Positions 1-64,000 of a stretch of 64,000 nt of DNA are shown here, one piece after another. The notes beneath the pieces were generated by a model. It had not been told where the DNA came from. It made no database searches and saw only the letters and a program-made list of their open reading frames with translations. Source of the stretch: Ruminococcus sp. (GTDB taxonomy: Bacteria > Bacillota_A > Clostridia > Oscillospirales > Ruminococcaceae). The stretch is taken from contig NZ_JAEEMU010000034.1 of the NCBI RefSeq assembly GCF_016283395.1, positions 1 to 64,000 on the forward strand. The letters are read 5' to 3'. The stretch's first letter is position 1; each line of letters opens with the position of its first letter. The position numbers and the translations under genes were made by a program.

Positions 1-435
1 GTTGATTTCGAGCACAACAGCAGCGGAGCAAAGGGATATTACAGCTACGGCGAACAGCGTATAGTGATACAGGAGAATCTTAGCGGCGCACAAGCCGTTA
101 AGACTGCTATACATGAATGCGCTCACGCCCTGCTGCACGATCCCGATAAAAAGCTTCCAACGGCAAATACTTCCCGAAGCGATAAGGAAGTACAGGCTGA
201 ATCGGTGGCATATATCGTGGCTTCAAGGTATGGTATCGATACAAGTGATTACAGTTTCCCATATATAGCCTCTTGGAGTCAGGGAAAGCAGCTTGAACAG
301 CTCAACCGCTTCCTTAATGAGATACAGGAGACTGCAAGGACAATATGTGATGCCATTGACGCAGAGCTTCAGACTTTATCCGAAAATCAAACAGAGGAAC
401 TGACCGAGGACGAGAGCCTCGGTCTTGCTATGTAA
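1..435 (+). CDS. ArdC-like zinc metallopeptidase, C-terminal part (5' end cut by window)
   Basis: The frame is open from base 1 and stops at 435, so the start lies outside the window. The visible 144 residues hold a zincin motif: HECAH at residues 38-42 with a likely third ligand in the AESVAY stretch (Glu67). This arrangement is known from ArdC-type and ImmA/IrrE-like proteins carried by mobile elements, where an upstream single-strand-DNA-binding domain often precedes it. A role in protecting incoming DNA, or in cleaving a regulator, is inferred only. The protein ends in an acidic tail followed by SLGLAM, similar to tails of other proteins in this element. The next gene follows after a strong AGGAGG site, so the two are probably one operon. 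Confidence 0.75.
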   Translation, partial: VDFEHNSSGAKGYYSYGEQRIVIQENLSGAQAVKTAIHECAHALLHDPDKKLPTANTSRSDKEVQAESVAYIVASRYGIDTSDYSFPYIASWSQGKQLEQLNRFLNEIQETARTICDAIDAELQTLSENQTEELTEDESLGLAM

Positions 436-447
436 GGAGGAATATTT

Positions 448-1461
448 ATGATAGGCATTCTGATAAAAAACAATGAAAAAACACTATTCACAGGACTGCC
501 AAAGGAAACCGAAAAACTTGAAAAACAGCTTGCAGGTATCGGACTGAATGTACCTCTGCAAGAAGTAAACCTTTCAAATCATAATGATATCGGGTATGAG
601 CTTGAGATATATGCCCAGAGTCAGATCGACATGGAGGTAGCTTCAAGAATAATCCTGCATGATAATATCGGACAGCTTAATGACCTTATGCTGTACATTT
701 CACAGGGGGATTCTGATAAAATGAATGACAGGATATGTGAAAGCCATGCTGAAACGATCTCAGACCTATACAGCGAATTAACGACTCCGCCTGAGATCGA
801 GACTACAGATAAGCTCGTTATAAGAACTACGATGAACTATAAGGCAAATTTTTATGAGCCTGCCGACTGTATCGTTGAGAAAGCTATAGCTATTCCGCAT
901 GAGGAATACAGCGCACTTATCAATATTACTGATAACTGCTATGATTTTATCGCTGATAATCAGGAGTGTATGTATTACGATAAGGATAATAACAGTCATT
1001 GCCTCCTCATATATGACGAGGCAAGCGGAGACGGGCTACTGATAAATGCAGACGGCTGCAATTTTGCTAAGTATTCGGCATTTGTTCCTCATGCAAAGGA
1101 AATGATAGAACAGCACGACTTGGAGCTGAGTGGACTTAAAAATGTGAAAGCTCCCATTACTGAGAGCGAGAAAAGGCTCCTTGACATCATATCGAGTGCC
1201 GCAGACAGGATAGCGACCTTCGCTCACATCGGACAAAGGGAGTTTACCATAGAAGATGTTCTCAATGAACTGGATTGCGACTACCACGATATAAAGAGAA
1301 TGATACGTGATTCAGCCGCTGAAATATTGAAAGAAAAGACGAATATATCAGCTGTTGAGGTAAGTGATCTTGATCTCCCATTTCAACCCGATATCACAGT
1401 AACAATTACAGAGAATCAGGATATGACCGCTGATGAAGGACTTGGCGGCATTTCTTTTTAG
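448..1461 (+). CDS. ArdA-like / DUF6329-type ICE accessory protein
   Basis: A 337-residue soluble protein begun at an ATG after an AAGGAGG site. Residues 1-100 resemble an ArdA half (leucine-rich segment LEKQLAGIGL, then a helical LNDLMLYI segment). Residues 120-215 resemble the DUF6329 family, with the CLLIYDEASGDGLLINADG block typical of ICE proteins. ArdA proteins are acidic DNA mimics that block type I restriction enzymes; whether this hybrid does so is inferred. It ends DEGLGGISF, and the same LGGISF ending survives in a gene fragment at 3527-3574. The 3' end lies in a 103-base sequence that is repeated at 3557-3659. Confidence 0.6.
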   Translation: MIGILIKNNEKTLFTGLPKETEKLEKQLAGIGLNVPLQEVNLSNHNDIGYELEIYAQSQIDMEVASRIILHDNIGQLNDLMLYISQGDSDKMNDRICESHAETISDLYSELTTPPEIETTDKLVIRTTMNYKANFYEPADCIVEKAIAIPHEEYSALINITDNCYDFIADNQECMYYDKDNNSHCLLIYDEASGDGLLINADGCNFAKYSAFVPHAKEMIEQHDLELSGLKNVKAPITESEKRLLDIISSAADRIATFAHIGQREFTIEDVLNELDCDYHDIKRMIRDSAAEILKEKTNISAVEVSDLDLPFQPDITVTITENQDMTADEGLGGISF

Positions 1462-1546
1462 GAGGTCAACCGTAAAATTTATAAAACTCAAACTATTTTC
1501 CCCTATAATGGTAAAGGGAGAAGCACCATACGAAAATCCATGGGAC
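1444..1546 (+). repeat. Direct repeat copy A flanking the lipoprotein cassette
   Basis: These 103 bases match 3557-3659 at all but about five positions. The repeat covers the last codons of one gene and the first codons of the next (the 151-residue protein at 3585). In copy A the start codon of that next gene has become GTA and the frame dies at 1564, so this copy is non-functional. Confidence 0.9.
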
Positions 1547-1564
1547 GGCAGCGATAACTTGTGA
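1472..1564 (+). pseudogene. Truncated copy of the 5' end of the gene at 3585
   Basis: Thirty codons correspond to the start of the 151-residue protein encoded at 3585 (KFIKLKLFSPIMVKGEAP, then YENPWD). The GTG start of the intact gene is GTA here, and the frame diverges after PWD and stops at TGA 1562-1564. It is a broken remnant left where the AT-rich lipoprotein cassette entered the accessory gene block. Confidence 0.85.
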
Positions 1565-1608
1565 TTGTGTTTTTATTTTAATAAATAGGTATTTATTTTA
1601 AAATTAGG

Positions 1609-1676
1609 TGCAGATTAGGAAAAAAATATGTAAGTTAGGAAATTCTATTGAAAATAAAATATAAAACTGTTATTAT
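1609..1676 (+). promoter_or_regulatory. Promoter P1 with LytTR-type tandem operator
   Basis: Two direct repeats (TGCAGATTAGGAAAA at 1609 and TGTAAGTTAGGAAAT at 1629) lie 20 bases apart. A -35 box TTGAAA starts at 1648, and after 17 bases comes TATTAT (1671-1676). The same layout with identical offsets is found at 27959 (before the LytTR regulator) and at 30086. Two-helical-turn direct repeats just upstream of -35 are the known binding pattern of AgrA-like LytTR regulators. It probably drives the lipoprotein gene at 1927. Confidence 0.8.
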
Positions 1677-1864
1677 ACATATGAGATCATATAGTAATAT
1701 ATAAAATGATAAAAAGATAACTTTGAAAGAAGGTGAAAAAGAAATGTTAAATTGATCAAAATGTGGGTAATAGTTCATTAATAAGAATTAAAATCTATCT
1801 GTATGAGATAATCGAGCAAGTTTTTTTTAAACAATAATTTTAACCGATTTGAAAGGAGTTTTTT

Positions 1865-1933
1865 GTGAAAAAAGTGTTATTTAATGCTGTTTCTTCTGTT
1901 TTAGCTATTTCGCCAAGGGGAATGATATGGTGA
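1865..1933 (+). CDS. Short signal-peptide-like stub upstream of the lipoprotein
   Basis: GTG start after a good GAAAGGAG site, 22 residues (MKKVLFNAVSSVLAISPRGM, then IW), stop TGA overlapping the start of the next gene. It reads like the first part of a secretion signal that has lost its mature protein. It could be a leader for translational coupling or the remnant of a lost secreted partner; similar stubs precede membrane-associated proteins at 14592 and 30320. Confidence 0.4.
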   Translation: MKKVLFNAVSSVLAISPRGMIW

Positions 1934-3255
1934 TTCGAAATTATTGGATAGTAAAAGCTTTTATACTTTTTTTTATATGTATTGTTCCTTTATCAAGTTG
2001 CTATGATAAAAAAAACGAGCATTTACTGCCAAATTGTATAAATGGAAATTCTTTAAAGGTTGAATCAAACAATGGAAAGAAACCTTTTATATATGATGAA
2101 TCACAAGCAATTGTTCTTGATGAAAATGACTATGCCAACGCTCAAATAGTATCACAAACCGATTTTATAACGTTTTATAAACAAGTGATAGATATTAAAG
2201 AAGCGTATCCGAATTTTAACTTTATGGATATTGAACTGCCTAAAGGTTTTACTCCTGTTCATTTTGATGAGAACGGCATGTTATATGGTAATTATGTTAT
2301 TGATGATAATCAAAAGATTGCATCGTATAATTATGGAAATAACATTCTTAGTATACTTGTTGAAAATGAAGATGAAAGTGCTATTTCTATGGTGTATATA
2401 AAGGATAATTATATGATATATATAAAAGATGATAATATTAAATGGCAAGCACCAGAGTATCATTTATATGATTTGAATACAAATGAAGATTTGATATTCT
2501 ATGAATCAGCAATTAATCCTATGACCCAAAGTGCATATTGTATGATTCACTTTAATACTCCAGTTATTATTGATAATAAAATATATTATGATGATATAAT
2601 AAATATCGATGAAAAGAATAAAAAGCATAGGATTATTTATTGTTATGACATTAAAAAAAGAAAACTTGAATTAATGTATGACGATGCTGCTTTACCAAAT
2701 GAATATATGAATAAAATTGCATGGTTTAGTTTGTCAAATGATGAAACCACAGGTGTTTTCTGTAATGAAAATGGAGCTATGTTTAAGCCCAAAACATTAT
2801 TAGGTTCATATTTTTATTCTTATGATAATATTATATCTATTCATGATAATATTTCAGAAAACTCTTTTATACAATTGATAAAAGGGAAAAAAATTGATAC
2901 GGATTTTGATCCTTTAACAGGAGATCCTAAAGATGAAGCTACTACATCTCATGGTTTAAAAATCGTTCGAAATTGTGAAATTGAGCCTATATTACTTACG
3001 GGAAATAATGTTGTAGCGTATGCAACTAATATTTATACCAATGGAAGATATGTAACATGGTATGGATCTTATATCGGATCTCCTATGTTTTATGATGTTC
3101 AAAAAGATATAGTTGTCAAAATAGATTTTTTGGATGATATTAAAGATAAAAACGATATCTTTTATTGGTTTAAAGTATCTAATAACAAGCTATTTCTTAG
3201 TTATGGTACTTATTCGGATGATTCGTTAAGATATATGATTATATCTTTAAAATAA
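1927..3255 (+). CDS. Lipoprotein of unknown function (442 aa), LytTR-controlled cargo
   Basis: The N-terminus is a lipoprotein signal: positive charges, a hydrophobic core and the lipobox LSSC near residue 25, so the mature protein should be anchored outside the cell membrane. The rest is rich in Asp, Asn, Ile and Tyr with many short alternating strands (for instance MVYIKDNYMIYIKDD), which suggests a beta-propeller or other all-beta fold; no family was recognised. Base composition is far more AT-rich than the flanking genes. It sits between the two copies of a 103-base direct repeat, behind promoter P1, and is followed by a terminator at 3449. An immunity or surface-recognition function is possible but unproven. 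Confidence 0.7.
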   Translation: MVIRNYWIVKAFILFFICIVPLSSCYDKKNEHLLPNCINGNSLKVESNNGKKPFIYDESQAIVLDENDYANAQIVSQTDFITFYKQVIDIKEAYPNFNFMDIELPKGFTPVHFDENGMLYGNYVIDDNQKIASYNYGNNILSILVENEDESAISMVYIKDNYMIYIKDDNIKWQAPEYHLYDLNTNEDLIFYESAINPMTQSAYCMIHFNTPVIIDNKIYYDDIINIDEKNKKHRIIYCYDIKKRKLELMYDDAALPNEYMNKIAWFSLSNDETTGVFCNENGAMFKPKTLLGSYFYSYDNIISIHDNISENSFIQLIKGKKIDTDFDPLTGDPKDEATTSHGLKIVRNCEIEPILLTGNNVVAYATNIYTNGRYVTWYGSYIGSPMFYDVQKDIVVKIDFLDDIKDKNDIFYWFKVSNNKLFLSYGTYSDDSLRYMIISLK

Positions 3256-3448
3256 GCATGGTTAATATATTTCTATAATTAAAAATATCAAACAAAGAAT
3301 TTATAAAAAGATTTTTTGCTTATTGGTAATATTAGTGAGTATCATAATCATTAGGAATAGTCAGAATAATAATATCTAAGTTGTTAAAGATATATATCAT
3401 TTTTATATTGAAAAATTTAAGAGAAGAATTATTAAATAAGTAGTGAAA

Positions 3449-3483
3449 AGCGGCATGTAGAAGTGTAATACATGCTGCTTTTT
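3449..3483 (+). terminator. Rho-independent terminator after the lipoprotein
   Basis: AGCGGCATGTA (3449-3459) pairs with TACATGCTGCT (3469-3479) with one G-U pair, followed by a T run. The stretch 3256-3448 shows no complete gene; a frame around 3285-3380 encodes a decayed membrane-spanning peptide (FCLLVILVSIIII) without a start codon. Confidence 0.8.
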
Positions 3484-3526
3484 CATGATATTATTAAGTA
3501 ATGTAATTCGATTATATTTAATATAA

Positions 3527-3574
3527 CTGAAGAAAGCCGCTGAGGAAGAAGAACTCGGCGGCATTTCTTTTTAG
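3527..3574 (+). pseudogene. 3' remnant of an accessory gene ending in LGGISF
   Basis: After an in-frame stop at 3524 the frame reads LKKAAEEEELGGISF and stops at 3572-3574. Only the last six residues match the end of the protein at 448-1461; the residues before them differ, so this is the tail of a second, related gene. It marks the right junction of the AT-rich cassette. Confidence 0.7.
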
Positions 3575-3659
3575 GAGGGTAACTGTGAAATTTATAAAAC
3601 TCAAACTATTTTCCCCTATAATGGTAAAGGGAGAAGCACCATACGAAAATCCGTGGGAC
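3557..3659 (+). repeat. Direct repeat copy B flanking the lipoprotein cassette
   Basis: Second copy of the 103-base repeat described at 1444-1546; this copy contains the functional GTG start of the 151-residue gene. The distance between copies is 2113 bases. Confidence 0.9.
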
Positions 3660-4040
3660 AGCGGAGATGATTACCGTTTCCTTATAGAGCGAGAAAAGAA
3701 GAAATGCAGGAAAGAGATATATGTAAGTTCCTGTAATGCGCTTACTCCTGTTTTTCTTCCACTATGCTTTGAAAGCCGCATTTATTCCGCAGTTCCTGAT
3801 ATTGAAGAAAATGACGGCAAACTTATGCTCTGCCTTAATTGTGAATGTTATCGTAAACTTTCGGAAGGGGAGATCGATGAACTCTGCGGATGGTGGGAGA
3901 ATGTAGTTGTCGAAGCAAACGAGAGACTGCATAAAAAGCAGGTAAAAACCAAGGAACTCGGCAGGATAATCATTTATTTGTGGTTTATGAAAGGCTGGAC
4001 AATCGATCCCGTGTTTCCTGTAAATAAAGGAGGAAGATAA
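3585..4040 (+). CDS. ICE accessory protein of unknown function (151 aa)
   Basis: GTG start after AGGAGGGTAACT. No family was recognised with certainty. The protein contains paired cysteines (CLNCEC near residue 85), a Trp-rich segment (CGWWENVVVEANERL) and a hydrophobic C-terminal stretch (IIIYLWFMKGW), and lacks a signal peptide. It opens a tightly packed run of short genes (next start one base after its stop) typical of the accessory block of Clostridia conjugative elements. Its 5' end is duplicated upstream at 1472-1564. Confidence 0.6.
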   Translation: MKFIKLKLFSPIMVKGEAPYENPWDSGDDYRFLIEREKKKCRKEIYVSSCNALTPVFLPLCFESRIYSAVPDIEENDGKLMLCLNCECYRKLSEGEIDELCGWWENVVVEANERLHKKQVKTKELGRIIIYLWFMKGWTIDPVFPVNKGGR

Positions 4041-4041
4041 T

Positions 4042-4311
4042 ATGAATATTCCAAGCAAAAATGAAGTCGAAAGAATACGCAGGCAGTATCCTGCAGGTAC
4101 AAGAATATGCTGCGATCATATGCCAGATGATCCTCGACCTGTTCCTTCTGGAACTATGGGAACTGTTATTGGAGTTGATGATATATGCAGCATTATGATG
4201 AAATGGGATAACGGGCAAGGGCTTTCCCTCGTTCCCGGCGTTGACAGCTTTCATACTGTTTCACAGGAAGAAAACATATCCGAAGTACCTGACATGGGGA
4301 TGCAGCTATGA
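4042..4311 (+). CDS. DUF4314 domain protein
   Basis: An 89-residue protein with the family core YPAGTRI, then SGTMGTVIGVDD, then MKWDNGQGLSLVPGVDSF, which matches the small SH3-like barrel family DUF4314 common in conjugative elements of Firmicutes. The function is not established; such folds often bind nucleic acid or protein partners. It has an AGGAGG site and overlaps the next start by four bases, so translation is coupled. Confidence 0.75.
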   Translation: MNIPSKNEVERIRRQYPAGTRICCDHMPDDPRPVPSGTMGTVIGVDDICSIMMKWDNGQGLSLVPGVDSFHTVSQEENISEVPDMGMQL

Positions 4312-4658
4312 AAGTAAACGCCGCAGAAGAAAGCTTCGAGCTTATGGATATGCTTGGACAACGTGTGCTGTTCACAAATATGAGAGTTGACCGTGATACG
4401 ATTCCTCAAGACTTGTATGTATATGATGTCAGGCACGATGATGACTGTAAAGGAGAGATATGCGAAATTAAGCCGTCTGTAATGGTCAACCACTGGGGTA
4501 CGATAATCTGTAAAGAGCCTATAGAAATGGACGAGGTCTGGCACAGCAAGTTTGTTGATAAAGATGATTATAGTTATCTCGGTGATAGCGTAAAGCTTGA
4601 TGAATATATAAATACGGACTGTTATGAAGAAGAGTCCGAGGAAATGGAGATGAGATAA
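4308..4658 (+). CDS. LPD28-type polyvalent-protein-associated domain protein
   Basis: 116 residues. The blocks VLFTNMRVDRDTIPQDLYVY and DVRHDDDCKGEICEIKPSVM followed by VNHWGTIICKEPIE are those I associate with the LPD28 family, domains often found within large polyvalent proteins of phages and conjugative elements and here encoded alone. The function is unknown; a role in early establishment in a new host is usually proposed. It ends in a strongly acidic tail and overlaps its neighbour by one base. Confidence 0.65.
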   Translation: MKVNAAEESFELMDMLGQRVLFTNMRVDRDTIPQDLYVYDVRHDDDCKGEICEIKPSVMVNHWGTIICKEPIEMDEVWHSKFVDKDDYSYLGDSVKLDEYINTDCYEEESEEMEMR

Positions 4659-4903
4659 TGGCAGAAAGAAAAAGACCAATGTGTCCCATAATAGGAGCTG
4701 ACGGCAATATATTCAATTTGCTCGGAATAGCCTCAAGGACACTGAAAAACAACGGAATGGCAGAGGAAGCTGCGGAGATGTATGATCGCGTAACTTCTTC
4801 GGGAAGCTATAACGAAGCCCTCTGTATCATCACAGAGTACATTGAACCCTGCAGAGAAGAAGATATGCAGGAAGAAAGCGATTGCTTATCCCAGCAGTTT
4901 TGA
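4658..4903 (+). CDS. Small ICE accessory protein (81 aa)
   Basis: Short soluble protein with a conserved-looking N-terminus (CPIIGADGNIFNLLGIASRT) and a helical middle (AAEMYDRVTSSGSYNEAL), ending in an acidic tail. Genes with this opening occur beside LPD28 and DUF4314 genes in related elements, but no function is known. Translationally coupled to the upstream gene. Confidence 0.6.
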   Translation: MAERKRPMCPIIGADGNIFNLLGIASRTLKNNGMAEEAAEMYDRVTSSGSYNEALCIITEYIEPCREEDMQEESDCLSQQF

Positions 4904-5022
4904 CTGTTGTTAATATATATGTTTCAAAAACAGCGACGGCTCGGCGCATAGCCAATCTCGGAGCGATAAAGGAGGAATGAAATATGAATACGTCCTGATA
5001 CTCTTTGAGGGAAGGAGGTCGT

Positions 5023-5220
5023 ATGCAGACACGCAAAAGATACGAAAAAGCAAGCGTTGTGCTTTGCGGCGATATACCGTCAATGCTGAAAAGAGCAAAG
5101 ACAGTCTTATCATGTAAGCAGTACCGTGAGCTTTGTATCGCCGTCAATGAGGCGGCAGACTATACTACTAAGAAAGGAATGATAATCGCCTGTTTAAAGG
5201 CAAAGAAAAATAATTTGTAA
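5023..5220 (+). CDS. Small basic protein of unknown function (65 aa)
   Basis: ATG at 5023 chosen because it follows GGAAGGAGG at a proper distance; a TTG at 5005 in frame is less likely. The product is basic (MQTRKRYEKAS start, KKNNL end) and mostly helical, with no recognised domain. It ends at the terminator at 5219, closing this sub-operon. Confidence 0.5.
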   Translation: MQTRKRYEKASVVLCGDIPSMLKRAKTVLSCKQYRELCIAVNEAADYTTKKGMIIACLKAKKNNL

Positions 5221-5266
5221 GCCGCTTGTCGGGAGCAGAAATATTCCGTACAGGCGGCTTTTTCTG
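5219..5266 (+). terminator. Terminator between accessory genes
   Basis: AAGCCGCTTGT (5219-5229) pairs with ACAGGCGGCTT (5250-5260) with one G-U pair, and a T-rich run follows. The 20-base loop can form its own small stem. Confidence 0.7.
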
Positions 5267-5300
5267 TTTCCAACGTATTAAAGCGGCGGAAAGGAGTTGT

Positions 5301-6134
5301 ATGAATAGTTTTATGTCATGGGTGGGAGGCAAAAAGTCTCTCCGCGACAAGATATTGATACGATTTCCGCTTGATTATGGGAGGTATATAGAAGTTTTCG
5401 GCGGTGCAGGCTGGGTACTGTTCCATAAAACGCCCGAAACCTTTGAGGTATTCAATGACGCCAACAGCAACCTTGTGAACCTTTACCGTTGTGTCAGACA
5501 GAATGCCAGAAAACTAATATACAAGCTCAGATACATGATAAATGCCCGTGATGAATTTCGTTGTATAGTTCATCAGCGCAGGAGAGGCCTTTTTACACGA
5601 TTCCATGACTATGACAGAGCAGCCAGGTTCTACTACCTTATACAGTATAGCTACGGCCATAAAACTGACCAATACTGCTGCAAACCTGTTTCCATGTGGA
5701 AGAAGTTTCCAATTATCGAAAGAGCCGCAGAAAGGCTTCAGACAGTCGCAATTGAGAACAGGGACTTTGAGGAACTCATAAAGCTCTATGACAGACCTGA
5801 CAGTTTCTTCTACTGCGATCCGCCGTACTATGATACGGAGAGCTTCTATAAAGATGTTGACTTCACAAGAGAAGATCATATAAGGCTTAGGAATACCCTG
5901 CTCGAATGTGAGGGAAAGTTCCTTGTATCGTATAACGACTGCCCTGAGATAAGAGAACTGTGGGATATCCAAGGCATATATATCGAGGAAGTGGTAAGAC
6001 CTAATAATCTTGCTTTGCGGTATGAAAACGGCGCTGAATATCGCGAAGTATTTATCAGCAATTACGATACGTCCGAAAGACGTAATTTAAACCGTCAGCT
6101 GTCATTTCTTGACGATGACGAGGAAGGATTTTAA
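5301..6134 (+). CDS. D12-class N6-adenine DNA methyltransferase (Dam-like)
   Basis: Start placed at ATG 5301 after AAAGGAG, giving 277 residues. It carries the SAM-binding motif EVFGGAGWVLF (about residues 31-41) and the catalytic DPPY (about 173-176, in FFYCDPPYYDTE), both intact, with the target-recognition part between them, as in Dam and M.DpnIIA. It should methylate adenines in a short target such as GATC (target inferred). No restriction partner is adjacent, so it is an orphan methylase that probably protects the element during entry. The C-terminus LSFLDDDEEGF resembles an acidic protein-interaction tail. Confidence 0.85.
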   Translation: MNSFMSWVGGKKSLRDKILIRFPLDYGRYIEVFGGAGWVLFHKTPETFEVFNDANSNLVNLYRCVRQNARKLIYKLRYMINARDEFRCIVHQRRRGLFTRFHDYDRAARFYYLIQYSYGHKTDQYCCKPVSMWKKFPIIERAAERLQTVAIENRDFEELIKLYDRPDSFFYCDPPYYDTESFYKDVDFTREDHIRLRNTLLECEGKFLVSYNDCPEIRELWDIQGIYIEEVVRPNNLALRYENGAEYREVFISNYDTSERRNLNRQLSFLDDDEEGF

Positions 6135-6135
6135 T

Positions 6136-6342
6136 ATGAAAAAGATAATTCACACCATAGGCTTTGTTGATGACAACGATGATATTGTTATCATGGGAAT
6201 CATACACGAAGCCAATACAGCGAATGTCATACGTCTTGTTCTAAATGAGGAAGATGTGACGGTACAGCAGCTTGAGGGAAGAACTGGTATACCAGAAATA
6301 CCGCCCGACCTCATAATCAGTATCTTAAAGGGCGGTTCATGA
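6136..6342 (+). CDS. Small accessory protein (68 aa)
   Basis: ATG 6136 is preferred over an in-frame upstream start at 6109 because of the AGGAAGGAT site before it. The acidic protein (GFVDDNDDIVIMGI) has no recognised family. It overlaps the next gene by four bases and so belongs to the same operon. Confidence 0.5.
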   Translation: MKKIIHTIGFVDDNDDIVIMGIIHEANTANVIRLVLNEEDVTVQQLEGRTGIPEIPPDLIISILKGGS

Positions 6343-7361
6343 TGAATGATAAACTGAAAATGCTTGACAGAAGCAAATGTGTCGCAGACGATAACGAATA
6401 TGCAGGAAAGCTGCTGATAATAAAGACGTCGTCGCTGAAAGAGGAATTCCGACAGCCGTATTTTCAGTATTTCTATGCAACAAGTGGCTTCGGCTGTTAT
6501 CCTGATAAGCTCGGCGGAAAGGTCTTCGGAAAGTTTCTTGCTGACGGTGAGGAATGCTGTTTCCGCAGAAGCGATTTCATGGGAGTGGCTGATAAAGAGA
6601 AGCTGCCGCAGTGGGCGAAAACAAGGATTGAACAGTTTACCTCACCTAAAATGCGTATAAGGGTATTTCAGATTGACGACTGCAAGGATAAAAACAAGCG
6701 TATGTTTATGAGCTATGAAAATGTCATGAAAAGCGCAAACGTTGATCCTGAAATATACCATCAGGTATACGGCGGCGTAGTAAACTGCTCGGATATCGAA
6801 AGCGTTTTTTCACTCTGCAATACTGAATGTCCTCCTGGATATTATGGGCATTCAATGTCGGTAAGCGATGTCGTAGAGATATGTGATGGCAACGATAAGG
6901 GCTTCTATTACTGCGACCATATCGGCTTTCAGAAGATAGACTTTGATATATCAAAGGTTGAACGCAGTGATATGCTGAGAGTTCTTATCTGCGAGACAGG
7001 CAAAGAGCCTTATGAAGCCGAGATACGCGATGAGCTGAAAGCCAAGCAGAATGTAGTCGGAGGTCTTATCGAGCCTGTATATTTTGCAGAAGATAATAAT
7101 GCCCTGATATATTGCGATGAGGAGTTTTTGCTGAAAGGCTGTGAGCCTAATCGAAATGCAGGCGTTGTTACTATTCACGGTACATTTATGGTGGTTGGCA
7201 ATGGCGAAAATGAGTACGGCGAGGGTATTGAAGTCTCGCTTACAGATGAGCAGATAAAAAAATACTCTGAAATGTTCAGATATCCGCTGATATACATGAC
7301 AAATGAAGAACTTGCCGATAATCAGGTAGAAGAACAGGACGATGGCATTTCTCAGGTATAG
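6339..7361 (+). CDS. YodL and DUF3846 domain protein
   Basis: 340 residues in three parts. Residues 20-90 form an N-terminal module of unknown type (QPYFQYFYATSGFGCYPDKL). Residues about 105-215 match the YodL domain (RIRVFQIDDCKDKNKRMFMS, VYGGVVNCSDIESVF). Residues about 220-320 match DUF3846 (PEPVYFAEDNN-like block, ending NEYGEGIEVSLTDEQI). Such combinations are common in Clostridia ICEs and belong to the polyvalent-protein world; no biochemical activity is established. The tail EEQDDGISQV is acidic. Starts ATGATG, coupled to the gene before. Confidence 0.7.
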   Translation: MMNDKLKMLDRSKCVADDNEYAGKLLIIKTSSLKEEFRQPYFQYFYATSGFGCYPDKLGGKVFGKFLADGEECCFRRSDFMGVADKEKLPQWAKTRIEQFTSPKMRIRVFQIDDCKDKNKRMFMSYENVMKSANVDPEIYHQVYGGVVNCSDIESVFSLCNTECPPGYYGHSMSVSDVVEICDGNDKGFYYCDHIGFQKIDFDISKVERSDMLRVLICETGKEPYEAEIRDELKAKQNVVGGLIEPVYFAEDNNALIYCDEEFLLKGCEPNRNAGVVTIHGTFMVVGNGENEYGEGIEVSLTDEQIKKYSEMFRYPLIYMTNEELADNQVEEQDDGISQV

Positions 7362-7370
7362 GAGGTGTCA

Positions 7371-7508
7371 ATGAAAGAAGAAGTATTTATACCGTCTCCT
7401 CTTGCAGAACAGCTTGAGGAAGCTGCCGCTGAACAGAAAGTGACAGTAGACGAGTTCGCTGAAAATGCGATAAGGAAATTTTTAAGGAGTGAAAATAATG
7501 GCAGATGA
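7371..7508 (+). CDS. Short ribbon-helix-helix-like protein (45 aa)
   Basis: ATG at 7371 follows AGGAGGTGTCA; the frame stops at TGA 7506-7508, inside the next gene. The product (EVFIPSPLAEQLEEAAAEQK, VTVDEFAENAIRKFL) has the strand plus two-helix pattern of a MetJ/Arc-type DNA-binding domain. It could bind DNA as a dimer and may pair with the following two-domain protein, with which it is translationally coupled. Confidence 0.55.
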   Translation: MKEEVFIPSPLAEQLEEAAAEQKVTVDEFAENAIRKFLRSENNGR

Positions 7509-8076
7509 GAAAAAGGGCATAACCGTAAAGATAGATGCCGACTTACACGCAGAGATCAGAGAATATATAGAGTCAAAGGGAATGACAATGGCTGAATTCG
7601 TATCGCAGGCACTCTACAATGAACTGCACCCGAAGATACAGCCGCAGGAGGTGAAAAATATGGGTCCCATGAGAACAATGGCATTCCAGATGCCTGAAGA
7701 AATGTTTCAGAGGCTGAAGGACTATCTGCATGAGCATAACATGACACAGAAGGAGTTTGTCCTTGGACTTGTGGAGGCGGAGCTTAACAGGGATCAGGAG
7801 CTGAAAAATGCTCAGACAGTTGCCGTTGATGAAACTGTAAGCGAAGATAAAGCTGAGATCATCGGCGAGGAACTTGAAGATATCAAAGAACCAGATGAGG
7901 ATGAAGAACTCGACAATGACGAATCCGAGGATGAGGACTTCGACGAGAATATGGACGATATCGAGGAGCCTGACGAAGATGAAGAACTCGACGATGTAGA
8001 ATCAGAGGACGAGAACGAAGAACTCAGCGATGATGAAACAGAAGTCGAAGATGAGGATTTTTCAATGGCTATGTAA
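7498..8076 (+). CDS. Double ribbon-helix-helix protein with highly acidic repeat tail
   Basis: ATG 7498 with AAGGAG at the right distance; 192 residues. Residues 6-45 (ITVKIDADLHAEIREYIESK) and about 55-100 (MAFQMPEEMFQRLKDYLHEH) are two RHH-like units. From about residue 115 the chain is almost all Glu/Asp and carries an internal repeat (EPDEDEELD occurs twice, about 27 residues apart). It ends EDEDFSMAM. Known RHH proteins bind operators or oriT; the acidic tail could mimic DNA or block non-specific binding. These roles are inference. Confidence 0.65.
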   Translation: MADEKKGITVKIDADLHAEIREYIESKGMTMAEFVSQALYNELHPKIQPQEVKNMGPMRTMAFQMPEEMFQRLKDYLHEHNMTQKEFVLGLVEAELNRDQELKNAQTVAVDETVSEDKAEIIGEELEDIKEPDEDEELDNDESEDEDFDENMDDIEEPDEDEELDDVESEDENEELSDDETEVEDEDFSMAM

Positions 8077-8207
8077 GCAGTAATTATCCGTCTTTGTCCC
8101 ACAGGTCAAAAACAAACGGTGCAATTTGGTGGTTAGGTCGATTTTTCGGCAGAATTATAGACATCCCCGAATATTTGTGGTATGGTGATAAAAAACACAA
8201 AGGGGGT

Positions 8208-8966
8208 ATGGTTATGAAAGAAATAACCGCCATTTTAGCGTTCCTAATGCTGCTTACAGGCTGTGGACAAAGCAAGGATAAGAGAGAAAGACCGCCTGAG
8301 GAAACAGAACCTACAACAGTATCAGCAGAAGAAAAAATGATAAGCACAACTGCTGGTACAACAACTGTTATTATAACAGTAACTTCTTTCGTACAGACAA
8401 CAACTGCGATGACACAGGAAACCACGATACAAACGACAGTGCTTGTCAGCATCGCAGAAGCGGCTGTGTGGGACGAAGAGGTAACGAGTCACGATAATAC
8501 CACCCAAGCCACAGAACCGCCGCATACGACAACGTCAGATGCGATAGCGGCAGTAACGATACCAGTCACGACCGCACAGAAGACCATGCCTTTGATAGAC
8601 GTAGCAGAGCCAGTTTCTGAACCAAAGATTATTCTTTCAAATGACGGAACTGACTACGGCAAGGCTAAAGCTGTATACGAATATATGCGGCAGAACGGAA
8701 GCGGCACCTGTGTTAATCACGCTTGTATGACCTATGAGCTGTGCTGTGATAACGGACTGCAATGCCGTCTTGTATGGACGGACGTAGGTGTGTACGGTCA
8801 CGTTGCAAATATCGTGAATGTGGACGGTATATGGTATGTTCTCGATACCGAGGGTGGTTATTTTCTCGACTACAATTCTTGCTTTACCGAGGTCGTCGAT
8901 TTTGACGGCACTCACATTTCAGACAGCAGTATCATCAGCGATTTGAGCTACGATGAACTGCATTAA
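8208..8966 (+). CDS. Lipoprotein with Thr-rich stalk and transglutaminase-like domain
   Basis: Start ATG 8208 after AGGGGG, giving 252 residues; a later ATG at 8214 is possible. The signal ends in a lipobox (LLTGC, about residue 18-22). A long Thr/Glu-rich stalk with weak repeats follows, then a C-terminal domain with a Cys-His-Asp arrangement like transglutaminase-like peptidases (GTCVNHACMTYEL, then YGHVANIVNVDG, then WYVLDTEGG). The position directly before a wall adhesin and a sortase suggests a cell-surface protein crosslinker or protease that helps mating contacts (inferred). Confidence 0.7.
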   Translation: MVMKEITAILAFLMLLTGCGQSKDKRERPPEETEPTTVSAEEKMISTTAGTTTVIITVTSFVQTTTAMTQETTIQTTVLVSIAEAAVWDEEVTSHDNTTQATEPPHTTTSDAIAAVTIPVTTAQKTMPLIDVAEPVSEPKIILSNDGTDYGKAKAVYEYMRQNGSGTCVNHACMTYELCCDNGLQCRLVWTDVGVYGHVANIVNVDGIWYVLDTEGGYFLDYNSCFTEVVDFDGTHISDSSIISDLSYDELH

Positions 8967-8985
8967 TATACATAAGGAGTAAAAT

Positions 8986-11900
8986 ATGATCAAATTCAAA
9001 AATAGAATAAAGAAGATCGGCGCAGGGATAATAGCAAGTCTCTGCGCTGTTTCATTGTTCAGCACTTCTGTCGGCGGAACGCTTTCCGTTAGTGCTGCAA
9101 TGACAACTGAAAATATAGCCTTTCCCACAGCTGATGAAGTCATAGCAGAAGCTGCCACTCTGCTCGGAGCTCCCTACGGCTGGGGATACAAAGGATATAC
9201 AGGAGTTTACTATCAGGGCAGTTATACTCCTCTTGATCTCGACTATGTACGAAATCAGGGCGTTGACTGTTCGGGACTTCTATACTATACGCTCACGCAC
9301 CTCGGATATTCCACAAGCGGATTTTCGTGGAATAACCCTGTTCCCGTTGATACTCCCCATTGGCTGAGTGTGAATGATAACTGCACTATCACATACAAAG
9401 GTGTTACATCAAAGATAGACGTAGAGAAGTCGAATATTCCATGTACTAAGCATCCGTATTGGGAATGTTCAGACGGCTCGACTATTTCCGCAGGCTCTAT
9501 GGTAATAGCTCAGAATCCCAAAGGCGAGGATCATTCTTGGATATATATGGGGGAATTCGACAGCAGGAATGATGTCATATCCTACCTTAAAAGTATCGGC
9601 GTAAATGAAAGTTACATAAGCAGCAGAACAGTCGGTGACGGAAATGGTGACGGCGGCACTCACTGGCGTATCGAGTCGAACGGCTCAGAGGGCTGTGTTA
9701 TCAATAACAGGACTGACGGTAAAAGCTCAACTGCGCTGAATATGTCGGCATTTCGCGTTACTCAGAATGACGTGAAGTTCAACATTACAAAGGTTCTCAG
9801 CACTGATAACAGCGTTAAGATAAGCGGCATAAGCAGCATTGACGGCTCTAAGGCGATATACGGCGTATATACCGATAAGAACTGCTCTCAGAAAGTCGGA
9901 GAGATAACCATAGGAGCTGACGGAACAGGTTCGATAAAGCTGCCCAACAAGCATTATTATGTCAAGGAAATTTCCGCGCCGAAAGGTTATGACCTCTCTC
10001 CCGATGTTGTACCGCTGAAAGCTAACGGCAACGTAAATGTTGAGGAAGATATCACAAGCGGAAAGATAACTGTCAATAAGACTGCCGAGGACGGAGTTGT
10101 TGCAGACCGCGAGTTTCAGCTCACATGGACTGACGGCGGAAAGAAACATTCAAAAACTGCTGTTACCGATGAAAAAGGTATTGCAGAATTTGACGGACTT
10201 CACGTTTATGATTTCAGTACCAAAGGTGTGATAAACTACACAGTTTCCGAGGTCAATACCGACTCGAAATATGTAGCCCAAAAGCCGCAAGACGTAACCC
10301 TTACAAGAGGAAACGCTGACCTTACTGTCGGTGTGAAGTTTGAGAACCGTCTCAAAAAGTTCAAGGCAGAGGTAAAAAAGAACGACAGTGAGAACATCAC
10401 TGCACAGGGCGATGCAACGCTGTCTGGAGCTGTATATGGGCTTTACCGTGACGGCGAAAGAATTGCCACATATACAACAGACGAAAACGGTCACTTCATT
10501 ACTGACGAATTTATCTGCGGCAACTATACACTTCAGGAGCTTAAACCGTCTCAGGGCTATCAGCTCAATGATACCATTTACAAGGTTGGCGCAGAGCCTG
10601 AGATGTATGTTATCGAGACAAATACAATAGCTCTTGATGTTACTGAGGATATTATCAAAGGTAGAGTATCTATTCTAAAGCATAGTGATGATGAAGATGA
10701 TACAATTAATAATCTTGAGAGCAATGCTGAGTTTCAGGTCTATCTCAAGTCAGCTGGCAGTTATGAAAGTGCAAGTGAAACAGAGCGTGATTATCTGATA
10801 ACTGATAAGAACGGCATCGCTAAGACTAAGGATTTACCCTATGGCACATATACTGTACATCAGACAAAAACAGTTAATGATGCTGAATTTTTTGCTGATT
10901 TTGATGTGAATATTTTTGAAAGCGAAAAAACTTATGAGTATATCCTAAATAACAAGCCATTTAAGTCGTATATACACATAACCAAAGTCGATGCTGAAAC
11001 AGGGAATGTTATTCCTTATGAAGGGGCAGGTTTCCGCATATATGACGACAACGGTAATCCTGTAAATCTCGGTGTTGAAGTTTTCTACACCAATAACGAT
11101 GGGTATCTAATAACTCCTGAAGCCATTAATTACGGCAAATATACGCTTGTTGAGGTACAGGCACCTTACGGATATGTTCTTGACAGTACACCTGTTCCTT
11201 TTATGGTTTCAGAGTCAAATGTAAATGAAGAAAACGCTGTAAGGATTATCAAAGTAACAAAAGCTGATAAAGCTCAGAAAGGAAAAATATCGGTTTCCAA
11301 GCGCGGAGATGTTTTCAAGAGTGTAATTGCAGTTGGCGATAAGTATACTCCCGTTTTTGAGGAAAGAGGTCTTAGCGGAGCTGAATTTGAGGTGAAAGCC
11401 GCAGAGGACATCTATACCCCAGACGGAACACTCAGAGCAAGCAACGGTGACGTAGTTGCCGACCTTATCACTAACGAAAATGGTTATACCGTTACAGGAG
11501 ATTTGTATCTCGGCAAATATATTGTAAGCGAGAAAAAAGCTCCTGTGGGTTATGTGCTTAACAGTGAAGAAAAGCTCATTGAACTTACATATGCAGGACA
11601 GGAAGTCGCAGTCGCTGATGCGGTAAATACCATTTTCATTAATGATTATCAAAGCGTTGACATACATCTCAAAAAAATCATGGAACATGATGAGAAGTTC
11701 GGTATCAGCGATAAGAACGAGTACAAGAACGTCACATTCGGACTGTTCGCTGCTGAAGATATTACTGCCGCAGACGGTACCGTTATCCCTGAAAATGGCT
11801 TGATTTCAATCGTAACTCTCGGTGAAGACATGAATGCACATTTTGAGGAAAAGTTACCTTTTGCTAAGTATTACGTTGAAGAAATCTCAACCGATGAAAG

Positions 11901-12786
11901 CTATATGCTCAACGGCGAGAAATACCTTGTAAACTTCAAGTATATGGGACAGGCGCAGACTACAGTTGACATTGATTGCGGCACTTTTGTGAATGACCTC
12001 AAGCGCGGCAGTGTATCAGGCATAAAAGTCAATGAAAAGAACGAGCCTCTCGAAAAGGCTGTATTCGGACTTTTCTCAACCGATACTAATGAGTTTATTG
12101 CTGAGAATGCATTAATTATAACGGAATCTGATAAGGATGGAAAGTTCAGTTTCACTGATATTCCTTACGGAAAATATATCGTGAGTGAAATAGCTGCTCC
12201 AAAAGGATATTATCTTTCTGATAAGCTGTATCCTGTGGATATCAGCGAGGATGGTGATGTTGTGGAGATAACCGCTGAAAACCGTCCTGTTTCCGTTTCG
12301 ATAAGAAAAACGGATATTTACGGTAAGGAACTCACAGGAGCAAAAATGCGGCTAATTAATAAAAATGGTGATATCATAGATGAATGGACCTCAGGCAATG
12401 ATAGCCATATAATCAATAATATCACTGCAGACGAATATACACTTAAAGAAATTGCTGCTCCTGACGGATATGTTATCGCTACAGATATAAGATTTACTAT
12501 TGATGAAAATGGCATTGTTACTGTTAACGGAGTTAAGACGAATGCTTACAACGCAGATGGAGTACCTTGTATAACTATGGTCGATAATGCTATTGACAAG
12601 CCTGTCACACCTCCATCTACAGGTGATACAGGAAGAAGTCCGCTTGGACTTGCGATGATAATTGCAGGTCTTTGCGGAGTTTTCTACGTGTCCCATAAGT
12701 ACAGAAAAAAAGAAAAGGAAACGGATTCCCTCGGTAACGAATATGCTGACCTTTGTCCTTATTACATTGAAAGCACGAAAAAATGA
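8986..12786 (+). CDS. Giant cell-wall adhesin: NlpC/P60 domain plus about nine SpaA/Cna-B repeats
   Basis: 1266 residues. A signal peptide (AGIIASLCAVSLFSTSV) is followed by an NlpC/P60 domain at about 45-210 with catalytic Cys in GVDCSGLLYY and His in DHSWIYMGEF. From about 255 to 1205 come nine SpaA/prealbumin-like units, each ending in an E-x-x-A-P-x-G-Y-type strand (KEISAPKGYDLS, SEKKAPVGYVLN, SEIAAPKGYYLS, KEIAAPDGYVIA). The C-terminus has a sorting-like PPSTGDTG, a hydrophobic segment and a basic tail (YRKKEKE). It is a predicted wall-attached stalk that may hold or remodel peptidoglycan of a mating partner. The sortase gene overlaps its last bases, so attachment is probably by that dedicated enzyme. 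Confidence 0.88.
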   Translation: MIKFKNRIKKIGAGIIASLCAVSLFSTSVGGTLSVSAAMTTENIAFPTADEVIAEAATLLGAPYGWGYKGYTGVYYQGSYTPLDLDYVRNQGVDCSGLLYYTLTHLGYSTSGFSWNNPVPVDTPHWLSVNDNCTITYKGVTSKIDVEKSNIPCTKHPYWECSDGSTISAGSMVIAQNPKGEDHSWIYMGEFDSRNDVISYLKSIGVNESYISSRTVGDGNGDGGTHWRIESNGSEGCVINNRTDGKSSTALNMSAFRVTQNDVKFNITKVLSTDNSVKISGISSIDGSKAIYGVYTDKNCSQKVGEITIGADGTGSIKLPNKHYYVKEISAPKGYDLSPDVVPLKANGNVNVEEDITSGKITVNKTAEDGVVADREFQLTWTDGGKKHSKTAVTDEKGIAEFDGLHVYDFSTKGVINYTVSEVNTDSKYVAQKPQDVTLTRGNADLTVGVKFENRLKKFKAEVKKNDSENITAQGDATLSGAVYGLYRDGERIATYTTDENGHFITDEFICGNYTLQELKPSQGYQLNDTIYKVGAEPEMYVIETNTIALDVTEDIIKGRVSILKHSDDEDDTINNLESNAEFQVYLKSAGSYESASETERDYLITDKNGIAKTKDLPYGTYTVHQTKTVNDAEFFADFDVNIFESEKTYEYILNNKPFKSYIHITKVDAETGNVIPYEGAGFRIYDDNGNPVNLGVEVFYTNNDGYLITPEAINYGKYTLVEVQAPYGYVLDSTPVPFMVSESNVNEENAVRIIKVTKADKAQKGKISVSKRGDVFKSVIAVGDKYTPVFEERGLSGAEFEVKAAEDIYTPDGTLRASNGDVVADLITNENGYTVTGDLYLGKYIVSEKKAPVGYVLNSEEKLIELTYAGQEVAVADAVNTIFINDYQSVDIHLKKIMEHDEKFGISDKNEYKNVTFGLFAAEDITAADGTVIPENGLISIVTLGEDMNAHFEEKLPFAKYYVEEISTDESYMLNGEKYLVNFKYMGQAQTTVDIDCGTFVNDLKRGSVSGIKVNEKNEPLEKAVFGLFSTDTNEFIAENALIITESDKDGKFSFTDIPYGKYIVSEIAAPKGYYLSDKLYPVDISEDGDVVEITAENRPVSVSIRKTDIYGKELTGAKMRLINKNGDIIDEWTSGNDSHIINNITADEYTLKEIAAPDGYVIATDIRFTIDENGIVTVNGVKTNAYNADGVPCITMVDNAIDKPVTPPSTGDTGRSPLGLAMIIAGLCGVFYVSHKYRKKEKETDSLGNEYADLCPYYIESTKK

Positions 12787-13625
12787 ATAGGAAGAACATA
12801 TTTCGGATAATTATGGTCGTTTCAATCGCCATTATCATAGGAGGTTTCTATTTATATTTCAAGGATGATATTTCACAAAAAAATATTGAAAAAGATCTTC
12901 TCAAGTTCAGACCGATTATAGTTTCAAATGGAATTCTTGATGATATAACAGATGACTTTATGGAAGCAACTGTAGCAGAAACAGCAGTGGTAAATGAGGG
13001 TAATACAGTTAATGCTGAAACAACGAATGTTTCGGTTATAAATACTATTCCTGATGAAGTGCGAAAGAGCCTTGTAGAATCGGCACAGTCATTAAACGAA
13101 GCCTATCCCGATGCTATCGGTTGGCTGTACATACCGAATACAAACATATCCTATCCTGTTACTCAGGGCAGGGATAACGAATACTATCTTTCTCATGCAT
13201 TTGACTGCAGAAGTCTTAAATCGGGAGCGATATTTCTCGACTGCCGCTGTGAAAACAGGTTCATGAATCCTGTGAATCTCCTTTACGGACACAGCATGAA
13301 AAACGGTACAATGTTTGCAGGAGTGCTGAACTTCGCTGACAGTAGTTACTTTGATAGTCACAGATATGGTTGGCTTGCTACACCCGAAGCCGTATACCGT
13401 ATAGACTTTTTCTCTTGCGCCAAGACCGACTGTAACGATGAGCTGTATGACGGCAATACTCCGATATCAGAGTGGATACCGCATATATGCGAAAAATCGG
13501 CAGTTCTGAGGGGGATAGAGTACACTGACAATGACAGGTTCATATCACTATCTACGTGCAGTTACGAATATGAAAATGCAAGGACTATCCTTACGGGAAA
13601 GCTTGTAGAAACGAATGGAGGCTGA
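12783..13625 (+). CDS. Class B sortase dedicated to the adjacent adhesin
   Basis: 280 residues: a membrane anchor (IFRIIMVVSIAIIIGGFYLY), a variable linker and a sortase domain from about residue 105 (AIGWLYIPNTNISYPV). Catalytic residues are visible: His in LLYGHSMKNG (about 170), Cys in SLSTCSYEY (about 259) and Arg in NARTIL. The pattern fits class B sortases. The ATG overlaps the adhesin stop (ATGA), arguing for a two-gene unit in which the sortase joins the adhesin, through its PPSTG-like motif, to the wall or to another subunit. The next gene starts at its very end. Confidence 0.88.
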   Translation: MNRKNIFRIIMVVSIAIIIGGFYLYFKDDISQKNIEKDLLKFRPIIVSNGILDDITDDFMEATVAETAVVNEGNTVNAETTNVSVINTIPDEVRKSLVESAQSLNEAYPDAIGWLYIPNTNISYPVTQGRDNEYYLSHAFDCRSLKSGAIFLDCRCENRFMNPVNLLYGHSMKNGTMFAGVLNFADSSYFDSHRYGWLATPEAVYRIDFFSCAKTDCNDELYDGNTPISEWIPHICEKSAVLRGIEYTDNDRFISLSTCSYEYENARTILTGKLVETNGG

Positions 13626-13629
13626 TATA

Positions 13630-13971
13630 TTGAAGAAAAATTTAAAGAGAGCACTCGCTTGTGAGCTTGCGGCTGTAATGACATTTATGAATTTTGCAGT
13701 TATGAACGCTCACGCTGAGGGCGACGTTGCAGGTGCGGTAGAAAGCACTTGGAATCAGGCAAGAGGACAGATAAAAACAATAACCAACAATGTCATTTTT
13801 CCTGTTATAGACGTTGTGCTCGCGATCCTACTGTTTGTTAAAATTGGACTGCTTTATATGGATTACCGTAAGCACGGTCAGATCGAATGGACTCCGGCGG
13901 CTATAATTTTCGGCTGTTTAATATTTACGCTTACAGCTCCGCTGTACATTTGGAGCATAGTTAATATTTAA
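13630..13971 (+). CDS. VirB2-like / DUF3852 conjugation membrane protein
   Basis: A TTG start at 13630 fits the GGAGG at 13617-13621; an ATG at 13615 is the alternative. About 113 residues: signal-like N-terminus (AVMTFMNFAVMNAHA), a short loop, then two hydrophobic helices (VIDVVLAILLFVKIGLLYM and AAIIFGCLIFTLTAPLYIWS). This is the plan of VirB2/TrbC pilin-like subunits and matches DUF3852 of Clostridia ICEs. It would be a membrane component of the mating channel. A terminator follows. Confidence 0.65.
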   Translation: MKKNLKRALACELAAVMTFMNFAVMNAHAEGDVAGAVESTWNQARGQIKTITNNVIFPVIDVVLAILLFVKIGLLYMDYRKHGQIEWTPAAIIFGCLIFTLTAPLYIWSIVNI

Positions 13972-13990
13972 AATGTTTGTTATAAATAAA

Positions 13991-14018
13991 AAGCCGCTTA
14001 TAGATGAAGCGGCTTTAT
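13991..14018. terminator. Bidirectional terminator between convergent genes
   Basis: AAGCCGCTT (13991-13999) pairs with AAGCGGCTT (14007-14015), with A-rich bases before and T-rich bases after. It can serve the VirB2-like gene on the plus strand and the membrane-protein gene on the minus strand. Confidence 0.8.
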
Positions 14019-14052
14019 CTTATAATAATTAGATTTAGAGAATATAATTATA

Positions 14053-14565
14053 TTATGATAGCGGTTTATCAACATTGTAATATCCAATTGCATAATTGAA
14101 CTTGTCTTTTCTCAATAATGGCATCATATCGACCTGCTCATTAAAACTGTAAGACTTTAATTGTGAATAGTTGAGAGGTACATTACAAGTCCAGATCTCA
14201 GATACTTTATTATTATCTATTTTTATAATCCAGTAAAAACTTGTTTTCCTTTCAATGGTAGGATTGACCGTTATGTTTTTTCGTTCATTGCAGTATTTAT
14301 TAGCATCGATTATCATGTCATGATAGCTTGTTATTGTACCGGATATATATGCTGTTTCGTTTTGAGGAATATTATAATTTTTACAGTAATTATCAAAATT
14401 ATAATTATTTGATTCAATACACTTAAGAACACTCTTAGCATTGGAATTCATTATACTTATATAATTCTTGGAAATATCGTGCAATCTCAAATATATTATA
14501 TTTATTATCACTACTATTAATAAAATTGAAAATATTAATAGTCCGATACGCTTTAATTTTTTCAT
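14053..14565 (-). CDS. Membrane-anchored protein of unknown function (170 aa), minus strand cargo
   Basis: A basic N-terminus (MKKLKR) leads into one transmembrane helix (IGLLIFSILLIVVIINIIYL), followed by about 140 residues predicted outside the cell, rich in Asn, Tyr and Lys and containing three or four cysteines. No family was recognised. It is AT-rich, points against the transfer operon and has its own promoter (14714-14742). A 30-codon signal-peptide stub lies just upstream in the same transcript. I infer an inserted cargo locus, possibly an immunity or exclusion factor. Confidence 0.6.
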   Translation of the reverse strand: MKKLKRIGLLIFSILLIVVIINIIYLRLHDISKNYISIMNSNAKSVLKCIESNNYNFDNYCKNYNIPQNETAYISGTITSYHDMIIDANKYCNERKNITVNPTIERKTSFYWIIKIDNNKVSEIWTCNVPLNYSQLKSYSFNEQVDMMPLLRKDKFNYAIGYYNVDKPLS

Positions 14566-14591
14566 CTTACCACTCCATTGAAAGAATTTCT

Positions 14592-14684
14592 TTAAATCGT
14601 TGTTTTAGGAAATGAAGAATAATTGTTTAGCGATAATGATGCGAAAATTGTTAAGGCAGTTATTAATGAAAATGTTTTTCTCAT
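14592..14684 (-). CDS. 30-residue signal-peptide-like ORF
   Basis: ATG at 14684 on the minus strand, stop at 14592-14594. The peptide (MRKTFSLITALTIFASLSLN, then NYSSFPKTTI) is almost entirely a secretion signal and resembles the signal peptides of the proteins at 30320 (MKKIISIISALTFF) and 30843 (MKKYFSIITALC). It starts soon after a strong promoter but has only a weak ribosome site. It may be the remnant of a secreted protein or a small peptide in its own right. Confidence 0.4.
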   Translation of the reverse strand: MRKTFSLITALTIFASLSLNNYSSFPKTTI

Positions 14685-14713
14685 ATGTAATCTTCTATAT
14701 TAGTTGTAAAAGT

Positions 14714-14742
14714 ATTATATCATGAAATAAACCAATAATCAA
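14714..14742 (-). promoter_or_regulatory. Sigma-A promoter for the minus-strand cargo
   Basis: On the minus strand TTGATT (14742-14737), a 17-base spacer and TATAAT (14719-14714). It lies 30 bases before the 30-codon ORF. No LytTR repeat is seen next to it. Confidence 0.75.
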
Positions 14743-14851
14743 GAAATATAATTATGTGTGCGGCAAGCGATAAAATGATGTAGACCAGAGGATAACAGTT
14801 ATAAATGCATAATTCCTAAGTTTGAAAGATTTATTAATTTGGAGGTGACCT

Positions 14852-16243
14852 ATGCCATACATACCATTTACAGAGGAACAGAAACAGCAGGCAAATAATA
14901 CCGAATTAGAAGATTTTCTGCGTATGCGCGGCGAAAAGCTTGAACGCGCAGGACGCGAGTACAAGCTCATATATACCGATGGCGGTGGTAAGCATGACAG
15001 CATAACCATGTCTGGCAACCGTTGGTTTGATCATAAGAATCAGACAGGCGGCGGAGCTATAAAGTTTATGCAGTATTTTTATGGTATGAACTTTGTCGAT
15101 GCTGTACAGAGCCTGCTCGGATATTCAGTAGAACCGCAGCAGCACAGCCCTCCGCATAAAGTTGAGACAGCTACAAAGAAAAAAGAATTTGAGCTCCCCG
15201 AAGCGAATGAGGATATGCACAGGGTGTACGCCTACCTCATAAAACAGCGATATATCTCTCCTGAGATAATCACTCACTTCGCAAGGAATCATACACTGTA
15301 TGAGGACAAGGCATATCATAACGCTGTATTCGTAGGACTTGACGAGGATGGGAAACCGAAACAGGCAAGCAAACGCTCCACTATCACTTACGGAAATTCG
15401 TTTCGTATCACTGTGGAGGGCTCTGATACAAGATACAGCTTTTCACACTTCGGTACATCGGACAAGCTGTACGTCTTTGAAGCACCTATCGATATGCTCA
15501 GTTTCATAACGCTGTATCCTGATAACTGGCAGGAGCACAGCTATATAGCACTGAATGGCATATATGAGAATCCGCTTATGCAGGCACTGGAGACACATGA
15601 TAGTCTGCATAAGATATGTATCTGTACCGATAACGACGAGGGCGGTATCGATGGATATGAAAGGCTCATGGATATACTCACAGATAAAGGATATACCGAT
15701 ATACAGCGGTGCGCTCCCGAATACAAGGACTTCAATGAAACGCTTAAGTCTGTGAACGGAGCAGAGGCTCTCACTGCCGTACCTCATTTCCGAAAGAATA
15801 AATACCTTGAAATAACAGAAGATCTCCACGAACTGAGCTTTAACCCTTACGGCTTTGTGAATGAGCTGAAAAAGGCGTACAGAAACGGAGATACAGTTTT
15901 TATGACCGAGCTTGCAATAACAGGCTCGGTTTTCTATTTGCAGCAGGCAGGGTATAACAGCGATTTTAAGAGGCTCTGCGCCAAGCTGAGGAAAGAATAC
16001 AGGTCGTATGCCGACAAGGGCGGAATAGGGCGAAAGTGGCGTGATATGAGCAATATTTTCAAGGTTGTGGAGAGCGATTTTAGACAAACGGCACGAACAA
16101 GGGAGCAGTCTGTCCAGACGGCGAAACTGCTTTATCAGCTTGCGGACTCGGCTATAAGGTTGACAGTGGAGGAATGCTGTCAGAAACAGGAGCAGAGCGA
16201 AGAACAAGCAGAGGAAGCTGAAGCGGTCATGGCTTTCGGGTAA
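14852..16243 (+). CDS. DUF3991 / Toprim-domain DNA primase-like protein
   Basis: 463 residues after GGAGGTGACCT. Residues 10-100 include a DnaG-like N-terminal part without a zinc-binding CHC set (RWFDHKNQTGGGAIKFMQYF). DUF3991 follows, then a Toprim_2 core at about 200-310 with the acidic motif VFEAPIDMLSF and the conserved CTDNDEGGIDGYE. Such primases of ICEs prime the complementary strand in the recipient. It ends in an acidic tail (EEQAEEAEAVMAFG). It is the first gene of the main transfer operon, following the inverted cargo locus. Confidence 0.8.
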   Translation: MPYIPFTEEQKQQANNTELEDFLRMRGEKLERAGREYKLIYTDGGGKHDSITMSGNRWFDHKNQTGGGAIKFMQYFYGMNFVDAVQSLLGYSVEPQQHSPPHKVETATKKKEFELPEANEDMHRVYAYLIKQRYISPEIITHFARNHTLYEDKAYHNAVFVGLDEDGKPKQASKRSTITYGNSFRITVEGSDTRYSFSHFGTSDKLYVFEAPIDMLSFITLYPDNWQEHSYIALNGIYENPLMQALETHDSLHKICICTDNDEGGIDGYERLMDILTDKGYTDIQRCAPEYKDFNETLKSVNGAEALTAVPHFRKNKYLEITEDLHELSFNPYGFVNELKKAYRNGDTVFMTELAITGSVFYLQQAGYNSDFKRLCAKLRKEYRSYADKGGIGRKWRDMSNIFKVVESDFRQTARTREQSVQTAKLLYQLADSAIRLTVEECCQKQEQSEEQAEEAEAVMAFG

Positions 16244-16274
16244 GACAACACCCCCTGTTGTCGTGGGCAACAGG
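16244..16274 (+). other. Two mutually exclusive hairpins between primase and VirD4 genes
   Basis: GACAACA (16244-16250) can pair with TGTTGTC (16256-16262). Alternatively CCTGTTG (16254-16260) can pair with CAACAGG (16268-16274). The two share bases and cannot form together. There is no T run, so this is not a plain terminator; it could be an RNA switch or a processing site. Confidence 0.45.
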
Positions 16275-16335
16275 CTTTGAATATACCAGTTTATTTTATT
16301 ATTAATAGCAAAAGAAAGAATATGGAGGAATGTAA

Positions 16336-18120
16336 TTGAATGAAAAACAGATAGTTATTTTAGTTCTGCTGTCTGCTGCTTTTATCGGCTGTATGATACT
16401 TGCCACAGTTCTTGATAACAAGAGCATAAACGGCATTAAATCAAAGACAGTCGGCGACGGACAGTACGGAACAGCGCGTTGGGCTACAAAGCCTGAGGTA
16501 CGGCAGACTTTTTCCTTTCTGCCATTCGAGCCGAAGAAATGGCGCAAGGGGGAAGATCTTCCGAAGATACAGGGAACGATAATCGGCTGTCGTGGAAACA
16601 GTAATACAACTGCAATTGTCGATACAGGCGATGTACATACGCTGATGATAGGCGCAGCAGGTGTGGGCAAAACAGCTTATTTTCTGTATCCAAATATCGA
16701 GTTCTGCTGTGCAAGCGGAATGTCGTTCATATCCTCAGACACTAAGGGTGATGTTGCCAGGAATTACGGAGAGATAGCCCATAAATATTACGGCTACAAT
16801 GTGTCTGTGCTTGACCTCAGAAAGCCTACAAGGAGTGACGAGAACAATATACTGCACCTTGTGAACAAGTACATGGATATATATTTATCCGACAGGACTC
16901 AGCTTTCGGCAAAGGCTAAGGCTGAGAAATATGCAAAGATAACCGCAAAAACCATAATTAACATTGGCGGTGGTGACAGTGCAAATTATGGACAAAACGC
17001 ATACTTTTACGATGCGGCTGAGGGCTTGCTGAGTTCGATAATTCTGCTTCTTGCGGAATTCGGAGAAAAGAACGAAAGGCATATCGTATCGGTATTCAAG
17101 CTGATACAAGACCTCATAGCAAAGCAGCCTTCCAAAAGTGCAAAGGACAAACAGCCTATGTACTTCACAAAGCTTATGGAAAAACTGCCAAGTGATCATA
17201 AAGCCAAATGGCTTGCAGGAGCTGCCCTTAATACAGCAGATCAGGCGATGTTGTCAGTAATGAGTACAGCATTGTCACGACTTAATAACTTCCTTGACAG
17301 CGAAATGGAACAACTTCTCTGTTTTGGAACTGCTATAGACGCAGAGAAGTTCTGCTCGGAAAAATCAGCCATATTTATTATCCTTCCCGAAGAAGATCAG
17401 AACAAATACTTCATGGTATCACTGCTTGTTCAGCAGCTATACCGTGAGATACTCGTCATAGCCGATGAAAATGGCGGAACTCTTGACAATCGTGTTATGT
17501 TCATGCTTGACGAGATGGGAACATTCCCGAAAATAGAGGGCATTGAAGCAATGTTCTCCGCAGGACGAAGTCGAAAGATATCTATAGTTGCTATAATACA
17601 GTCATTTGCACAGCTCGAGCAGAAATACGGGAAAGAGGGCATGGAGATAATCACGGATAATACTCAGCTTACGATATTCGGCGGCTTTGCTCCTAATTCA
17701 CAGTCGGCGGAAGTTCTTTCAAAGGCACTGGGAGAACAGACAGTACAGAGCGGTTCGGTATCGACAGGAAAAGAAAAATCACAGTCCCTGCAGATGATGG
17801 GCAGACCGCTTATGACAGTAGATGAGCTAAAATCCATGCCCAAAGGTCAGTTCATTGTTATGAAAACAGGCGCACATCCTATGATATCGCCGTTGAAGTT
17901 GTATTTCAAGTGGGGCATAGAATTTGAAGAACCATACATTCTTCCCGACAAGGGAGCAAGAACGGTGGCGTATATGGAGCGTGAAGAGTTGTTCAAAGCT
18001 ATTGAACGCAAATATCCGCAGACACATAAAGCTCCTTATTCCGAGGAATATGATTTTCAAGAAATATCGGAAACAAAGCCGAAAATAAACATAAAAACCA
18101 ACGGAGGTGGTACACAATGA
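16336..18120 (+). CDS. VirD4/TraG-type coupling protein (T4CP)
   Basis: TTG start seven bases after GGAGG; 594 residues. An N-terminal membrane segment (IVILVLLSAAFIGCMILATV) precedes a cytoplasmic ATPase with Walker A GAAGVGKT (about 106-113) and Walker B VMFMLDEMGTFPK (about 388-400), followed by the RecA-like C-terminal part (SIVAIIQSFAQLEQKYG). It links the relaxase-DNA complex to the mating channel. It is co-transcribed with the following transfer genes; its stop overlaps the next ATG. Confidence 0.92.
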   Translation: MNEKQIVILVLLSAAFIGCMILATVLDNKSINGIKSKTVGDGQYGTARWATKPEVRQTFSFLPFEPKKWRKGEDLPKIQGTIIGCRGNSNTTAIVDTGDVHTLMIGAAGVGKTAYFLYPNIEFCCASGMSFISSDTKGDVARNYGEIAHKYYGYNVSVLDLRKPTRSDENNILHLVNKYMDIYLSDRTQLSAKAKAEKYAKITAKTIINIGGGDSANYGQNAYFYDAAEGLLSSIILLLAEFGEKNERHIVSVFKLIQDLIAKQPSKSAKDKQPMYFTKLMEKLPSDHKAKWLAGAALNTADQAMLSVMSTALSRLNNFLDSEMEQLLCFGTAIDAEKFCSEKSAIFIILPEEDQNKYFMVSLLVQQLYREILVIADENGGTLDNRVMFMLDEMGTFPKIEGIEAMFSAGRSRKISIVAIIQSFAQLEQKYGKEGMEIITDNTQLTIFGGFAPNSQSAEVLSKALGEQTVQSGSVSTGKEKSQSLQMMGRPLMTVDELKSMPKGQFIVMKTGAHPMISPLKLYFKWGIEFEEPYILPDKGARTVAYMEREELFKAIERKYPQTHKAPYSEEYDFQEISETKPKINIKTNGGGTQ

Positions 18121-18377
18121 TAGTACCAGAAAAGATATATAAGTTGAAGCTTTCTTCGACGGAGATAAATATCTACCAGTATCTGTGCAGCAGGGCAAAC
18201 AAGCAGGGAGAATGCTTTCCGTCTCAGACTACTATTGCAAAAGCTGTGAATATGCACAGGTCAACTGTAAATCAGGCAATAAAGCGATTAGAAGGCAAGA
18301 AGCTGCTGATCATAGAGCAGCGCAAGCGTGATAACGGTGGTACATCTTCAAATCTATACAGGATCGAGGTGATATAG
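18117..18377 (+). CDS. Winged helix-turn-helix protein (86 aa)
   Basis: Short protein with a classic winged-helix pattern: LSSTEINIYQYLCSRANKQG, then CFPSQTTIAKAVNMHRSTVN with the recognition helix, then the wing. This resembles the N-terminal DNA-binding unit of replication initiators and of GntR/MarR-like regulators. ATGA overlap with the coupling-protein gene shows coupled translation. It probably regulates the transfer operon or binds element DNA (inferred). Confidence 0.7.
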   Translation: MIVPEKIYKLKLSSTEINIYQYLCSRANKQGECFPSQTTIAKAVNMHRSTVNQAIKRLEGKKLLIIEQRKRDNGGTSSNLYRIEVI

Positions 18378-18378
18378 G

Positions 18379-19302
18379 TTGTTTGAATGGATAGGAGATG
18401 CAATAGATTGGATAGGCGATGGTATTTCAAGTTTATGGGATAATACAGTTGGAGCATTATCAAGTGAAGTATCAGAAATGATATTTGATGCAATGTTCAA
18501 CTGGATCTTTATAACTATATATGATGGTATAGCAGACATATTTACATGGATAAATGAAAGTTCAGCTGATATATTCAGTCTTGCATGGATAAATGCCTTT
18601 ATCTCACTTTTTCATAATATAGGGTGGATATTATTTGCCTGCGGTATGGTTGTTGCAGTATTTGATACTGCCATAGGCTGTGAAAATGGGCGTGCAGATA
18701 TAAAGGGAACGTGCCTTAATGTACTTAAAGGCTTTTTTGCGGCAAGCCTTATAACTGTTGTACCACAGCGGCTTTATTCATTTTGTGTGTCTCTGCAAAA
18801 CATATTTGCTAAAGACCTTATAGGCGCACTTGTACAAAACAGAAGTGATACGCTTACTGATTCAGGACTTGAAGTTATAAAATCTCTTGCAAAAGATGTT
18901 ACATTATCAAGTCTTTTCTTTATAATTCTTTTCGGATACTGTGTTATAAAGGTCGTATTTGCAAACATTAAAAGGGGAGGCATATTACTTTGTCAGATAG
19001 CTGTAGGAAGTCTATATATGTTCTCAGTACCGAGAGGATATATGGACGGTTTCACTGGATGGTGCAAACAGATAATAGCAACCTGTCTGACTGCATTTTT
19101 ACAGACTACGATTCTTTATTTAGGACTGCTGACATATACTGAGCATCCAATAATAGCTGCAGGTATATGCTTATCGGCAAATGAAGTACCGCGTATAGCT
19201 CAGATGTTCGGACTTGATACAAGTGTCAGAGTCAATATGATGAGCATCAGCAGTACTGTTTCTATGGGTTCAAGAATGATAAGAGCTGTTGGCAGAAAAT
19301 AA
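18379..19302 (+). CDS. VirB6/TrbL-like polytopic membrane protein
   Basis: 307 residues from a TTG start. It begins with a repeated amphipathic motif (WIGDAIDWIGDGISSLW), then has about six hydrophobic segments (such as FHNIGWILFACGMVVAVF, SLFFIILFGYCVIKVVFANI, TTILYLGLLTYTE). The topology and its place between the coupling protein and the PrgI-like gene match the VirB6-type inner membrane channel protein of Gram-positive type IV secretion systems. Confidence 0.75.
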   Translation: MFEWIGDAIDWIGDGISSLWDNTVGALSSEVSEMIFDAMFNWIFITIYDGIADIFTWINESSADIFSLAWINAFISLFHNIGWILFACGMVVAVFDTAIGCENGRADIKGTCLNVLKGFFAASLITVVPQRLYSFCVSLQNIFAKDLIGALVQNRSDTLTDSGLEVIKSLAKDVTLSSLFFIILFGYCVIKVVFANIKRGGILLCQIAVGSLYMFSVPRGYMDGFTGWCKQIIATCLTAFLQTTILYLGLLTYTEHPIIAAGICLSANEVPRIAQMFGLDTSVRVNMMSISSTVSMGSRMIRAVGRK

Positions 19303-19315
19303 GGAGGTAAATTAA

Positions 19316-19606
19316 GTGAAAACATATATTTATCCTGAAAATCTTAGGGCTACGGTAAAGCTGTGGTTCTGGAATGTTCGGGATTTTATTATTATCTGCG
19401 GAGGTATCATACTATCCGTTGTGATATTTGCAAAGCTGTGGACTCCTGTGCCGCTTGCACTGACAGCCTGCTATGCGTTCCTAACGCTTCGGGCTGAGGA
19501 CACAGCTATTCTTGACTACATGATAAACGCGGTAAGGTTCTTTTGTACTACACAGCAGGAGTTCCACTGGCAGATAGGAGAAGAAAATGGCAAAAAAGAA
19601 AAGTAA
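19316..19606 (+). CDS. PrgI/VirB3-like membrane protein
   Basis: 96 residues with two adjacent hydrophobic helices (FIIICGGIILSVVIFAKLW and PLALTACYAFLTL) and a C-terminal part ending FFCTTQQEFHWQIGEENGK, as in PrgI-family proteins of Clostridia and Enterococcus conjugation systems. It functions with VirB4. Its end overlaps the next gene by 20 bases. Confidence 0.75.
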   Translation: MKTYIYPENLRATVKLWFWNVRDFIIICGGIILSVVIFAKLWTPVPLALTACYAFLTLRAEDTAILDYMINAVRFFCTTQQEFHWQIGEENGKKEK

Positions 19607-20171
19607 GAATAGTCTGCAAAGGCTGATTGGATTCAAAACATTTACAAATTACGGTGTTAAGACAAATAAGAGTGAATTCATCATTTATCATGTTGAACCG
19701 ACAAATATATCAGTTCTGCCACCAGAAGTGATAGCTAATAAGATATATGATCTTGCAATGGTATTAAGTGTTGTACCTGAGCTTGAGATAATGGCTCTTG
19801 ACAGCTGTGAGTGCTTTGATGATAATAAAGTATATGTAAGGAAAAGGCTTGCAAAGGAGAAAAATCAAGCTGTACGAAAGCTGTTGGCGGCAGATCTGGA
19901 ATTTCTCGATGATGTACAGATAGGAATGTCATCAGCAAGAGAGTTCCTTTTCATATATCGTTTCCGTAAAGAGAAGGAAGAACAGGTATTCAGTCTTATA
20001 AATCGTATAAGCAAGGCTATCTCAGATCATGGGTTTATGGCTAAAAAACTTGAAAAAACTGAAATAAAGCGAGTTCTCGGACTGTATTTTGGAACAAGTA
20101 TAACAGCAGACTATATTCCTGATATTGAGGGTGAAGAATATATAAAGGAGAATGCTGATGAAACTATTTAA
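19587..20171 (+). CDS. VirB4 N-terminal-domain-like T4SS protein
   Basis: 194 residues without a P-loop. The content (FIIYHVEPTNISVLPPEVIA, then LEIMALDSCECFDDN, then FLFIYRFRKEKEEQ) resembles the N-terminal non-ATPase half of VirB4/TrsE proteins. I infer that the VirB4 function is split or accompanied by this extra protein, as is usual in ICEs of this type. It overlaps both neighbours in a compact operon. Confidence 0.65.
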   Translation: MAKKKSKNSLQRLIGFKTFTNYGVKTNKSEFIIYHVEPTNISVLPPEVIANKIYDLAMVLSVVPELEIMALDSCECFDDNKVYVRKRLAKEKNQAVRKLLAADLEFLDDVQIGMSSAREFLFIYRFRKEKEEQVFSLINRISKAISDHGFMAKKLEKTEIKRVLGLYFGTSITADYIPDIEGEEYIKENADETI

Positions 20172-21984
20172 GAAAAAAGAACTTACCTCAGAGCAGCATG
20201 AAATCATATCTACTAAAGATTTCTTCGACAGAACGCTCCCAAGCACAGTCAAGTTCTATACAGACCACTACATCTGCGGCAATTATTACAAAAGCGTATG
20301 GGCTATAACCGAGTATCCGCCCAACACTGAGGAAACGGCTCTGCTTTCTCACCTTGCAGACAGAAGTGGAGTTACGCTCCGCATATATAACAGGATCGTT
20401 ACTTCTATGGAGCAGAAGAAGATAATGCAGCAGGCAATGCGGAAGAACAAGATGATGTCTACAACCAACGATATCAGTGAAACTGTCAAGGCAGAGGAAA
20501 ACATGACAGATATCGTAAATCTGCTTGCGGAACTTAAACGTGACAGGGAAACACTTCTGCATACGGCTGTATTTATTGAACTGAAAGCCGATACTGAGGA
20601 AAAGCTGAGAGAGCTTCAGGCTGATATCCAAATGGAACTAACACGTTCAAAGATATCGGTAGATAAACTTCTTCTCAGGCAGAAAGAAGGATTTCTTTCT
20701 GTATTGCCAACGGGAACGAATGTATTTGTTACACAGTATGAGCGTGTATTGCCGTCAAGTTCGGCAGGGAATTTGTATCCGCTGAATTACAGTGGTAAGA
20801 CCGACTCCAACGGCTTCTACATCGGACGTGATAAGTTCGGTGCGAATATTCTTGTTGACTTTGACAAGCGTACCGATGACAAGACCAACAGTAATATCTT
20901 GATACTCGGCAACAGCGGACAGGGAAAGAGCTATCTTATGAAGCTGCTCCTCTGTAATATGCGTGAATCGAGCAAGAGTGTTATCTGCCTTGATCCCGAA
21001 AGCGAATATGAGGACTTATGCAATAATCTCGGCGGCACATATATAGACATGATGTCTGGAGAATATATGATAAATCCCTTGGAACCCAAGTCCTTCGGAG
21101 AAGCCGACAGGAGCGAGGATTCTCCCGACACCTTCCGAAGAGTAACGAGACTTAGTCAGCATATATCATACCTCAAGGACTTTTTCAGAGCTTACAAGGA
21201 TTTCACAGACAGCGATATAGATACTTTGGAGATAATGCTGATAAAACTGTATAATCGTTTCGGTATTGACGATAATACAGATTATTCTAAGCTGAAAGTC
21301 ACTGATTATCCAACCATGTCAGACCTGTACGAGCTTACCGATAAAGAATACAAGGCTTATGACAGAGAGAAAAGGAACCTCTATACCGAGGAAACGCTTC
21401 AGAATATCTGCCTTGGTATTTACAGTATGTGCAAGGGAGCTGAAGCGCAGTATTTCTGCGGTCATACAAATATCAAGGACGGAGACTTACTTTGCTTTGG
21501 TGTTAAAGGACTTATGGACACTAACAAGCGTCTCAAAGATACACTTCTTTTCAATATCCTTTCATATATGAGCAGCCAGCTTCTTGGCAAAGGGAACACT
21601 GTTGCCGCTATAGATGAACTTTATTTGTTCCTGACAAATATGACCGCTATTGAATATATCCGAAATGGAATGAAGCGCGTTCGCAAAAAGGAGTCCTCAT
21701 TCATACTTGCTTCTCAGAATATCGAGGATTTCCTCATACCTGAGATAAGGGAGTTCACTAAGCCGCTGTTCAGTATACCTACGCATACTTTTTTCTTTAA
21801 TGTGGGTAACTGCTCTCCAACTGAATTTATGGATACGGTACAGCTCCTCAAGCCTGAATATGACCTTATAGCTCATCCTGAACGAGGAACTTGTTTGTAT
21901 CGCTGCGGCAATGAGCGTTATCTGCTGCAAGTCCATGCTCCTGCGTATAAGGAGGCTCTCTTCGGAAAGGCAGGAGGAAGATGA
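20158..21984 (+). CDS. VirB4-type conjugation ATPase
   Basis: ATG 20158 is favoured over ATG 20152 because the AAAGGAG site is only two bases from the latter. The protein of 608 residues has Walker A GNSGQGKS (about 251-258) and Walker B VAAIDELYLFL (about 481-491), with the conserved TNSNILILGNSG lead-in. It energises channel assembly and substrate transfer in the type IV system. Its AGGAGG-rich 3' end provides the ribosome site for the next gene. Confidence 0.92.
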   Translation: MKLFKKKELTSEQHEIISTKDFFDRTLPSTVKFYTDHYICGNYYKSVWAITEYPPNTEETALLSHLADRSGVTLRIYNRIVTSMEQKKIMQQAMRKNKMMSTTNDISETVKAEENMTDIVNLLAELKRDRETLLHTAVFIELKADTEEKLRELQADIQMELTRSKISVDKLLLRQKEGFLSVLPTGTNVFVTQYERVLPSSSAGNLYPLNYSGKTDSNGFYIGRDKFGANILVDFDKRTDDKTNSNILILGNSGQGKSYLMKLLLCNMRESSKSVICLDPESEYEDLCNNLGGTYIDMMSGEYMINPLEPKSFGEADRSEDSPDTFRRVTRLSQHISYLKDFFRAYKDFTDSDIDTLEIMLIKLYNRFGIDDNTDYSKLKVTDYPTMSDLYELTDKEYKAYDREKRNLYTEETLQNICLGIYSMCKGAEAQYFCGHTNIKDGDLLCFGVKGLMDTNKRLKDTLLFNILSYMSSQLLGKGNTVAAIDELYLFLTNMTAIEYIRNGMKRVRKKESSFILASQNIEDFLIPEIREFTKPLFSIPTHTFFFNVGNCSPTEFMDTVQLLKPEYDLIAHPERGTCLYRCGNERYLLQVHAPAYKEALFGKAGGR

Positions 21985-23279
21985 CAAAGGACTTGATTTA
22001 TAATGAAAATAATGATATAATAACTAATATCGGTAAAAGAAAGCGAGGTGTACCCATGAAATATATACTAATGCATAAAAATACAGAGGTTGCTGATATT
22101 GATATCGACGATGTTCTCGGAAGAATAACCGCTGTCAATAATGTTATACACAGGGAACACCTTCCTGTAGGTATAGTCCATCCTTTGCACCATAATGAAG
22201 TTGTTGATCGAGGAGCACTGAACAAATGGTGGTGTGGTCGGTCTATACCCGCAAGCAGAATGGGGATTGCCGATGCATTTGAAACACTTGGCATATATGA
22301 TCCGAGTGAATTGCTGACCAAATGCTTTGGCCTCAGTCTTTCTGATCACTACTGGATAAAGCCGTCAGGCAGCAGTATGAAGTGGGAGGACGTTAATTTC
22401 TTCGATAATGAATTCTCTGATGATATCGGAGATGTTTTGTTCGGCACAAGTACCAAATCATCAGGTTTTGACTTTTATTCTCCCGATAATACCTCCGACG
22501 GTAATCTGAAGAAGCGCTGGAAGATAATAGACGGAAAGCGTTGCTTGTTGAAAGCAGGCTCAATGCCTTACAGACAGCAGCCGTATAACGAGGTCATTGC
22601 TTCAATGGTAATGGACAGACTTGGTATAGATCATGTTCCGTACAGCGTTGTCAATATCGGTAATGAGCCGTTCAGTTTATGTGAGGACTTTATCACAAAG
22701 GATACCGAACTTGTAAGTGCATACAGGATATTACAGATACGTGGGAAAGAAAACCATGAAAATGATTATCTGCACTATATTAATACCTGTAAGGAGATTG
22801 GTGTTGATATATCCGTTGCTGTCGATGATATGATAGTTGTGGACTATATTATCGCCAATGAGGACAGACATTTCAATAATTTCGGACTTCTTAGGAACGC
22901 GGAAACTCTTGAATGGATTGGTGCTGCTCCGATATTTGACAGCGGAACCTCACTTTGGTTTAATCGTTCTGAAGATCAGATAAAGAATACAGAGATTAAA
23001 TGCAAGCCTTTCAAAAAGCATCACAGCGAGCAGATAAAGCTTGTTTCCGATTTCAGCAGATATGATTTTTCAAAGCTTGACGGCATAGAAAATGACATCA
23101 GAGAGGTCCTCAAAGGTCAGAAGCCAGAAAGAGTTGAGCTGATATCCGAAGCAGTAAGGAACAGGATAGAAACCTTACAGTCGTTGGCTGTTGAGCAGAA
23201 TGTTAAGGAAGAAAACAGCTTTAATGACGAATACACCGAGAAAATTACTGCTGAAGAATACAACATTAATATGGATTGA
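21981..23279 (+). CDS. HipA-fold kinase-like protein inside the transfer operon
   Basis: 432 residues; ATG 21981 overlaps the VirB4 stop and has AGGAGG, while ATG 22056 is an alternative. The C-terminal half has the HipA/CtkA kinase signature: a lysine and glutamate pair (GKRCLLKAGS, YNEVIASMV), the catalytic loop DYIIANEDRHFNNFGLL (about 286-302) and the metal-binding FDSG (about 319-322). All key residues look intact. No HipB antitoxin gene is adjacent, which is unlike the persistence toxin pair. A regulatory kinase acting on the recipient or on transfer proteins is an inference. Confidence 0.72.
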   Translation: MTKDLIYNENNDIITNIGKRKRGVPMKYILMHKNTEVADIDIDDVLGRITAVNNVIHREHLPVGIVHPLHHNEVVDRGALNKWWCGRSIPASRMGIADAFETLGIYDPSELLTKCFGLSLSDHYWIKPSGSSMKWEDVNFFDNEFSDDIGDVLFGTSTKSSGFDFYSPDNTSDGNLKKRWKIIDGKRCLLKAGSMPYRQQPYNEVIASMVMDRLGIDHVPYSVVNIGNEPFSLCEDFITKDTELVSAYRILQIRGKENHENDYLHYINTCKEIGVDISVAVDDMIVVDYIIANEDRHFNNFGLLRNAETLEWIGAAPIFDSGTSLWFNRSEDQIKNTEIKCKPFKKHHSEQIKLVSDFSRYDFSKLDGIENDIREVLKGQKPERVELISEAVRNRIETLQSLAVEQNVKEENSFNDEYTEKITAEEYNINMD

Positions 23280-23337
23280 GAAATATCTGCTATAGACAGT
23301 CATATTGAAACGAATATATATTAGCGGAGGGACAGAT

Positions 23338-23568
23338 ATGAGTGATAATCCTGTACTCGACAGAGAAACTTACCGAAAGATCAAAAAGATGAGCAGAGAG
23401 GAAATGCATAACTTCCTTATGCGCTATGCTGACGGTTTGCTGGCAGATGAGGATAACAAAACTATCGATCTTCCTGCTCTGGAGAATGAACTTCGACAGA
23501 TAAAAGGAATAGGAGAAAAACGTCTTGAAGAAATAATGACGGTTGTAGAGAAATATCTTAATATATAG
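23338..23568 (+). CDS. Helix-hairpin-helix small DNA-binding protein (76 aa)
   Basis: ATG 23338 follows AGCGGAGGGACAG. The C-terminal third (LRQIKGIGEKRLEEIMTVVE) is a helix-hairpin-helix unit, which binds DNA backbones without sequence preference. The N-terminal part is helical and acidic. It is the last gene before a strong terminator, so it closes the VirD4-VirB4 transcription unit. Role in DNA processing is inferred. Confidence 0.6.
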   Translation: MSDNPVLDRETYRKIKKMSREEMHNFLMRYADGLLADEDNKTIDLPALENELRQIKGIGEKRLEEIMTVVEKYLNI

Positions 23569-23572
23569 AATC

Positions 23573-23598
23573 AAGAGTCGCTTTTGCGACTCTTTTTT
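23573..23598 (+). terminator. Strong terminator inside the transfer region
   Basis: AAGAGTCGC (23573-23581) and GCGACTCTT (23586-23594) form a perfect stem with a TTTT loop, followed by T residues. Confidence 0.9.
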
Positions 23599-23620
23599 AT
23601 TGGAGGTGTTACAATAAGAA

Positions 23621-24595
23621 ATGATGGCTACAGTTGCAAAGATGCTGCTAAAAAAGATAGCGGTTACTATTTCATTTGATAAAAATAAACGAAATAGATT
23701 ACTTTTAGTCTTAGGCAGTATAGTTGCCGGGTTATTTTTACTTTTCCTTATGCCAATAATGGTATTAGCATCAATGGGAGATATTGAGTTACCTGAAGTT
23801 GACGTTGATTATGATGAAGCAACTTTTATGTCTCAGCTCTCTATTGAACAACAGGAAAACATTGCGGCAGTTGAAGCAGACGGTCAGGCAATAGCAGATG
23901 CGATGGCGGCAAGAGGCTTACAGGAGCAGACTATAAAGGCACAGCTCATATATATGTCATATTTTGACGGAAACAGGCTAAATGACTTTACACCCTATGT
24001 CGAGCATTTCGCACAGGACGATGAACAGCTTATATCAAGTATCAACGCTGATTACAGCCTTGACATCGACTATGATGAGTTCATGCGGACGTATATACTG
24101 GTAATGAATTCTACTATCAACGAGTATATGTTCACAGAAAGCGGCAGTAAAAACTCTGCCGACCTTGCCGCATGGTGCAGGAACGCTTATGTATCGGGCT
24201 GGGGATATGCTGACAACAGTTTTGGAGAGCGGACAGGTGATGAGCGTATCCGCTGTGCCGATAATGTCGGACTAATAATGGGTTACGTTCGTTACGATAT
24301 AGAGAATAAGACCTTCACTGATGATATTGTCGATATGTACTATACAGAACAAGGCGGTATTGATACCATGCCTGATATACAAGGCATGGGAGTATTCAAT
24401 GGTACAGGCTTTGGAGTCTATGTTGGTGGAGGACAGGTTGTTTTCTCCTCTGCTATTGGCGGCTGCGTTCAGCAGCAGGCTCTCGAATACGGTAACTGGA
24501 CATCGTGGTGTACCTTTGATGCGGTAAGCTATCCACAGGAGGTATGGGATAGGGTAAACGAGCTTCGTAGCGAAGAAGAAAATGAGGGAGAGTGA
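23621..24595 (+). CDS. Membrane-anchored NlpC/P60-like protein, probably non-catalytic
   Basis: 324 residues. One membrane helix (LLLVLGSIVAGLFLLFLMPI, about 25-50) is followed by a helical region and a C-terminal P60-like domain from about 180 (DLAAWCRNAYVSGWGYADNS, RIRCADNVGLIMGYV, TMPDIQGMGVF, GFGVYVGGGQVVFSSA). In active relatives of this ICE family the last block reads GHVGVYIG; here the His position is Phe-Gly, so the catalytic pair seems incomplete. In T4SS gene sets such proteins play the VirB1-like wall-opening role; this copy may only bind wall or act as scaffold. Confidence 0.65.
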   Translation: MMATVAKMLLKKIAVTISFDKNKRNRLLLVLGSIVAGLFLLFLMPIMVLASMGDIELPEVDVDYDEATFMSQLSIEQQENIAAVEADGQAIADAMAARGLQEQTIKAQLIYMSYFDGNRLNDFTPYVEHFAQDDEQLISSINADYSLDIDYDEFMRTYILVMNSTINEYMFTESGSKNSADLAAWCRNAYVSGWGYADNSFGERTGDERIRCADNVGLIMGYVRYDIENKTFTDDIVDMYYTEQGGIDTMPDIQGMGVFNGTGFGVYVGGGQVVFSSAIGGCVQQQALEYGNWTSWCTFDAVSYPQEVWDRVNELRSEEENEGE

Positions 24596-24599
24596 TATT

Positions 24600-25703
24600 T
24601 TGAGAGTTAAGCTACGGAACAGATATGATGATAAGCACAGCATAAACGTGAATCTGCCTGCAGAGCCTATGGAGCTTTACGATATGCTCGACAGGATCGG
24701 CTCGGATAATAAATATTGTAATGTATATATGAACATCGATGATGAGCGTATTCCGAAAGCAATGTGCGACGGAGGCTTCTATGATGATATATTCAAGCTG
24801 AACTTGCTTGCACAGCGGCTTGAACAAATGTCCCCTGCCTATACCGCAGGCTTCAAAGCCGTGCTTATGGCGCATGAGGACTACAACCTTGATGACCTGA
24901 TACTTGTGACATACGGATTGGAAGCATATCCGATATACCCATGCAAGGATTTTGAAGAGCTTGGCGACGTTGTTATCGACAATGATATGATACCTGAAGT
25001 TGAAAATTGTCCCGATGACCTTATACCTTATCTCGATAAAAGCTCTGTGGGCAGGCTTGCTGCGGAGAAGTTCAAAGGTACATTTGTTGGCGATTACTAC
25101 TGTGAAGTTGCCGACTATGAGCCGTCTGATATGAAGATAACTATCAGTAAACCCAAGAGAAATGAGTTTCAGATACTTGTAGGAAACGATGAACATTCGG
25201 CACAGTGGATAACACTTCCATATGATAAGAAATTATCTGATAATGATATTTATGGACTCAGGACTCCGCTGCCATACATAGAGGATATCGATAATGCTTC
25301 AAGGCTGAACGAGCTTGCTGAAAAGGTCGCGGCACTTGATAAGGCTGACCTGGTAAAGCTGAAAGCTCTCATGGAGTTCGCGGAGATAGACGATATATCA
25401 AGAACGATAGAAGCCGTAGACGACCTGTCTGAATTTGATTTTGATCCGAACCCGCGTAATGAAAGTGAGTTTGGCAGAGAGTATCTGCTGAAAATATTGC
25501 CGCAGGATTTTAAGGCGGAGATATTTGACTCGTTAAATATGAGAGACTTCGGCAAGCGTATTCTTGATGCAAAGGAAGGTCTTGCGACTTCGTATGGAAT
25601 AATATCTGGCTACGGACAAGAGCTCTATACTCCCATATGTACCGAACAGGAGCAGAACGAAAACAAAACTGAAACAGAAGAATTAGGAGTGAGTTTAACA
25701 TGA
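24600..25703 (+). CDS. ArdA-like anti-restriction protein
   Basis: A TTG start at 24600 fits the GAGGGAG site; ATG 24582 is possible. About 367 residues, strongly acidic. The order LAQRLEQM, then YNLDDLILVTYGLEAYPIYP, then FEELGDVVIDNDMIPEVEN, then YLDKSSVGRLAAEKFKGTFV follows the ArdA fold (DNA-mimic inhibitors of type I restriction). The second half repeats the LNELAEKVAALDK / FGREYLLKILP pattern in weaker form, so it may hold two ArdA-like units. The tail TETEELGVSLT fits the acidic tails of other proteins here. It would protect the element on arrival (inferred). Confidence 0.6.
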   Translation: MRVKLRNRYDDKHSINVNLPAEPMELYDMLDRIGSDNKYCNVYMNIDDERIPKAMCDGGFYDDIFKLNLLAQRLEQMSPAYTAGFKAVLMAHEDYNLDDLILVTYGLEAYPIYPCKDFEELGDVVIDNDMIPEVENCPDDLIPYLDKSSVGRLAAEKFKGTFVGDYYCEVADYEPSDMKITISKPKRNEFQILVGNDEHSAQWITLPYDKKLSDNDIYGLRTPLPYIEDIDNASRLNELAEKVAALDKADLVKLKALMEFAEIDDISRTIEAVDDLSEFDFDPNPRNESEFGREYLLKILPQDFKAEIFDSLNMRDFGKRILDAKEGLATSYGIISGYGQELYTPICTEQEQNENKTETEELGVSLT

Positions 25704-25936
25704 AAGACAAGATAATTTTATCCATGAGTGAAGAAAAGCTGTCGGCACTGGAGATGTATCTGGCACAGCGCAGCACAACACTGACGGCTGAGATCGACAA
25801 ATATGCAGAGCAGCTGTATACCAAAAATGTGCCGCAGAATGTTCGTGAATACATTGAGCTTACGTCGGACAGCAAGCCTGTACGTAAATCCAAACCTGTC
25901 AGGAACTCCGAGGGCAGACCGTCTTCGGAGCAGTGA
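25700..25936 (+). CDS. DUF6103-like small protein
   Basis: 78 residues, coupled to the gene before by ATGA. The block KLSALEMYLAQRSTTLTAEI followed by YAEQLYTKNVPQNVREYIEL resembles DUF6103, a short helical family next to mobilisation genes in Firmicutes elements. The C-terminal tail is basic. Function unknown; the position directly before the presumed oriT suggests a relaxosome accessory. Confidence 0.6.
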   Translation: MKDKIILSMSEEKLSALEMYLAQRSTTLTAEIDKYAEQLYTKNVPQNVREYIELTSDSKPVRKSKPVRNSEGRPSSEQ

Positions 25937-26119
25937 GGAAAGTGTTGCAAGATAAAGCCGCGTGGTCGCGACGGTCACAGCGGACGGCGAAGCCGACCGC
26001 ATATTGAGCAAAACAGCATTTGCATTTAGGGGTTGCAATTACGGCAAAATGAAAATTTCGGGGTTGCAGCTCCGAAAAAGGCTGTTTATTGGCAAAAACT
26101 TAGGAGTCGGAGGCATAAA
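25937..26119 (+). other. Candidate origin of transfer (oriT)
   Basis: This 183-base gap before the mobilisation genes is rich in symmetric elements. GCGGACGGC (25980-25988) and GCCGACCGC (25992-26000) form a hairpin with one mismatch and a GAA loop. GGGGTTGCA occurs twice (about 26029 and 26060), and a related GTGTTGCAA lies at 25943. oriT sites of MOBP-type elements usually sit here, with inverted repeats near the nick. The nick position cannot be set from the sequence alone. Confidence 0.5.
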
Positions 26120-26524
26120 ATGGCATTTGACAACAAAATAAAATTTCCGCTGTGGGTGTATCCGCAGACGATAGAAAATGTGAGAACTCATTACAGACAT
26201 GACAACTGCAAGTCGCAGAGTGAGTTCATAGAGAAAGCAATCTCGTTCTATATCGGTTACCTTGATGAAGAAAGATCTGTCAACTACATATCGCCGCTTA
26301 TAACGGAAACAGTGAAAGCAACTATCGCAGGAACGGAACAAAGATTGTCTCGACTTCTGTTCAAGGTCGCGGTTGAGCTCGGAAAAGTATCAAATATGCT
26401 TGCGGCAGTAAATGATATTGACGATGAAACCTTGAGACAACTTCAGTCTATGTGCGTGAACGAAGTACGAAAAATAAATGGTATCATCAGTTACGAAGAT
26501 GCAGTTGATTTTCAAAAGGAGTAA
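26120..26524 (+). CDS. MobC-like relaxosome accessory protein
   Basis: ATG 26120 (MAFDNKIKFPLWVYPQTIEN) is preferred over an upstream in-frame start at 26033. The 134-residue protein begins with a ribbon-helix-helix-like part (HDNCKSQSEFIEKAISFYIG) and continues with helices. This is the layout of MobC-type proteins that bind oriT and open DNA for the relaxase. The relaxase gene follows three bases after its stop. Confidence 0.7.
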   Translation: MAFDNKIKFPLWVYPQTIENVRTHYRHDNCKSQSEFIEKAISFYIGYLDEERSVNYISPLITETVKATIAGTEQRLSRLLFKVAVELGKVSNMLAAVNDIDDETLRQLQSMCVNEVRKINGIISYEDAVDFQKE

Positions 26525-26527
26525 GCG

Positions 26528-27925
26528 TTGCCGAGGTTAGTTGTGGTGAGCCGTTATCTCAAAAGCGGCAGCAGTAAAAATCTTTCTAACTACGTTAAGT
26601 ACATCGCTACCCGTGAGGGAGCAGCAACAGTAAAAGAGAATAACGGAACAACTCCTGCTACAAAAAAACAGCAGGAGCTTATTTCTTCTTTACTGAAAGA
26701 TTTTTCTTACAGCAAAAACAGTTTCTTTTATGAGGAATTCAAAAACAGTCCTACGCAGAAGAATGCGTCAAAATTTATTGAAGAAACTATCGAACATAAT
26801 GCTGACATAGTTGCGAACAAGAAAAACTATATGGGGTATCTTGCAAATCGTCCTGGAGCAGTAAAATTTGGATCGCACGGATTATTCTCACAGACCGACG
26901 AACCGATATCGCTTCAGAATGTCGCAAAGGAAGTTTCGGAACACAAAGGAAATGTGTGGACACACGTTGTATCTCTCCGCAGGGACGATGCACAGAAAAT
27001 GGGTTACGATAATCTTAATGCGTGGAGAGAACTCATAAAGCGGCAGATACCGAATATAGCGAAATATTCCAAAATAGATATGAAAAATCTGAAATGGTAT
27101 GCTGCATTTCACGATAAAGAAACAAATCCCCACGTTCATATAGTCGTGTACTCGACAAATGAGCGTGAGGGATTTCTTACGAAGCAGGGCTGCGATAAGA
27201 TACGTAGCGGTTTTATGAATGATATTTATGCCGATGAGCTGAAACATCTCTATCAGCAGCAGACAGATACACGTGATCTTCTGAAAGCTGAGAGCGCAAA
27301 GCTTATGAAACAGCTTTCAAGTGATATTGCTTATAATAGTTGTATTGATACAGTGATAGTTAAACTAATGCGGAAGCTCCACGGACAGCTTAAGAACGCG
27401 AAAGGAAAAAAGGTCTATGGCTACTTACCCAAAGATACAAAGCGAACAGTTGACGAGATATTTTTCAGGCTTTCGCAGAATGAGTCCATACAGAAAATGT
27501 ACAGGCTGTTGTGTGATATGGAGCAGAGCAAGCATGATTTTTACTCGTCTGCAAAGGTGAATTTCCCAGCGATGGTAGATAACGAGCACTTCAAGTCAGT
27601 GAAAAATATGATAATACGTTCTGCGGCAGAGATAGTTCCAATTGAAACTGTTGCTGAGGGAAAAGTCTTTGCAGAAGATAAGCACGATGATATAGCTGTA
27701 GTAAGTGATAACAGCGAAGTCGTTATCCAGACAGCCGCTTCGCCTGTTGCCAGTAGTGATAACAATGTATTTGCCTGTGTAGCGTTCGGACTTATGGTTA
27801 ATATCAGTCGCATTATATATGATGATTATGACCGAGAGCAGCGAAAGCTCCGTTCAAAGGTCGATAAGAAGCTTAGAAAAGCTATTGATAGAAAGAAGCA
27901 GGAAATGGGAATAAAGATGGAGTGA
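26528..27925 (+). CDS. MobP-family relaxase (MobP3-like)
   Basis: 465 residues from a TTG start after AAAAGGAG. The metal-binding motif is clear: HDKETNPHVHIVVYS at about 195-209 (HxH). An N-terminal segment with SNYVKYIATREGA, typical of MobP3/MobL relaxases, supplies the probable Tyr nucleophile. The middle is helical and a hydrophobic stretch lies near the C-terminus (NVFACVAFGLMVNISRIIYD). It nicks oriT and leads the strand through the T4SS. Confidence 0.85.
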   Translation: MPRLVVVSRYLKSGSSKNLSNYVKYIATREGAATVKENNGTTPATKKQQELISSLLKDFSYSKNSFFYEEFKNSPTQKNASKFIEETIEHNADIVANKKNYMGYLANRPGAVKFGSHGLFSQTDEPISLQNVAKEVSEHKGNVWTHVVSLRRDDAQKMGYDNLNAWRELIKRQIPNIAKYSKIDMKNLKWYAAFHDKETNPHVHIVVYSTNEREGFLTKQGCDKIRSGFMNDIYADELKHLYQQQTDTRDLLKAESAKLMKQLSSDIAYNSCIDTVIVKLMRKLHGQLKNAKGKKVYGYLPKDTKRTVDEIFFRLSQNESIQKMYRLLCDMEQSKHDFYSSAKVNFPAMVDNEHFKSVKNMIIRSAAEIVPIETVAEGKVFAEDKHDDIAVVSDNSEVVIQTAASPVASSDNNVFACVAFGLMVNISRIIYDDYDREQRKLRSKVDKKLRKAIDRKKQEMGIKME

Positions 27926-27958
27926 AAAGTAGGAAGACATTTCTTATTTAATTCAAGG

Positions 27959-28026
27959 TGCAAATCAGGAAAAAAAGTTGCAATATAGGAAAAGGTATTG
28001 AATAAATTTTTATAATATGTTATCAT
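27959..28026 (+). promoter_or_regulatory. Promoter P2 with LytTR-type tandem operator (autoregulation)
   Basis: Repeats TGCAAATCAGGAAAA (27959) and TGCAATATAGGAAAA (27979) are 20 bases apart; TTGAAT at 27998 and TATCAT at 28021 have a 17-base spacer. All offsets equal those of P1 and P3. It drives the LytTR regulator and kinase genes, so the system probably controls itself. Confidence 0.85.
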
Positions 28027-28057
28027 AATTCTGAATAATGAAAAAGGTGGTGAAGAT

Positions 28058-28771
28058 TTGCTAAATATTGCAATAGTTGATGATAATCTTGAATATTTAA
28101 AGATAATACATGAACATATAGACAATATAATGAATGAGCTTAAATGTGATCAATATATTTTAAAGACATTTACAGATGGAATACAGCTTATTGAAAGTGG
28201 CATAAAATATGATTTACTTCTTCTTGACATTGATATGCCAACGATTAATGGTTTTGAGCTTGCTGAAAAAATCAACAATAATACTTCAATACAGGATGCA
28301 ACAACTATAATTTATATTTCAACATATGATAATCTTGTATATGAATCATTCAAATATTCTCCTTTAAGATTTATAAGAAAAAATAGAATTGATGAGGAAT
28401 TGGAAGAAGCAATACAGGCATTTTTGTGTAAAAGGGAACATAATGGATATCCTCTAATGTTTTCTACTGATTTAGGAAAAAGAAGCATACATGTCAATGA
28501 CATTATATATATTGAAGTTCAGAGTCATAAATTATACGTTCACGAAAAGACAAAGTTGACGATTGCAAATGGAAATCTTAAAGATGTTGAGGAGCAATTA
28601 CGCACTTATGGTTTTATCAAGACTCATCAAAGTTTCCTTGTTAACTTCAGATATATCAATTTTATAAAACATAGCGAGATAATTCTTGATAATGGAATAT
28701 CAATTCCGTTGTCAAGAGGCAGATATGAGCAAGTAAAAAAGGAATATATGGTATTAACGAGGGAGCTTTAA
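28058..28771 (+). CDS. LytTR-family response regulator (AgrA-like)
   Basis: 237 residues from a TTG start. Residues 1-120 are a receiver domain with acidic pair DD (8-9), the phosphoacceptor Asp57 in LLLLDIDMP and Lys in FIRKNRI. Residues about 135-235 are a LytTR DNA-binding domain (DIIYIEVQSHKLYVH, FIKTHQSFLVNFRYI). LytTR proteins bind pairs of short direct repeats two helical turns apart, the pattern found in P1, P2 and P3. The kinase gene follows after two bases. No AgrB/AgrD-like signal gene is visible next to it. Confidence 0.9.
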   Translation: MLNIAIVDDNLEYLKIIHEHIDNIMNELKCDQYILKTFTDGIQLIESGIKYDLLLLDIDMPTINGFELAEKINNNTSIQDATTIIYISTYDNLVYESFKYSPLRFIRKNRIDEELEEAIQAFLCKREHNGYPLMFSTDLGKRSIHVNDIIYIEVQSHKLYVHEKTKLTIANGNLKDVEEQLRTYGFIKTHQSFLVNFRYINFIKHSEIILDNGISIPLSRGRYEQVKKEYMVLTREL

Positions 28772-28773
28772 TT

Positions 28774-30081
28774 ATGATATGGCAAATATGTGAATATACA
28801 GCGACTATTATAGAATATGTTATTTATGCGGATTTTATGGTTCGCTTTTTAGATGTAAAAAAGGATAAAAATAAAATCATAAGTTTTTTCCTAATATTTT
28901 TATCAGATACGTTGCTAACATCTGTATTTAACTACTTTATGAATTTTGAAGGTATACTGTGTGTTATAAGAATAGCTTTGAATATCAGTATAGCTTTTTT
29001 TCTACTAAAGGGGACATTGTTTGAAAAAGCTTTTTCTGCTATAATTCTTGATATTACGGCACTATTTGTAAGTTTTATTTCACTTACACTTCTTGGAATG
29101 TTGTCAGGAAATTCACTTGAAGAAATGATTGAAAGCAGAGGAATGATTCGTCTGCTCAACTTGTTTATTACTAAAGTGTTTTTGTTTGCGGTAACAAGAG
29201 CTATTTTGCGTATCAGAGGAAAAAATAACCTCTCATTTGAATTTACAGAAGTATTGGGCGTATCATTTATTTTTGCTATTACGTTAGTTATTGGTATTGG
29301 CATATTCAGAGCTAACCTTAGCGCAGGTGTTGATACAGATTCACCAATATCATTGCTTATCGGCTTTGGACTTATTGCGATAAATATATTTACATATATT
29401 CTTATGAAGCGTATCAGTGACAAGAATCGCGAAAGAGAAAACCTATTGCTTGATAAAGCACAGAATGAGGCTTATTTTTCTCAGGTTACAGAGTATGAGA
29501 AGCAGTTAGATGATATGCGAAAGATACGCCATGATATAAAAAATCATCTTCAATGTTTAGCAGCGTTAATATCTCAGAATAACAATGAGCAAGCAGAAGA
29601 TTATATTAATGATATAATTGAGAATAAGCTTGATTTCGGGCATTATTATATAGACACAGGAAATAAAGTTATTGATTCTGTTATAAATATGAAATTATTG
29701 CAATGCAAAAATGATAACATAACAACTGTTGTACACATTAATAAGGTCGATACTAATATTGAAGATGCAGATATGTGCGCATTATTGAGTAATATCCTTG
29801 ATAACGCAATTGAAGCCTGTTCAAAAGAGACTAAAACCAAAGAGATCCATATTGATATTATGCCAAGAAAGGGATATGCAAATTTGGTTGTTAAGAATGC
29901 AATTTCAGATTCTGTTCTTGAAAGGAATCCAGAATTAAAAACTACAAAAGAAAATGTATTTATTCATGGTATAGGTATGAGGTCAGTTTCTGATATTGTT
30001 AAGAGATATGATGGTATGCTTGATTTTTATGAAAACAACAATTTCTTTATTGCTGATATTTGGCTTCCACTAAAAGGATAA
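28774..30081 (+). CDS. GHKL sensor histidine kinase (AgrC-like)
   Basis: 435 residues. The first 215 residues contain about six hydrophobic helices (FFLIFLSDTLLTSVF, LGVSFIFAITLVIGIGI, LLIGFGLIAINIFTYIL). A coiled segment and the phosphoacceptor motif RKIRHDIKNH (His about 253) follow, then the ATP-binding N box LLSNILDNAIEAC and G box GIGMRSV. This is the build of AgrC/ComD/HPK10 kinases that detect exported peptides. The signal is unknown. It shares promoter P2 with the regulator; transcription probably ends at the hairpin at 30141. Confidence 0.9.
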   Translation: MIWQICEYTATIIEYVIYADFMVRFLDVKKDKNKIISFFLIFLSDTLLTSVFNYFMNFEGILCVIRIALNISIAFFLLKGTLFEKAFSAIILDITALFVSFISLTLLGMLSGNSLEEMIESRGMIRLLNLFITKVFLFAVTRAILRIRGKNNLSFEFTEVLGVSFIFAITLVIGIGIFRANLSAGVDTDSPISLLIGFGLIAINIFTYILMKRISDKNRERENLLLDKAQNEAYFSQVTEYEKQLDDMRKIRHDIKNHLQCLAALISQNNNEQAEDYINDIIENKLDFGHYYIDTGNKVIDSVINMKLLQCKNDNITTVVHINKVDTNIEDADMCALLSNILDNAIEACSKETKTKEIHIDIMPRKGYANLVVKNAISDSVLERNPELKTTKENVFIHGIGMRSVSDIVKRYDGMLDFYENNNFFIADIWLPLKG

Positions 30082-30085
30082 AAAA

Positions 30086-30153
30086 TGCAAATTAGGAAAA
30101 ATAGTTGCAAGTTAGGAAAAGCTATTGAATTTAAATTTTTAAATGGCTATTAT
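30086..30153 (+). promoter_or_regulatory. Promoter P3 with LytTR-type tandem operator
   Basis: Repeats TGCAAATTAGGAAAA (30086) and TGCAAGTTAGGAAAA (30106), TTGAAT at 30125, a 17-base spacer and TATTAT at 30148. Spacing is identical to P1 and P2. The -10 box lies inside the left arm of the long hairpin at 30141-30206. Confidence 0.85.
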
Positions 30154-30209
30154 TTACTTAGAGTTGATCATCATGATCAATCGAATAAGTAAATTTTTAG
30201 CCATTTTTT
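30141..30209 (+). terminator. Long hairpin terminator overlapping promoter P3
   Basis: Three stem blocks can stack: AAATGGCTA with TAGCCATTT, TTTACTTA with TAAGTAAA, and TTGATCAT with ATGATCAA; a T run follows (30204-30209). For transcripts from P2 it is a complete terminator. A transcript starting at P3 would contain only its inner part. Confidence 0.75.
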
Positions 30210-30319
30210 ATCAAAAAAATGAGATTGATGTATATGTTTATGGATGCGAATTTCTTATTTCAAGTATTGTTGACTTTGGAATAGCGTAAAAGGTTTGGTA
30301 ATTTTTAGGAGGAAGTAAT

Positions 30320-30803
30320 ATGAAAAAAATAATTTCTATTATATCTGCACTGACATTTTTTACAACAATTCCGATTTTGACATACGCTGCTGAAAAAGAT
30401 GATCCCGAACTTTATCAAAAAGCATATTCCCCTGGAGCTGACAAGGATTATCTTAGCATTATAAATTATTCGCATAACGAAGAAAGGCCACTGAACGAAG
30501 AATGCTATAAGGGCTTTTTAGAAAAATGTTCTATTCTCGAAGCAGCATATGGAGCTAAAACTAAATTTAAAGAGCTTTCATCTGACGGTTTATGTATGGG
30601 AATTGCAATGATTGAAGTTCTTTCACATAATGGAGTTATCAGTCCTTCTGATATTAAAGAAGGGGCATCTTCTCTTAAAGATATTACATATGATGAAAAC
30701 GCTGATAATGTATACAGGTTATTCTGAAGGTTCAGGAAATACTTTTTATACTAATTCTTACCAAGTATATGATTGGGACAATTCCATTATAATTAATAAT
30801 TAG
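30320..30803 (+). pseudogene. Secreted cysteine-peptidase-like protein, frame broken
   Basis: The first frame (30320-30727, 135 residues) starts after AGGAGG with a clear signal peptide (IISIISALTFFTTIPILTYA) and reaches a papain-like nucleophile block (SSDGLCMGIAMIEVLSHNGV). It stops at 30727, but the reading continues in a second frame (GYSEGSGNTFYTNSYQVYDW) to a stop at 30803. This suggests a frameshift or a truncation; the remainder of a peptidase domain and its catalytic His are absent. Family assignment rests on the Cys block only. It lies behind P3 and before a lipoprotein gene. Confidence 0.55.
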
Positions 30804-30842
30804 AATCATAAACAAGTCAAATTATACATAGGAGGGAGATTT

Positions 30843-31472
30843 ATGAAGAAATACTTTTCTATAATTACAGCGTTATGTTATTTATTCTTATTATGTTCAT
30901 GTGGTAGTCGAAATGACACTGGTACTCCGCCAGGCGATGATAGTATTTCTATTGCAGAACTTGTTGGTTCAACAGAAGAAGTATCATATGAATCACTTAT
31001 AAACGAAGAAATGTTCAAAGAATGTTATGAAAGTTATCTTGATGATAATAATCCGTTACAATTAAAAGATGGACCTTTTACAGAAGCTGTAGTTGCAAAG
31101 CCGTTTAAATCTGTTATTGTAGATGATAATGATGTACTTGCACCGCTTAATATTTGGATGTATCCAGTAATTAATAATGGTATATATATTGGTTTTATAA
31201 ATTGTGATATAAGATATCTAAATCATAATAATACTCCATCATTTTTCGGCGGAGAAATGTTTGCTCCTAAAATAAATGAGGCACTGAAAAAAGGAAAAAT
31301 AGCGTTATTTACCACTATTAACGGAACATATGGAATGTTTGATGATAATACAACTATTATGTTAGATACAAATGTTGAGTATACAGGGAAAATAACTTTT
31401 GACAAAATAAATCAAGCTTATAATTTAATAACTTCTGAGTCAGTAAATGAAATAATAAAGACGCAACAGTAA
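30843..31472 (+). CDS. Lipoprotein of unknown function (209 aa), LytTR-controlled cargo
   Basis: Begins after AGGAGGGAG with a lipoprotein signal whose lipobox LLCSC ends at about residue 20. The mature part is acidic and contains no recognised domain (KPFKSVIVDDNDVLAPLNIW, GEMFAPKINEALKKGK, ALFTTINGTYGMFDDNTTIM). It is intact although the exported protein encoded before it is broken. The stop is followed at once by the remains of a dockerin. It could protect the producing cell against the upstream peptidase-like protein (inference from gene order). Confidence 0.65.
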   Translation: MKKYFSIITALCYLFLLCSCGSRNDTGTPPGDDSISIAELVGSTEEVSYESLINEEMFKECYESYLDDNNPLQLKDGPFTEAVVAKPFKSVIVDDNDVLAPLNIWMYPVINNGIYIGFINCDIRYLNHNNTPSFFGGEMFAPKINEALKKGKIALFTTINGTYGMFDDNTTIMLDTNVEYTGKITFDKINQAYNLITSESVNEIIKTQQ

Positions 31473-31701
31473 AAATGATGTTTATGATATCAGAGTACAG
31501 AAAGGCGACATAAACTGTGATGGTAAAATAGATGCAGTATATGCTTCAAAAGTGTTGTCTTTATATGCTGAGCTTTCAACTATGGGAAATAATCAGATAA
31601 ATTATTCAATTGGTGATGTTAATGGAGATGGTTTTATTGATTCTGTTGATGCATCGAAAATACTTGCAGAATATGCAAGCAATTCAGTTATTATGAAATA
31701 A
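31459..31701 (+). pseudogene. Orphan dockerin type I module (gene remnant)
   Basis: A frame open from just after TAA 31456 to TAA 31699 encodes a complete dockerin pair: KGDINCDGKIDAVYASKVLS and GDVNGDGFIDSVDASKILAE. Both have the D-x-N/D-x-D-G calcium-loop pattern. No start codon or ribosome site suits it, and it overlaps the end of the lipoprotein gene in another frame. It is the 3' end of a lost cellulosome-type or other dockerin-bearing secreted protein and points to a Ruminococcus-like host lineage. Confidence 0.8.
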
Positions 31702-31793
31702 ATGGTTTAAATGTGAAATATGATAGATAAAAATGAAACATTAATTTTAGTATGAATAAAATGCTAAGATTATTAGTACAAATAGTAAGATAA

Positions 31794-32120
31794 CTATTTT
31801 TCATATTCACTCATAGCTTTAACAGTTGCCTTAACGATCTCCAGATCGCGTTCATTGCAATTGTTGAGCATACGGACAAGATCTTCTATCTCAGATTCTT
31901 TAGACGGTTTTTCGGGGTAGAAGATTGAGTCCGAAGAAATGTTTAAATATCGGATCAGCTTATAAAGAACATCAAAGCTTGGTGTTTTTCCTTCATTTTC
32001 AATTCGATACAAATATCTTTCAGATACACCAACTTTATCAGCAAGGGCTTCAATTGTTAAGTTTGAACGCTTCCTTGCTTTTTTTATGAGCTGACCAACT
32101 GTTTCAGTATTTTTATGCAC
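31794..32120 (-). CDS. XRE-family HTH repressor of the element
   Basis: GTG start at 32120 chosen for its GGAGGTGAACC site; 108 residues. Residues 5-65 form a Cro/C1-type HTH (LIKKARKRSNLTIEALADKV, GVSERYLYRIENEGKTPSFD). The C-terminal part is helical and acidic. Opposite orientation to the surrounding genes and position before the excision/integration genes fit a master repressor. Its own minus-strand promoter probably has TATAAT near 32140. Confidence 0.8.
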   Translation of the reverse strand: MHKNTETVGQLIKKARKRSNLTIEALADKVGVSERYLYRIENEGKTPSFDVLYKLIRYLNISSDSIFYPEKPSKESEIEDLVRMLNNCNERDLEIVKATVKAMSEYEK

Positions 32121-32223
32121 TTCTGGTTCACCTCCTATAAGAATAATTATACATACATATAATGGGAAATATAATGGCACAGAAGTACAAATTTACTGAA
32201 CTGTTAGTTCATATGTATCGGCT

Positions 32224-32256
32224 GCCCGTCAAAAAAAAACGAATTTTTTGACGGGC
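32224..32256. terminator. Perfect 13-bp hairpin with A/T-rich arms
   Basis: GCCCGTCAAAAAA pairs with TTTTTTGACGGGC. Read in either direction it has the look of a terminator; it is the first of three hairpins in 260 bases between the divergent XRE and sigma-like genes. Confidence 0.65.
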
Positions 32257-32272
32257 TTTAGGTGTTTGTATT

Positions 32273-32317
32273 AATTCCTTCAGTCTGTTTATCGGTTAGA
32301 CTGGAGGAATTTTTTTG
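32273..32317 (+). terminator. Hairpin terminator
   Basis: AATTCCTTCAGTCT (32273-32286) pairs with AGACTGGAGGAATT (32298-32311), one G-U pair, followed by a T run to 32317. Confidence 0.75.
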
Positions 32318-32437
32318 CTTGTATTGGGCAGAATATTCAATGGTTATTATGACAGCGGTAATTTAAAAAAACGCTTTTCAACCATTGATAGATCTGCCAC
32401 CTCTTATACTGAACTCACAGTACATGAAAAACATGAC

Positions 32438-32483
32438 ATAGCGCTTATCAAATGCAGTTTTGCAAATGATAAGCGCTATTTTT
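32438..32483 (+). terminator. Hairpin terminator
   Basis: ATAGCGCTTATCA (32438-32450) pairs perfectly with TGATAAGCGCTAT (32467-32479); the loop has a further TGCA/TGCA pair; T residues follow. The stretch 32121-32571 holds no convincing gene apart from these hairpins. Confidence 0.75.
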
Positions 32484-32571
32484 ATATATTCATACTGTTT
32501 ACAATACGTGCTCCTCCAAAGCTTATTCACTCGTTTCGATAAAAATGATGTGAATGGCAAGGAGGATAATA

Positions 32572-32712
32572 TTGGAGATTTATTATCATAAAGCTCTATA
32601 CAAAACAGCTCCCCAAAACATCGTTTCACATATTGAAATAATAAACCGCATTAATAACCGCAGTGATAAATATATTTTTCTCATTATCCTTTGTAAAAAG
32701 GATAATGTATGA
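32572..32712 (+). CDS. Possible small protein (46 aa)
   Basis: A TTG start follows CAAGGAGGATAA, an unusually good ribosome site for a spurious frame. The peptide (MEIYYHKALYKTAPQNIVSH, then helical to CKKDNV) has no known relatives that I recognise. Its 3' half overlaps a nested inverted repeat: CATTATCCTT with AAGGATAATG at about 32682-32707, and outside it AATAACCG (32653) with CGGTTATT (32718). The frame may therefore be incidental. Confidence 0.3.
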   Translation: MEIYYHKALYKTAPQNIVSHIEIINRINNRSDKYIFLIILCKKDNV

Positions 32713-32811
32713 CAGCACGGTTATTGACATATAAATGGCTATGTTTAGTCGCTAAGTATCCTTGATCCTTCGTTTTGATTCGACTATAAGAATTCAAAAC
32801 GGAGGATAAAA

Positions 32812-33234
32812 ATGGCATATAATCATTCAGAAGAAGAAAAGAAATTCAAAGAGCAGCTAAAACAGAATGAGCAGTTATATCGTGAATTCGGTATGACTGA
32901 TGAACAAATTGCTGCAATAAAAGAGTATGATGAGCGCGTCTATAAGCTCGACCGTGCATTTTACAGGAGAATCCTGCTTATTGAGCAGCCTGAAAATGTA
33001 ACTGATACTATAATTGATGAACATTCTTATACATACCTTGAGAAATACTGGACTGACTTTATTGATTGTGAAGAAAAATATTTCAGGATTATGAAAGTAT
33101 CGGCTGTAATGAGAAAAGCGTTCTATATGTATAAAGTCCTGGGAATGACTCAGGATGAGATTTCGTCAAAATTATCAATTCCACAGAGGACTATATCGTA
33201 TTGGATTGTAAAAATCTCTGAAATTCTTAAGTAA
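32812..33234 (+). CDS. Sigma-factor-like HTH regulator of the ICE
   Basis: 140 residues after CGGAGG. The C-terminal 45 residues (MYKVLGMTQDEISSKLSIPQ, RTISYWIVKISEIL) form a region-4-like helix-turn-helix; the N-terminal two thirds are charged helices (EEEKKFKEQLKQNEQLYREF). Such proteins are frequent next to recombinase genes in Clostridia elements and are thought to activate transfer or excision. A terminator follows at its stop. Confidence 0.65.
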   Translation: MAYNHSEEEKKFKEQLKQNEQLYREFGMTDEQIAAIKEYDERVYKLDRAFYRRILLIEQPENVTDTIIDEHSYTYLEKYWTDFIDCEEKYFRIMKVSAVMRKAFYMYKVLGMTQDEISSKLSIPQRTISYWIVKISEILK

Positions 33235-33255
33235 GTTGCTGAGAGCAACTGTTTT
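33234..33255 (+). terminator. Terminator after the sigma-like gene
   Basis: AGTTGCT (33234-33240) pairs with AGCAACT (33244-33250), loop GAG, followed by GTTTT. Confidence 0.65.
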
Positions 33256-33732
33256 CGTGGGCTATATTATGTAGGGCAAATAACGTTCCTGCACTGTAGC
33301 TTGAAAAAAGAATAGCAGCAACAAGGATACGTTGATCCTGCGTCGGACTAAAATTCGGCAGCCAAAGAAACCATACGCTTGCGATAAATATGACGTTTCA
33401 GAATGCGGAGCAGCTCTCTGCAAGGCGATGAAAGCAGGAATATAATGATACTTCCGTCCAGTCACAGAATCACGCAATGAGGGCGGCTCTATGCGAACCG
33501 TAGAGGGATACGACTTCCATGAGGTCAGCAGCTACTGACCGTTCTTGTTGTTCCGACATGACGGGGCGAGTGCGAATATCATGAAAAACGTCTGCAAAAA
33601 GAATCAGACGAAGGCTTAAGAGTTATATAATTCTGCGCCTGCCAGTAACGACGGGCGCAGATATAACATAAGTGTATAAGCACAGTTATACATTTATGCT
33701 ATATCTATCATAAGATATAGGAGTGTGATAAA
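33256..33732 (+). other. 477-base region without intact gene: structured RNA candidate or decayed gene
   Basis: No convincing open frame. Local hairpins: GTCAG/CTGAC near 33520, CGTCTG/CAGACG near 33590, TCTGCGCC/GGCGCAGA at about 33638-33667, and CTATATCT/AGATATAG at about 33700-33721, next to the ribosome site of the following gene. In one frame, protein-like stretches survive (PKKPYACDKYDVSECGAALC; RPVTESRNEGGSMRTVEGYD) interrupted by stops at about 33443, 33535 and later. Both readings remain open. Base composition is richer in G and C than the intergenic regions nearby. Confidence 0.4.
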
Positions 33733-33888
33733 TTGCAGAAAGAACTTAGCTGGGACGAGCTGAGGAAACGGCTAAAAACAGCTAAACTAAGAAAAGAGTA
33801 CAAGTGCAGAAAATGCATATGGTCTGACACAAAATCAGGCTATATTTTATGTACCAGACAAAAATGTGTAAAGGAGCGGGAAAAATGA
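33733..33888 (+). CDS. Small cysteine-rich protein (51 aa), zinc-binding type
   Basis: TTG start after ATAGGAGTGTGATAAA, stop overlapping the next ATG. The basic N-terminal helix (WDELRKRLKTAKLRKEYK) is followed by CRKC and, 14 residues later, CTRQKC, four cysteines that can hold one zinc ion. Function unknown; small zinc proteins of this kind lie before recombinase genes in related elements. Confidence 0.6.
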   Translation: MQKELSWDELRKRLKTAKLRKEYKCRKCIWSDTKSGYILCTRQKCVKEREK

Positions 33889-34049
33889 AAAAATACGGAC
33901 AAGCTGACGTTATGTGTGCTGTAATACATATGTTTCTTGCACAGCTGGATCTGCTCACAGAGGAGCAGAAAAAAGAAATTGAAAGCATGAGTATAGCTGA
34001 GATAACTGGACAGTATCCATCAGCGGCACAATGGGAGATAGAACGATGA
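33885..34049 (+). CDS. Small helical protein (54 aa)
   Basis: ATG 33885 follows AAAGGAGCGGG; the frame (ADVMCAVIHMFLAQLDLLTE, EQKKEIESMSIAEI) is all helix. Translationally coupled with both neighbours through four-base overlaps, so the three small genes form one unit. No family recognised. Confidence 0.55.
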   Translation: MKKYGQADVMCAVIHMFLAQLDLLTEEQKKEIESMSIAEITGQYPSAAQWEIER

Positions 34050-34147
34050 TACGTTTAATAATCGGAATGATAATCGGTGGCTGCATTGGTATTTTTGCAA
34101 TGTGCCTATGTATTATCGCAGGTAAAGTAGACGAAAACAAATATTAG
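34046..34147 (+). CDS. DUF3789-like single-span membrane peptide (33 aa)
   Basis: ATGA overlap with the previous gene. The peptide is a glycine-rich transmembrane helix (LIIGMIIGGCIGIFAMCLCI) plus a short hydrophilic tail, matching DUF3789, a family of tiny membrane proteins typical of Clostridia conjugative transposons. Function unknown. Confidence 0.65.
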   Translation: MIRLIIGMIIGGCIGIFAMCLCIIAGKVDENKY

Positions 34148-34182
34148 TCGGTTCTGCACAGTTTCAACTCCGAAAAATAGGT

Positions 34183-34222
34183 GGTTGTGGTGATTACATT
34201 CGTGAGGTAAAAACGGTATAAT
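34183..34222 (+). promoter_or_regulatory. Recombinase-1 promoter with GGTTGTGGTGA element
   Basis: GGTTGTGGTGA at 34183-34193 is followed 34 bases later by TATAAT (34217), with a possible -35 TTACAT at 34194. The same 11-base element stands 35 bases before TATAGT in front of recombinase gene 2 (39317). The element is a likely regulator or recombinase binding site. Confidence 0.55.
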
Positions 34223-34247
34223 GTGGCTGAGAACGGAGGTGGCCGAA

Positions 34248-35765
34248 ATGCCGACAGTAACAGTTATACAGCCGAAAGTTACAGATGATACACAAAGCTT
34301 GCTGCGAGTAGCGGCATATTGCAGAGTATCATCAAGTAGTGACGATCAGCTCAATTCATATAACTCTCAGCTTACATATTACAGTCATAAATTTGAGGAG
34401 TCAGAAACAGAGTGCCTTATTGATATATATGCCGATGAGGGAATAAGCGGAACATCCGAGGAAAAGAGAAATGAATTCCTTCGCCTTATAGATGATTGCA
34501 GGCATGGGAAGATAGACCGAGTATACACGAAGTCTATCAGCCGCTTTGCCCGTAATACAAGGGACTGCCTTAAGAATATCCGCGAGTTGAAATCGCTGGG
34601 TATTACGATAATGTTTGAAAAAGAGAACATTGATACCGCGAATATAAATGATGAACTTATGATTACAATTATGGGCGGACTGGCACAAGAGGAATCCATT
34701 TCTATTTCAGAAAATATGAAATGGAGTATACGCCGAAAGATGAAGAGTGGAACTTGTGCTCAGGTTCACGCCCCGTTTGGATATAGACTGGATAATAAAG
34801 GATTAGTAATTAACGAAAGAGAAGCTGCTATCGTTCAGGATATATTTAATAGTTATGTAAATGGGAACGGTATTCAAAGTACTGTTGATTTTATAAATAA
34901 GAAATATGCAGGCATAGTAAAGCTTTCATATTCTACAATTAGCTATATACTTAGAAATGAAAGGTATATCGGTGATTCGCTGTTTCAAAAAACATTTTGT
35001 CCTGATATTTTTGCACAGAAAAGGTGCTTGAATAAAGGCGAAAAGGATATGTACTATATAGAAAACACTCATGAACCGATAATTTCAAGAGAAACATTTG
35101 AAATTGCTCATAAGATATTGGAGAAGCGCTTTATAAATAACACAGAGCGAAAAGAGCATATTTTTTCCAAAAAGATCGTATGCGGTAAATGTAATAGTAA
35201 TTTCCATCGGAAAAAGTGCAGGGATAAATATTATTGGGTATGTAATAAACATGATTACAGCGCAAGTCTGTGTGAAGCAAGGAAAATAACGGAAGACAGC
35301 GTGAAAGAAGCATTTATAAGGCTATTTAATATACTGTACTCAAATTATTCAGAATTGATCATTTCTATGCATAGATCACTGCAAGAATTAATGACTAAAA
35401 ATACAAAAGACAGTGCGAATATTATCGAGATACGCCGAAGCATATTGAAGTTAAAGGAACAGTTGAAAGTTATAGCAACGCTTCGGACGAAAGGATTTCT
35501 TAATGAAGCTAAATATATGGAGCAAAGTACCGAAGTAAATGTAAAGATAAAAAAGCTGTATAAGGATATCCGTTTGTTATCGCAGTCAGATGATATTATG
35601 CTGAACGATATAGAAATGCTCATAGGGTATTTTGAAAAGCGTGAGTATATAATGTTTGAATTCGAGCCACAGGCTTTTGAATTTTTAATAGATAAGATCA
35701 TTGTTAATAATAATACACTTGGGTTTCATATAATAGGAAGTCTGATATTTATAGAAGAAATATAG
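34248..35765 (+). CDS. Large serine recombinase 1
   Basis: ATG 34248 follows CGGAGGTGGCC; 505 residues. The N-terminal catalytic domain has the nucleophile Ser in AAYCRVSSSSDDQ and the typical arginine-containing ISRFARNTRDCL helix. A recombinase domain follows (APFGYRLDNKGL, IVQDIFNSYVNG, YILRNERYIGDSL), then a Cys4 zinc ribbon (CGKCNSNFHRKKC, WVCNKHDYSASLC) and a coiled coil. It probably carries out integration or excision together with the recombinases at 39382 and 40229. Confidence 0.88.
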   Translation: MPTVTVIQPKVTDDTQSLLRVAAYCRVSSSSDDQLNSYNSQLTYYSHKFEESETECLIDIYADEGISGTSEEKRNEFLRLIDDCRHGKIDRVYTKSISRFARNTRDCLKNIRELKSLGITIMFEKENIDTANINDELMITIMGGLAQEESISISENMKWSIRRKMKSGTCAQVHAPFGYRLDNKGLVINEREAAIVQDIFNSYVNGNGIQSTVDFINKKYAGIVKLSYSTISYILRNERYIGDSLFQKTFCPDIFAQKRCLNKGEKDMYYIENTHEPIISRETFEIAHKILEKRFINNTERKEHIFSKKIVCGKCNSNFHRKKCRDKYYWVCNKHDYSASLCEARKITEDSVKEAFIRLFNILYSNYSELIISMHRSLQELMTKNTKDSANIIEIRRSILKLKEQLKVIATLRTKGFLNEAKYMEQSTEVNVKIKKLYKDIRLLSQSDDIMLNDIEMLIGYFEKREYIMFEFEPQAFEFLIDKIIVNNNTLGFHIIGSLIFIEEI

Positions 35766-35842
35766 TCAACACCTTTTATATGTTGATGGGACGCATGGAA
35801 TAATAGTTAACTGTATAAAATCAAGACTCTGAAATGCATTAA

Positions 35843-35886
35843 TTTGTCCCTAAACTATTGACATTTGTCCCAATATATGATATACT
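35843..35886 (+). promoter_or_regulatory. Promoter of the ATPase-subtilase cassette with paired TTTGTCCC sites
   Basis: TTGACA (35858-35863), 17 bases, TATACT (35881-35886). TTTGTCCC occurs at 35843-35850 and 35864-35871, 21 bases apart on the same face of the helix and bracketing the -35 box, an arrangement expected for repression. Confidence 0.8.
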
Positions 35887-35910
35887 GCTATAAGTAGGAG
35901 GTGTTGCTTT

Positions 35911-36966
35911 ATGAAAAAACAAAATGTTTTGAATCTTATTCGATACCATGTTGAGAGAAATGAAAGCGCATTTCGTAACGAAGCAATAAGCATAGCACGT
36001 GATTTTGATAGCGTTGGTGATAACCAGTTAGCTGAATATATCATGAGTCTTGTGGCTCAAGCTAATCAATATATTCCGCAGGCGAGTGATTTTGAAAGTG
36101 AATATTTAAAACAGATAGATATAAAGAATTTAGAACCACTAAATTTGCCTATAGCTGTTACAGAGGATATTAAAGGCGTAATTAATGCAATAAATCATAA
36201 TGTTGGAATTAACAAGTTTTTATTTGAAGGGAAGCCTGGCACTGGCAAAACGGAAGCAGTTAAACAAATTGCAAGACTTTCAAGCAGGACATTGTTTTGT
36301 GTGAATTTTGATAATCTTATTGACAGTAAATTAGGTCAGACGAATAAAAATATTTCAACAGTATTTCAAGAAATAAATTCGCTTCCATATCCTGGAAAAA
36401 TTATAATTCTTTTTGATGAAATTGATGTAATTGCGTTGGATCGAATCAATTCAAATGATGTTCGCGAAATGGGGCGCGTTACTTCGACGATATTAAGAGA
36501 GTTAGACAGGTTATCTGATTTAAACAATGAAATTGTTCTTATTGCTACAACAAATTTATACGACAACTTTGACAAGGCACTAATAAGAAGATTTGATGCA
36601 ACTATTAATTTTAATAGGTATAGTAAAGAAGATCTTATCGAGATTGCAGAATCTTATTTGAATTCTTTTATAAAGGTTTTTAAAGGAATATCAAAAGACA
36701 TTAGACTATTTAAGAAAATACTTAATATACCTAACAAACTTCCATATCCGGGAGAATTAAAGAACCTTATTAAGACTTCATTAGCTTTTAGTGATGTTGA
36801 TTACGAATTTGACTATTTAAGAAGACTTTACAGTAGATTGATAAAAAACCTTGATGATGTAGATGTTAATCAATTATCAACTCAAGGATTTACTGTAAGA
36901 GAAATAGAAAAGCTTAAAGGCGAATCCAAAAGTTCAGTTGCAAGAAAAATAAGTAAGGAGGATTAA
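35911..36966 (+). CDS. AAA+ ATPase of an ATPase-subtilase two-gene system
   Basis: 351 residues after AGGAGGTG. Helical N-terminal domain (1-80), then an AAA+ core with Walker A GKPGTGKT (107-114), Walker B IIILFDEID (about 164-172), sensor 1 (IATTN) and arginine finger ALIRRFD (about 223-229), similar to FtsH/katanin-type ATPases. The last 25 residues (FTVREIEKLKGESKSSVARK) read as a helix-turn-helix and could bind the paired sites before the gene. The subtilase gene follows three bases after its stop. AAA+ plus S8 peptidase pairs recur in mobile-element and defence islands; a phage-sensing function is inferred. Confidence 0.85.
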   Translation: MKKQNVLNLIRYHVERNESAFRNEAISIARDFDSVGDNQLAEYIMSLVAQANQYIPQASDFESEYLKQIDIKNLEPLNLPIAVTEDIKGVINAINHNVGINKFLFEGKPGTGKTEAVKQIARLSSRTLFCVNFDNLIDSKLGQTNKNISTVFQEINSLPYPGKIIILFDEIDVIALDRINSNDVREMGRVTSTILRELDRLSDLNNEIVLIATTNLYDNFDKALIRRFDATINFNRYSKEDLIEIAESYLNSFIKVFKGISKDIRLFKKILNIPNKLPYPGELKNLIKTSLAFSDVDYEFDYLRRLYSRLIKNLDDVDVNQLSTQGFTVREIEKLKGESKSSVARKISKED

Positions 36967-36969
36967 TAG

Positions 36970-39204
36970 ATGAATGATGTATTGGAATTAAAAGGAAAAC
37001 GTTTCGTTCAAGCAGCCAAGGCAGCTGGTAGTGGCGGAGTTTCAATGAATGGAAAAATAATTGTAACAAGTGAACATATCTGCAATTTGATAGCGCGCTT
37101 ACAAGTAATTCGCAGCTTTTGGCTTAATGAAAACAGACCTTTTAGTGGCATTCTTATTAGTGTGTACTATAATAAGATTGTTGCCAAAAGCAATCGTGTA
37201 TCCGGGCTTCTAAAAGGGGCTGATTCCAATCATTCGATAGTAGGTGCTAAATTCAACGCTGAAAAGACTAAGCATATCATAACTTACTATATAAATTTTA
37301 ATGATTTAGATAATACAATCTCTTTGCTGAATAGTTGTAACCACGTGTTAATTGATTGTTTGAATAAGAAAATTGATCAAAACGCATTTAAAAGTGATAT
37401 TATTGATAGGATCAATTTTAAAAAATATGGTATTAGCAAATCATGTTTTAAACAAGTAATTGCTGATATATCATATATTGATACCTTTGAAATTGAGACA
37501 ATGAACTCTCAAATAAAACAGAGTATTATTACATTATATGACACAGGTCTTGATACTAAAACTCTTTTAAAAGAATTTGGAATAGAGGTCATTAACAGCC
37601 ATATTCTTGACAATTTAACTGTTTTTCTTGACGAAAATCAGTTTAAAGCATTAGTTGAAAGAGCACCTTATCTTATTGCAATGGCTACTGAAGATTTATC
37701 TGCATTATCACCATTTGATTTTAATAATATAGATAATAATGGGTTAATGTATATTCCCGAGCCAGGAATAGAACCAACAATAGGCGTTATTGATACTTTG
37801 TTTTGTGAAGATGTTTATTTCAGCAAATGGGTTGAATATCATGATATGACTGATGATAATATCCCCAAAACAACAGAAGATCAACGTCACGGAACAGCTG
37901 TTTCCTCAATAATAGTTGACGGTCCTACTCTAAACCCTTGGTTAGATGATGGGTGCGGAAGATTTAAGGTAAGACATTTTGGAGTAGCTAAGAAATCAGG
38001 CTTCTCTTCTTTTACAATTATTAAACTTATCAGGCAGATTGTTGCAGACAATAGAGATATTAAAGTATGGAATATATCACTTGGAAGTGATTCAGAGATA
38101 AGTGATAACTTTATTTCAGCTGAGGCAGCTGTACTTGATCAAATACAATACGAAAATGATGTTATTTTTGTAATTGCTGGTACAAATAAATCAAGTGATA
38201 TTATTCAAAAAATAGGTTCTCCAGCTGATTCTATAAACAGTATGGTGGTAAATTCTGTAACCAAATCTGGAGTGTCAACAACTTATTCACGGCGTGGACT
38301 CGCTTTAAGTTTTTTTGCTAAGCCGGATGTCAGCTATTATGGCGGAAGCAAAGAACAGTATATACATGTCTGTGAACCGCTTGGCGATGCTAATGTTTCT
38401 GGAACGTCTTTTGCTGCTCCTTGGATTGCAAGAAAACTTTCGTATTTAATTGATGTTCTTGGAATGAATAGAGAGGTTGCTAAAGCGATGATTATTGATG
38501 CTGCACGAGGATGGAATACTCAGGTAACGCCAGAAGTCATTTCTTTATATGGTCATGGTATTGTTCCCATTAGAATTGAACAGATAATACAATCGCAAGA
38601 TGATGAAATAAAGTTCTTAGTTACTGATATTAGTGAAAAATGGAACACATATAATTATCATTTTCCTATTCCTATGAAAGGTGATCATTATCCTTATATC
38701 GCCAAAGCTACAATGTGTTATTTTCCTATTTGTAACAGATCTCAAGGTGTAGACTATACAAATACTGAATTAAATTTGCATTTTGGTCGAATTGGAGATG
38801 ATGGAAGAATAAAAGAAATAAATGATGATAAACAAAATCTTTCAACAGGTGCAATTACATCGGCAGGATATATACTTGAGGGCGATGCAAGAGCTCTTTT
38901 CAGAAAATGGGATAATGTTAAGTACATCTCCGAAGATCCACAAAAGTCTAAACGAACTAAGCCATCATATAAAAATAAAAACTGGGGAATGGAAGTAAAA
39001 ACCAATAATCGCTTAGATCCAAAAGATGGTGTAGGACTCAGGTTCGGTGTCGTTGTAACAGTTAAGGCTATTGATGGTGTAAATAGAATTGATGAATTTA
39101 TCAGAAATTGTCACCTTAATGGTTGGATAGTCAATGTTGTTGAAATTCAGAACAGAATTGATCTTCATGAAAAAATCAATGAAGAAATTGAATTTGAACA
39201 ATAG
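36970..39204 (+). CDS. S8 (subtilisin-like) serine peptidase partner
   Basis: 744 residues, no signal peptide, so cytoplasmic. The first 265 residues are a large N-terminal extension. The subtilase triad is complete: Asp275 (IGVIDTLF), His307 (RHGTAVSS) and Ser480 (GTSFAAPW). A 240-residue C-terminal region of probable beta fold follows. A cytoplasmic subtilase encoded directly with an AAA+ protein suggests that the ATPase senses a threat or presents a substrate and that cleavage kills or protects the cell (inferred). The gene pair is AT-rich and has its own promoter and terminator, so it was acquired as a cassette. Confidence 0.85.
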   Translation: MNDVLELKGKRFVQAAKAAGSGGVSMNGKIIVTSEHICNLIARLQVIRSFWLNENRPFSGILISVYYNKIVAKSNRVSGLLKGADSNHSIVGAKFNAEKTKHIITYYINFNDLDNTISLLNSCNHVLIDCLNKKIDQNAFKSDIIDRINFKKYGISKSCFKQVIADISYIDTFEIETMNSQIKQSIITLYDTGLDTKTLLKEFGIEVINSHILDNLTVFLDENQFKALVERAPYLIAMATEDLSALSPFDFNNIDNNGLMYIPEPGIEPTIGVIDTLFCEDVYFSKWVEYHDMTDDNIPKTTEDQRHGTAVSSIIVDGPTLNPWLDDGCGRFKVRHFGVAKKSGFSSFTIIKLIRQIVADNRDIKVWNISLGSDSEISDNFISAEAAVLDQIQYENDVIFVIAGTNKSSDIIQKIGSPADSINSMVVNSVTKSGVSTTYSRRGLALSFFAKPDVSYYGGSKEQYIHVCEPLGDANVSGTSFAAPWIARKLSYLIDVLGMNREVAKAMIIDAARGWNTQVTPEVISLYGHGIVPIRIEQIIQSQDDEIKFLVTDISEKWNTYNYHFPIPMKGDHYPYIAKATMCYFPICNRSQGVDYTNTELNLHFGRIGDDGRIKEINDDKQNLSTGAITSAGYILEGDARALFRKWDNVKYISEDPQKSKRTKPSYKNKNWGMEVKTNNRLDPKDGVGLRFGVVVTVKAIDGVNRIDEFIRNCHLNGWIVNVVEIQNRIDLHEKINEEIEFEQ

Positions 39205-39283
39205 TTTTCCATTTGTTATTAATTCTGTGAGAAAAATAGAATTATTTCTACGATATCTGTAAGATGTAAACACGGCATTTATG

Positions 39284-39313
39284 CTCCCTGTCTAAAATGC
39301 AGGGAGTATTTTT
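39284..39313 (+). terminator. Terminator after the subtilase
   Basis: CTCCCTG (39284-39290) pairs with CAGGGAG (39300-39306), then TATTTTTG. Confidence 0.75.
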
Positions 39314-39316
39314 GTC

Positions 39317-39357
39317 GGTTGTGGTGAATAGAAAAAACAACTCCTTTGTGGTATAGT
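39317..39357 (+). promoter_or_regulatory. Recombinase-2 promoter with GGTTGTGGTGA element
   Basis: GGTTGTGGTGA at 39317-39327 and TATAGT at 39352-39357; sequence after the -10 (GTGTCAGAGAGGAGGTG) also resembles that before recombinase 1 (GGCTGAGAACGGAGGTG). The two promoters are clearly related copies. Confidence 0.55.
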
Positions 39358-39381
39358 GGTGTCAGAGAGGAGGTGCAGAAA

Positions 39382-40251
39382 ATGGGCAAAAATAGAACTA
39401 TACCATTTGGATATATGATGAAAAACGGAGCTATAACCACTGATCCTGCGGAAGTGCTTGCAGTTCTTACTGTTTTCAGTGAGTATATGGCAGGCAAGAG
39501 CCTTAATGAGATCGCCAGAAATATGGGAGTCCCATACAGTGAAAATGTCGGCTGGAATAAGAATATGGTCAAGCGTGTACTTGAGAATGATAAGTATCTC
39601 GGTACAGATATTTATCCGCAGCTTATAAGTGAGGAAGTGTTCAGGGCGGTAAATGAGCGTAAAAGTGCCAAGGCAACGTCGCTTTGCATAGTTCCTGATG
39701 AGTTACAGGCAGTTCGCAGTATTACTGTATGTAAGAAATGCGGAAAAAGACTATTCAGGACTAAAGCTGAGTTATGGGATTGCCGAAATAGCAAGTGTCA
39801 CTCATACTTGTTCAAACTGACCGATGAAATGCTTACAGGTGCGATACTGAATATTTTGAATACTGTTATTGCAAATCCTGTACTCATTGATGTTAAAGCT
39901 ACAATAAGCAAATATGTAAAATCTTCAGAAATACTCTGCAAGCAGTCTGATATAGACCGTGCCATTGATAATGGCACTAAAACTGCTGAAGAAATAAGGA
40001 ACGATATTATCTTACTTGCAGAGCTTAAATATAAACGATGTGAATACAGTGATGTCCCACAGAAAACAGCTCTGTTGAGATCACTGTTAAATGATAGAAC
40101 TCAACTGAATACTATTGATATTGGCTTGCTTTTATCCTGTGTAAAACGGATAACGGTGAGCCATTCGTGCATTATAGAGGCTGAATTCATCAATGGTGTT
40201 ATAATCACAAATGAGACTGAAAGGAGCGATGACAGTGGAAGCAGCACCTAA
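39382..40251 (+). CDS. Large serine recombinase 2 without catalytic domain
   Basis: ATG 39382 after AGGAGGTGCAG; 289 residues. It starts directly in the recombinase domain (IPFGYMMKNGAITTDPAEVL, MVKRVLENDKYLGTDIY), continues with a zinc ribbon (CKKCGKRLF, CRNSKC) and a coiled coil, and lacks the Ser-containing N-terminal domain. The frame is intact, so it is a designed partner rather than a fragment; catalysis-free middle genes are known from three-recombinase elements. It would bind att DNA and guide its partners. Confidence 0.8.
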   Translation: MGKNRTIPFGYMMKNGAITTDPAEVLAVLTVFSEYMAGKSLNEIARNMGVPYSENVGWNKNMVKRVLENDKYLGTDIYPQLISEEVFRAVNERKSAKATSLCIVPDELQAVRSITVCKKCGKRLFRTKAELWDCRNSKCHSYLFKLTDEMLTGAILNILNTVIANPVLIDVKATISKYVKSSEILCKQSDIDRAIDNGTKTAEEIRNDIILLAELKYKRCEYSDVPQKTALLRSLLNDRTQLNTIDIGLLLSCVKRITVSHSCIIEAEFINGVIITNETERSDDSGSST

Positions 40252-41848
40252 TGTAAGGATAATCCCTGCAAGCAAACAGACTTTTGGCAGTACGAACATT
40301 GCTAAAAAGCTCAATGTTGCTGCATACTGCCGAGTAAGTACGGATCAGGAGGAACAGCAGAACAGCTATCAGGTTCAGATAGAGTATTATACCAGTTATA
40401 TAAACGCTAATCCTGAATGGAATTTTGCAGGTATATTTGCAGACGAGGGCATAAGCGGTACTCAGACCAAGAACAGAACTGAATTCAACCGTATGATAAG
40501 AATGTGCAAAAAGAAAAAGATAGATCTTGTGCTTTGTAAATCTACAAGCCGTTTTGCGCGTAATACTGTAGATTGCCTTGATCATATAAGAATGCTGAAA
40601 AGCCTTGGTATCGGTGTTATATTCGAGAAAGAGAATATAAATACGCTTACAGCACAGAGCGAGTTTATACTCGCTTTATATAGCAGCTTCGCACAGGCAG
40701 AAAGTGAGTCAATAAGCAAAAATGTCACACTTGGTAATCAAATGGCCTTCAAAGAAGGAAAGGTGCGATATCAGTATAGGGGGCTGCTTGGATATAAGAA
40801 AGGCGAAGACGGTAAGCCTGAGATAGTACCAGAGGAAGCTGAATCTGTAAAAATGGTTTATAAGCTGTTCCTTGACGGAATGTCGCATAAGGGAATTGCC
40901 AAATATATGAATGAGCATAATTATCCGAACCGCAGTTCTACCGGTTTATGGATCAATACAATGGTTAAACGTATTCTTGAAAATGAAAAATATATAGGCG
41001 ACTGCTTGATGCAAAAAACATTTACTGTTGATTGTATATCGCATAAGGCTGTTAAGAATAAAGGGGAGCGTCCTATGTATTATGTCAGCGGCTGTCACCC
41101 TGCTATTATCGATAAAAATACTTTTAATCGGGTACAACAGGAAATAGCACGTCGTAATTCCAAACGTTCAGGAAGTACAAAGAATCTTACCGAGCAGAGC
41201 AAATACAGCAGCAAATATGCTTTGACAGACCTATTATTCTGCGGAGAATGCGGTACGCCATGTCGGCGTTGCAGATGGACTTCACATAACAGAAACAGGA
41301 CGGTATGGCGGTGTCTGAATCGCTTTGAACACGGTCCGAAATACTGTAAATCTCCTACAATAGATGAACAACCGCTTCATAATGCCATTGTACGAGCTAT
41401 AAATGAATTTTACCAATGCAGCGATGATGTTGCAAATATACTGAAGAATGCCACAGATACTGTTCTATCAGCATCAGACGACTGTGAAATAAAGCAAATC
41501 GAGCAGCGGCTTAAAGATATTGATAATGCCAGAAATGATTTTATTGATCTTATTGCCACAGGAGCTTCTTCTGCCGATTCTTTCGACGAAGAGTTTGCAA
41601 GGCTATATGACGAAGAAGAACAGTTAAGTCAGAAACTGGCTTTACTAAAATCACAGGAAAACGCTATCCAGAGCGAGCTGATGGAAGAAATAAAAACTGA
41701 TATTGATAGCAGATCCTTTAAGTTAGAACAGTATGATGACGTATTGGTACGCGGGATAATTGAATGTGTGAAAATACTCAGCAAAGACGAAATATCTGTA
41801 ACTTTCAAAGGCGGATATGAGGTGAAAGCAGGATTATCGCATTTTTGA
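40229..41848 (+). CDS. Large serine recombinase 3
   Basis: Start ATG 40229 or GTG 40235 (ribosome site AAAGGAG at 40220), about 539 residues, overlapping gene 2 by about 20 bases. Catalytic domain with Ser in AAYCRVSTDQEEQQ and TSRFARNTVDCL, recombinase domain (YRGLLGYKKGED, MVKRILENEKYIGDCL), zinc ribbon (CGECGTPCRRC, WRCLNRFEHGPKYC) and a long coiled coil ending ISVTFKGGYEVKAG. A full-length enzyme, with gene 1 probably responsible for integration and excision. Confidence 0.9.
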   Translation: MTVEAAPNVRIIPASKQTFGSTNIAKKLNVAAYCRVSTDQEEQQNSYQVQIEYYTSYINANPEWNFAGIFADEGISGTQTKNRTEFNRMIRMCKKKKIDLVLCKSTSRFARNTVDCLDHIRMLKSLGIGVIFEKENINTLTAQSEFILALYSSFAQAESESISKNVTLGNQMAFKEGKVRYQYRGLLGYKKGEDGKPEIVPEEAESVKMVYKLFLDGMSHKGIAKYMNEHNYPNRSSTGLWINTMVKRILENEKYIGDCLMQKTFTVDCISHKAVKNKGERPMYYVSGCHPAIIDKNTFNRVQQEIARRNSKRSGSTKNLTEQSKYSSKYALTDLLFCGECGTPCRRCRWTSHNRNRTVWRCLNRFEHGPKYCKSPTIDEQPLHNAIVRAINEFYQCSDDVANILKNATDTVLSASDDCEIKQIEQRLKDIDNARNDFIDLIATGASSADSFDEEFARLYDEEEQLSQKLALLKSQENAIQSELMEEIKTDIDSRSFKLEQYDDVLVRGIIECVKILSKDEISVTFKGGYEVKAGLSHF

Positions 41849-41851
41849 TGC

Positions 41852-41920
41852 ATGAAAATAAAAGGCGAAGAAATGGAGAAGAAAAAGGAGAAGAAATGGC
41901 TGGAAGGGCGGAGTAAGTAA
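41852..41920 (+). other. Purine-rich 12-base repeats after the last recombinase (possible element end)
   Basis: Three near-copies of GAGAAGAAATGG with a 12-base period lie at about 41869-41904. A 22-codon frame (MKIKGEEMEKKKEKKWLEGR) covers them but has no ribosome site. Serine-recombinase elements commonly end shortly behind the recombinase gene, so the crossover site may lie here; the left end outside the window would be needed to prove it. Confidence 0.3.
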
Positions 41921-42038
41921 TCCTGTTGATTTCTGATGAATCAGAGTATGCTTTATATGATGTATCTTCTTATTTGATTGTCAAAAAAACTGAATTACTA
42001 TTAAAAAGCAAACATCAAATCGTTTTTAGTGTGACATG

Positions 42039-42074
42039 AAAAAAGGATTGAACAAATAGGTTCAATCCTTTTTT
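42039..42074. terminator. Strong terminator behind the recombinases
   Basis: AAAAAAGGATTGAAC (42039-42053) and GTTCAATCCTTTTTT (42060-42074) form a perfect stem with a six-base loop. Works for either strand. The rest of 41921-42131 contains no gene that I can support. Confidence 0.9.
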
Positions 42075-42131
42075 ATAATCAAACATTTTTACGATTAAAT
42101 CGAATATTAAACTATTTTTTATTATATAAAG

Positions 42132-42160
42132 TTGATTGGTAAAAACATATGTAGTATAAT
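42132..42160 (+). promoter_or_regulatory. Sigma-A promoter of the HEPN gene
   Basis: TTGATT (42132-42137), 17 bases, TATAAT (42155-42160), 29 bases before the ATG. Confidence 0.8.
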
Positions 42161-42189
42161 GTTAGTAAAAATTAATTAGGGGGATAAAT

Positions 42190-43638
42190 ATGGAAAGGTT
42201 TATTAATTTATGGAATATTGAAGGCAAAGACGTAAAAGAGATTTCAGAGCTAATAATTGATCATAACTATATTGAGTTTCATAGAAGGAACTGGTATTGG
42301 CCTTTACCAGTTGAATTTGTAGGAATAAATAATGGTCAAAGAATAAAAGTCTTTACTGATGGAATGAGTGATTTTCAAAAGTATAAATCCTTAGAAGATG
42401 CCTACACATTTAAAGTTAAATATATTTTGATACAGGACAATGATTTTGAAGTAGGTAGAGAAGTTAAAGGAATAAAATCGCTTTCATTCTTTATCCCTGA
42501 ATTAGTTGAATGGCTGAATGTTTATACTGTATGTTTGCATAGAAATACTCAGGGAAAGCAATTGATCATAGAAAAAGATGTTGAGGAAATTATTCTAAAT
42601 AAAAACATACCAGAAATAAAAATTGTTTTTAAAACTTGTAATTCTATCGCAGAATCAGCTTATAAGGATTATAATTCTATTACATTAAGTAAGTTACCGA
42701 TGATAGAGATTAATTATAATGACGAAGTAGATATATTTACAGTTCGAAATGATATCAAAACTGTAATTAGATTTTTTTCTTTACTGATAGGATATTCTTC
42801 TTACATTGATAGTATTGTTTTGAAATATAGTAACAGTAAAACATCAAGATTATATATAAATGAAGACTTTTCTTATAATAAAACGCGTAGTTCGGCATTA
42901 GAATGTATGAGAACCAAATATGATAATCAGAATATTGATGTTAAAAAACTATTTGGAGGATGGTATAAATTTTGTAATGAGGAGAAGTATAAATTTATAA
43001 TTAAGATGTTTTTCGATAACAATCAAAATAAGGAATATTTTGCTGAAGATATTATTGTTCAATATGTAAAAATACTTGAAGGATACTACTTAAGAGAAAA
43101 TAATGAAGAAGAGAAATCCAGAAATATGAAAAAGGAGATTGAGAAAGTTGGAAAAGAGATAAAAAAATTAATATTTACAGATGAAGGAAAGCCAATATTT
43201 GAACAAGTTTTAGAAAAAGCAGATATTGATTGGAAGTATAATTCGGCACATGCTCAAGATATTGCCAATTGGATAGCAAATGGGTACTTGTCCAGGAAAG
43301 GATTAAGTAATAAGTTAAAAGAATTGGATGAACGTTTCTTTTCAGTTATTGCCAATAATTCGGATTATATTAGAGGCTTTGATAAAAAGAATATCGATAA
43401 TTGGAATGTGTATAAGGCGATTGTAGATACAAGGAATTACTATTCTCATTATAAAGCAGATGACAAAGGTTTAATGAATTTTAATCAAATATGCGAAGCA
43501 ATCAAGTGTATGAAGGCTCTAATAGTTATGATTTTTTATTCCAAAATGGAAATGCCAATAGATAATATTAAAAAAGTAATTTCTATTGATCCCGAGTTTC
43601 GTATGAATACTATGTTTTTAAAAGAGAAAAGAGAATAG
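42190..43638 (+). CDS. ApeA-like HEPN-domain anti-phage protein
   Basis: 482 residues, cytoplasmic, after AGGGGGAT. The N-terminal 300 residues are a beta-rich domain that resembles the ApeA N-terminal part in its aromatic opening (RNWYWPLPVEFVGINNGQ). The C-terminal 130 residues are helical and contain VDTRNYYSHYK with Arg415 and His420, the R-x4-H signature of HEPN ribonucleases. ApeA proteins are known single-gene abortive-infection defences; assignment here is by motif and layout. It stands alone with its own promoter and is very AT-rich, so it was acquired. Confidence 0.72.
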   Translation: MERFINLWNIEGKDVKEISELIIDHNYIEFHRRNWYWPLPVEFVGINNGQRIKVFTDGMSDFQKYKSLEDAYTFKVKYILIQDNDFEVGREVKGIKSLSFFIPELVEWLNVYTVCLHRNTQGKQLIIEKDVEEIILNKNIPEIKIVFKTCNSIAESAYKDYNSITLSKLPMIEINYNDEVDIFTVRNDIKTVIRFFSLLIGYSSYIDSIVLKYSNSKTSRLYINEDFSYNKTRSSALECMRTKYDNQNIDVKKLFGGWYKFCNEEKYKFIIKMFFDNNQNKEYFAEDIIVQYVKILEGYYLRENNEEEKSRNMKKEIEKVGKEIKKLIFTDEGKPIFEQVLEKADIDWKYNSAHAQDIANWIANGYLSRKGLSNKLKELDERFFSVIANNSDYIRGFDKKNIDNWNVYKAIVDTRNYYSHYKADDKGLMNFNQICEAIKCMKALIVMIFYSKMEMPIDNIKKVISIDPEFRMNTMFLKEKRE

Positions 43639-43748
43639 AACGCCATTAATGAACTATAATTGGGTGATAATATAGGGGAAAGGAAAAGATAGGGATTCGA
43701 ATCGCTTCAACTCTCCAAAATGGTGAATCAATTTAGATCCCAAGCTAA

Positions 43749-43777
43749 AAACTCCCGATTTTACGGGAGTTTTTTTG
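43749..43777. terminator. Terminator behind the HEPN gene
   Basis: AAACTCCCG (43749-43757) pairs with CGGGAGTTT (43764-43772) with a six-base loop and a T run. Confidence 0.85.
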
Positions 43778-44160
43778 TTTTAAGAGAGAAAATTTTTCAA
43801 GGTGAAGCCGTAGATCCCGAGCCATAAAAATTGGATTCGAACCCTTTTAAGGAACCTTTTCAGAGCAGCTTTCGAGGTCGTCAGGAGTCCAAAACGGATT
43901 ATCCGTCCCAAATGTATATGCCGACCACAGAACTGTATCTGCACGGGGGGTGAACCGCGCCTTAACGGACATTGATCCGCATCAAAACCGCGTCTGAAGC
44001 AAGAGCCTGCCAGAATACACTGACAGACTCCTTTCAGGTATAATGGAATGAATATGTCATTTGATATATTTTGTGTTTGGTGTAAAAACAATGAAAGATG
44101 AAAAACAGTACAGAAATAATTAGAGAAAGCCGTTCATTATTGGACGGCTTTTCTTATGGA
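43778..44160. other. Non-coding stretch with tRNA T-arm-like fragments
   Basis: No gene supported. GGGATTCGAATCG (about 43691, before the terminator) and GGATTCGAACCC (about 43829) look like T-arms of tRNA genes, but neither is embedded in a foldable tRNA. They could be relics of an integration site or members of a dispersed intergenic repeat. A minus-strand frame of 103 codons over 43780-44091 has no ribosome site and unlikely composition. Confidence 0.4.
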
Positions 44161-44166
44161 AATATC

Positions 44167-44222
44167 TTGAAATTAATGTTAGTATATGCTATAATATAAT
44201 CATATGTTTGTATCGGCTAACA
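44167..44222 (+). promoter_or_regulatory. Promoter with two TGTTA-N8-TAACA-type boxes
   Basis: TTGAAA (44167), 17 bases, TATAAT (44190-44195). One box, TGTTAGTATATGCTATAA (44177-44194), covers the spacer and -10; a second, TGTTTGTATCGGCTAACA (44205-44222), follows at the transcription start. The form matches boxes before the DtxR-like gene, enolase, FeoA and FeoB, so the operon from 44250 probably responds to the same metal signal. Confidence 0.7.
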
Positions 44223-44249
44223 AATATAAAGTTCATGAGGTGATGATAT

Positions 44250-44894
44250 ATGCTGAAGTATACTTGCAAATACTGGAATATTCTTGCACCACTCGTCAGA
44301 AAATCGCTGAAGAAGCATTACGGAAAGGCTTTTGCAGATAAGACGATGACAAAAGCGAAAGCGGAATATCGAGCAATGCTTGAACGTGTGGACGATATCG
44401 GCGCAGATAATCCCATGGCTTCAAATATCTACATGAACTTTGTGTTTTTTGCAGTGTATAAAGCTGCAAACGGAAAAATTACGATCAAGGCTCTGAGAAC
44501 GATCGCTCATGAAGCAATGGAATGGAAACCACTGAGATTAATAGGAATATTTGTAAATGCCAATAAACCGAGCGGTATCCGTTCAATTCGGAAAATGATG
44601 CTGAAAAACGCTGAATGGCTCGAAAAGCACCAGAAGTATAAGAATGTGTCTTGGGACTTCAATTTTGACGAAAATAAGCATCGTGACGGATATTACTATC
44701 ATTTTACGCAGTGTCCGCTGAACAACTTTGCAAGGCGTGAGGGACTTCTTGATGTACTTCCCGTGATGTGTGATATGGACTTTCTGACCGCCGATCTGAT
44801 GCACGCAAAGCTGCACCGTGAGAATACGCTTGCAGGCGGCGGAAAGATATGCGATTACTGGTATGTGGGAGATAAAGTGAATAATCCGAAATAA
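44250..44894 (+). CDS. ATC-hydrolase-family protein (L-2-amino-thiazoline-4-carboxylate hydrolase-like)
   Basis: 214 residues. Blocks that I associate with the ATC_hydrolase family: YNILAPLVRKSLKKHYG-like start, a helical middle, then NVSWDFNFDENKHRDGYYYH, FTQCPLNNFARREGL and the C-terminal HRENTLAGGGKICDYWYV. The named enzyme opens a thiazoline ring during cysteine formation, but most members are uncharacterised and occur with methyltransferases. Here it heads a run of esterase and methyltransferase genes under metal-box control, which suggests a role in making or modifying a small molecule (inferred). Confidence 0.7.
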   Translation: MLKYTCKYWNILAPLVRKSLKKHYGKAFADKTMTKAKAEYRAMLERVDDIGADNPMASNIYMNFVFFAVYKAANGKITIKALRTIAHEAMEWKPLRLIGIFVNANKPSGIRSIRKMMLKNAEWLEKHQKYKNVSWDFNFDENKHRDGYYYHFTQCPLNNFARREGLLDVLPVMCDMDFLTADLMHAKLHRENTLAGGGKICDYWYVGDKVNNPK

Positions 44895-44927
44895 CAGAGT
44901 TGTAACGGTGGAAATGGGGAGAGAAAT

Positions 44928-45118
44928 GACTTTGACATCCTTGCTGACATTATGCAATATTGTTTTGCTGTGCCTGAATACGGTATTGCGTGGCCGTTGC
45001 TGTTTTGTCCGTTTGCAGGTTTGATCGTTGCTGCAATCGGTGTTTTATTTAGTTAGTTGGAAGCTTGTATTATGATATTGTCGCAGGAATTGTGGTTATG
45101 CTTGCAAAAGTAATATGA
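44928..45118 (+). pseudogene. Decayed small membrane protein
   Basis: Two hydrophobic pieces in different frames lie one after the other: FAVPEYGIAWPLLFCPFAGL followed by IVAAIGVLFS (stop at 45054), and LYYDIVAGIVVMLAKVI (stop at 45116). Together they resemble a two-helix membrane protein broken by a frameshift. No start codon is in a good context. Confidence 0.35.
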
Positions 45119-45141
45119 CGGAAGTGATAGAATGAATTATA

Positions 45142-45252
45142 ATGACATTGGCAGCAGTCTCTATTGGAAGTGGATACGCAAGCTATTTATTATCAATTGT
45201 TCGGCGGATTGCTACTGATAATGAAAAAAGCAAAAGGAGGTCAAAAGTATGA
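45142..45252 (+). CDS. Possible 36-residue coupled peptide
   Basis: ATG 45142 to TGA 45250-45252, overlapping the esterase start by ATGA. The peptide has one hydrophobic helix and a basic tail (GYASYLLSIVRRIATDNEKS). It may be the last part of the decayed membrane protein just upstream. It carries the AAAGGAGG ribosome site of the esterase inside its frame. Confidence 0.3.
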   Translation: MTLAAVSIGSGYASYLLSIVRRIATDNEKSKRRSKV

Positions 45253-46238
45253 GATTTGATAAACGAGATAAAGTTGTAAAAGCACCGAATGGGCTGAATA
45301 ACCCGTTTTACAAGCTGACAAAAACTGTCGTAAAAGCAGCAAAAATAAAAAACAGTCTCATCGGTACAAAAGAAGAAGTCCTTGCGAAAGCGGCGAAAAT
45401 GAATGCTAAAAATCGCCATTTCATCATGCCGACAGATAATAAGGCACACTATACCGATCATCTGATACAGGGACAGTATCACTGCGTTGAAATTGACATT
45501 GAAAAGACACGGTGTAAAAATGCGATACTCTTTGTGTTCGGAGGCGGAATGATACTCGGCTCTGATAAAGGCGATATCGGGCTTTCGAGAAAGATCGCAG
45601 AGAAAACAGGCTCAGATGTGTGGTTCCCGTATTATCCCCTTTGTCACGAACACGATATGCTTGAAAATGTGCAGATGATATTTGAATGCTATGAGAAAAT
45701 GCTGACATTTTACAAGTCTGAAAACATAGTATTTCTCGGCTTTTCATCGGGCGGTGCGCTGATACTCGACCTTATAACCTACATCAACGAGCTGAATGAC
45801 AGCGGCAAAGATATCCCCATGCCCGGACTGCTGATTCCAATATCCCCGGGAAGTGTTCCCGTTACCGAAGCTGAAAAATCAGCGATAAAAGCACTTGATG
45901 AAAGAGATATCATGATACCTGCGGAGTATATGTATACTGCCCATGATATCATGTGTCACGGCAAGGATATTCCCGAAATATACCTTGCGACCGCACACGG
46001 CGACTTTCGCAATGCTCCCATGACGCATTTCTATTACGGCAGTGCTGAAACGCTGTATGCCTTCGCTCCAAGCTATGCGGAGAGTTTCAGAGATGCAGGT
46101 GCAAAGTGCATTATTCATGTGGGGCAAGGAATGCATCACTGCTATGCGCTGCAATACTTTATTCCCGGCTGTAAGCCTGCATTTGATGAGATAATGGAGC
46201 TGATATGCAGATACTTCAAGAAAGGAACACGATCATGA
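45249..46238 (+). CDS. Alpha/beta hydrolase (HSL-type esterase)
   Basis: 329 residues, cytoplasmic. Oxyanion-hole block LFVFGGGMILGS (about 95-106), nucleophile elbow FLGFSSGGAL (Ser about 166), and a probable catalytic His near the end in GQGMHHCYALQYF. Such hormone-sensitive-lipase-like enzymes cleave small esters or amides. It is translationally linked to the next methyltransferase (ATGA), so it probably acts on the same small molecule. Confidence 0.8.
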   Translation: MRFDKRDKVVKAPNGLNNPFYKLTKTVVKAAKIKNSLIGTKEEVLAKAAKMNAKNRHFIMPTDNKAHYTDHLIQGQYHCVEIDIEKTRCKNAILFVFGGGMILGSDKGDIGLSRKIAEKTGSDVWFPYYPLCHEHDMLENVQMIFECYEKMLTFYKSENIVFLGFSSGGALILDLITYINELNDSGKDIPMPGLLIPISPGSVPVTEAEKSAIKALDERDIMIPAEYMYTAHDIMCHGKDIPEIYLATAHGDFRNAPMTHFYYGSAETLYAFAPSYAESFRDAGAKCIIHVGQGMHHCYALQYFIPGCKPAFDEIMELICRYFKKGTRS

Positions 46239-46831
46239 GTTTTACAGATAATTTTGGAAATCCCAAAGGACTTCTCGGACGTATGATGCTTACAACAATG
46301 GAAAAAGAACATTTGCCAATGGCACAATGGGCGTTGAAGCAGATAAAGATACCAGATAATGGCAAAGTTGCGGATATAGGCTGCGGCGGAGACTATAACA
46401 TCAGGCGTATGCTTGAAATGAGTTCAAGAGCAAAATTCATCGGACTTGATATATCAGATGAGAGTGTTAAAAAGGCTGAAAAGGTCAATAAAGCTGAGAT
46501 CGGCAAGCGTGTTAAGATCACCAAAGGCAGCGCAGAAAAACTGCCGTTCAAAGAAAACAGCATCGACCTGATAACAGCATTCGAGACAGTGTTTTTCTGG
46601 AAAAAGCCGGAAAAAGGGTTCAAGGAAGTACACCGTACTCTTGTAAAGGACGGCTGCTTTGCGGTTATCAACAATTACGGCGATCCCAATGTGGATTGGG
46701 AAAAGAAAGTGCCGTGTATGACGAGATACACGGCAGAGCGGATAGCCGATTTGCTTAAAAAAGTAGGATTTTCAGATATATCGGTGAATAAAAAGGATAA
46801 TCTGTTTTTAGTCATGGGATACAAAGAATAA
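46235..46831 (+). CDS. Class I SAM methyltransferase (198 aa)
   Basis: ATG 46235 overlaps the esterase stop. SAM motif I is VADIGCGGDYNIRRML (about 50-65), followed by FIGLDISDESV, the KGSAEKLPFKENSIDLITAF block and HRTLVKDGCFAVINN. This is the UbiE/Methyltransf_11 type acting on small molecules. One of four methyltransferases in a row. Confidence 0.8.
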   Translation: MSFTDNFGNPKGLLGRMMLTTMEKEHLPMAQWALKQIKIPDNGKVADIGCGGDYNIRRMLEMSSRAKFIGLDISDESVKKAEKVNKAEIGKRVKITKGSAEKLPFKENSIDLITAFETVFFWKKPEKGFKEVHRTLVKDGCFAVINNYGDPNVDWEKKVPCMTRYTAERIADLLKKVGFSDISVNKKDNLFLVMGYKE

Positions 46832-46844
46832 AGGAGTGTTATCA

Positions 46845-47630
46845 ATGAGTGCAAATTATAAAAACTGGGTGCCAAATGGAATGATAACTGCACTTACTGC
46901 TGGAACGGCGGTTCTCGGTGCAGGAACGGCAGCACTGATGTGTGCAAAGATTGATCCGAAAATGAAAAAGGCACTTGTTGCAACAGCAGGTGCAGGTACA
47001 ATTGTATGCGGTGCAATGACGGCTTGGAGCATCTATGCCCACAGTAAATTTTCTTATGACGGCAAACGTCAGCTTTCAAAAGAGATAGTTGAGGGAACTG
47101 CGGAATACATCACACTACCCGAAGGCGGGATAGGTCTTGATGTCGGCTGCGGAAGCGGTGCGCTGACTATTGCTTGTGCAAAGCGTAATCCGCAGGGGCG
47201 AATGATCGGTATTGAACGCTGGGGCATGGAGTATGCTTCATTCAGTCAGCAGCTCTGCGAGGACAACTCCGATGCAGAGGGCGTTAATAATACCGAGTTT
47301 CATCAGGGCGATGCCTGCAAGCTGGAATATCCTGATGAGTATTTCGACGCAGTTACAAGCAACTATGTTTATCATAACATCACAGATGTGGACAAACAGG
47401 AGCTTCTTCGTGAGACTCTGCGAGTGCTGAAAAAAGGCGGTACATTTGCTATCCATGATATTATGTCAAAGGCTCGGTACGGCGATATGCAGCAGTTTAT
47501 CAGCGAGCTGTATGCTGAAGGCTATGAGGTCGCAGAGCTTATCGACACAACAGACGGTATGTTTATGACAAAGGGTGAAGCGAAAATTCTTGGTCTGAGT
47601 GGTTCGTCGCTTCTGGTTGGGAAGAAATAA
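46845..47630 (+). CDS. Membrane-anchored class I methyltransferase
   Basis: ATG 46845 after AAAGGAGTG; 261 residues. Two short hydrophobic helices at the N-terminus (ITALTAGTAVLGAGTAALMC and ALVATAGAGTIVCGAMTAW) are followed by a methyltransferase domain with motif I GLDVGCGSGALTIACA, then MIGIERW, NYVYHNITDVDK and VLKKGGTFAIHDI. The membrane anchor suggests a lipophilic or membrane-bound substrate. Confidence 0.78.
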   Translation: MSANYKNWVPNGMITALTAGTAVLGAGTAALMCAKIDPKMKKALVATAGAGTIVCGAMTAWSIYAHSKFSYDGKRQLSKEIVEGTAEYITLPEGGIGLDVGCGSGALTIACAKRNPQGRMIGIERWGMEYASFSQQLCEDNSDAEGVNNTEFHQGDACKLEYPDEYFDAVTSNYVYHNITDVDKQELLRETLRVLKKGGTFAIHDIMSKARYGDMQQFISELYAEGYEVAELIDTTDGMFMTKGEAKILGLSGSSLLVGKK

Positions 47631-47683
47631 ATTATGATAATAAATGTGTTGATATGCGGTCTGATATGAAAAAAGGTGATATT

Positions 47684-48169
47684 ATGAATAAAAAAGAACA
47701 TTTGCCGATTTTCGGAATAGGACCGTTTCTTGTAATTGGAATGGCAATTATTACTGCGGTCGCTGTTGTATTATTCTGTTATGTGTTCAATATCGGCACA
47801 TTAAGCGGTTTTCCTGCTACATTGCTGCGTGCTGTCGGAGTTATTCTGACGATAGCAGGTATTATTATCTGGTTCATTGGTGCAGTGCGTTCGGACATGG
47901 ACGAGAATATCAAGGGAAATAGGCTTAAAACAAATGGTATTTACGCTTGGGTAAGAAATCCCATGTACAGCGGCTGGTGGATACTTATCTCAGGGAGCAG
48001 TCTTTTATGGCATAATGTCTGGCTTATTCCTGTAATTTTCATCAACTGGTGCATTATGACTGTAGTGCTGAAAAACACAGAGGAAAAATGGCTGCGTGAC
48101 CTTTATGGACAGGATTATGAGGATTACTGCAAGCGTGTCAATAGGTGTATACCATGGAAACGAAACTGA
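47684..48169 (+). CDS. Isoprenylcysteine/phospholipid-type membrane methyltransferase
   Basis: ATG 47684 after AAAAGGTGA; about 161 residues with four hydrophobic helices. The C-terminal half has the PEMT/ICMT signature: YAWVRNPMYSGWW and EEKWLRDLYGQDYEDYCKRV ending in CIPW. These enzymes methylate membrane-embedded or lipophilic substrates with SAM. Third methyltransferase of the cluster. Confidence 0.8.
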   Translation: MNKKEHLPIFGIGPFLVIGMAIITAVAVVLFCYVFNIGTLSGFPATLLRAVGVILTIAGIIIWFIGAVRSDMDENIKGNRLKTNGIYAWVRNPMYSGWWILISGSSLLWHNVWLIPVIFINWCIMTVVLKNTEEKWLRDLYGQDYEDYCKRVNRCIPWKRN

Positions 48170-48183
48170 AAGGAATTATTAAC

Positions 48184-48831
48184 ATGACAAGTACAGAATA
48201 CAAAAATTTATCCGTAAAGGAGTTTACAAAAGCTGCCGAGATATACGAATCGGATCAGGCAGGTATATATAATATGTGCAAGAAGGATTATCCCGACATA
48301 CTGGCAGAGCTTGAAAAAGAGCCGTTTAACGATCTGTTGGACTGCGGATGCGGTACTGCTCCGATGCTGACGCTTTTACATGAAAAATATCCCGATAAGC
48401 ATTATACAGGCATTGACCTGACTCCCAAAATGATCGAGGTCGCAAAAGCTAAGAAAATGGAAAATGTGGAGCTTGTAGTCGGTGACTGTGAAAAACTGCC
48501 ATTTGCAGAGAATTCATTCGACGCAGTGATATGCTCTGAGAGCTTTCATCATTACCCTAATCCGCAGGATTTCTTCAATAGCGTTTACCGTGTACTCCGT
48601 CAAAATGGAAGATTTATTCTGCGTGATGTAACAGTTGAGCCTTCAGTTAAACGCTGGCTTTTTAATCATATCGGCGTGAAGCTTGTAAACCTGACAGGCA
48701 AGGGCGACGTTCGTATTTATGGCAGAGATGACATCAAGAAATTATGTGATAATGCAGGACTTCATCTGGAGTTATTTGAAAAGAGAGCGTCTTATCGGCT
48801 GCACGCCGTTATCAGAAAAAACAAAGCTTGA
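48184..48831 (+). CDS. Class I SAM methyltransferase (215 aa)
   Basis: ATG 48184 after AAAGGAAT. Motif I LLDCGCGTAPMLTLL, then YTGIDLTPKMIEVAK, VVGDCEKLPFAENSFDAVIC, FHHYPNPQDFF and RVLRQNGRFILRD, again of the UbiE type. Fourth methyltransferase of this operon. The following 170 bases contain no gene; they hold a palindromic TTGTTATAGATAACAA near 48966. Confidence 0.8.
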   Translation: MTSTEYKNLSVKEFTKAAEIYESDQAGIYNMCKKDYPDILAELEKEPFNDLLDCGCGTAPMLTLLHEKYPDKHYTGIDLTPKMIEVAKAKKMENVELVVGDCEKLPFAENSFDAVICSESFHHYPNPQDFFNSVYRVLRQNGRFILRDVTVEPSVKRWLFNHIGVKLVNLTGKGDVRIYGRDDIKKLCDNAGLHLELFEKRASYRLHAVIRKNKA

Positions 48832-49002
48832 TTCAGGGCACAAGCAGTTCGGTCAAATACACGCTGCTCAATTGCAAGAGCACATTTTAATAATTATTCG
48901 GAGCAAATGTGAATTTATAAAATTATATTTGTACATACTAACAAAAATATCTGCCTTCTTTATGTTTGTTATAGATAACAATACAAAAATAAGTCTTTAT
49001 CA

Positions 49003-49055
49003 TTGACAGTTAAGTCTCTAAGTGATAATATTTATAATGTTATAAAGAACTAACT
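49003..49055 (+). promoter_or_regulatory. AraC-gene promoter with metal-type box
   Basis: TTGACA (49003), 17 bases, TAATAT (49026-49031), then the box TGTTATAAAGAACTAACT (49038-49055), which would overlap the transcription start. Same placement as before FeoA and enolase. Confidence 0.75.
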
Positions 49056-49071
49056 TAAAGGTGGTGAGAAA

Positions 49072-49893
49072 GTGGCGGAATACCAATTGTTCCCCGATAT
49101 AAAATTTATGATCGGCAGACATGATACTGATTTTGTATCGAATGGGACGGAAATAAGCTTCTGTATCAGCGGCATATGCGAATATTCTGTAGGGCAAAAA
49201 TACTATTACCTGAAAGCAAAGAACTGTATCGTTCTGCGAAGCAGTTCTGATACGGCAATCTCATATTCATCTGATTACTGCGGTATCACGCTGCTGATAG
49301 ACTCACAGTTCAAAAGCACTGCTTTTTCGGAGATCCTTGATATGCAGGATATAATGAGAAAAATGTCTCACTGTGAGAGCTGCATATTCAGTGCAGATGA
49401 AAAAATTGAGAAGCTTTTTTCGGATATATATAAAGAACAGGGAACTTCAAAAGTGGAAATAATGAGAATTAAGGTGCTGGAGCTGCTTATGCTGCTAAGT
49501 GAACAGAAAAACGCCCACTGTGAGCAGCAGGAGATTATAGAACTGGTGGGAGCTTTTATAAGCCGTAATGTATCGGATCACTATACTATTTCCGAGCTTT
49601 CAGAAATGTTCGGTATCAATCCGACTACGCTGAAAAGTGCGTTCAAGCAGTATCACGGCTGTCCTGTGTATGCCTATGCCAAAAACAGGAAGATGTTCCG
49701 TGCAGCGGAGCTTATGAGCACTTCTGATATGCGCATAATAGATATTGCAGAGGAAGTGGGATACTGCAATGCAAGCAAGTTTTCATGCGCATTCCGTGAA
49801 GTGATAGGAGTTAATCCAAAGTATTTCCAAACGGAGTACAAAAAGCTGCATACTCGTCAGAACTGCTTTATATCGGAGAATTTTGCTTATTAG
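49072..49893 (+). CDS. AraC-family transcription regulator
   Basis: GTG start after AAAGGTGGTGAG; 273 residues. An N-terminal sensing part (to about 150) and two C-terminal HTH units (HYTISELSEMFGINPTTLKS and MRIIDIAEEVGYCNASKFSC, AFREVIGVNPKYF). The layout resembles AraC regulators of iron or siderophore uptake genes (PchR-like), which fits the metal-type box in its promoter. Target genes are likely neighbours. Confidence 0.85.
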   Translation: MAEYQLFPDIKFMIGRHDTDFVSNGTEISFCISGICEYSVGQKYYYLKAKNCIVLRSSSDTAISYSSDYCGITLLIDSQFKSTAFSEILDMQDIMRKMSHCESCIFSADEKIEKLFSDIYKEQGTSKVEIMRIKVLELLMLLSEQKNAHCEQQEIIELVGAFISRNVSDHYTISELSEMFGINPTTLKSAFKQYHGCPVYAYAKNRKMFRAAELMSTSDMRIIDIAEEVGYCNASKFSCAFREVIGVNPKYFQTEYKKLHTRQNCFISENFAY

Positions 49894-49997
49894 TATCATA
49901 TACCAACTTTTTCTTTTCGGAGCGGAAAAGAGGCTTACTATATGGTATCATAATATCAACGAAACCAATTCTTTCGACAATTTATTGAGGTGATATT

Positions 49998-50294
49998 ATG
50001 AAATTCAATGATATTCCATGGGAAAAAATAGGTCTTTTTGCAGGCGGAGTTCTTTTCGGTACAGCAGGTATCAGAGTACTTTCGAGCAAGGACGCAAAGA
50101 AGTGCTATACACAGGCGACTGCGGCTGTACTCCGTGCTAAGACAGACGTAATGGCAACTGCTTCAAAGGTGCGTGAGAACTGCGACGATATCCTCGCTGA
50201 CGCAAAGGAGATAAACGAGCAGAGAGCCATTGAGGAAGAAGCCGCCGTTATTGCAGATGAGTGCGAAGAAATAGCAGATACAAGCGAAGAATAA
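49998..50294 (+). CDS. DUF6110 family protein, partner of the P-type ATPase
   Basis: 98 residues. The N-terminus (KIGLFAGGVLFGTAGIRVL) is a glycine-rich membrane-inserting helix followed by SSKDAKKCYTQATAAVLRAK, diagnostic of DUF6110; the tail is acidic (EEEAAVIADECEEIADTSEE) and might hold metal ions. Genes of this family are regularly found next to heavy-metal P-type ATPases, as here. Function unknown. Confidence 0.78.
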   Translation: MKFNDIPWEKIGLFAGGVLFGTAGIRVLSSKDAKKCYTQATAAVLRAKTDVMATASKVRENCDDILADAKEINEQRAIEEEAAVIADECEEIADTSEE

Positions 50295-50339
50295 AACGAA
50301 ACAGACCGATAAGTTGGCTTCTGTTGGCAAAAAAGCGGG

Positions 50340-50369
50340 TTACCGAGTCTAAAACTATGGGCTCGGTAA
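50340..50369 (+). terminator. Hairpin between DUF6110 and ATPase genes (attenuator-like)
   Basis: TTACCGAG (50340-50347) pairs with CTCGGTAA (50362-50369), followed by TTTT. A second potential stem, GAGCC/GGCTC, lies at 50381-50399. They may reduce expression of the ATPase relative to DUF6110. Confidence 0.55.
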
Positions 50370-50431
50370 TTTTATGCCACGAGCCGCCTGAGGGGGCTCC
50401 CCTCCGACCTGTTTTTATAGGAGGATATAAT

Positions 50432-52501
50432 ATGAAATGCAAGATACTTCATGAAACAAGAGGGCGTATGCGAGTCCGCTTCTGCATAAAGCGAATGACT
50501 GTAAAGCAGGCGGATATTGCGGAATATGCACTTTCTGCTGTGGTAGGAGTAACGAGAGTTCAGGTGTTCGACCGCACCTGCGATGTGGTCATTGCCTACA
50601 ACTGTGACAGGGACAAGATCGTGCAGAAGCTCTCATGTTTCTCTTTCGATGATGAGAAAAACTTATCTCTTGTACCCGAGCAGACAGGCAGAAAACTGAA
50701 TAAGCATTATGAGGAAAAGCTGGCGGCTGTCGTTATAAGAAGAGGTATCAACAAGCTGATACTGCCGCAGCCCATTCGCAGGATAATTGCTGTCATAAAA
50801 GCTGCAAGGTACATATTTCGTGGAATGAAATGCTTGCTTAAAGGCAAGCTTGAAGTGTCAGTACTTGACGCTACTGCTATCGGGGTTTCGCTTCTCCGCG
50901 GTGATTTCAAGACCGCAGGCTCGGTGATGTTCCTGCTGAATGTTGGCGATATACTTGACGAGTGGACACACAGAAAGTCCATTGACGACCTTGCGCGCAC
51001 CATGTCTCTCGGAGTAGAACAGGTGTGGACAAAAACTGCTGACGGTCAGGAAGTTCTCGTGTCTGTCAACGAAGTACGCAAGGGCGATATGATAGTAGTC
51101 AGAACAGGCTCTATGATACCTCTTGACGGCAAGGTCATTTCGGGTGACGCTATGGTAAATCAGTCCTCCATGACGGGCGAATCTGTGCCTGTTCACAAGA
51201 GCGAAGGTGCTTACGTCTACGCAGGAACAGTTGTTGAGGACGGCGAGTGTACTGTATGTGTGGAGAATACCGCTGGCGGCGGACGATATGATCGTATCGT
51301 CAAGATGATAGAGGAGTCCGAGAAGCTTAAATCCTCCGCCGAGGACAAGGCTTCGCATCTTGCGGATAAGCTTGTACCGTGGAGCCTTGGCGGTACACTG
51401 CTCACATGGCTGCTGACACGAAACGCTGCAAAGGCGTTGTCCATACTTATGGTGGACTTCTCCTGCGCTCTTAAGCTTGCAATGCCTATATCAGTACTTT
51501 CCGCTATGCGTGATTGCAGCCGAGAGGGGATAACCGTCAAGGGCGGACGTTTCCTTGAAGCTGTTGCGGAGGCTGATACAATAGTTTTTGACAAGACGGG
51601 AACGCTTACTCATTCAAGTCCGAGAGTTGCTCAGGTAATAACCTTCGGCGGACGCGATGAGGACGAAATGCTGCGTCTGGCAGCCTGTCTTGAGGAACAT
51701 TATCCTCATTCTATCGCAAATGCTGTTGTAGCTGAGGCAGCCGAGAAAGGGCTTGAGCATGAGGAGTTCCACTCGAAGGTCGAGTATGTGGTGGCACATG
51801 GTATTTCAAGCATGGTGGAGAATGAGCGTGTACTCATCGGAAGTCACCATTTCATTATCGAGGACGAGGGCTGCACTCCGCCCGATGAGCGTATTTTCAG
51901 ACATCTACCAAAGGAGTATTCACACCTGTATCTCGCCATAGGCGGAGAAGTTGCAGCTGTAATATGTATTGAAGATCCGCTCCGTGAGGAAGCTGCCGAT
52001 GTGGTGAAGAAGCTCCACGAATACGGCATATCCCGTGTAGTTATGATGACGGGAGACAACGAACGTACAGCAAAGGCGGTCGCTGAAAAAGTTGGAGTTG
52101 ACGAGTATCATGCAGAAGTACTTCCCGAGGACAAGGCTGCGTTTATAAGAGCCGAGCATGAGGCAGGGCGCAAGGTCGTAATGATAGGCGACGGCGTGAA
52201 CGATTCTCCTGCACTGAGCGAGGCTGATGCAGGTATAGCCATAAGCACGGGAGCTGCCATTGCTCGTGAAATAGCGGACATAACCATATCTGCCGACGAT
52301 CTTTACGCACTTGTGGAGCTGAAACGCATGAGCAATGCTCTGATGAAGCGCATTGGCTGGAATTATCGCACGATAATAGGCTTCAACGGTGGACTTATCG
52401 GACTTGGTGTTCTGGGAGTACTGCCGCCAGCAACATCTGCGCTGCTGCATAATGCTTCAACTCTTGCCATAGGCTTGAAAAGTATGACAGAGCTGAAATA
52501 G
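50432..52501 (+). CDS. P1B-like metal-transporting P-type ATPase
   Basis: ATG 50432 after AGGAGGATA; 689 residues. A degenerate heavy-metal-associated domain (KILHETRGRMRVRF) at the N-terminus, actuator TGES (SMTGESVPV), phosphorylation site DKTGTLT, nucleotide-domain HYPHSIA, and hinge GDGVNDSPAL. The membrane metal site that is CPC in copper pumps reads DFSCALKLAMP here, a variant seen in the DUF6110-linked group. It probably exports or imports a metal such as Mn, Fe or Zn; the ion is unknown. Followed by a terminator. Confidence 0.85.
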   Translation: MKCKILHETRGRMRVRFCIKRMTVKQADIAEYALSAVVGVTRVQVFDRTCDVVIAYNCDRDKIVQKLSCFSFDDEKNLSLVPEQTGRKLNKHYEEKLAAVVIRRGINKLILPQPIRRIIAVIKAARYIFRGMKCLLKGKLEVSVLDATAIGVSLLRGDFKTAGSVMFLLNVGDILDEWTHRKSIDDLARTMSLGVEQVWTKTADGQEVLVSVNEVRKGDMIVVRTGSMIPLDGKVISGDAMVNQSSMTGESVPVHKSEGAYVYAGTVVEDGECTVCVENTAGGGRYDRIVKMIEESEKLKSSAEDKASHLADKLVPWSLGGTLLTWLLTRNAAKALSILMVDFSCALKLAMPISVLSAMRDCSREGITVKGGRFLEAVAEADTIVFDKTGTLTHSSPRVAQVITFGGRDEDEMLRLAACLEEHYPHSIANAVVAEAAEKGLEHEEFHSKVEYVVAHGISSMVENERVLIGSHHFIIEDEGCTPPDERIFRHLPKEYSHLYLAIGGEVAAVICIEDPLREEAADVVKKLHEYGISRVVMMTGDNERTAKAVAEKVGVDEYHAEVLPEDKAAFIRAEHEAGRKVVMIGDGVNDSPALSEADAGIAISTGAAIAREIADITISADDLYALVELKRMSNALMKRIGWNYRTIIGFNGGLIGLGVLGVLPPATSALLHNASTLAIGLKSMTELK

Positions 52502-52514
52502 ATCGGATATAATG

Positions 52515-52553
52515 AAACGCTCAGGATATTTATTCCTGAACGTTTAAATTTTT
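52515..52553 (+). terminator. Terminator after the P-type ATPase
   Basis: AAACGCTCAGGA (52515-52526) pairs with TCCTGAACGTTT (52534-52545) with one mismatch, then AAATTTTT. Confidence 0.7.
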
Positions 52554-52660
52554 ACAGCGAAAGCTATCAGCATAGTATCCTACCAACGGCTAATGGATAA
52601 TGGCTGGATTACGTATTGGTTCGCTTTTCGGGATTTTTTAACGGCTTCTTGCGATACATA

Positions 52661-52718
52661 TTGACAAGACGATAGATATGTGATATAATTTGTTTTGGGA
52701 AGTTATTATATACTAACA
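52661..52718 (+). promoter_or_regulatory. Promoter of the DtxR-like gene with its own box
   Basis: TTGACA (52661), 17 bases, TATAAT (52684-52689). The box AGTTATTATATACTAACA (52701-52718) lies just downstream, and TATACT/AGTATA (52709-52724) overlaps it as a perfect palindrome. This is expected if the regulator controls itself. Confidence 0.75.
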
Positions 52719-52783
52719 AGTATATTTTCAATATCAGCTGTCTTGTGTATGATGATCTTTAAATAAAAAAAGGATGTGCTTTA

Positions 52784-53206
52784 ATGCTTGGAAAAGAAAA
52801 AACGGAAAATTATCTCAGAACAATATTAAAAATCCAGGAAACGTGCGGCAGTGCAAGAGGCATTGATATTGTCGGGGAGCTCGGTGTTTCAAAACCAACA
52901 GTAAGTATTGCTGTGCATGAGCTTGAAAAAGAGGGATATATCGAGTGTACCAACAGCTACAATATAATTCTTACAAGGAAAGGCATAGAGCTGGCTAAAA
53001 AAATAAAAGGAAGATATTGTTTTTTCCTTTTGATGCTCCGATATATGGGAGTTGGAGAAGAAAACGCGAAAATCGATGCGTGTAAAATGGAACACAGTAT
53101 GGGCGATGAGTCATATAAAGCACTTTTGGACTTCTTTCTTCATAATCACCCCGAGATCGTATCACAAGAGAATAGCGGGTTTAAGGAATTATTTTTTGAT
53201 ATGTAG
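52784..53206 (+). CDS. DtxR/MntR-family metal-dependent regulator
   Basis: 140 residues. An N-terminal winged HTH of the iron-dependent-repressor type (TENYLRTILKIQETCGSARG, IDIVGELGVSKPTVSIAVHE, LEKEGYIECTN) and a dimerisation and metal-binding part with the conserved CKMEHSMGDE block (Cys/Met, Glu and His as ligands). It lacks the SH3 domain of full DtxR, as MntR does. It is the most likely protein to bind the TGTTA-N8-TAACA boxes in this region. Confidence 0.85.
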   Translation: MLGKEKTENYLRTILKIQETCGSARGIDIVGELGVSKPTVSIAVHELEKEGYIECTNSYNIILTRKGIELAKKIKGRYCFFLLMLRYMGVGEENAKIDACKMEHSMGDESYKALLDFFLHNHPEIVSQENSGFKELFFDM

Positions 53207-53222
53207 TTTGTATTTACTAACT
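53205..53222 (+). promoter_or_regulatory. Metal-type box before the methyltransferase gene
   Basis: AGTTTGTATTTACTAACT overlaps the stop of the regulator gene. No clear promoter elements accompany it. A small stem (ACCCGA/TCGGGT near 53249) lies between it and the next gene. Confidence 0.5.
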
Positions 53223-53332
53223 TAAAATCATCAGAATACATAAGTTGTACCCGAATGATCGGGTGTATGGAATAAAAGACATGGTCGAAGTGCTTAAAGG
53301 CATGGAATAAAATTAAAAAAGGAGTATTTATT

Positions 53333-54130
53333 ATGGAACTTAAATTAGGTGATGTGCAAACTACTGCACTTATCCCGCTTGCAGTCAAGGCAAGTGAGAC
53401 GCTGCGGAAAAATGCACGTATCAGGGACAATATGGCTGTCGATATCATCAGAACGCTGAACATAGATACAGCGAAGTATGATAAATTCATGTCCCACGAA
53501 GGTATTGTTGCAAGAACGATCATGCTCGACCGTCAGCTAAAAGGTATCATTAAAAGAGATCCTGATACCGTTATCGTAAATGTGGGAGCAGGCTTTGATG
53601 ATCGTTTTTCCAGAGTCGATAACGGAAAAATACTGTGGTTCGATCTTGATCTTCCCGATGCGATAGCTGCAAGAAGAAAGGCTTTTCCTGAGCGTGAACG
53701 TGTTACCATGATCGCAGGAAGTGCATTGGAGGACAGCTGGTGCGGACAGGTAAGGGAGTCACTTGCAGGCAGAAAGTCAAAGCCTGTTATCATCGCTGAG
53801 GGATTATTTATGTACCTGACGCTTGAACAGATACGTACATTTCTCGAAGTGCTGAAAAATAATTTCCCTGACGGCGGTACTCTTATCGCAGAGCAGAACT
53901 GCAAGATGATGCAGAAAAACGAAAAGCACCATGATACCGTAAAAAACACAAATGCCCACTTCGTGTCTGGTACGGATTCGGGGCAGGAGATAGCTGATCT
54001 GACTGACGGTATACAGTTCGTGGAAGAACACAGCTTCAATGAAGAAATGAAAAAATACAGTATTCGTGCGAAGCTTTTTGCGCTTTTGCTGCCAAAGTTA
54101 AATGACCGCTGGGCGACTTTCACATGGTAA
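53333..54130 (+). CDS. LCMT/TIGR00027-like SAM methyltransferase
   Basis: 265 residues after AAAGGAG. N-terminal TALIPLAVKASETLRKNARI, conserved MLDRQL, SAM loop VIVNVGAGFDDRF, acidic FDLDLPDAI and the active-site block IIAEGLFMYLTLEQI are hallmarks of leucine-carboxyl-methyltransferase-like enzymes. In bacteria these methylate carboxyl or hydroxyl groups of small products. Together with the four methyltransferases at 46235-48831 it suggests modification of a shared molecule. Confidence 0.82.
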   Translation: MELKLGDVQTTALIPLAVKASETLRKNARIRDNMAVDIIRTLNIDTAKYDKFMSHEGIVARTIMLDRQLKGIIKRDPDTVIVNVGAGFDDRFSRVDNGKILWFDLDLPDAIAARRKAFPERERVTMIAGSALEDSWCGQVRESLAGRKSKPVIIAEGLFMYLTLEQIRTFLEVLKNNFPDGGTLIAEQNCKMMQKNEKHHDTVKNTNAHFVSGTDSGQEIADLTDGIQFVEEHSFNEEMKKYSIRAKLFALLLPKLNDRWATFTW

Positions 54131-54238
54131 CTTTATTCTGAAACCGTTATTGCACAGTTTTGCTTGATCCGTTTATAAAGCTCTGCGGCAGGCTATTTAC
54201 ATTATGACAGCTGATAAGATAAAGAAAGGTAGTTTATT

Positions 54239-55021
54239 ATGCAAAGAGAAGTTACAACAGGATTGCTGCTGCCGTTTCTTGGTACAGCGGTCGGTTCAGC
54301 CTGTGTCTTCTTCATGAAGCACAGCCTGAGCAAACAAATACAGCGAGCGTTGACAGGCTTTGCAGCAGGTATTATGACAGCTGCTTCGATATGGAGCCTT
54401 ATCATTCCTGCAATGGATATGTCGGACGGTATGGGCAAACTTGCTTTTCTGCCTGCTGTTATCGGCTTCTGGTGCGGTATACTTTTTCTTCTGCTTCTTG
54501 ACAGTGTTATACCTCATCTGCATATGAATGCTGAAAAAGCGGAGGGAGTACCATCACGACTTGCGAGAACGACTATGATGGTGCTTGCTGTAACTCTCCA
54601 TAATATCCCTGAGGGAATGGCTGTAGGTATAGTTTATGCAGGCTTTCTGGCGGGCTCATCTGATATGACATCGGGTGGAGCGTTTGCATTGGCTCTTGGA
54701 ATTGCAATACAGAATTTCCCCGAAGGTGCGATCATTTCCATGCCGCTTCATGCTGAGGGGAAAAGCAAAGGCAGAGCATTTGCGGACGGTGTACTTTCAG
54801 GAATAGTTGAACCGATAGGTGCAGCACTCACGATTATGTTTGCAGGACTGTTCCTGCCTGCAATGCCATATTTATTGAGCTTTGCCGCAGGTGCTATGAT
54901 ATATGTTGTCGTTGAGGAGCTCATACCGGAAATGTCAGAGGGTGAACATTCAAATATCGGCGTTATCATGTTTTCTGTAGGATTTACACTCATGATGATA
55001 CTTGATGTTGCACTCGGATAA
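54239..55021 (+). CDS. ZIP-family divalent metal transporter
   Basis: 260 residues, about eight membrane helices. The metal-binding helices carry LHNIPEG (about 120-126) and IQNFPEG (about 160-166), the ZIP signature, and a His-containing loop (IPHLHMN). ZIP/ZupT proteins take up Zn, Fe or Mn along the gradient. No metal-type box was found directly before it, yet its position between the DtxR-like gene and the feo genes fits. Confidence 0.88.
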   Translation: MQREVTTGLLLPFLGTAVGSACVFFMKHSLSKQIQRALTGFAAGIMTAASIWSLIIPAMDMSDGMGKLAFLPAVIGFWCGILFLLLLDSVIPHLHMNAEKAEGVPSRLARTTMMVLAVTLHNIPEGMAVGIVYAGFLAGSSDMTSGGAFALALGIAIQNFPEGAIISMPLHAEGKSKGRAFADGVLSGIVEPIGAALTIMFAGLFLPAMPYLLSFAAGAMIYVVVEELIPEMSEGEHSNIGVIMFSVGFTLMMILDVALG

Positions 55022-55036
55022 AAGCGTATATAATGC

Positions 55037-55072
55037 AAACTCGCCTGTACCGAAAAGTACAGGCGAGTTTTG
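55037..55072. terminator. Bidirectional terminator between ZIP and enolase genes
   Basis: AAACTCGCCTGTAC (55037-55050) pairs perfectly with GTACAGGCGAGTTT (55057-55070), T run behind and A-rich before; serves both convergent genes. Confidence 0.9.
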
Positions 55073-55117
55073 TTATAAAAAAATAGGAAGGTCCATGAAG
55101 ATATCAGTATCGTATGC

Positions 55118-56527
<1,410 letters not shown>

Positions 56528-56542
56528 TATAATGATTTATTC

Positions 56543-56594
56543 TGTTAGAATTAACTAACATAATTATTATATCATTGCACAACATTTTTGTCAA
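56543..56594 (-). promoter_or_regulatory. eno: Enolase promoter with TGTTA-N8-TAACA box
   Basis: On the minus strand TTGACA (56594-56589), 17 bases, TATAAT (56571-56566), then after five bases the box TGTTAGAATTAACTAACA (56543-56560 in plus-strand reading), the most symmetric copy. The 250 bases from 56595 to the FeoA promoter hold no gene; a longer-spaced palindrome (TATTAGT/ACTAATA) lies at about 56606-56627. Confidence 0.8.
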
Positions 56595-56847
56595 TGGATA
56601 TTTATTAGTTTGTGAATACTAATATAATGGAATGGACATTTGGCGATTATAGTGTCGGAATTGACTGAATGTGTATAAAAATTATAGACCAAAATATCAG
56701 ACAAATCGGCTTCATAGCTTGAAAACTTCAGATCATGCCGATAATTAATGAAATGCTGAATTATATACTTAGTAACCAAAAAAATGTTAGTCAACGCTCA
56801 CAATATGTTACTGTATACAAACATTATGTAAAACAACTTTTAAATGG

Positions 56848-56899
56848 TTGACAAATAGCAGTAGTGGTGATAATATAAATATGTTATATAGCGCTAACC
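56848..56899 (+). promoter_or_regulatory. feo operon promoter with metal-type box
   Basis: TTGACA (56848), 17 bases, TAATAT (56871-56876), five bases, then TGTTATATAGCGCTAACC (56882-56899). The geometry equals that of the enolase promoter, so a repressor bound here would block transcription start. Confidence 0.8.
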
Positions 56900-56961
56900 C
56901 ATAATTAAATATTCTCTACATAACTGAATACAAAATAATAAATGAAACGGAAGGATGAAAA

Positions 56962-57174
56962 ATGATGCCGTTAAGTTCAGCAGAGCCCGAAAAGGAACTG
57001 ACTATCAAGAAGCTGGGAGGTACTCCCGAGATACGTCAGCATCTTGAAAATCTGGGATTTACAGTGGGAGGAACAGTCAAGCTAATAAACGTGCTTGGGG
57101 AAAATGTCATCGTTAAGGTGAAGGAGTCACGCATCGCTATCGGTGCGGATATGGCACGGAGAATAATGGTCTGA
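56962..57174 (+). CDS. feoA: FeoA (first copy)
   Basis: 70 residues, an SH3-like FeoA fold: IRQHLENLGFTVGGTVKLIN, then ENVIVKVKESRIAIGADMAR. FeoA supports FeoB in ferrous iron uptake at the membrane. First gene behind the feo promoter. Two tandem feoA genes before feoB are common in Clostridia. Confidence 0.88.
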   Translation: MMPLSSAEPEKELTIKKLGGTPEIRQHLENLGFTVGGTVKLINVLGENVIVKVKESRIAIGADMARRIMV

Positions 57175-57187
57175 TAGGAGTGAGAAT

Positions 57188-57409
57188 ATGAAAACACTTA
57201 GAGAAACTGCTGTGGGTGCGACTGCAAAGGTCAAGAAGCTTCACGGCGAGGGGGCAATAAAACGCCGTATCATGGATATGGGACTTACAAAGGGTACAGA
57301 GGTATTCGTCCGCAAGGTCGCTCCGCTTGGCAATCCGATTGAGATAAAGGTGCGCGGCTATGAGCTTTCGCTCAGAAAGGCAGACGCTGAGCTTATCGAG
57401 GTCGAATAA
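57188..57409 (+). CDS. feoA: FeoA (second copy)
   Basis: 73 residues: IKRRIMDMGLTKGTEVFVRK, then NPIEIKVRGYELSLRKADAE. This copy has the more typical FeoA sequence, and differs enough from the first to have a separate role. AGGAG site; 13 bases after the first gene. A hairpin follows. Confidence 0.9.
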   Translation: MKTLRETAVGATAKVKKLHGEGAIKRRIMDMGLTKGTEVFVRKVAPLGNPIEIKVRGYELSLRKADAELIEVE

Positions 57410-57415
57410 CTATAA

Positions 57416-57437
57416 CAAGGACTGTGCAAAGTCCTTG
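57416..57437 (+). terminator. Small hairpin between feoA2 and feoB
   Basis: CAAGGACT (57416-57423) pairs with AGTCCTTG (57430-57437); AATTTT follows. It could attenuate read-through or protect the RNA. Confidence 0.55.
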
Positions 57438-57450
57438 AATTTTAACAATA

Positions 57451-57468
57451 TGTTAGTTTCAAATAACA
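57451..57468 (+). promoter_or_regulatory. Metal-type box before feoB
   Basis: TGTTAGTTTCAAATAACA, 16 bases before the feoB ATG. No convincing -35/-10 pair precedes it, so it may act as a roadblock on read-through transcription. Confidence 0.6.
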
Positions 57469-57484
57469 CGAAAGGAAGATATAA

Positions 57485-59896
57485 ATGGAACTGCGAATAG
57501 CACTTGCAGGCAACCCTAATGCAGGCAAGACCACTCTGTTCAATGCATTTACGGGTTCAAATCAGTTCGTTGGAAACTGGCCCGGAGTTACTGTTGAGAA
57601 GAAGGAGGGAAAGCTGAAAAAGCACAGTGATGTTATCATCACCGATCTGCCGGGTATCTATTCTTTATCACCCTATACTCTCGAAGAAGTCGTTGCAAGA
57701 AACTACCTTATAGAAACCAGACCAGACGCTATACTCAATATCATAGACGGCACAAACCTTGAACGTAACCTCTACCTGACAACTCAGCTCGTTGAACTTG
57801 GAATACCTGTAGTTATTGCTATCAATATGATAGATGTGGTAAACAAAAACGGGGACAAAATAAAGATAGACGAGCTTTCAAAGCAGCTGGGCTGCAAGAT
57901 AGTTGAGATATCCGCACTGAAAGGTACGGGAGTTGATGAAGCTGCCGAGGCTGCAATAGCTGCTGCCAGAAACAGCAAGACTATTCCACAGCACACATTC
58001 AGCGGTCCTGTTGAACACGCTATCGCTCATATCGAAGAAGCTGTACTCCACGATATGCCCGAAGAGCAGCAGCGTTGGTACGCTATCAAGGTATTCGAGC
58101 GCGATGAAAAGGTGCTGGAGAAGCTGAATATCTCGGAAAACATACATAAGCATATAGAAGATGATATCGTTGCTGCTGAAAAGGAACTTGACGATGACGC
58201 TGAGAGCATCATCACCAATGAGCGTTACATCTATATAGCTGAAGTTATAAAGGCCTGCTACAGGAAGAAAAACGCAGGCAGCCTTACAGCTTCTGATAAG
58301 ATAGACAAGATCGTTACAAACCGCTGGCTTGGACTTCCTATATTTGCAGTGATAATGACACTTGTATATCTCATTGCAATGAAAGGTCCGGGAGCTTGGG
58401 CTACGGACTGGACTAATGATAATCTCTTTGACGAAGGCTTCCACCTTTTCGGTATCGGTTCATCAAAGTATTCTGAAATTGCAGATGAATATGCAGGCGC
58501 ACAGCAGATAATCGATGGCTATGACGCATACATCGAGGAAAACGGTGCACCTCCCGAAGGCGAGTTCACTTACTCTGTCGAGGACGAGGAAACTCTCGAA
58601 ACAACAGATGAAACTGCAACTATCGAGGACTACAACGATGCGCTTGCAACTATTGAGCGTATCGGTGAAGAGCCCGATCCTGCGGACTACGGCGTATTCG
58701 TACCAAGTATCCCTGATCTGGCAGAAAAAGGTCTTGGCAAGATAGGGGCTGCCGAATGGTTAAAGGGACTTATTATTAAAGGTATCATAGGAGGTGTGGG
58801 AGCAGTTCTCGGATTTGTACCACAGATGTTAGTGCTGTTCTTCCTGCTTGCTTTCCTTGAAGCCTGCGGATATATGGCTCGTATCGCATTCGTGCTCGAC
58901 CGTGTGTTCAGAAAGTTCGGTCTCTCGGGTAAATCCTTCATTCCTATGCTCGTAGGCGTAGGCTGTGGAGTTCCCGGCATCATGGCTTCAAGAACTATCG
59001 AAAATGAGCGCGACAGACGTATGACTATCATCACTACCACATTCATTCCATGCGGTGCGAAAGTACCGTTCATCGCAATGATAGCAGGAGCTATTTTCGG
59101 CGGTTCACCGCTTATTTCGGTATCGGCTTACTTCATCGGTATGGCTGCTATAATTATATCGGGTATCATGCTGAAAAAGACGGCTATGTTCTCAGGCGAG
59201 CCTGCACCGTTCGTTATGGAGCTCCCTGCATACCATATGCCTACACTCAGCAATGTTCTCCGCTCAATGTGGGAGCGCGGCTGGTCCTTCATCAAAAAGG
59301 CTGGCTCTATCATACTTATTTCAACTATCATCATCTGGTTCCTGTCACGCTTCGGAACAGTTGACGGCAGCTTTAAAATGCTTGAAGAGGATCAGCTTGA
59401 CAGCTCGCTCCTTGCAAGCTTCGGCTCGCTTATCGCGTGGATATTCTCACCTCTGGGCTGGGGCAACTGGCAGGCAGCCGTTGCATCTATCACAGGTCTC
59501 GTTGCAAAGGAAAATATCGTCGGAACTATGGGAGTTCTTTACGGCGGAGGCGATGGAACTGTATGGCAGACACTTGCATCAAAGTTCACAAGCATCACTG
59601 GATTCTCGTTCCTTGTGTTCAATCTTCTCTGCGCACCGTGCTTTGCAGCTATCGGAGCTATCAAGCGTGAGATGAACAACGCAAAATGGACGGCATTTGC
59701 TATCATTTATCAGTGTGGATTTGCTTATGCTGTTGCACTTATGATAACACAGTTCGGCGGACTTTTTACAGGCGAGTCAAACATTATCGGAGTTGTCGCA
59801 GCAGCTGCAATACTTGTATTCATGTGTTATATGCTCTTTGTGAAGAAGTATCACGAAGCTTCAAAGCTCAAGGGCAATGTAAAGGTAAAAGCGTAA
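57485..59896 (+). CDS. feoB: FeoB ferrous iron transporter
   Basis: 803 residues. N-terminal G domain with GNPNAGKTTLFN (9-20), DLPGIYSLSPY and INMIDV, a helical spacer, then the membrane part with two gate regions (FVPQMLVLFFLLAFLEACGY, RMTIITTTFIPCGAKVPFIA, CAPCFAAIGAIKREM). It imports Fe(II). Unusual: between the first membrane helix and the next there is an insert of roughly 80 mostly acidic residues (about 325-410, EEETLETTDETATIEDYND-like), which should lie outside the cell. Confidence 0.96.
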   Translation: MELRIALAGNPNAGKTTLFNAFTGSNQFVGNWPGVTVEKKEGKLKKHSDVIITDLPGIYSLSPYTLEEVVARNYLIETRPDAILNIIDGTNLERNLYLTTQLVELGIPVVIAINMIDVVNKNGDKIKIDELSKQLGCKIVEISALKGTGVDEAAEAAIAAARNSKTIPQHTFSGPVEHAIAHIEEAVLHDMPEEQQRWYAIKVFERDEKVLEKLNISENIHKHIEDDIVAAEKELDDDAESIITNERYIYIAEVIKACYRKKNAGSLTASDKIDKIVTNRWLGLPIFAVIMTLVYLIAMKGPGAWATDWTNDNLFDEGFHLFGIGSSKYSEIADEYAGAQQIIDGYDAYIEENGAPPEGEFTYSVEDEETLETTDETATIEDYNDALATIERIGEEPDPADYGVFVPSIPDLAEKGLGKIGAAEWLKGLIIKGIIGGVGAVLGFVPQMLVLFFLLAFLEACGYMARIAFVLDRVFRKFGLSGKSFIPMLVGVGCGVPGIMASRTIENERDRRMTIITTTFIPCGAKVPFIAMIAGAIFGGSPLISVSAYFIGMAAIIISGIMLKKTAMFSGEPAPFVMELPAYHMPTLSNVLRSMWERGWSFIKKAGSIILISTIIIWFLSRFGTVDGSFKMLEEDQLDSSLLASFGSLIAWIFSPLGWGNWQAAVASITGLVAKENIVGTMGVLYGGGDGTVWQTLASKFTSITGFSFLVFNLLCAPCFAAIGAIKREMNNAKWTAFAIIYQCGFAYAVALMITQFGGLFTGESNIIGVVAAAAILVFMCYMLFVKKYHEASKLKGNVKVKA

Positions 59897-59915
59897 AGCT
59901 TAAAGGAGTGGTAAT

Positions 59916-60086
59916 ATGCTGGCGTGGCTGACTGAAAATCTTGGTACTATCATCGTATCACTTATACTCATTGCTGTAGTCTTACTTATCATTGTAAAGA
60001 TGATAAAGGACAGGAAAAGCGGCAAGGGTTCATGCGGCTGCGGTTGCGAACACTGCGCTATGCACGGTAAGTGCCATACAAAATAA
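59916..60086 (+). CDS. FeoB-associated Cys-rich membrane protein
   Basis: 56 residues after AAAGGAGTGG. One transmembrane helix (IIVSLILIAVVLLIIVKMI) and a cytoplasmic cysteine-rich tail (GSCGCGCEHCAMHGKCH) with five cysteines and three histidines. Matches the small Cys-rich proteins that follow feoB in many Firmicutes and take the place of FeoC. It may bind iron or an Fe-S cluster. Confidence 0.85.
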   Translation: MLAWLTENLGTIIVSLILIAVVLLIIVKMIKDRKSGKGSCGCGCEHCAMHGKCHTK

Positions 60087-60106
60087 ACATCAATCATCAT
60101 AACAAC

Positions 60107-60128
60107 GGGGCGATGCGGACATCGCCCC
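60107..60128 (+). terminator. GC-rich hairpin behind the feo genes
   Basis: GGGGCGATG (60107-60115) pairs perfectly with CATCGCCCC (60120-60128), four-base loop, but no T run; terminator or RNA-stability element. Confidence 0.6.
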
Positions 60129-60143
60129 ATACAAAAGCACATA

Positions 60144-60161
60144 TGTTAGTATAAGCTAATA
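60144..60161 (+). promoter_or_regulatory. Metal-type box before the DUF2325 gene
   Basis: TGTTAGTATAAGCTAATA, 13 bases before the ATG and overlapping the approach to the ribosome site. The box nearly equals the one at 44177. Confidence 0.7.
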
Positions 60162-60174
60162 TAAGGAGATAAAA

Positions 60175-60474
60175 ATGAGCATAGTAATCGTTGGCGGCAA
60201 TGACCGCATGGCAACACGTTATCAGGATATCTGCAAATCATTCAACCACAAGTCTAAGGTCTTCACTCAAATGCCTGCGGACTTCGAGAACAAGCTTGGT
60301 ACTCCTGATCTTATGGTAGTTTTCACGGGGACTTGTTCCCATAAAATGCTTGGAGCAGTAAAGAAAAGCTCCGAAAAAAACGGTGTGCCTGTTGAGCACG
60401 TTCACAGCTCCAGCGTAAGTGCGCTGAAGCAGCTTCTTACTGACATTAAGGGGAAAAAATATGTCCGAAGTTGA
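60175..60474 (+). CDS. DUF2325 family protein
   Basis: 99 residues with the family pattern: IVIVGGNDRM, TPDLMVVFTGTCSHKMLGAV, KKNGVPVEHVHSSSVSALK-like. The conserved Cys and His residues suggest metal or Fe-S binding. Often encoded next to feo genes. Function unknown. Overlaps the next gene by 14 bases. Confidence 0.85.
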   Translation: MSIVIVGGNDRMATRYQDICKSFNHKSKVFTQMPADFENKLGTPDLMVVFTGTCSHKMLGAVKKSSEKNGVPVEHVHSSSVSALKQLLTDIKGKKYVRS

Positions 60475-61039
60475 ACGCAGAAGTATTGACAATACCATTG
60501 CATTTCACAGTGCTCCCACGCTTCTGGGAGTAAAGTGTGCCAACCTTATTTCATTTGACAGAAATGAGCGGATAATCGCAGAGTATCTTAACGGTTCAAA
60601 AGACGGATTGTCTGAAAAAGGATTGATCGCTGTACAGCTCTGCAAATGCCGTGAACGCACACTTGTATACATATACAACCCGAAAATGCTGACAGCGTGG
60701 CTCAGTATGCCGCAGGTTCAGCAATTCCTTTCAGAATACGGCTATACCTGCGATATGAGCATTGAACAAAAGCTCCGCAGGCTATCATGCCGTATAAGCT
60801 GCGGAAGTTTCCCGCATGAGATAGGAGCATTTCTCGGATATCCCGTTGAGGATATCCGAGGTTTTATCAGTAACAGCGGAAAGAACTGTCTGCTGTGCGG
60901 TTACTGGAAGGTCTATGATAACGCCGAAAAGGCACAGCAGACATTTAAAACTTACGATCGCTGCAGGGATATCCTGTTCGATAGATTAAATCAAGGGCTG
61001 AACTTGTTTCAGGCTATTTCCAAGGAGGAAAATATATGA
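60461..61039 (+). CDS. DUF3793 family protein
   Basis: 192 residues: an N-terminal HSAPTLLGVKCANLISF, then GLIAVQLCKCRERTLVYIYN, RISCGSFPHEIGAFLGYPVE and NCLLCGYWKVYDNAEKAQQT, which are the blocks of DUF3793. The family accompanies DUF2325, flavodoxin and iron transport genes in Clostridia; activity unknown. Cysteine content (nine or so) is high. Coupled to both neighbours. Confidence 0.85.
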   Translation: MSEVERRSIDNTIAFHSAPTLLGVKCANLISFDRNERIIAEYLNGSKDGLSEKGLIAVQLCKCRERTLVYIYNPKMLTAWLSMPQVQQFLSEYGYTCDMSIEQKLRRLSCRISCGSFPHEIGAFLGYPVEDIRGFISNSGKNCLLCGYWKVYDNAEKAQQTFKTYDRCRDILFDRLNQGLNLFQAISKEENI

Positions 61040-61440
61040 AAACAGCAGTAATTTATTGGAGCGGTACAGGCAATACCGAGGCTATGGCCAAGGCAGCAGC
61101 CGAGGGTGCAAATGCAGAGCTTTTTGAGGTATCAGAGTTCAAGGGCAATGCAGCAGACTATGATGCTTTTGCATTTGGCTGTCCTGCAATGGGCGCAGAG
61201 GTACTTGAAGAAGATGTGTTCGAGCCGTTCTTCACATCAATAGAGACTTCACTCAGCGGCAAGAAGGTGCTTCTTTTCGGCTCATACGGCTGGGGTGATG
61301 GTGAGTGGATGCGTAACTGGTATGACCGTACAAAGGCTGTAGGCGCAGAGCTCATCGGCGATGAGGGATTTATTGTAAACGAAGCTGCTTCAGATGACGA
61401 TCTTGCAAAGCTTAAAGAGCTTGCTGCACAGCTTGCATAA
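61036..61440 (+). CDS. Flavodoxin
   Basis: 134 residues. FMN-phosphate loop SGTGNTEAM (11-19) and FMN rings bound by FGCPAMGAEVLEED and FGSYGWGDGEW. A short-chain flavodoxin: small electron carrier that replaces ferredoxin under iron shortage, which matches its position behind feo-linked genes and a metal-type box. Confidence 0.93.
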   Translation: MKTAVIYWSGTGNTEAMAKAAAEGANAELFEVSEFKGNAADYDAFAFGCPAMGAEVLEEDVFEPFFTSIETSLSGKKVLLFGSYGWGDGEWMRNWYDRTKAVGAELIGDEGFIVNEAASDDDLAKLKELAAQLA

Positions 61441-61452
61441 GGAGACAGGTGC

Positions 61453-62979
61453 ATGAAGAAAATTACATCATTTATATGCGCCGCAGCCTGCTTTGCGGCT
61501 GCCGCAGTTCCTTTCACAGCTAATGCTGCCGACGGCGACAAGGTATACGGCACAATGAATATCCCTTATGCTGATTTCTATGCAGCAGAGCTTAATAACA
61601 GCGTTCCCGTTGACGCAGTTTCTTCCGCAACTACAAACAAGTGGAAGGGCAACGCTACAGGAAGCATGGGCGATGACGGAAAGTGGCAGAGCGGCGGACT
61701 TGCCGCAGGTACATTCAATGCCGAGACTGAAAACGGCGGCGGAAAGATACTGGGCGTTACCTATCCCGTTGAGATCGCAAAGGCAGATCTTGAAGCACTT
61801 ACCGATAAATACGGCTTTACAGAGCTTTCCGAAAAGCCAAAGGCATACAAGCCTGTTACAGTTGAAAGCGGCAAGGCTTCTTTTGGCAAGCTTGTGGATA
61901 CAGACGGAGCTGAAACTCTCAGCGGTGAGATGACCGTATCGAGCCTTACAAGCTGGGGCGACTATCAGATAAACGTTAAGGGCATACCTTCCAACTGTGA
62001 TATTTACGGTGTCATCGTAAAGACAAAAGAGGGTACTGATTATGGTATGCGAGCTCTTGAAAATATCTGGCGAAACGGACAGATAGCATGGGGTACAGGC
62101 ATAAAGGAGAAAGAGCCTCACGGCAATACTTTGTCATCGGAACACTACAAGACATCTCAGGGACAGACTGTCACTGATGTAACATTCATCACTCTTGACG
62201 GCTACAGCACTCTTTCGGGACAGAATGGATATCTTCCCATAAAGTTCGCCGACAGCCTTACAGTCGAGAGCGGCAAGTCGGGCAAAGGCTCTGTTACATT
62301 TGACAACTCTGCCTTTCCTGCTGATTACAAGATAAAGGGCGAGGTGGCTGACGGTTTTACAGTATCGGAAAATACAGTAAGCTACAATAACGCTCAGCCG
62401 GGTAAATATACGCTTACTGTTTCCGATGAAAACGGCAAATATTCCGACGTAAGAGGAAGCTTCACACTTACAACTGACGCTATCCCTGTTAAGTATTCCG
62501 ACGGCAAGCTTGTGGCTGCAGACGGTGCTTCTCTGACAGACGCAGCAAACTACCTTAAAAATATCACATCTGTAACAGTTGGCGAAAAGAAGTATGCTAC
62601 AGGCAGACGAGGTGTAACTGTCATTGACTCTCAGACAGGTGAGATCAAGCTTGACGCTAAGTCGGGCGAGGAAAATGTTTTCGACGGCTCAGGCAAGTAC
62701 AAACTCACTGTTGAAGCAACAGGATATGAGAAGAATTATGAATTTGATATAAATGATCAGGCATCAGTAACAGCAACTACTACATCTACTACAACATCAA
62801 CAAATACAGCTTCAACATCCAAGACAACAGCAAAGGCAACAACTACTACAGCTAAAAAGACAACAACTGCTTCAAAGACAGACAGCCCTAAAACAGGAGT
62901 AAGCGGCGCAGCACTGCCCGTTACATTCCTTGCGATTGCAGGAGCATCTGCATTCGTATTCAGAAAGAAGAAATCTTGA
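61453..62979 (+). CDS. Wall-anchored Tp47-domain-C-like protein with Shr/DUF1533-type repeat
   Basis: 508 residues. Signal peptide (FICAAACFAAAAVPFTANA). Residues 30-330 resemble domain C of Tp47-like penicillin-binding proteins (YGTMNIPYADFYAAELNN, VSSATTNKWKG, YGVIVKTKEGTDYGMRALEN). Then a beta-sandwich, then a DUF1533/Shr-like unit (YSDGKLVAADGASLTDAANY). A Thr-rich stalk follows and a sorting-like SPKTG, a membrane helix and RKKK at the end. A cell-surface protein likely working with the next, ferric-reductase-like protein in iron or haem acquisition (inferred). Confidence 0.8.
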   Translation: MKKITSFICAAACFAAAAVPFTANAADGDKVYGTMNIPYADFYAAELNNSVPVDAVSSATTNKWKGNATGSMGDDGKWQSGGLAAGTFNAETENGGGKILGVTYPVEIAKADLEALTDKYGFTELSEKPKAYKPVTVESGKASFGKLVDTDGAETLSGEMTVSSLTSWGDYQINVKGIPSNCDIYGVIVKTKEGTDYGMRALENIWRNGQIAWGTGIKEKEPHGNTLSSEHYKTSQGQTVTDVTFITLDGYSTLSGQNGYLPIKFADSLTVESGKSGKGSVTFDNSAFPADYKIKGEVADGFTVSENTVSYNNAQPGKYTLTVSDENGKYSDVRGSFTLTTDAIPVKYSDGKLVAADGASLTDAANYLKNITSVTVGEKKYATGRRGVTVIDSQTGEIKLDAKSGEENVFDGSGKYKLTVEATGYEKNYEFDINDQASVTATTTSTTTSTNTASTSKTTAKATTTTAKKTTTASKTDSPKTGVSGAALPVTFLAIAGASAFVFRKKKS

Positions 62980-62999
62980 TTAACTCTCCATGATACAAT

Positions 63000-63027
63000 G
63001 ACCTCTGCGGCTCATGCTGCGGAGGTC
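63000..63027 (+). terminator. Hairpin between the wall protein and reductase-like genes
   Basis: GACCTCTGC (63000-63008) pairs with GCGGAGGTC (63019-63027) with one mismatch; no T run, so only partial termination is likely. Confidence 0.5.
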
Positions 63028-63050
63028 AAATACTGTAAAGAGGTAAATAA

Positions 63051-64000
63051 TATGTTATTTTTGATCGCACTTTTCATAGCGGTTATTACCGCATTCTGTC
63101 TTGACAAGCCGCTGAAAAAATGTCCTGCGGCATTTTATGTGACAGCAGCTGTGCTGACCGTGACATCTGTAGTTATTACTCAGTCAGACATAAATATATC
63201 GAGCAGATTTGTCAGAGATTATGTTCTCGGGATATTCTCACGCGGAGCTATGGGCACTGCATTCTGGGCAGTCGTCATGTGGGCAGGAGCACTGCCAAAC
63301 GGTTCAGCTCCCATAAAGAAGCTCATGCCCATACGCGGTGAGCTTTCCATAACAGCGGCTATACTTACTTTCTCGCACATCATCACCTATGGTCTGACAT
63401 ACATCTCAAACCTTATCAAGGGCAGAACAGGCTCGGATTTCGTTATTACAAGCATCGTATGTATCGTAATGGTATTGATTATGACACCGCTGACGGTAAT
63501 GTCAGTGAAGAAGATACGCAAAAAGATGAATGCTAAAACGTGGAAGAAGATACAGCGTTTTGCGTATGTTTTCTACGGCCTTATCTATATCCATATCCTT
63601 GTACTGTTTATACCAAAGGCTCAGAAGGGAAGAGATGGCTATTTTCTCAGCGTACTTGTGTACAGCGCAGTTTTCATCGGCTATGCTGTAATGCGTATCA
63701 GGAAGTATTACATTGCAAATAAAAAGCCAGATAAAAAGCTTGTCCCAAACGCAGTATGTGCCTGCGCTTTTGCCCTGTCGTTTGCACTTGTGGGAGCTAT
63801 TTCATACGGTATGGGAACTAAGTCTGCAAAGCCGTCGGCTGATGTAAGTGAAAATGCGGCGACCTTTACATTTGCCCCTGCCACAACAGTCGTTACGGAA
63901 GAAGCTGTGACTACTGCAAGCGACAGCAAAAAGACTTCCGAAACCACAGTGGGCACAACATCAAAAACTACAGTCACAGAGCCTGCAACCTCAAATAAAA
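63051..64000 (+). CDS. Ferric-reductase-like membrane protein, C-terminus beyond the window
   Basis: ATG 63051 after AAAGAGGTAA; the frame stays open for 316 codons to the window edge. About six hydrophobic helices contain histidines placed as in FRE/MsrQ-type haem-binding membranes (LTFSHIITYG, YGLIYIHILVLF). After a last helix (AFALSFALVGAISYG) comes a Thr/Ser/Glu-rich extracellular stalk, probably leading to a further domain such as an FMN-binding one outside the window. It may reduce Fe(III) at the surface to feed FeoB. Confidence 0.75.

Follow-up and report, generated by a model that had tools for sequence, protein, structure and literature searches.

Quorum sensing through agr loci (agrBDCA, Staphylococcus aureus type) involves a LytTR response regulator, a GHKL-type AgrC-like kinase and direct repeats in front of the system's promoters. 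All of these are shared by the locus described here, which was analysed in a 64-kb stretch of DNA (the window) and whose module has relatives that possess AgrB and AgrD. In contrast to the S. aureus system, agrB is a stub in the window, agrD was not found, the genes are borne by a conjugative element, and the promoter spacer measures 17 bases instead of the 18 and 20 given for S. aureus (PMC4227749). Agr genes on a mobile element have been described as agr3 of the Clostridium difficile phage phiCDHM1, and the agr locus of strains NAP07 and NAP08, which is close to an integrase, is also suspected of being mobile (PMC3901668). The phage locus, as described in that source, has agrD, agrB and agrC and no regulator, whereas the window shows the reverse, a regulator and kinase without signal genes.

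Other LytTR systems are similar in different respects. In those of the HdrRM and BrsRM type, 9-base direct repeats lie 11-13 bases apart and a few bases before the -35 box, as they do here, and the SMU_1070c units GCAACTTAG-11 bp-GCAACTTGA resemble the window units GCAAATTAG-11 bp-GCAAGTTAG; self-activation, known from those systems, would be a further shared feature (PMC6193735). The regulator is partnered in these systems, however, by an inhibitory membrane protein and not by a histidine kinase. In VirR/VirS of Clostridium perfringens a LytTR regulator works via paired repeats at several scattered promoters, with some of the targets borne on plasmids (PMC2838878), and RgaR/RgaS of C. difficile has receiver genes that lie apart from agrBD (PMC10602386). 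The regulator is chromosomal in both cases, whereas in the window a single conjugative element bears both the regulator and its proposed targets and still has a remnant of the signal gene. Among the titles listed from the open-licence literature, none concerned a conjugative element of this kind with an agr module, which is no proof of absence.

Layout and occurrence of the operator-promoters

The LytTR operator-promoter layout, with direct repeats of period 20-22 a few bases before the -35 box, is found at three promoters of the window (Table 1), and the identical tandem-repeat geometry claimed for them by the original prediction proved exact. At all three the units have a period of 20 bases, the -35 box (TTGAAA or TTGAAT) lies 19 bases from the start of the second unit, and the -10 box (TATTAT or TATCAT) comes after a 17-base spacer. 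Pairwise identity amounts to 87-93% in the first unit and 73-87% in the second, and the 60 bases on each side of the operators share just 25-42%, so that the likeness is limited to operator and promoter. When a weight matrix is derived from the six units, the three pairs reach 45.9, 41.1 and 39.8, a circular result because the matrix comes from the same sites; the next pair in the window, with all spacings of 15 to 34 allowed, reaches 22.8 and has a unit in common with the third site.

Two comparisons are free of this circularity. When the window is compared with itself by BLAST, 1609-1652 aligns with 30086-30129 (84%, E 3e-4), and the operator of a relative, G011, matches the window at precisely the three sites, with 2, 4 and 5 mismatches in 30 positions. 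The next-best site, with 8 mismatches, is at 30066 and overlaps the third site; the one after it, at 46850, has 9. In 60 Markov-1 sequences, each 64 kb long, the best match to this operator had 8 to 11 mismatches, so that none of the 60 did better than 8.

Table 1. Features of the window discussed in the text.
Feature	Position	Strand	Details
124-base direct repeat, left copy	1432..1555	+	flanks promoter-1 cassette; 91% identity
Operator-promoter 1	1609..1676	+	units 1609-1623, 1629-1643; -35 at 1648; -10 at 1671
22-codon ORF, GTG start	1865..1933	+	signal-peptide-like start, apparently cut short (by eye)
Lipoprotein-like exported protein, 442 aa	1927..3255	+	predicted beta-propeller; no Pfam/NCBIfam family
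124-base direct repeat, right copy	3545..3668	+	91% identity
MobL relaxase	26528..27925	+	PF18555 E 1.6e-28; ends 34 bases before promoter 2
Operator-promoter 2	27959..28026	+	units 27959-27973, 27979-27993; -35 at 27998; -10 at 28021; before regulator-kinase genes
AgrA-like response regulator, 237 aa	28058..28771	+	Response_reg + LytTR; PF04397 E 1.4e-17, PF00072 E 2.2e-10
AgrC-like sensor kinase, 435 aa	28774..30081	+	HATPase_c_5 + SPOB_a; PF14501 E 1.2e-21; six hydrophobic segments
Operator-promoter 3	30086..30153	+	units 30086-30100, 30106-30120; -35 at 30125; -10 at 30148; at the position of the G011 agrBD promoter
agrB remnant	30173..30289	+	38 codons + stop; G011 AgrB likeness, AgrB HMM
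Exported ORF, 135 aa	30320..30727	+	looks truncated (by eye); no Pfam family
Lipoprotein-like exported ORF, 209 aa	30843..31472	+	no Pfam/NCBIfam family
Small ORF	31552..31701	+	partial dockerin-like stretch; E 0.0005, 20.7 bits, Pfam cut-off of 22.9 not reached
Serine recombinase of the element	34221..35765	+	domain match; G011 colinearity

The search of other genomes for the paired units, proposed beforehand as a check, found the operator pattern twice, in 2 of 297 genomes, both sites lying at most 3 kb from a LytTR regulator and kinase; the reversed pattern gave no match across all 297, and viral sources contained no exact match to the operator pattern. The G011 operator also has the 20/19/17 geometry, with the kinase on one side of it and an intact agrB-agrD on the other. 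Each of five genomes searched in full contains a single copy of its own operator; the element of the window has three, one of which rides on an inserted lipoprotein cassette, and its host genome may have more. Since relatives rarely have a tandem pair before the regulator gene (2 of 18 loci in one set, with one of the two pairs common to a divergent agrB promoter, and 0 of 6 in another), promoter 2 is without a direct parallel. No special leader RNA or terminator was found behind promoter 3, where folding of the 176-base leader is no more stable than that of shuffled sequences (z 0.08) and the leader has no Rfam match at the gathering threshold.

The conjugative element, its signalling genes and its exported proteins

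Positions 448-41848 of the window, with all three promoters inside, are colinear with one G011 contig. The relaxase, coupling protein, VirB4-like ATPase and site-specific recombinase that characterize an ICE are present, the parts seen being MobL, T4SS-DNA_transf, TraG P-loop, TrbL and serine recombinases; the three promoters lie in a conjugative element that is probably an ICE, as had been claimed, and the left end of the element may lie outside the window. The element is of gut-type Clostridia. In related elements the place behind this MobL relaxase is taken by different LytTR modules, most of which include agrB.

The genes that follow promoter 2 had been read as those of an AgrA-like LytTR regulator and an AgrC-like kinase, and Pfam found the corresponding domains, so that the LytTR response regulator and the AgrC-like membrane kinase with a GHKL ATPase domain expected of an agr system are both there. 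An alignment read by eye shows the phospho-acceptor Asp, the kinase His and the ATP-binding motifs all retained, and the kinase is 52% identical to that of G011 over its length, membrane part included. Full-length regulators with 93-95% identity exist in three other protein clusters (P0001-P0003), plasmid relatives of the regulator reach about 31% identity at most, and viral sources gave no confirmed relative of the regulator, AgrB, the kinase or MobL.

Directly behind promoter 3 stands a short reading frame resembling the start of agrB, with 50% identity to the AgrB of G011 and an alignment score of 99, where none of 500 shuffled sequences exceeded 57; an AgrB HMM constructed for this analysis gives it E 2.6e-7. 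The Pfam AgrB model gives just E 0.05 for it, under the cut-off, and no match to a longer 48-aa reading. The remainder of agrB was not found within the window, where AgrB is thus represented by the 38-codon stub and not by an intact peptidase, and an AgrD HMM from three relatives had no match among the window's six-frame ORFs (E<=1e-3). The sole AgrD-like regex match in the window, at 33359, has stops in its reading and is not credible. Both signal genes are intact in G011 (AgrB, Pfam E 1.1e-34; AgrD, TIGR04223 E 5.4e-11), and AgrB lies behind the kinase, the signal genes adjoining regulator and kinase, in 12 relatives (L001, L037, L040, L044, L046, L051, L056, L072, L074, L075, L081 and L083). 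L073, considered as a second loss of agrBD, was dismissed because its kinase is followed by a long ORF that, by eye, resembles a C39/ABC peptide exporter. The original prediction saw no AgrD-type gene, which stands with the HMM result and is now explained, because the agrB stub lies behind promoter 3 and the G011 counterpart of this promoter precedes an intact agrB-agrD. On the same grounds, promoter 3 is most likely the former signal-gene promoter and would not serve primarily for exported proteins.

That promoters 1 and 3 precede exported-protein loci was right as to the kind of protein, and needs amending in that promoter 3 is most likely the former signal promoter and the ORFs at 1865-1933 and 30320-30727 look truncated, which suggests decay. 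The two neighbours of the promoter-1 cassette adjoin each other in G011. Its 442-aa lipoprotein bears no significant likeness to the G011 lipoprotein, considered as a possible relative; it was found in 0 of 297 genomes at E<=1e-8, a search with no positive control, and the ten relatives that the protein database gave all lack a name. Most of the 50 fold matches listed are of propeller type with TM-scores under 0.5, which gives no basis for assigning a function.

A probable receiver and its alternatives

We place at roughly 0.7 the probability that this is an element-borne AgrA/AgrC regulon which has lost its signal genes and now hears the peptide of other cells or runs on basal activity. The regulator-kinase module lies, as cargo, in a slot between the MobL relaxase and the serine recombinase. 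The kinase would phosphorylate the regulator, which would then bind the paired TGCAANTTAGGAAA units and aid RNA polymerase at the -35 box that follows them closely. The targets activated would be the regulator's own operon, the former agrBD promoter, now reading over the agrB stub into the exported ORFs, and the lipoprotein cassette inserted 26 kb away, which would have brought a third operator. Self-control of the regulator-kinase operon is a natural reading because one operator copy precedes these genes, and autoregulation is described as not universal among clostridial agr systems (PMC10602386). With AgrB reduced to a stub and agrD not found, the element itself would no longer make the peptide; the kinase would receive it from neighbouring cells with an intact module, or else show basal activity. 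The module descends from an agr system of which it is not a complete member, it may still serve as the receiving half, and the element resembles a receiver that lacks its transmitter.

The agrB stub and the ORFs truncated by eye behind promoters 1 and 3 would also fit a decaying agr locus, with regulator and kinase as relics after the loss of agrBD and promoters that are either active independently of them or silent. A 17-base spacer is optimal, and cutting the longer spacer of S. aureus AgrA promoters to 17 raised AgrA-independent transcription (PMC4227749), so the three promoters may fire without the regulator. Decay is nevertheless unlikely, as the regulator and kinase reading frames are open with key motifs retained, the operators and not their flanks are conserved, an operator is placed before the regulator and another on the inserted cassette, and nearly identical full-length regulators exist in P0001-P0003. 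We give little credence to a complete system in which a matching agrBD is encoded by another part of the host genome or by a companion element and the stub is a displaced copy; in C. difficile, agrB1D1 is indeed separate from the kinase and regulator, which are orphans (PMC10602386), but the signal genes adjoin regulator and kinase in the 12 relatives named above, and the window has neither the remainder of AgrB nor AgrD. That the kinase now senses a cue other than an agr peptide, for which the regulon was retained, would accord with RgaS, an AgrC-like kinase of C. difficile reported to give no response to AgrD1 (PMC10602386), but has very little probability given a likeness to the kinase beside agrBD in G011 that extends to the membrane part. 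Chance or low-complexity resemblance of the repeats, for which no supporting point was found, is scarcely credible in view of the random-sequence controls, the self-BLAST value, the 2 of 297 genomes and the unconserved flanks.

Returning to the signal-less regulon, its promoter layout and proteins are of known kinds, and the slot, the private operators and the signal-less form set the element apart as a variant; what is new is the agrB-like start directly behind the third promoter. We tentatively suggest that the element family keeps a slot behind the relaxase for interchangeable peptide-signalling modules with private operator words, and that the element of the window is possibly a receiver-only eavesdropper, which lost its signal genes, put its own regulator under the operator, recruited a lipoprotein cassette and reads the signal of its neighbours without paying for it. 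A quorum switch of its own can link the expression of exported cargo to the frequency of an element among neighbours, and a derivative that has retained receiver and promoters but no signal genes lends itself naturally to testing whether mobile elements cheat or eavesdrop on one another's signals. As the operator words are short and the slot is readily located, sequence comparison over many elements could pair regulators, kinases, operators and peptide types.

Three promoters of common geometry

The three operator-promoters lie where the original prediction had placed them and share one geometry: two 15-base units with a period of 20 bases, a -35 box whose first base lies 19 bases beyond that of unit 2, and a 17-base spacer before a -10 box that reads TATTAT or TATCAT. 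Among the three sites unit 1 is 87-93% identical and unit 2 73-87%, whereas the 60 bases on either side are only 25-42% identical; since the similarity ends this sharply at the operator edges, it looks like constraint on the operator rather than recent duplication of a longer segment.

Features of the window and their coordinates
Feature	Position	Strand	Context
Flanking gene	448-1461
Promoter 1	1609		in cassette
Flanking gene	3585-4040
Transglutaminase-like gene, large protein with nine SpaA-type stretches, sortase	8094-13625	+	conjugative backbone common with G011
HipA_C-like gene	21981-23279	+	between VirB4-like gene and next backbone gene
MobL relaxase	26528-27925
Promoter 2	27959		before regulator gene
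AgrA-like LytTR regulator	28058-28771
AgrC-like kinase	28774-30081
Promoter 3	30086		directly after kinase
agrB stub (38 codons)	30173-30289		behind promoter 3
pemK RNA motif (Rfam RF02913)	33442-33522	+	51.7 bits, E 2.1e-6; sole window Rfam match at gathering threshold
AAA ATPase then subtilase	35911-39204	+	between the two serine recombinases

A weight matrix built from the window sites scores the three pairs at 45.9, 41.1 and 39.8 and the next pair at 22.8, a circular comparison because the matrix was made from the scored sites; an operator from an outside genome was therefore used as query. The operator pair of G011, a genome with a colinear conjugative element and intact agrB-agrD, retrieves exactly these three sites from the 64-kb window, at 2, 4 and 5 mismatches of 30, while the top site of every one of 60 Markov-1 control sequences has 8 to 11 mismatches.

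The original prediction had proposed searching the genome and related elements for the paired units. A close equivalent was run on 297 genomes of one family other than the window's own. The DNA pattern, searched at up to 3 mismatches and with no protein information, is present in 2 of the 297, at one site each, and a reversed-pattern control gave 0 matches in all of them; the regulator protein has matches in 15 at E<=1e-30, led by G011 (49% identity). The G011 operator (geometry 20/19/17) sits between the kinase gene and agrB of this best relative. The other site, in G163, shares a 3.9-kb contig with genes for a LytTR regulator (30% identity) and a distantly related AgrC-like kinase (21%). Judged by eye, this site has a 20/20/18 geometry and is oriented away from the kinase, toward the contig end.

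The layout was also assessed upstream of agrB or agrD in 12 relatives (L038 omitted from the tabulation), by picking out the best-matching tandem pair among periods of 17-25 bases. The period is 20 or 21 in all 12. Seven pairs agree at 13 or more of their 15 positions and the remaining five at 10 to 12, which is near chance. A -35/-10 pair follows, and the operator words differ among most of these loci. Random stretches from the same loci reach 13 in 7 of 1800 cases, all with period 20 or 21, possibly the operators themselves, since the loci contain them. Tandem pairs upstream of the regulator gene are unusual (2 of 18 loci in one set, 0 of 6 in another). The promoter design is already known: published LytTR operators are built alike, with 9-base repeats mostly 12, sometimes 11 or 13, bases apart and often 10 bases upstream of the -35 box (PMC6193735).

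Promoter 3 and the signal genes

In G011 the order is regulator, kinase, promoter, AgrB (Pfam, E 1.1e-34), AgrD (TIGR04223, E 5.4e-11), small exported protein, lipoprotein and ABC transporter, the last three read by eye. The window ORF behind promoter 3 carries 38 residues that align with the AgrB start at 50% identity to G011, and it ends right after them. Against P0167, one of 53 proteins compared, this stub scores 99, the top of 500 shuffles against the same 53 being 57, and a purpose-built HMM of AgrB relatives gives E 2.6e-7. Counting against the stub, the Pfam AgrB model scores its 38 residues at no better than E 0.05 and has no match on the longer 48-residue reading. By eye the stub has no clear ribosome-binding site. 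Neither the AgrB remainder nor AgrD was found in the 64-kb window. From this comparison, promoter 3 most likely once drove the signal genes. The original prediction had seen no AgrD-type gene and left the cue open; the absence holds for the window, and is amended in that the stub would explain it.

The conjugative element and the slot behind MobL

Positions 448-41848 of the window are colinear with contig C14 of G011 (61055 down to 19321), which bears out the claim that all three promoters belong to one conjugative element. Identities to G011 are 77% for VirD4, 76-79% for VirB4-like proteins, 68% for TrbL, 65% for MobL, and 50% and 59% for two serine recombinases; the HipA-like, AAA and subtilase genes have no counterpart in the colinear list. 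Homologues of the genes flanking promoter 1 are adjacent in G011, their matches 211 bases apart, whereas in the window about 2 kb, bounded by a 124-base direct repeat (91%), separates them. The cassette carrying promoter 1 was thus most likely inserted. The lipoprotein it encodes is predicted, at moderate confidence (mean pLDDT 72.8), to be a beta-propeller.

MobL relatives (E<=1e-60) occur at 53 places in 34 of the 297 genomes. We examined 22 loci. The 20 places with the highest scores supplied 17 of them and also L037 and L051, the one place left out, G001:C110, being too short; another search supplied three. At least 5 kb behind MobL was available in 17, and eight of these have a same-strand LytTR regulator and kinase in this slot, seven with AgrB; without L037 and L051, which were found via their regulators and used in model training, the counts are 6 of 15 and 5 of 6. 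The sole locus of the eight lacking AgrB, L073, has an ORF reading like a peptide exporter. L073 belongs to a further related element, on contig C25 of G011, the genome whose agr module is intact; the order there is MobL, LytTR regulator, kinase and the ORF that by eye resembles a C39/ABC peptide exporter. No clear tandem pair was seen behind the kinase in slot loci L072, L073 and L081.

Relative to the window, MobL is 46-67% identical, the regulator 25-47% and the kinase 21-52%; the lower values of the last two indicate that the signalling module changes faster than neighbouring MobL, whether by divergence or by exchange. Searched genome-wide at up to 3 mismatches, each locus's own operator word has exactly one copy in G011, G132, G235, G214 and G207, although drafts may hide copies, versus three in the window element. 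In related elements, large exported proteins stand behind agrBD, at L074 4933-10428 (by eye GH5-type glycosidase-like and dockerin-bearing) and L051 612-4588 (by eye dockerin-bearing).

Possible activity and relation to known systems

By analogy with its family, the phosphorylated regulator would most likely bind the paired units and activate transcription, including its own. Without agrBD, the kinase could be responding to other cells' peptide, running on basal activity, or idle. Intact regulator and kinase motifs, conserved operators and regulators 93-95% identical to the window's in three other protein clusters (P0001-P0003) favour a system in use. Decay or bypass is favoured by the truncation of exported ORFs and by the 17-base spacers, an optimal length that may permit firing without the regulator (PMC4227749).

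Neither the proteins nor the promoter layout is of a new kind. Among the nearest cases found are phage phiCDHM1, with agr genes and no regulator (PMC3901668), VirR sites on plasmids (PMC2838878) and an AgrC-like kinase unresponsive to AgrD1 (PMC10602386). What sets this system apart is its slot, operator words of its own and the signal-less derivative with three operators.
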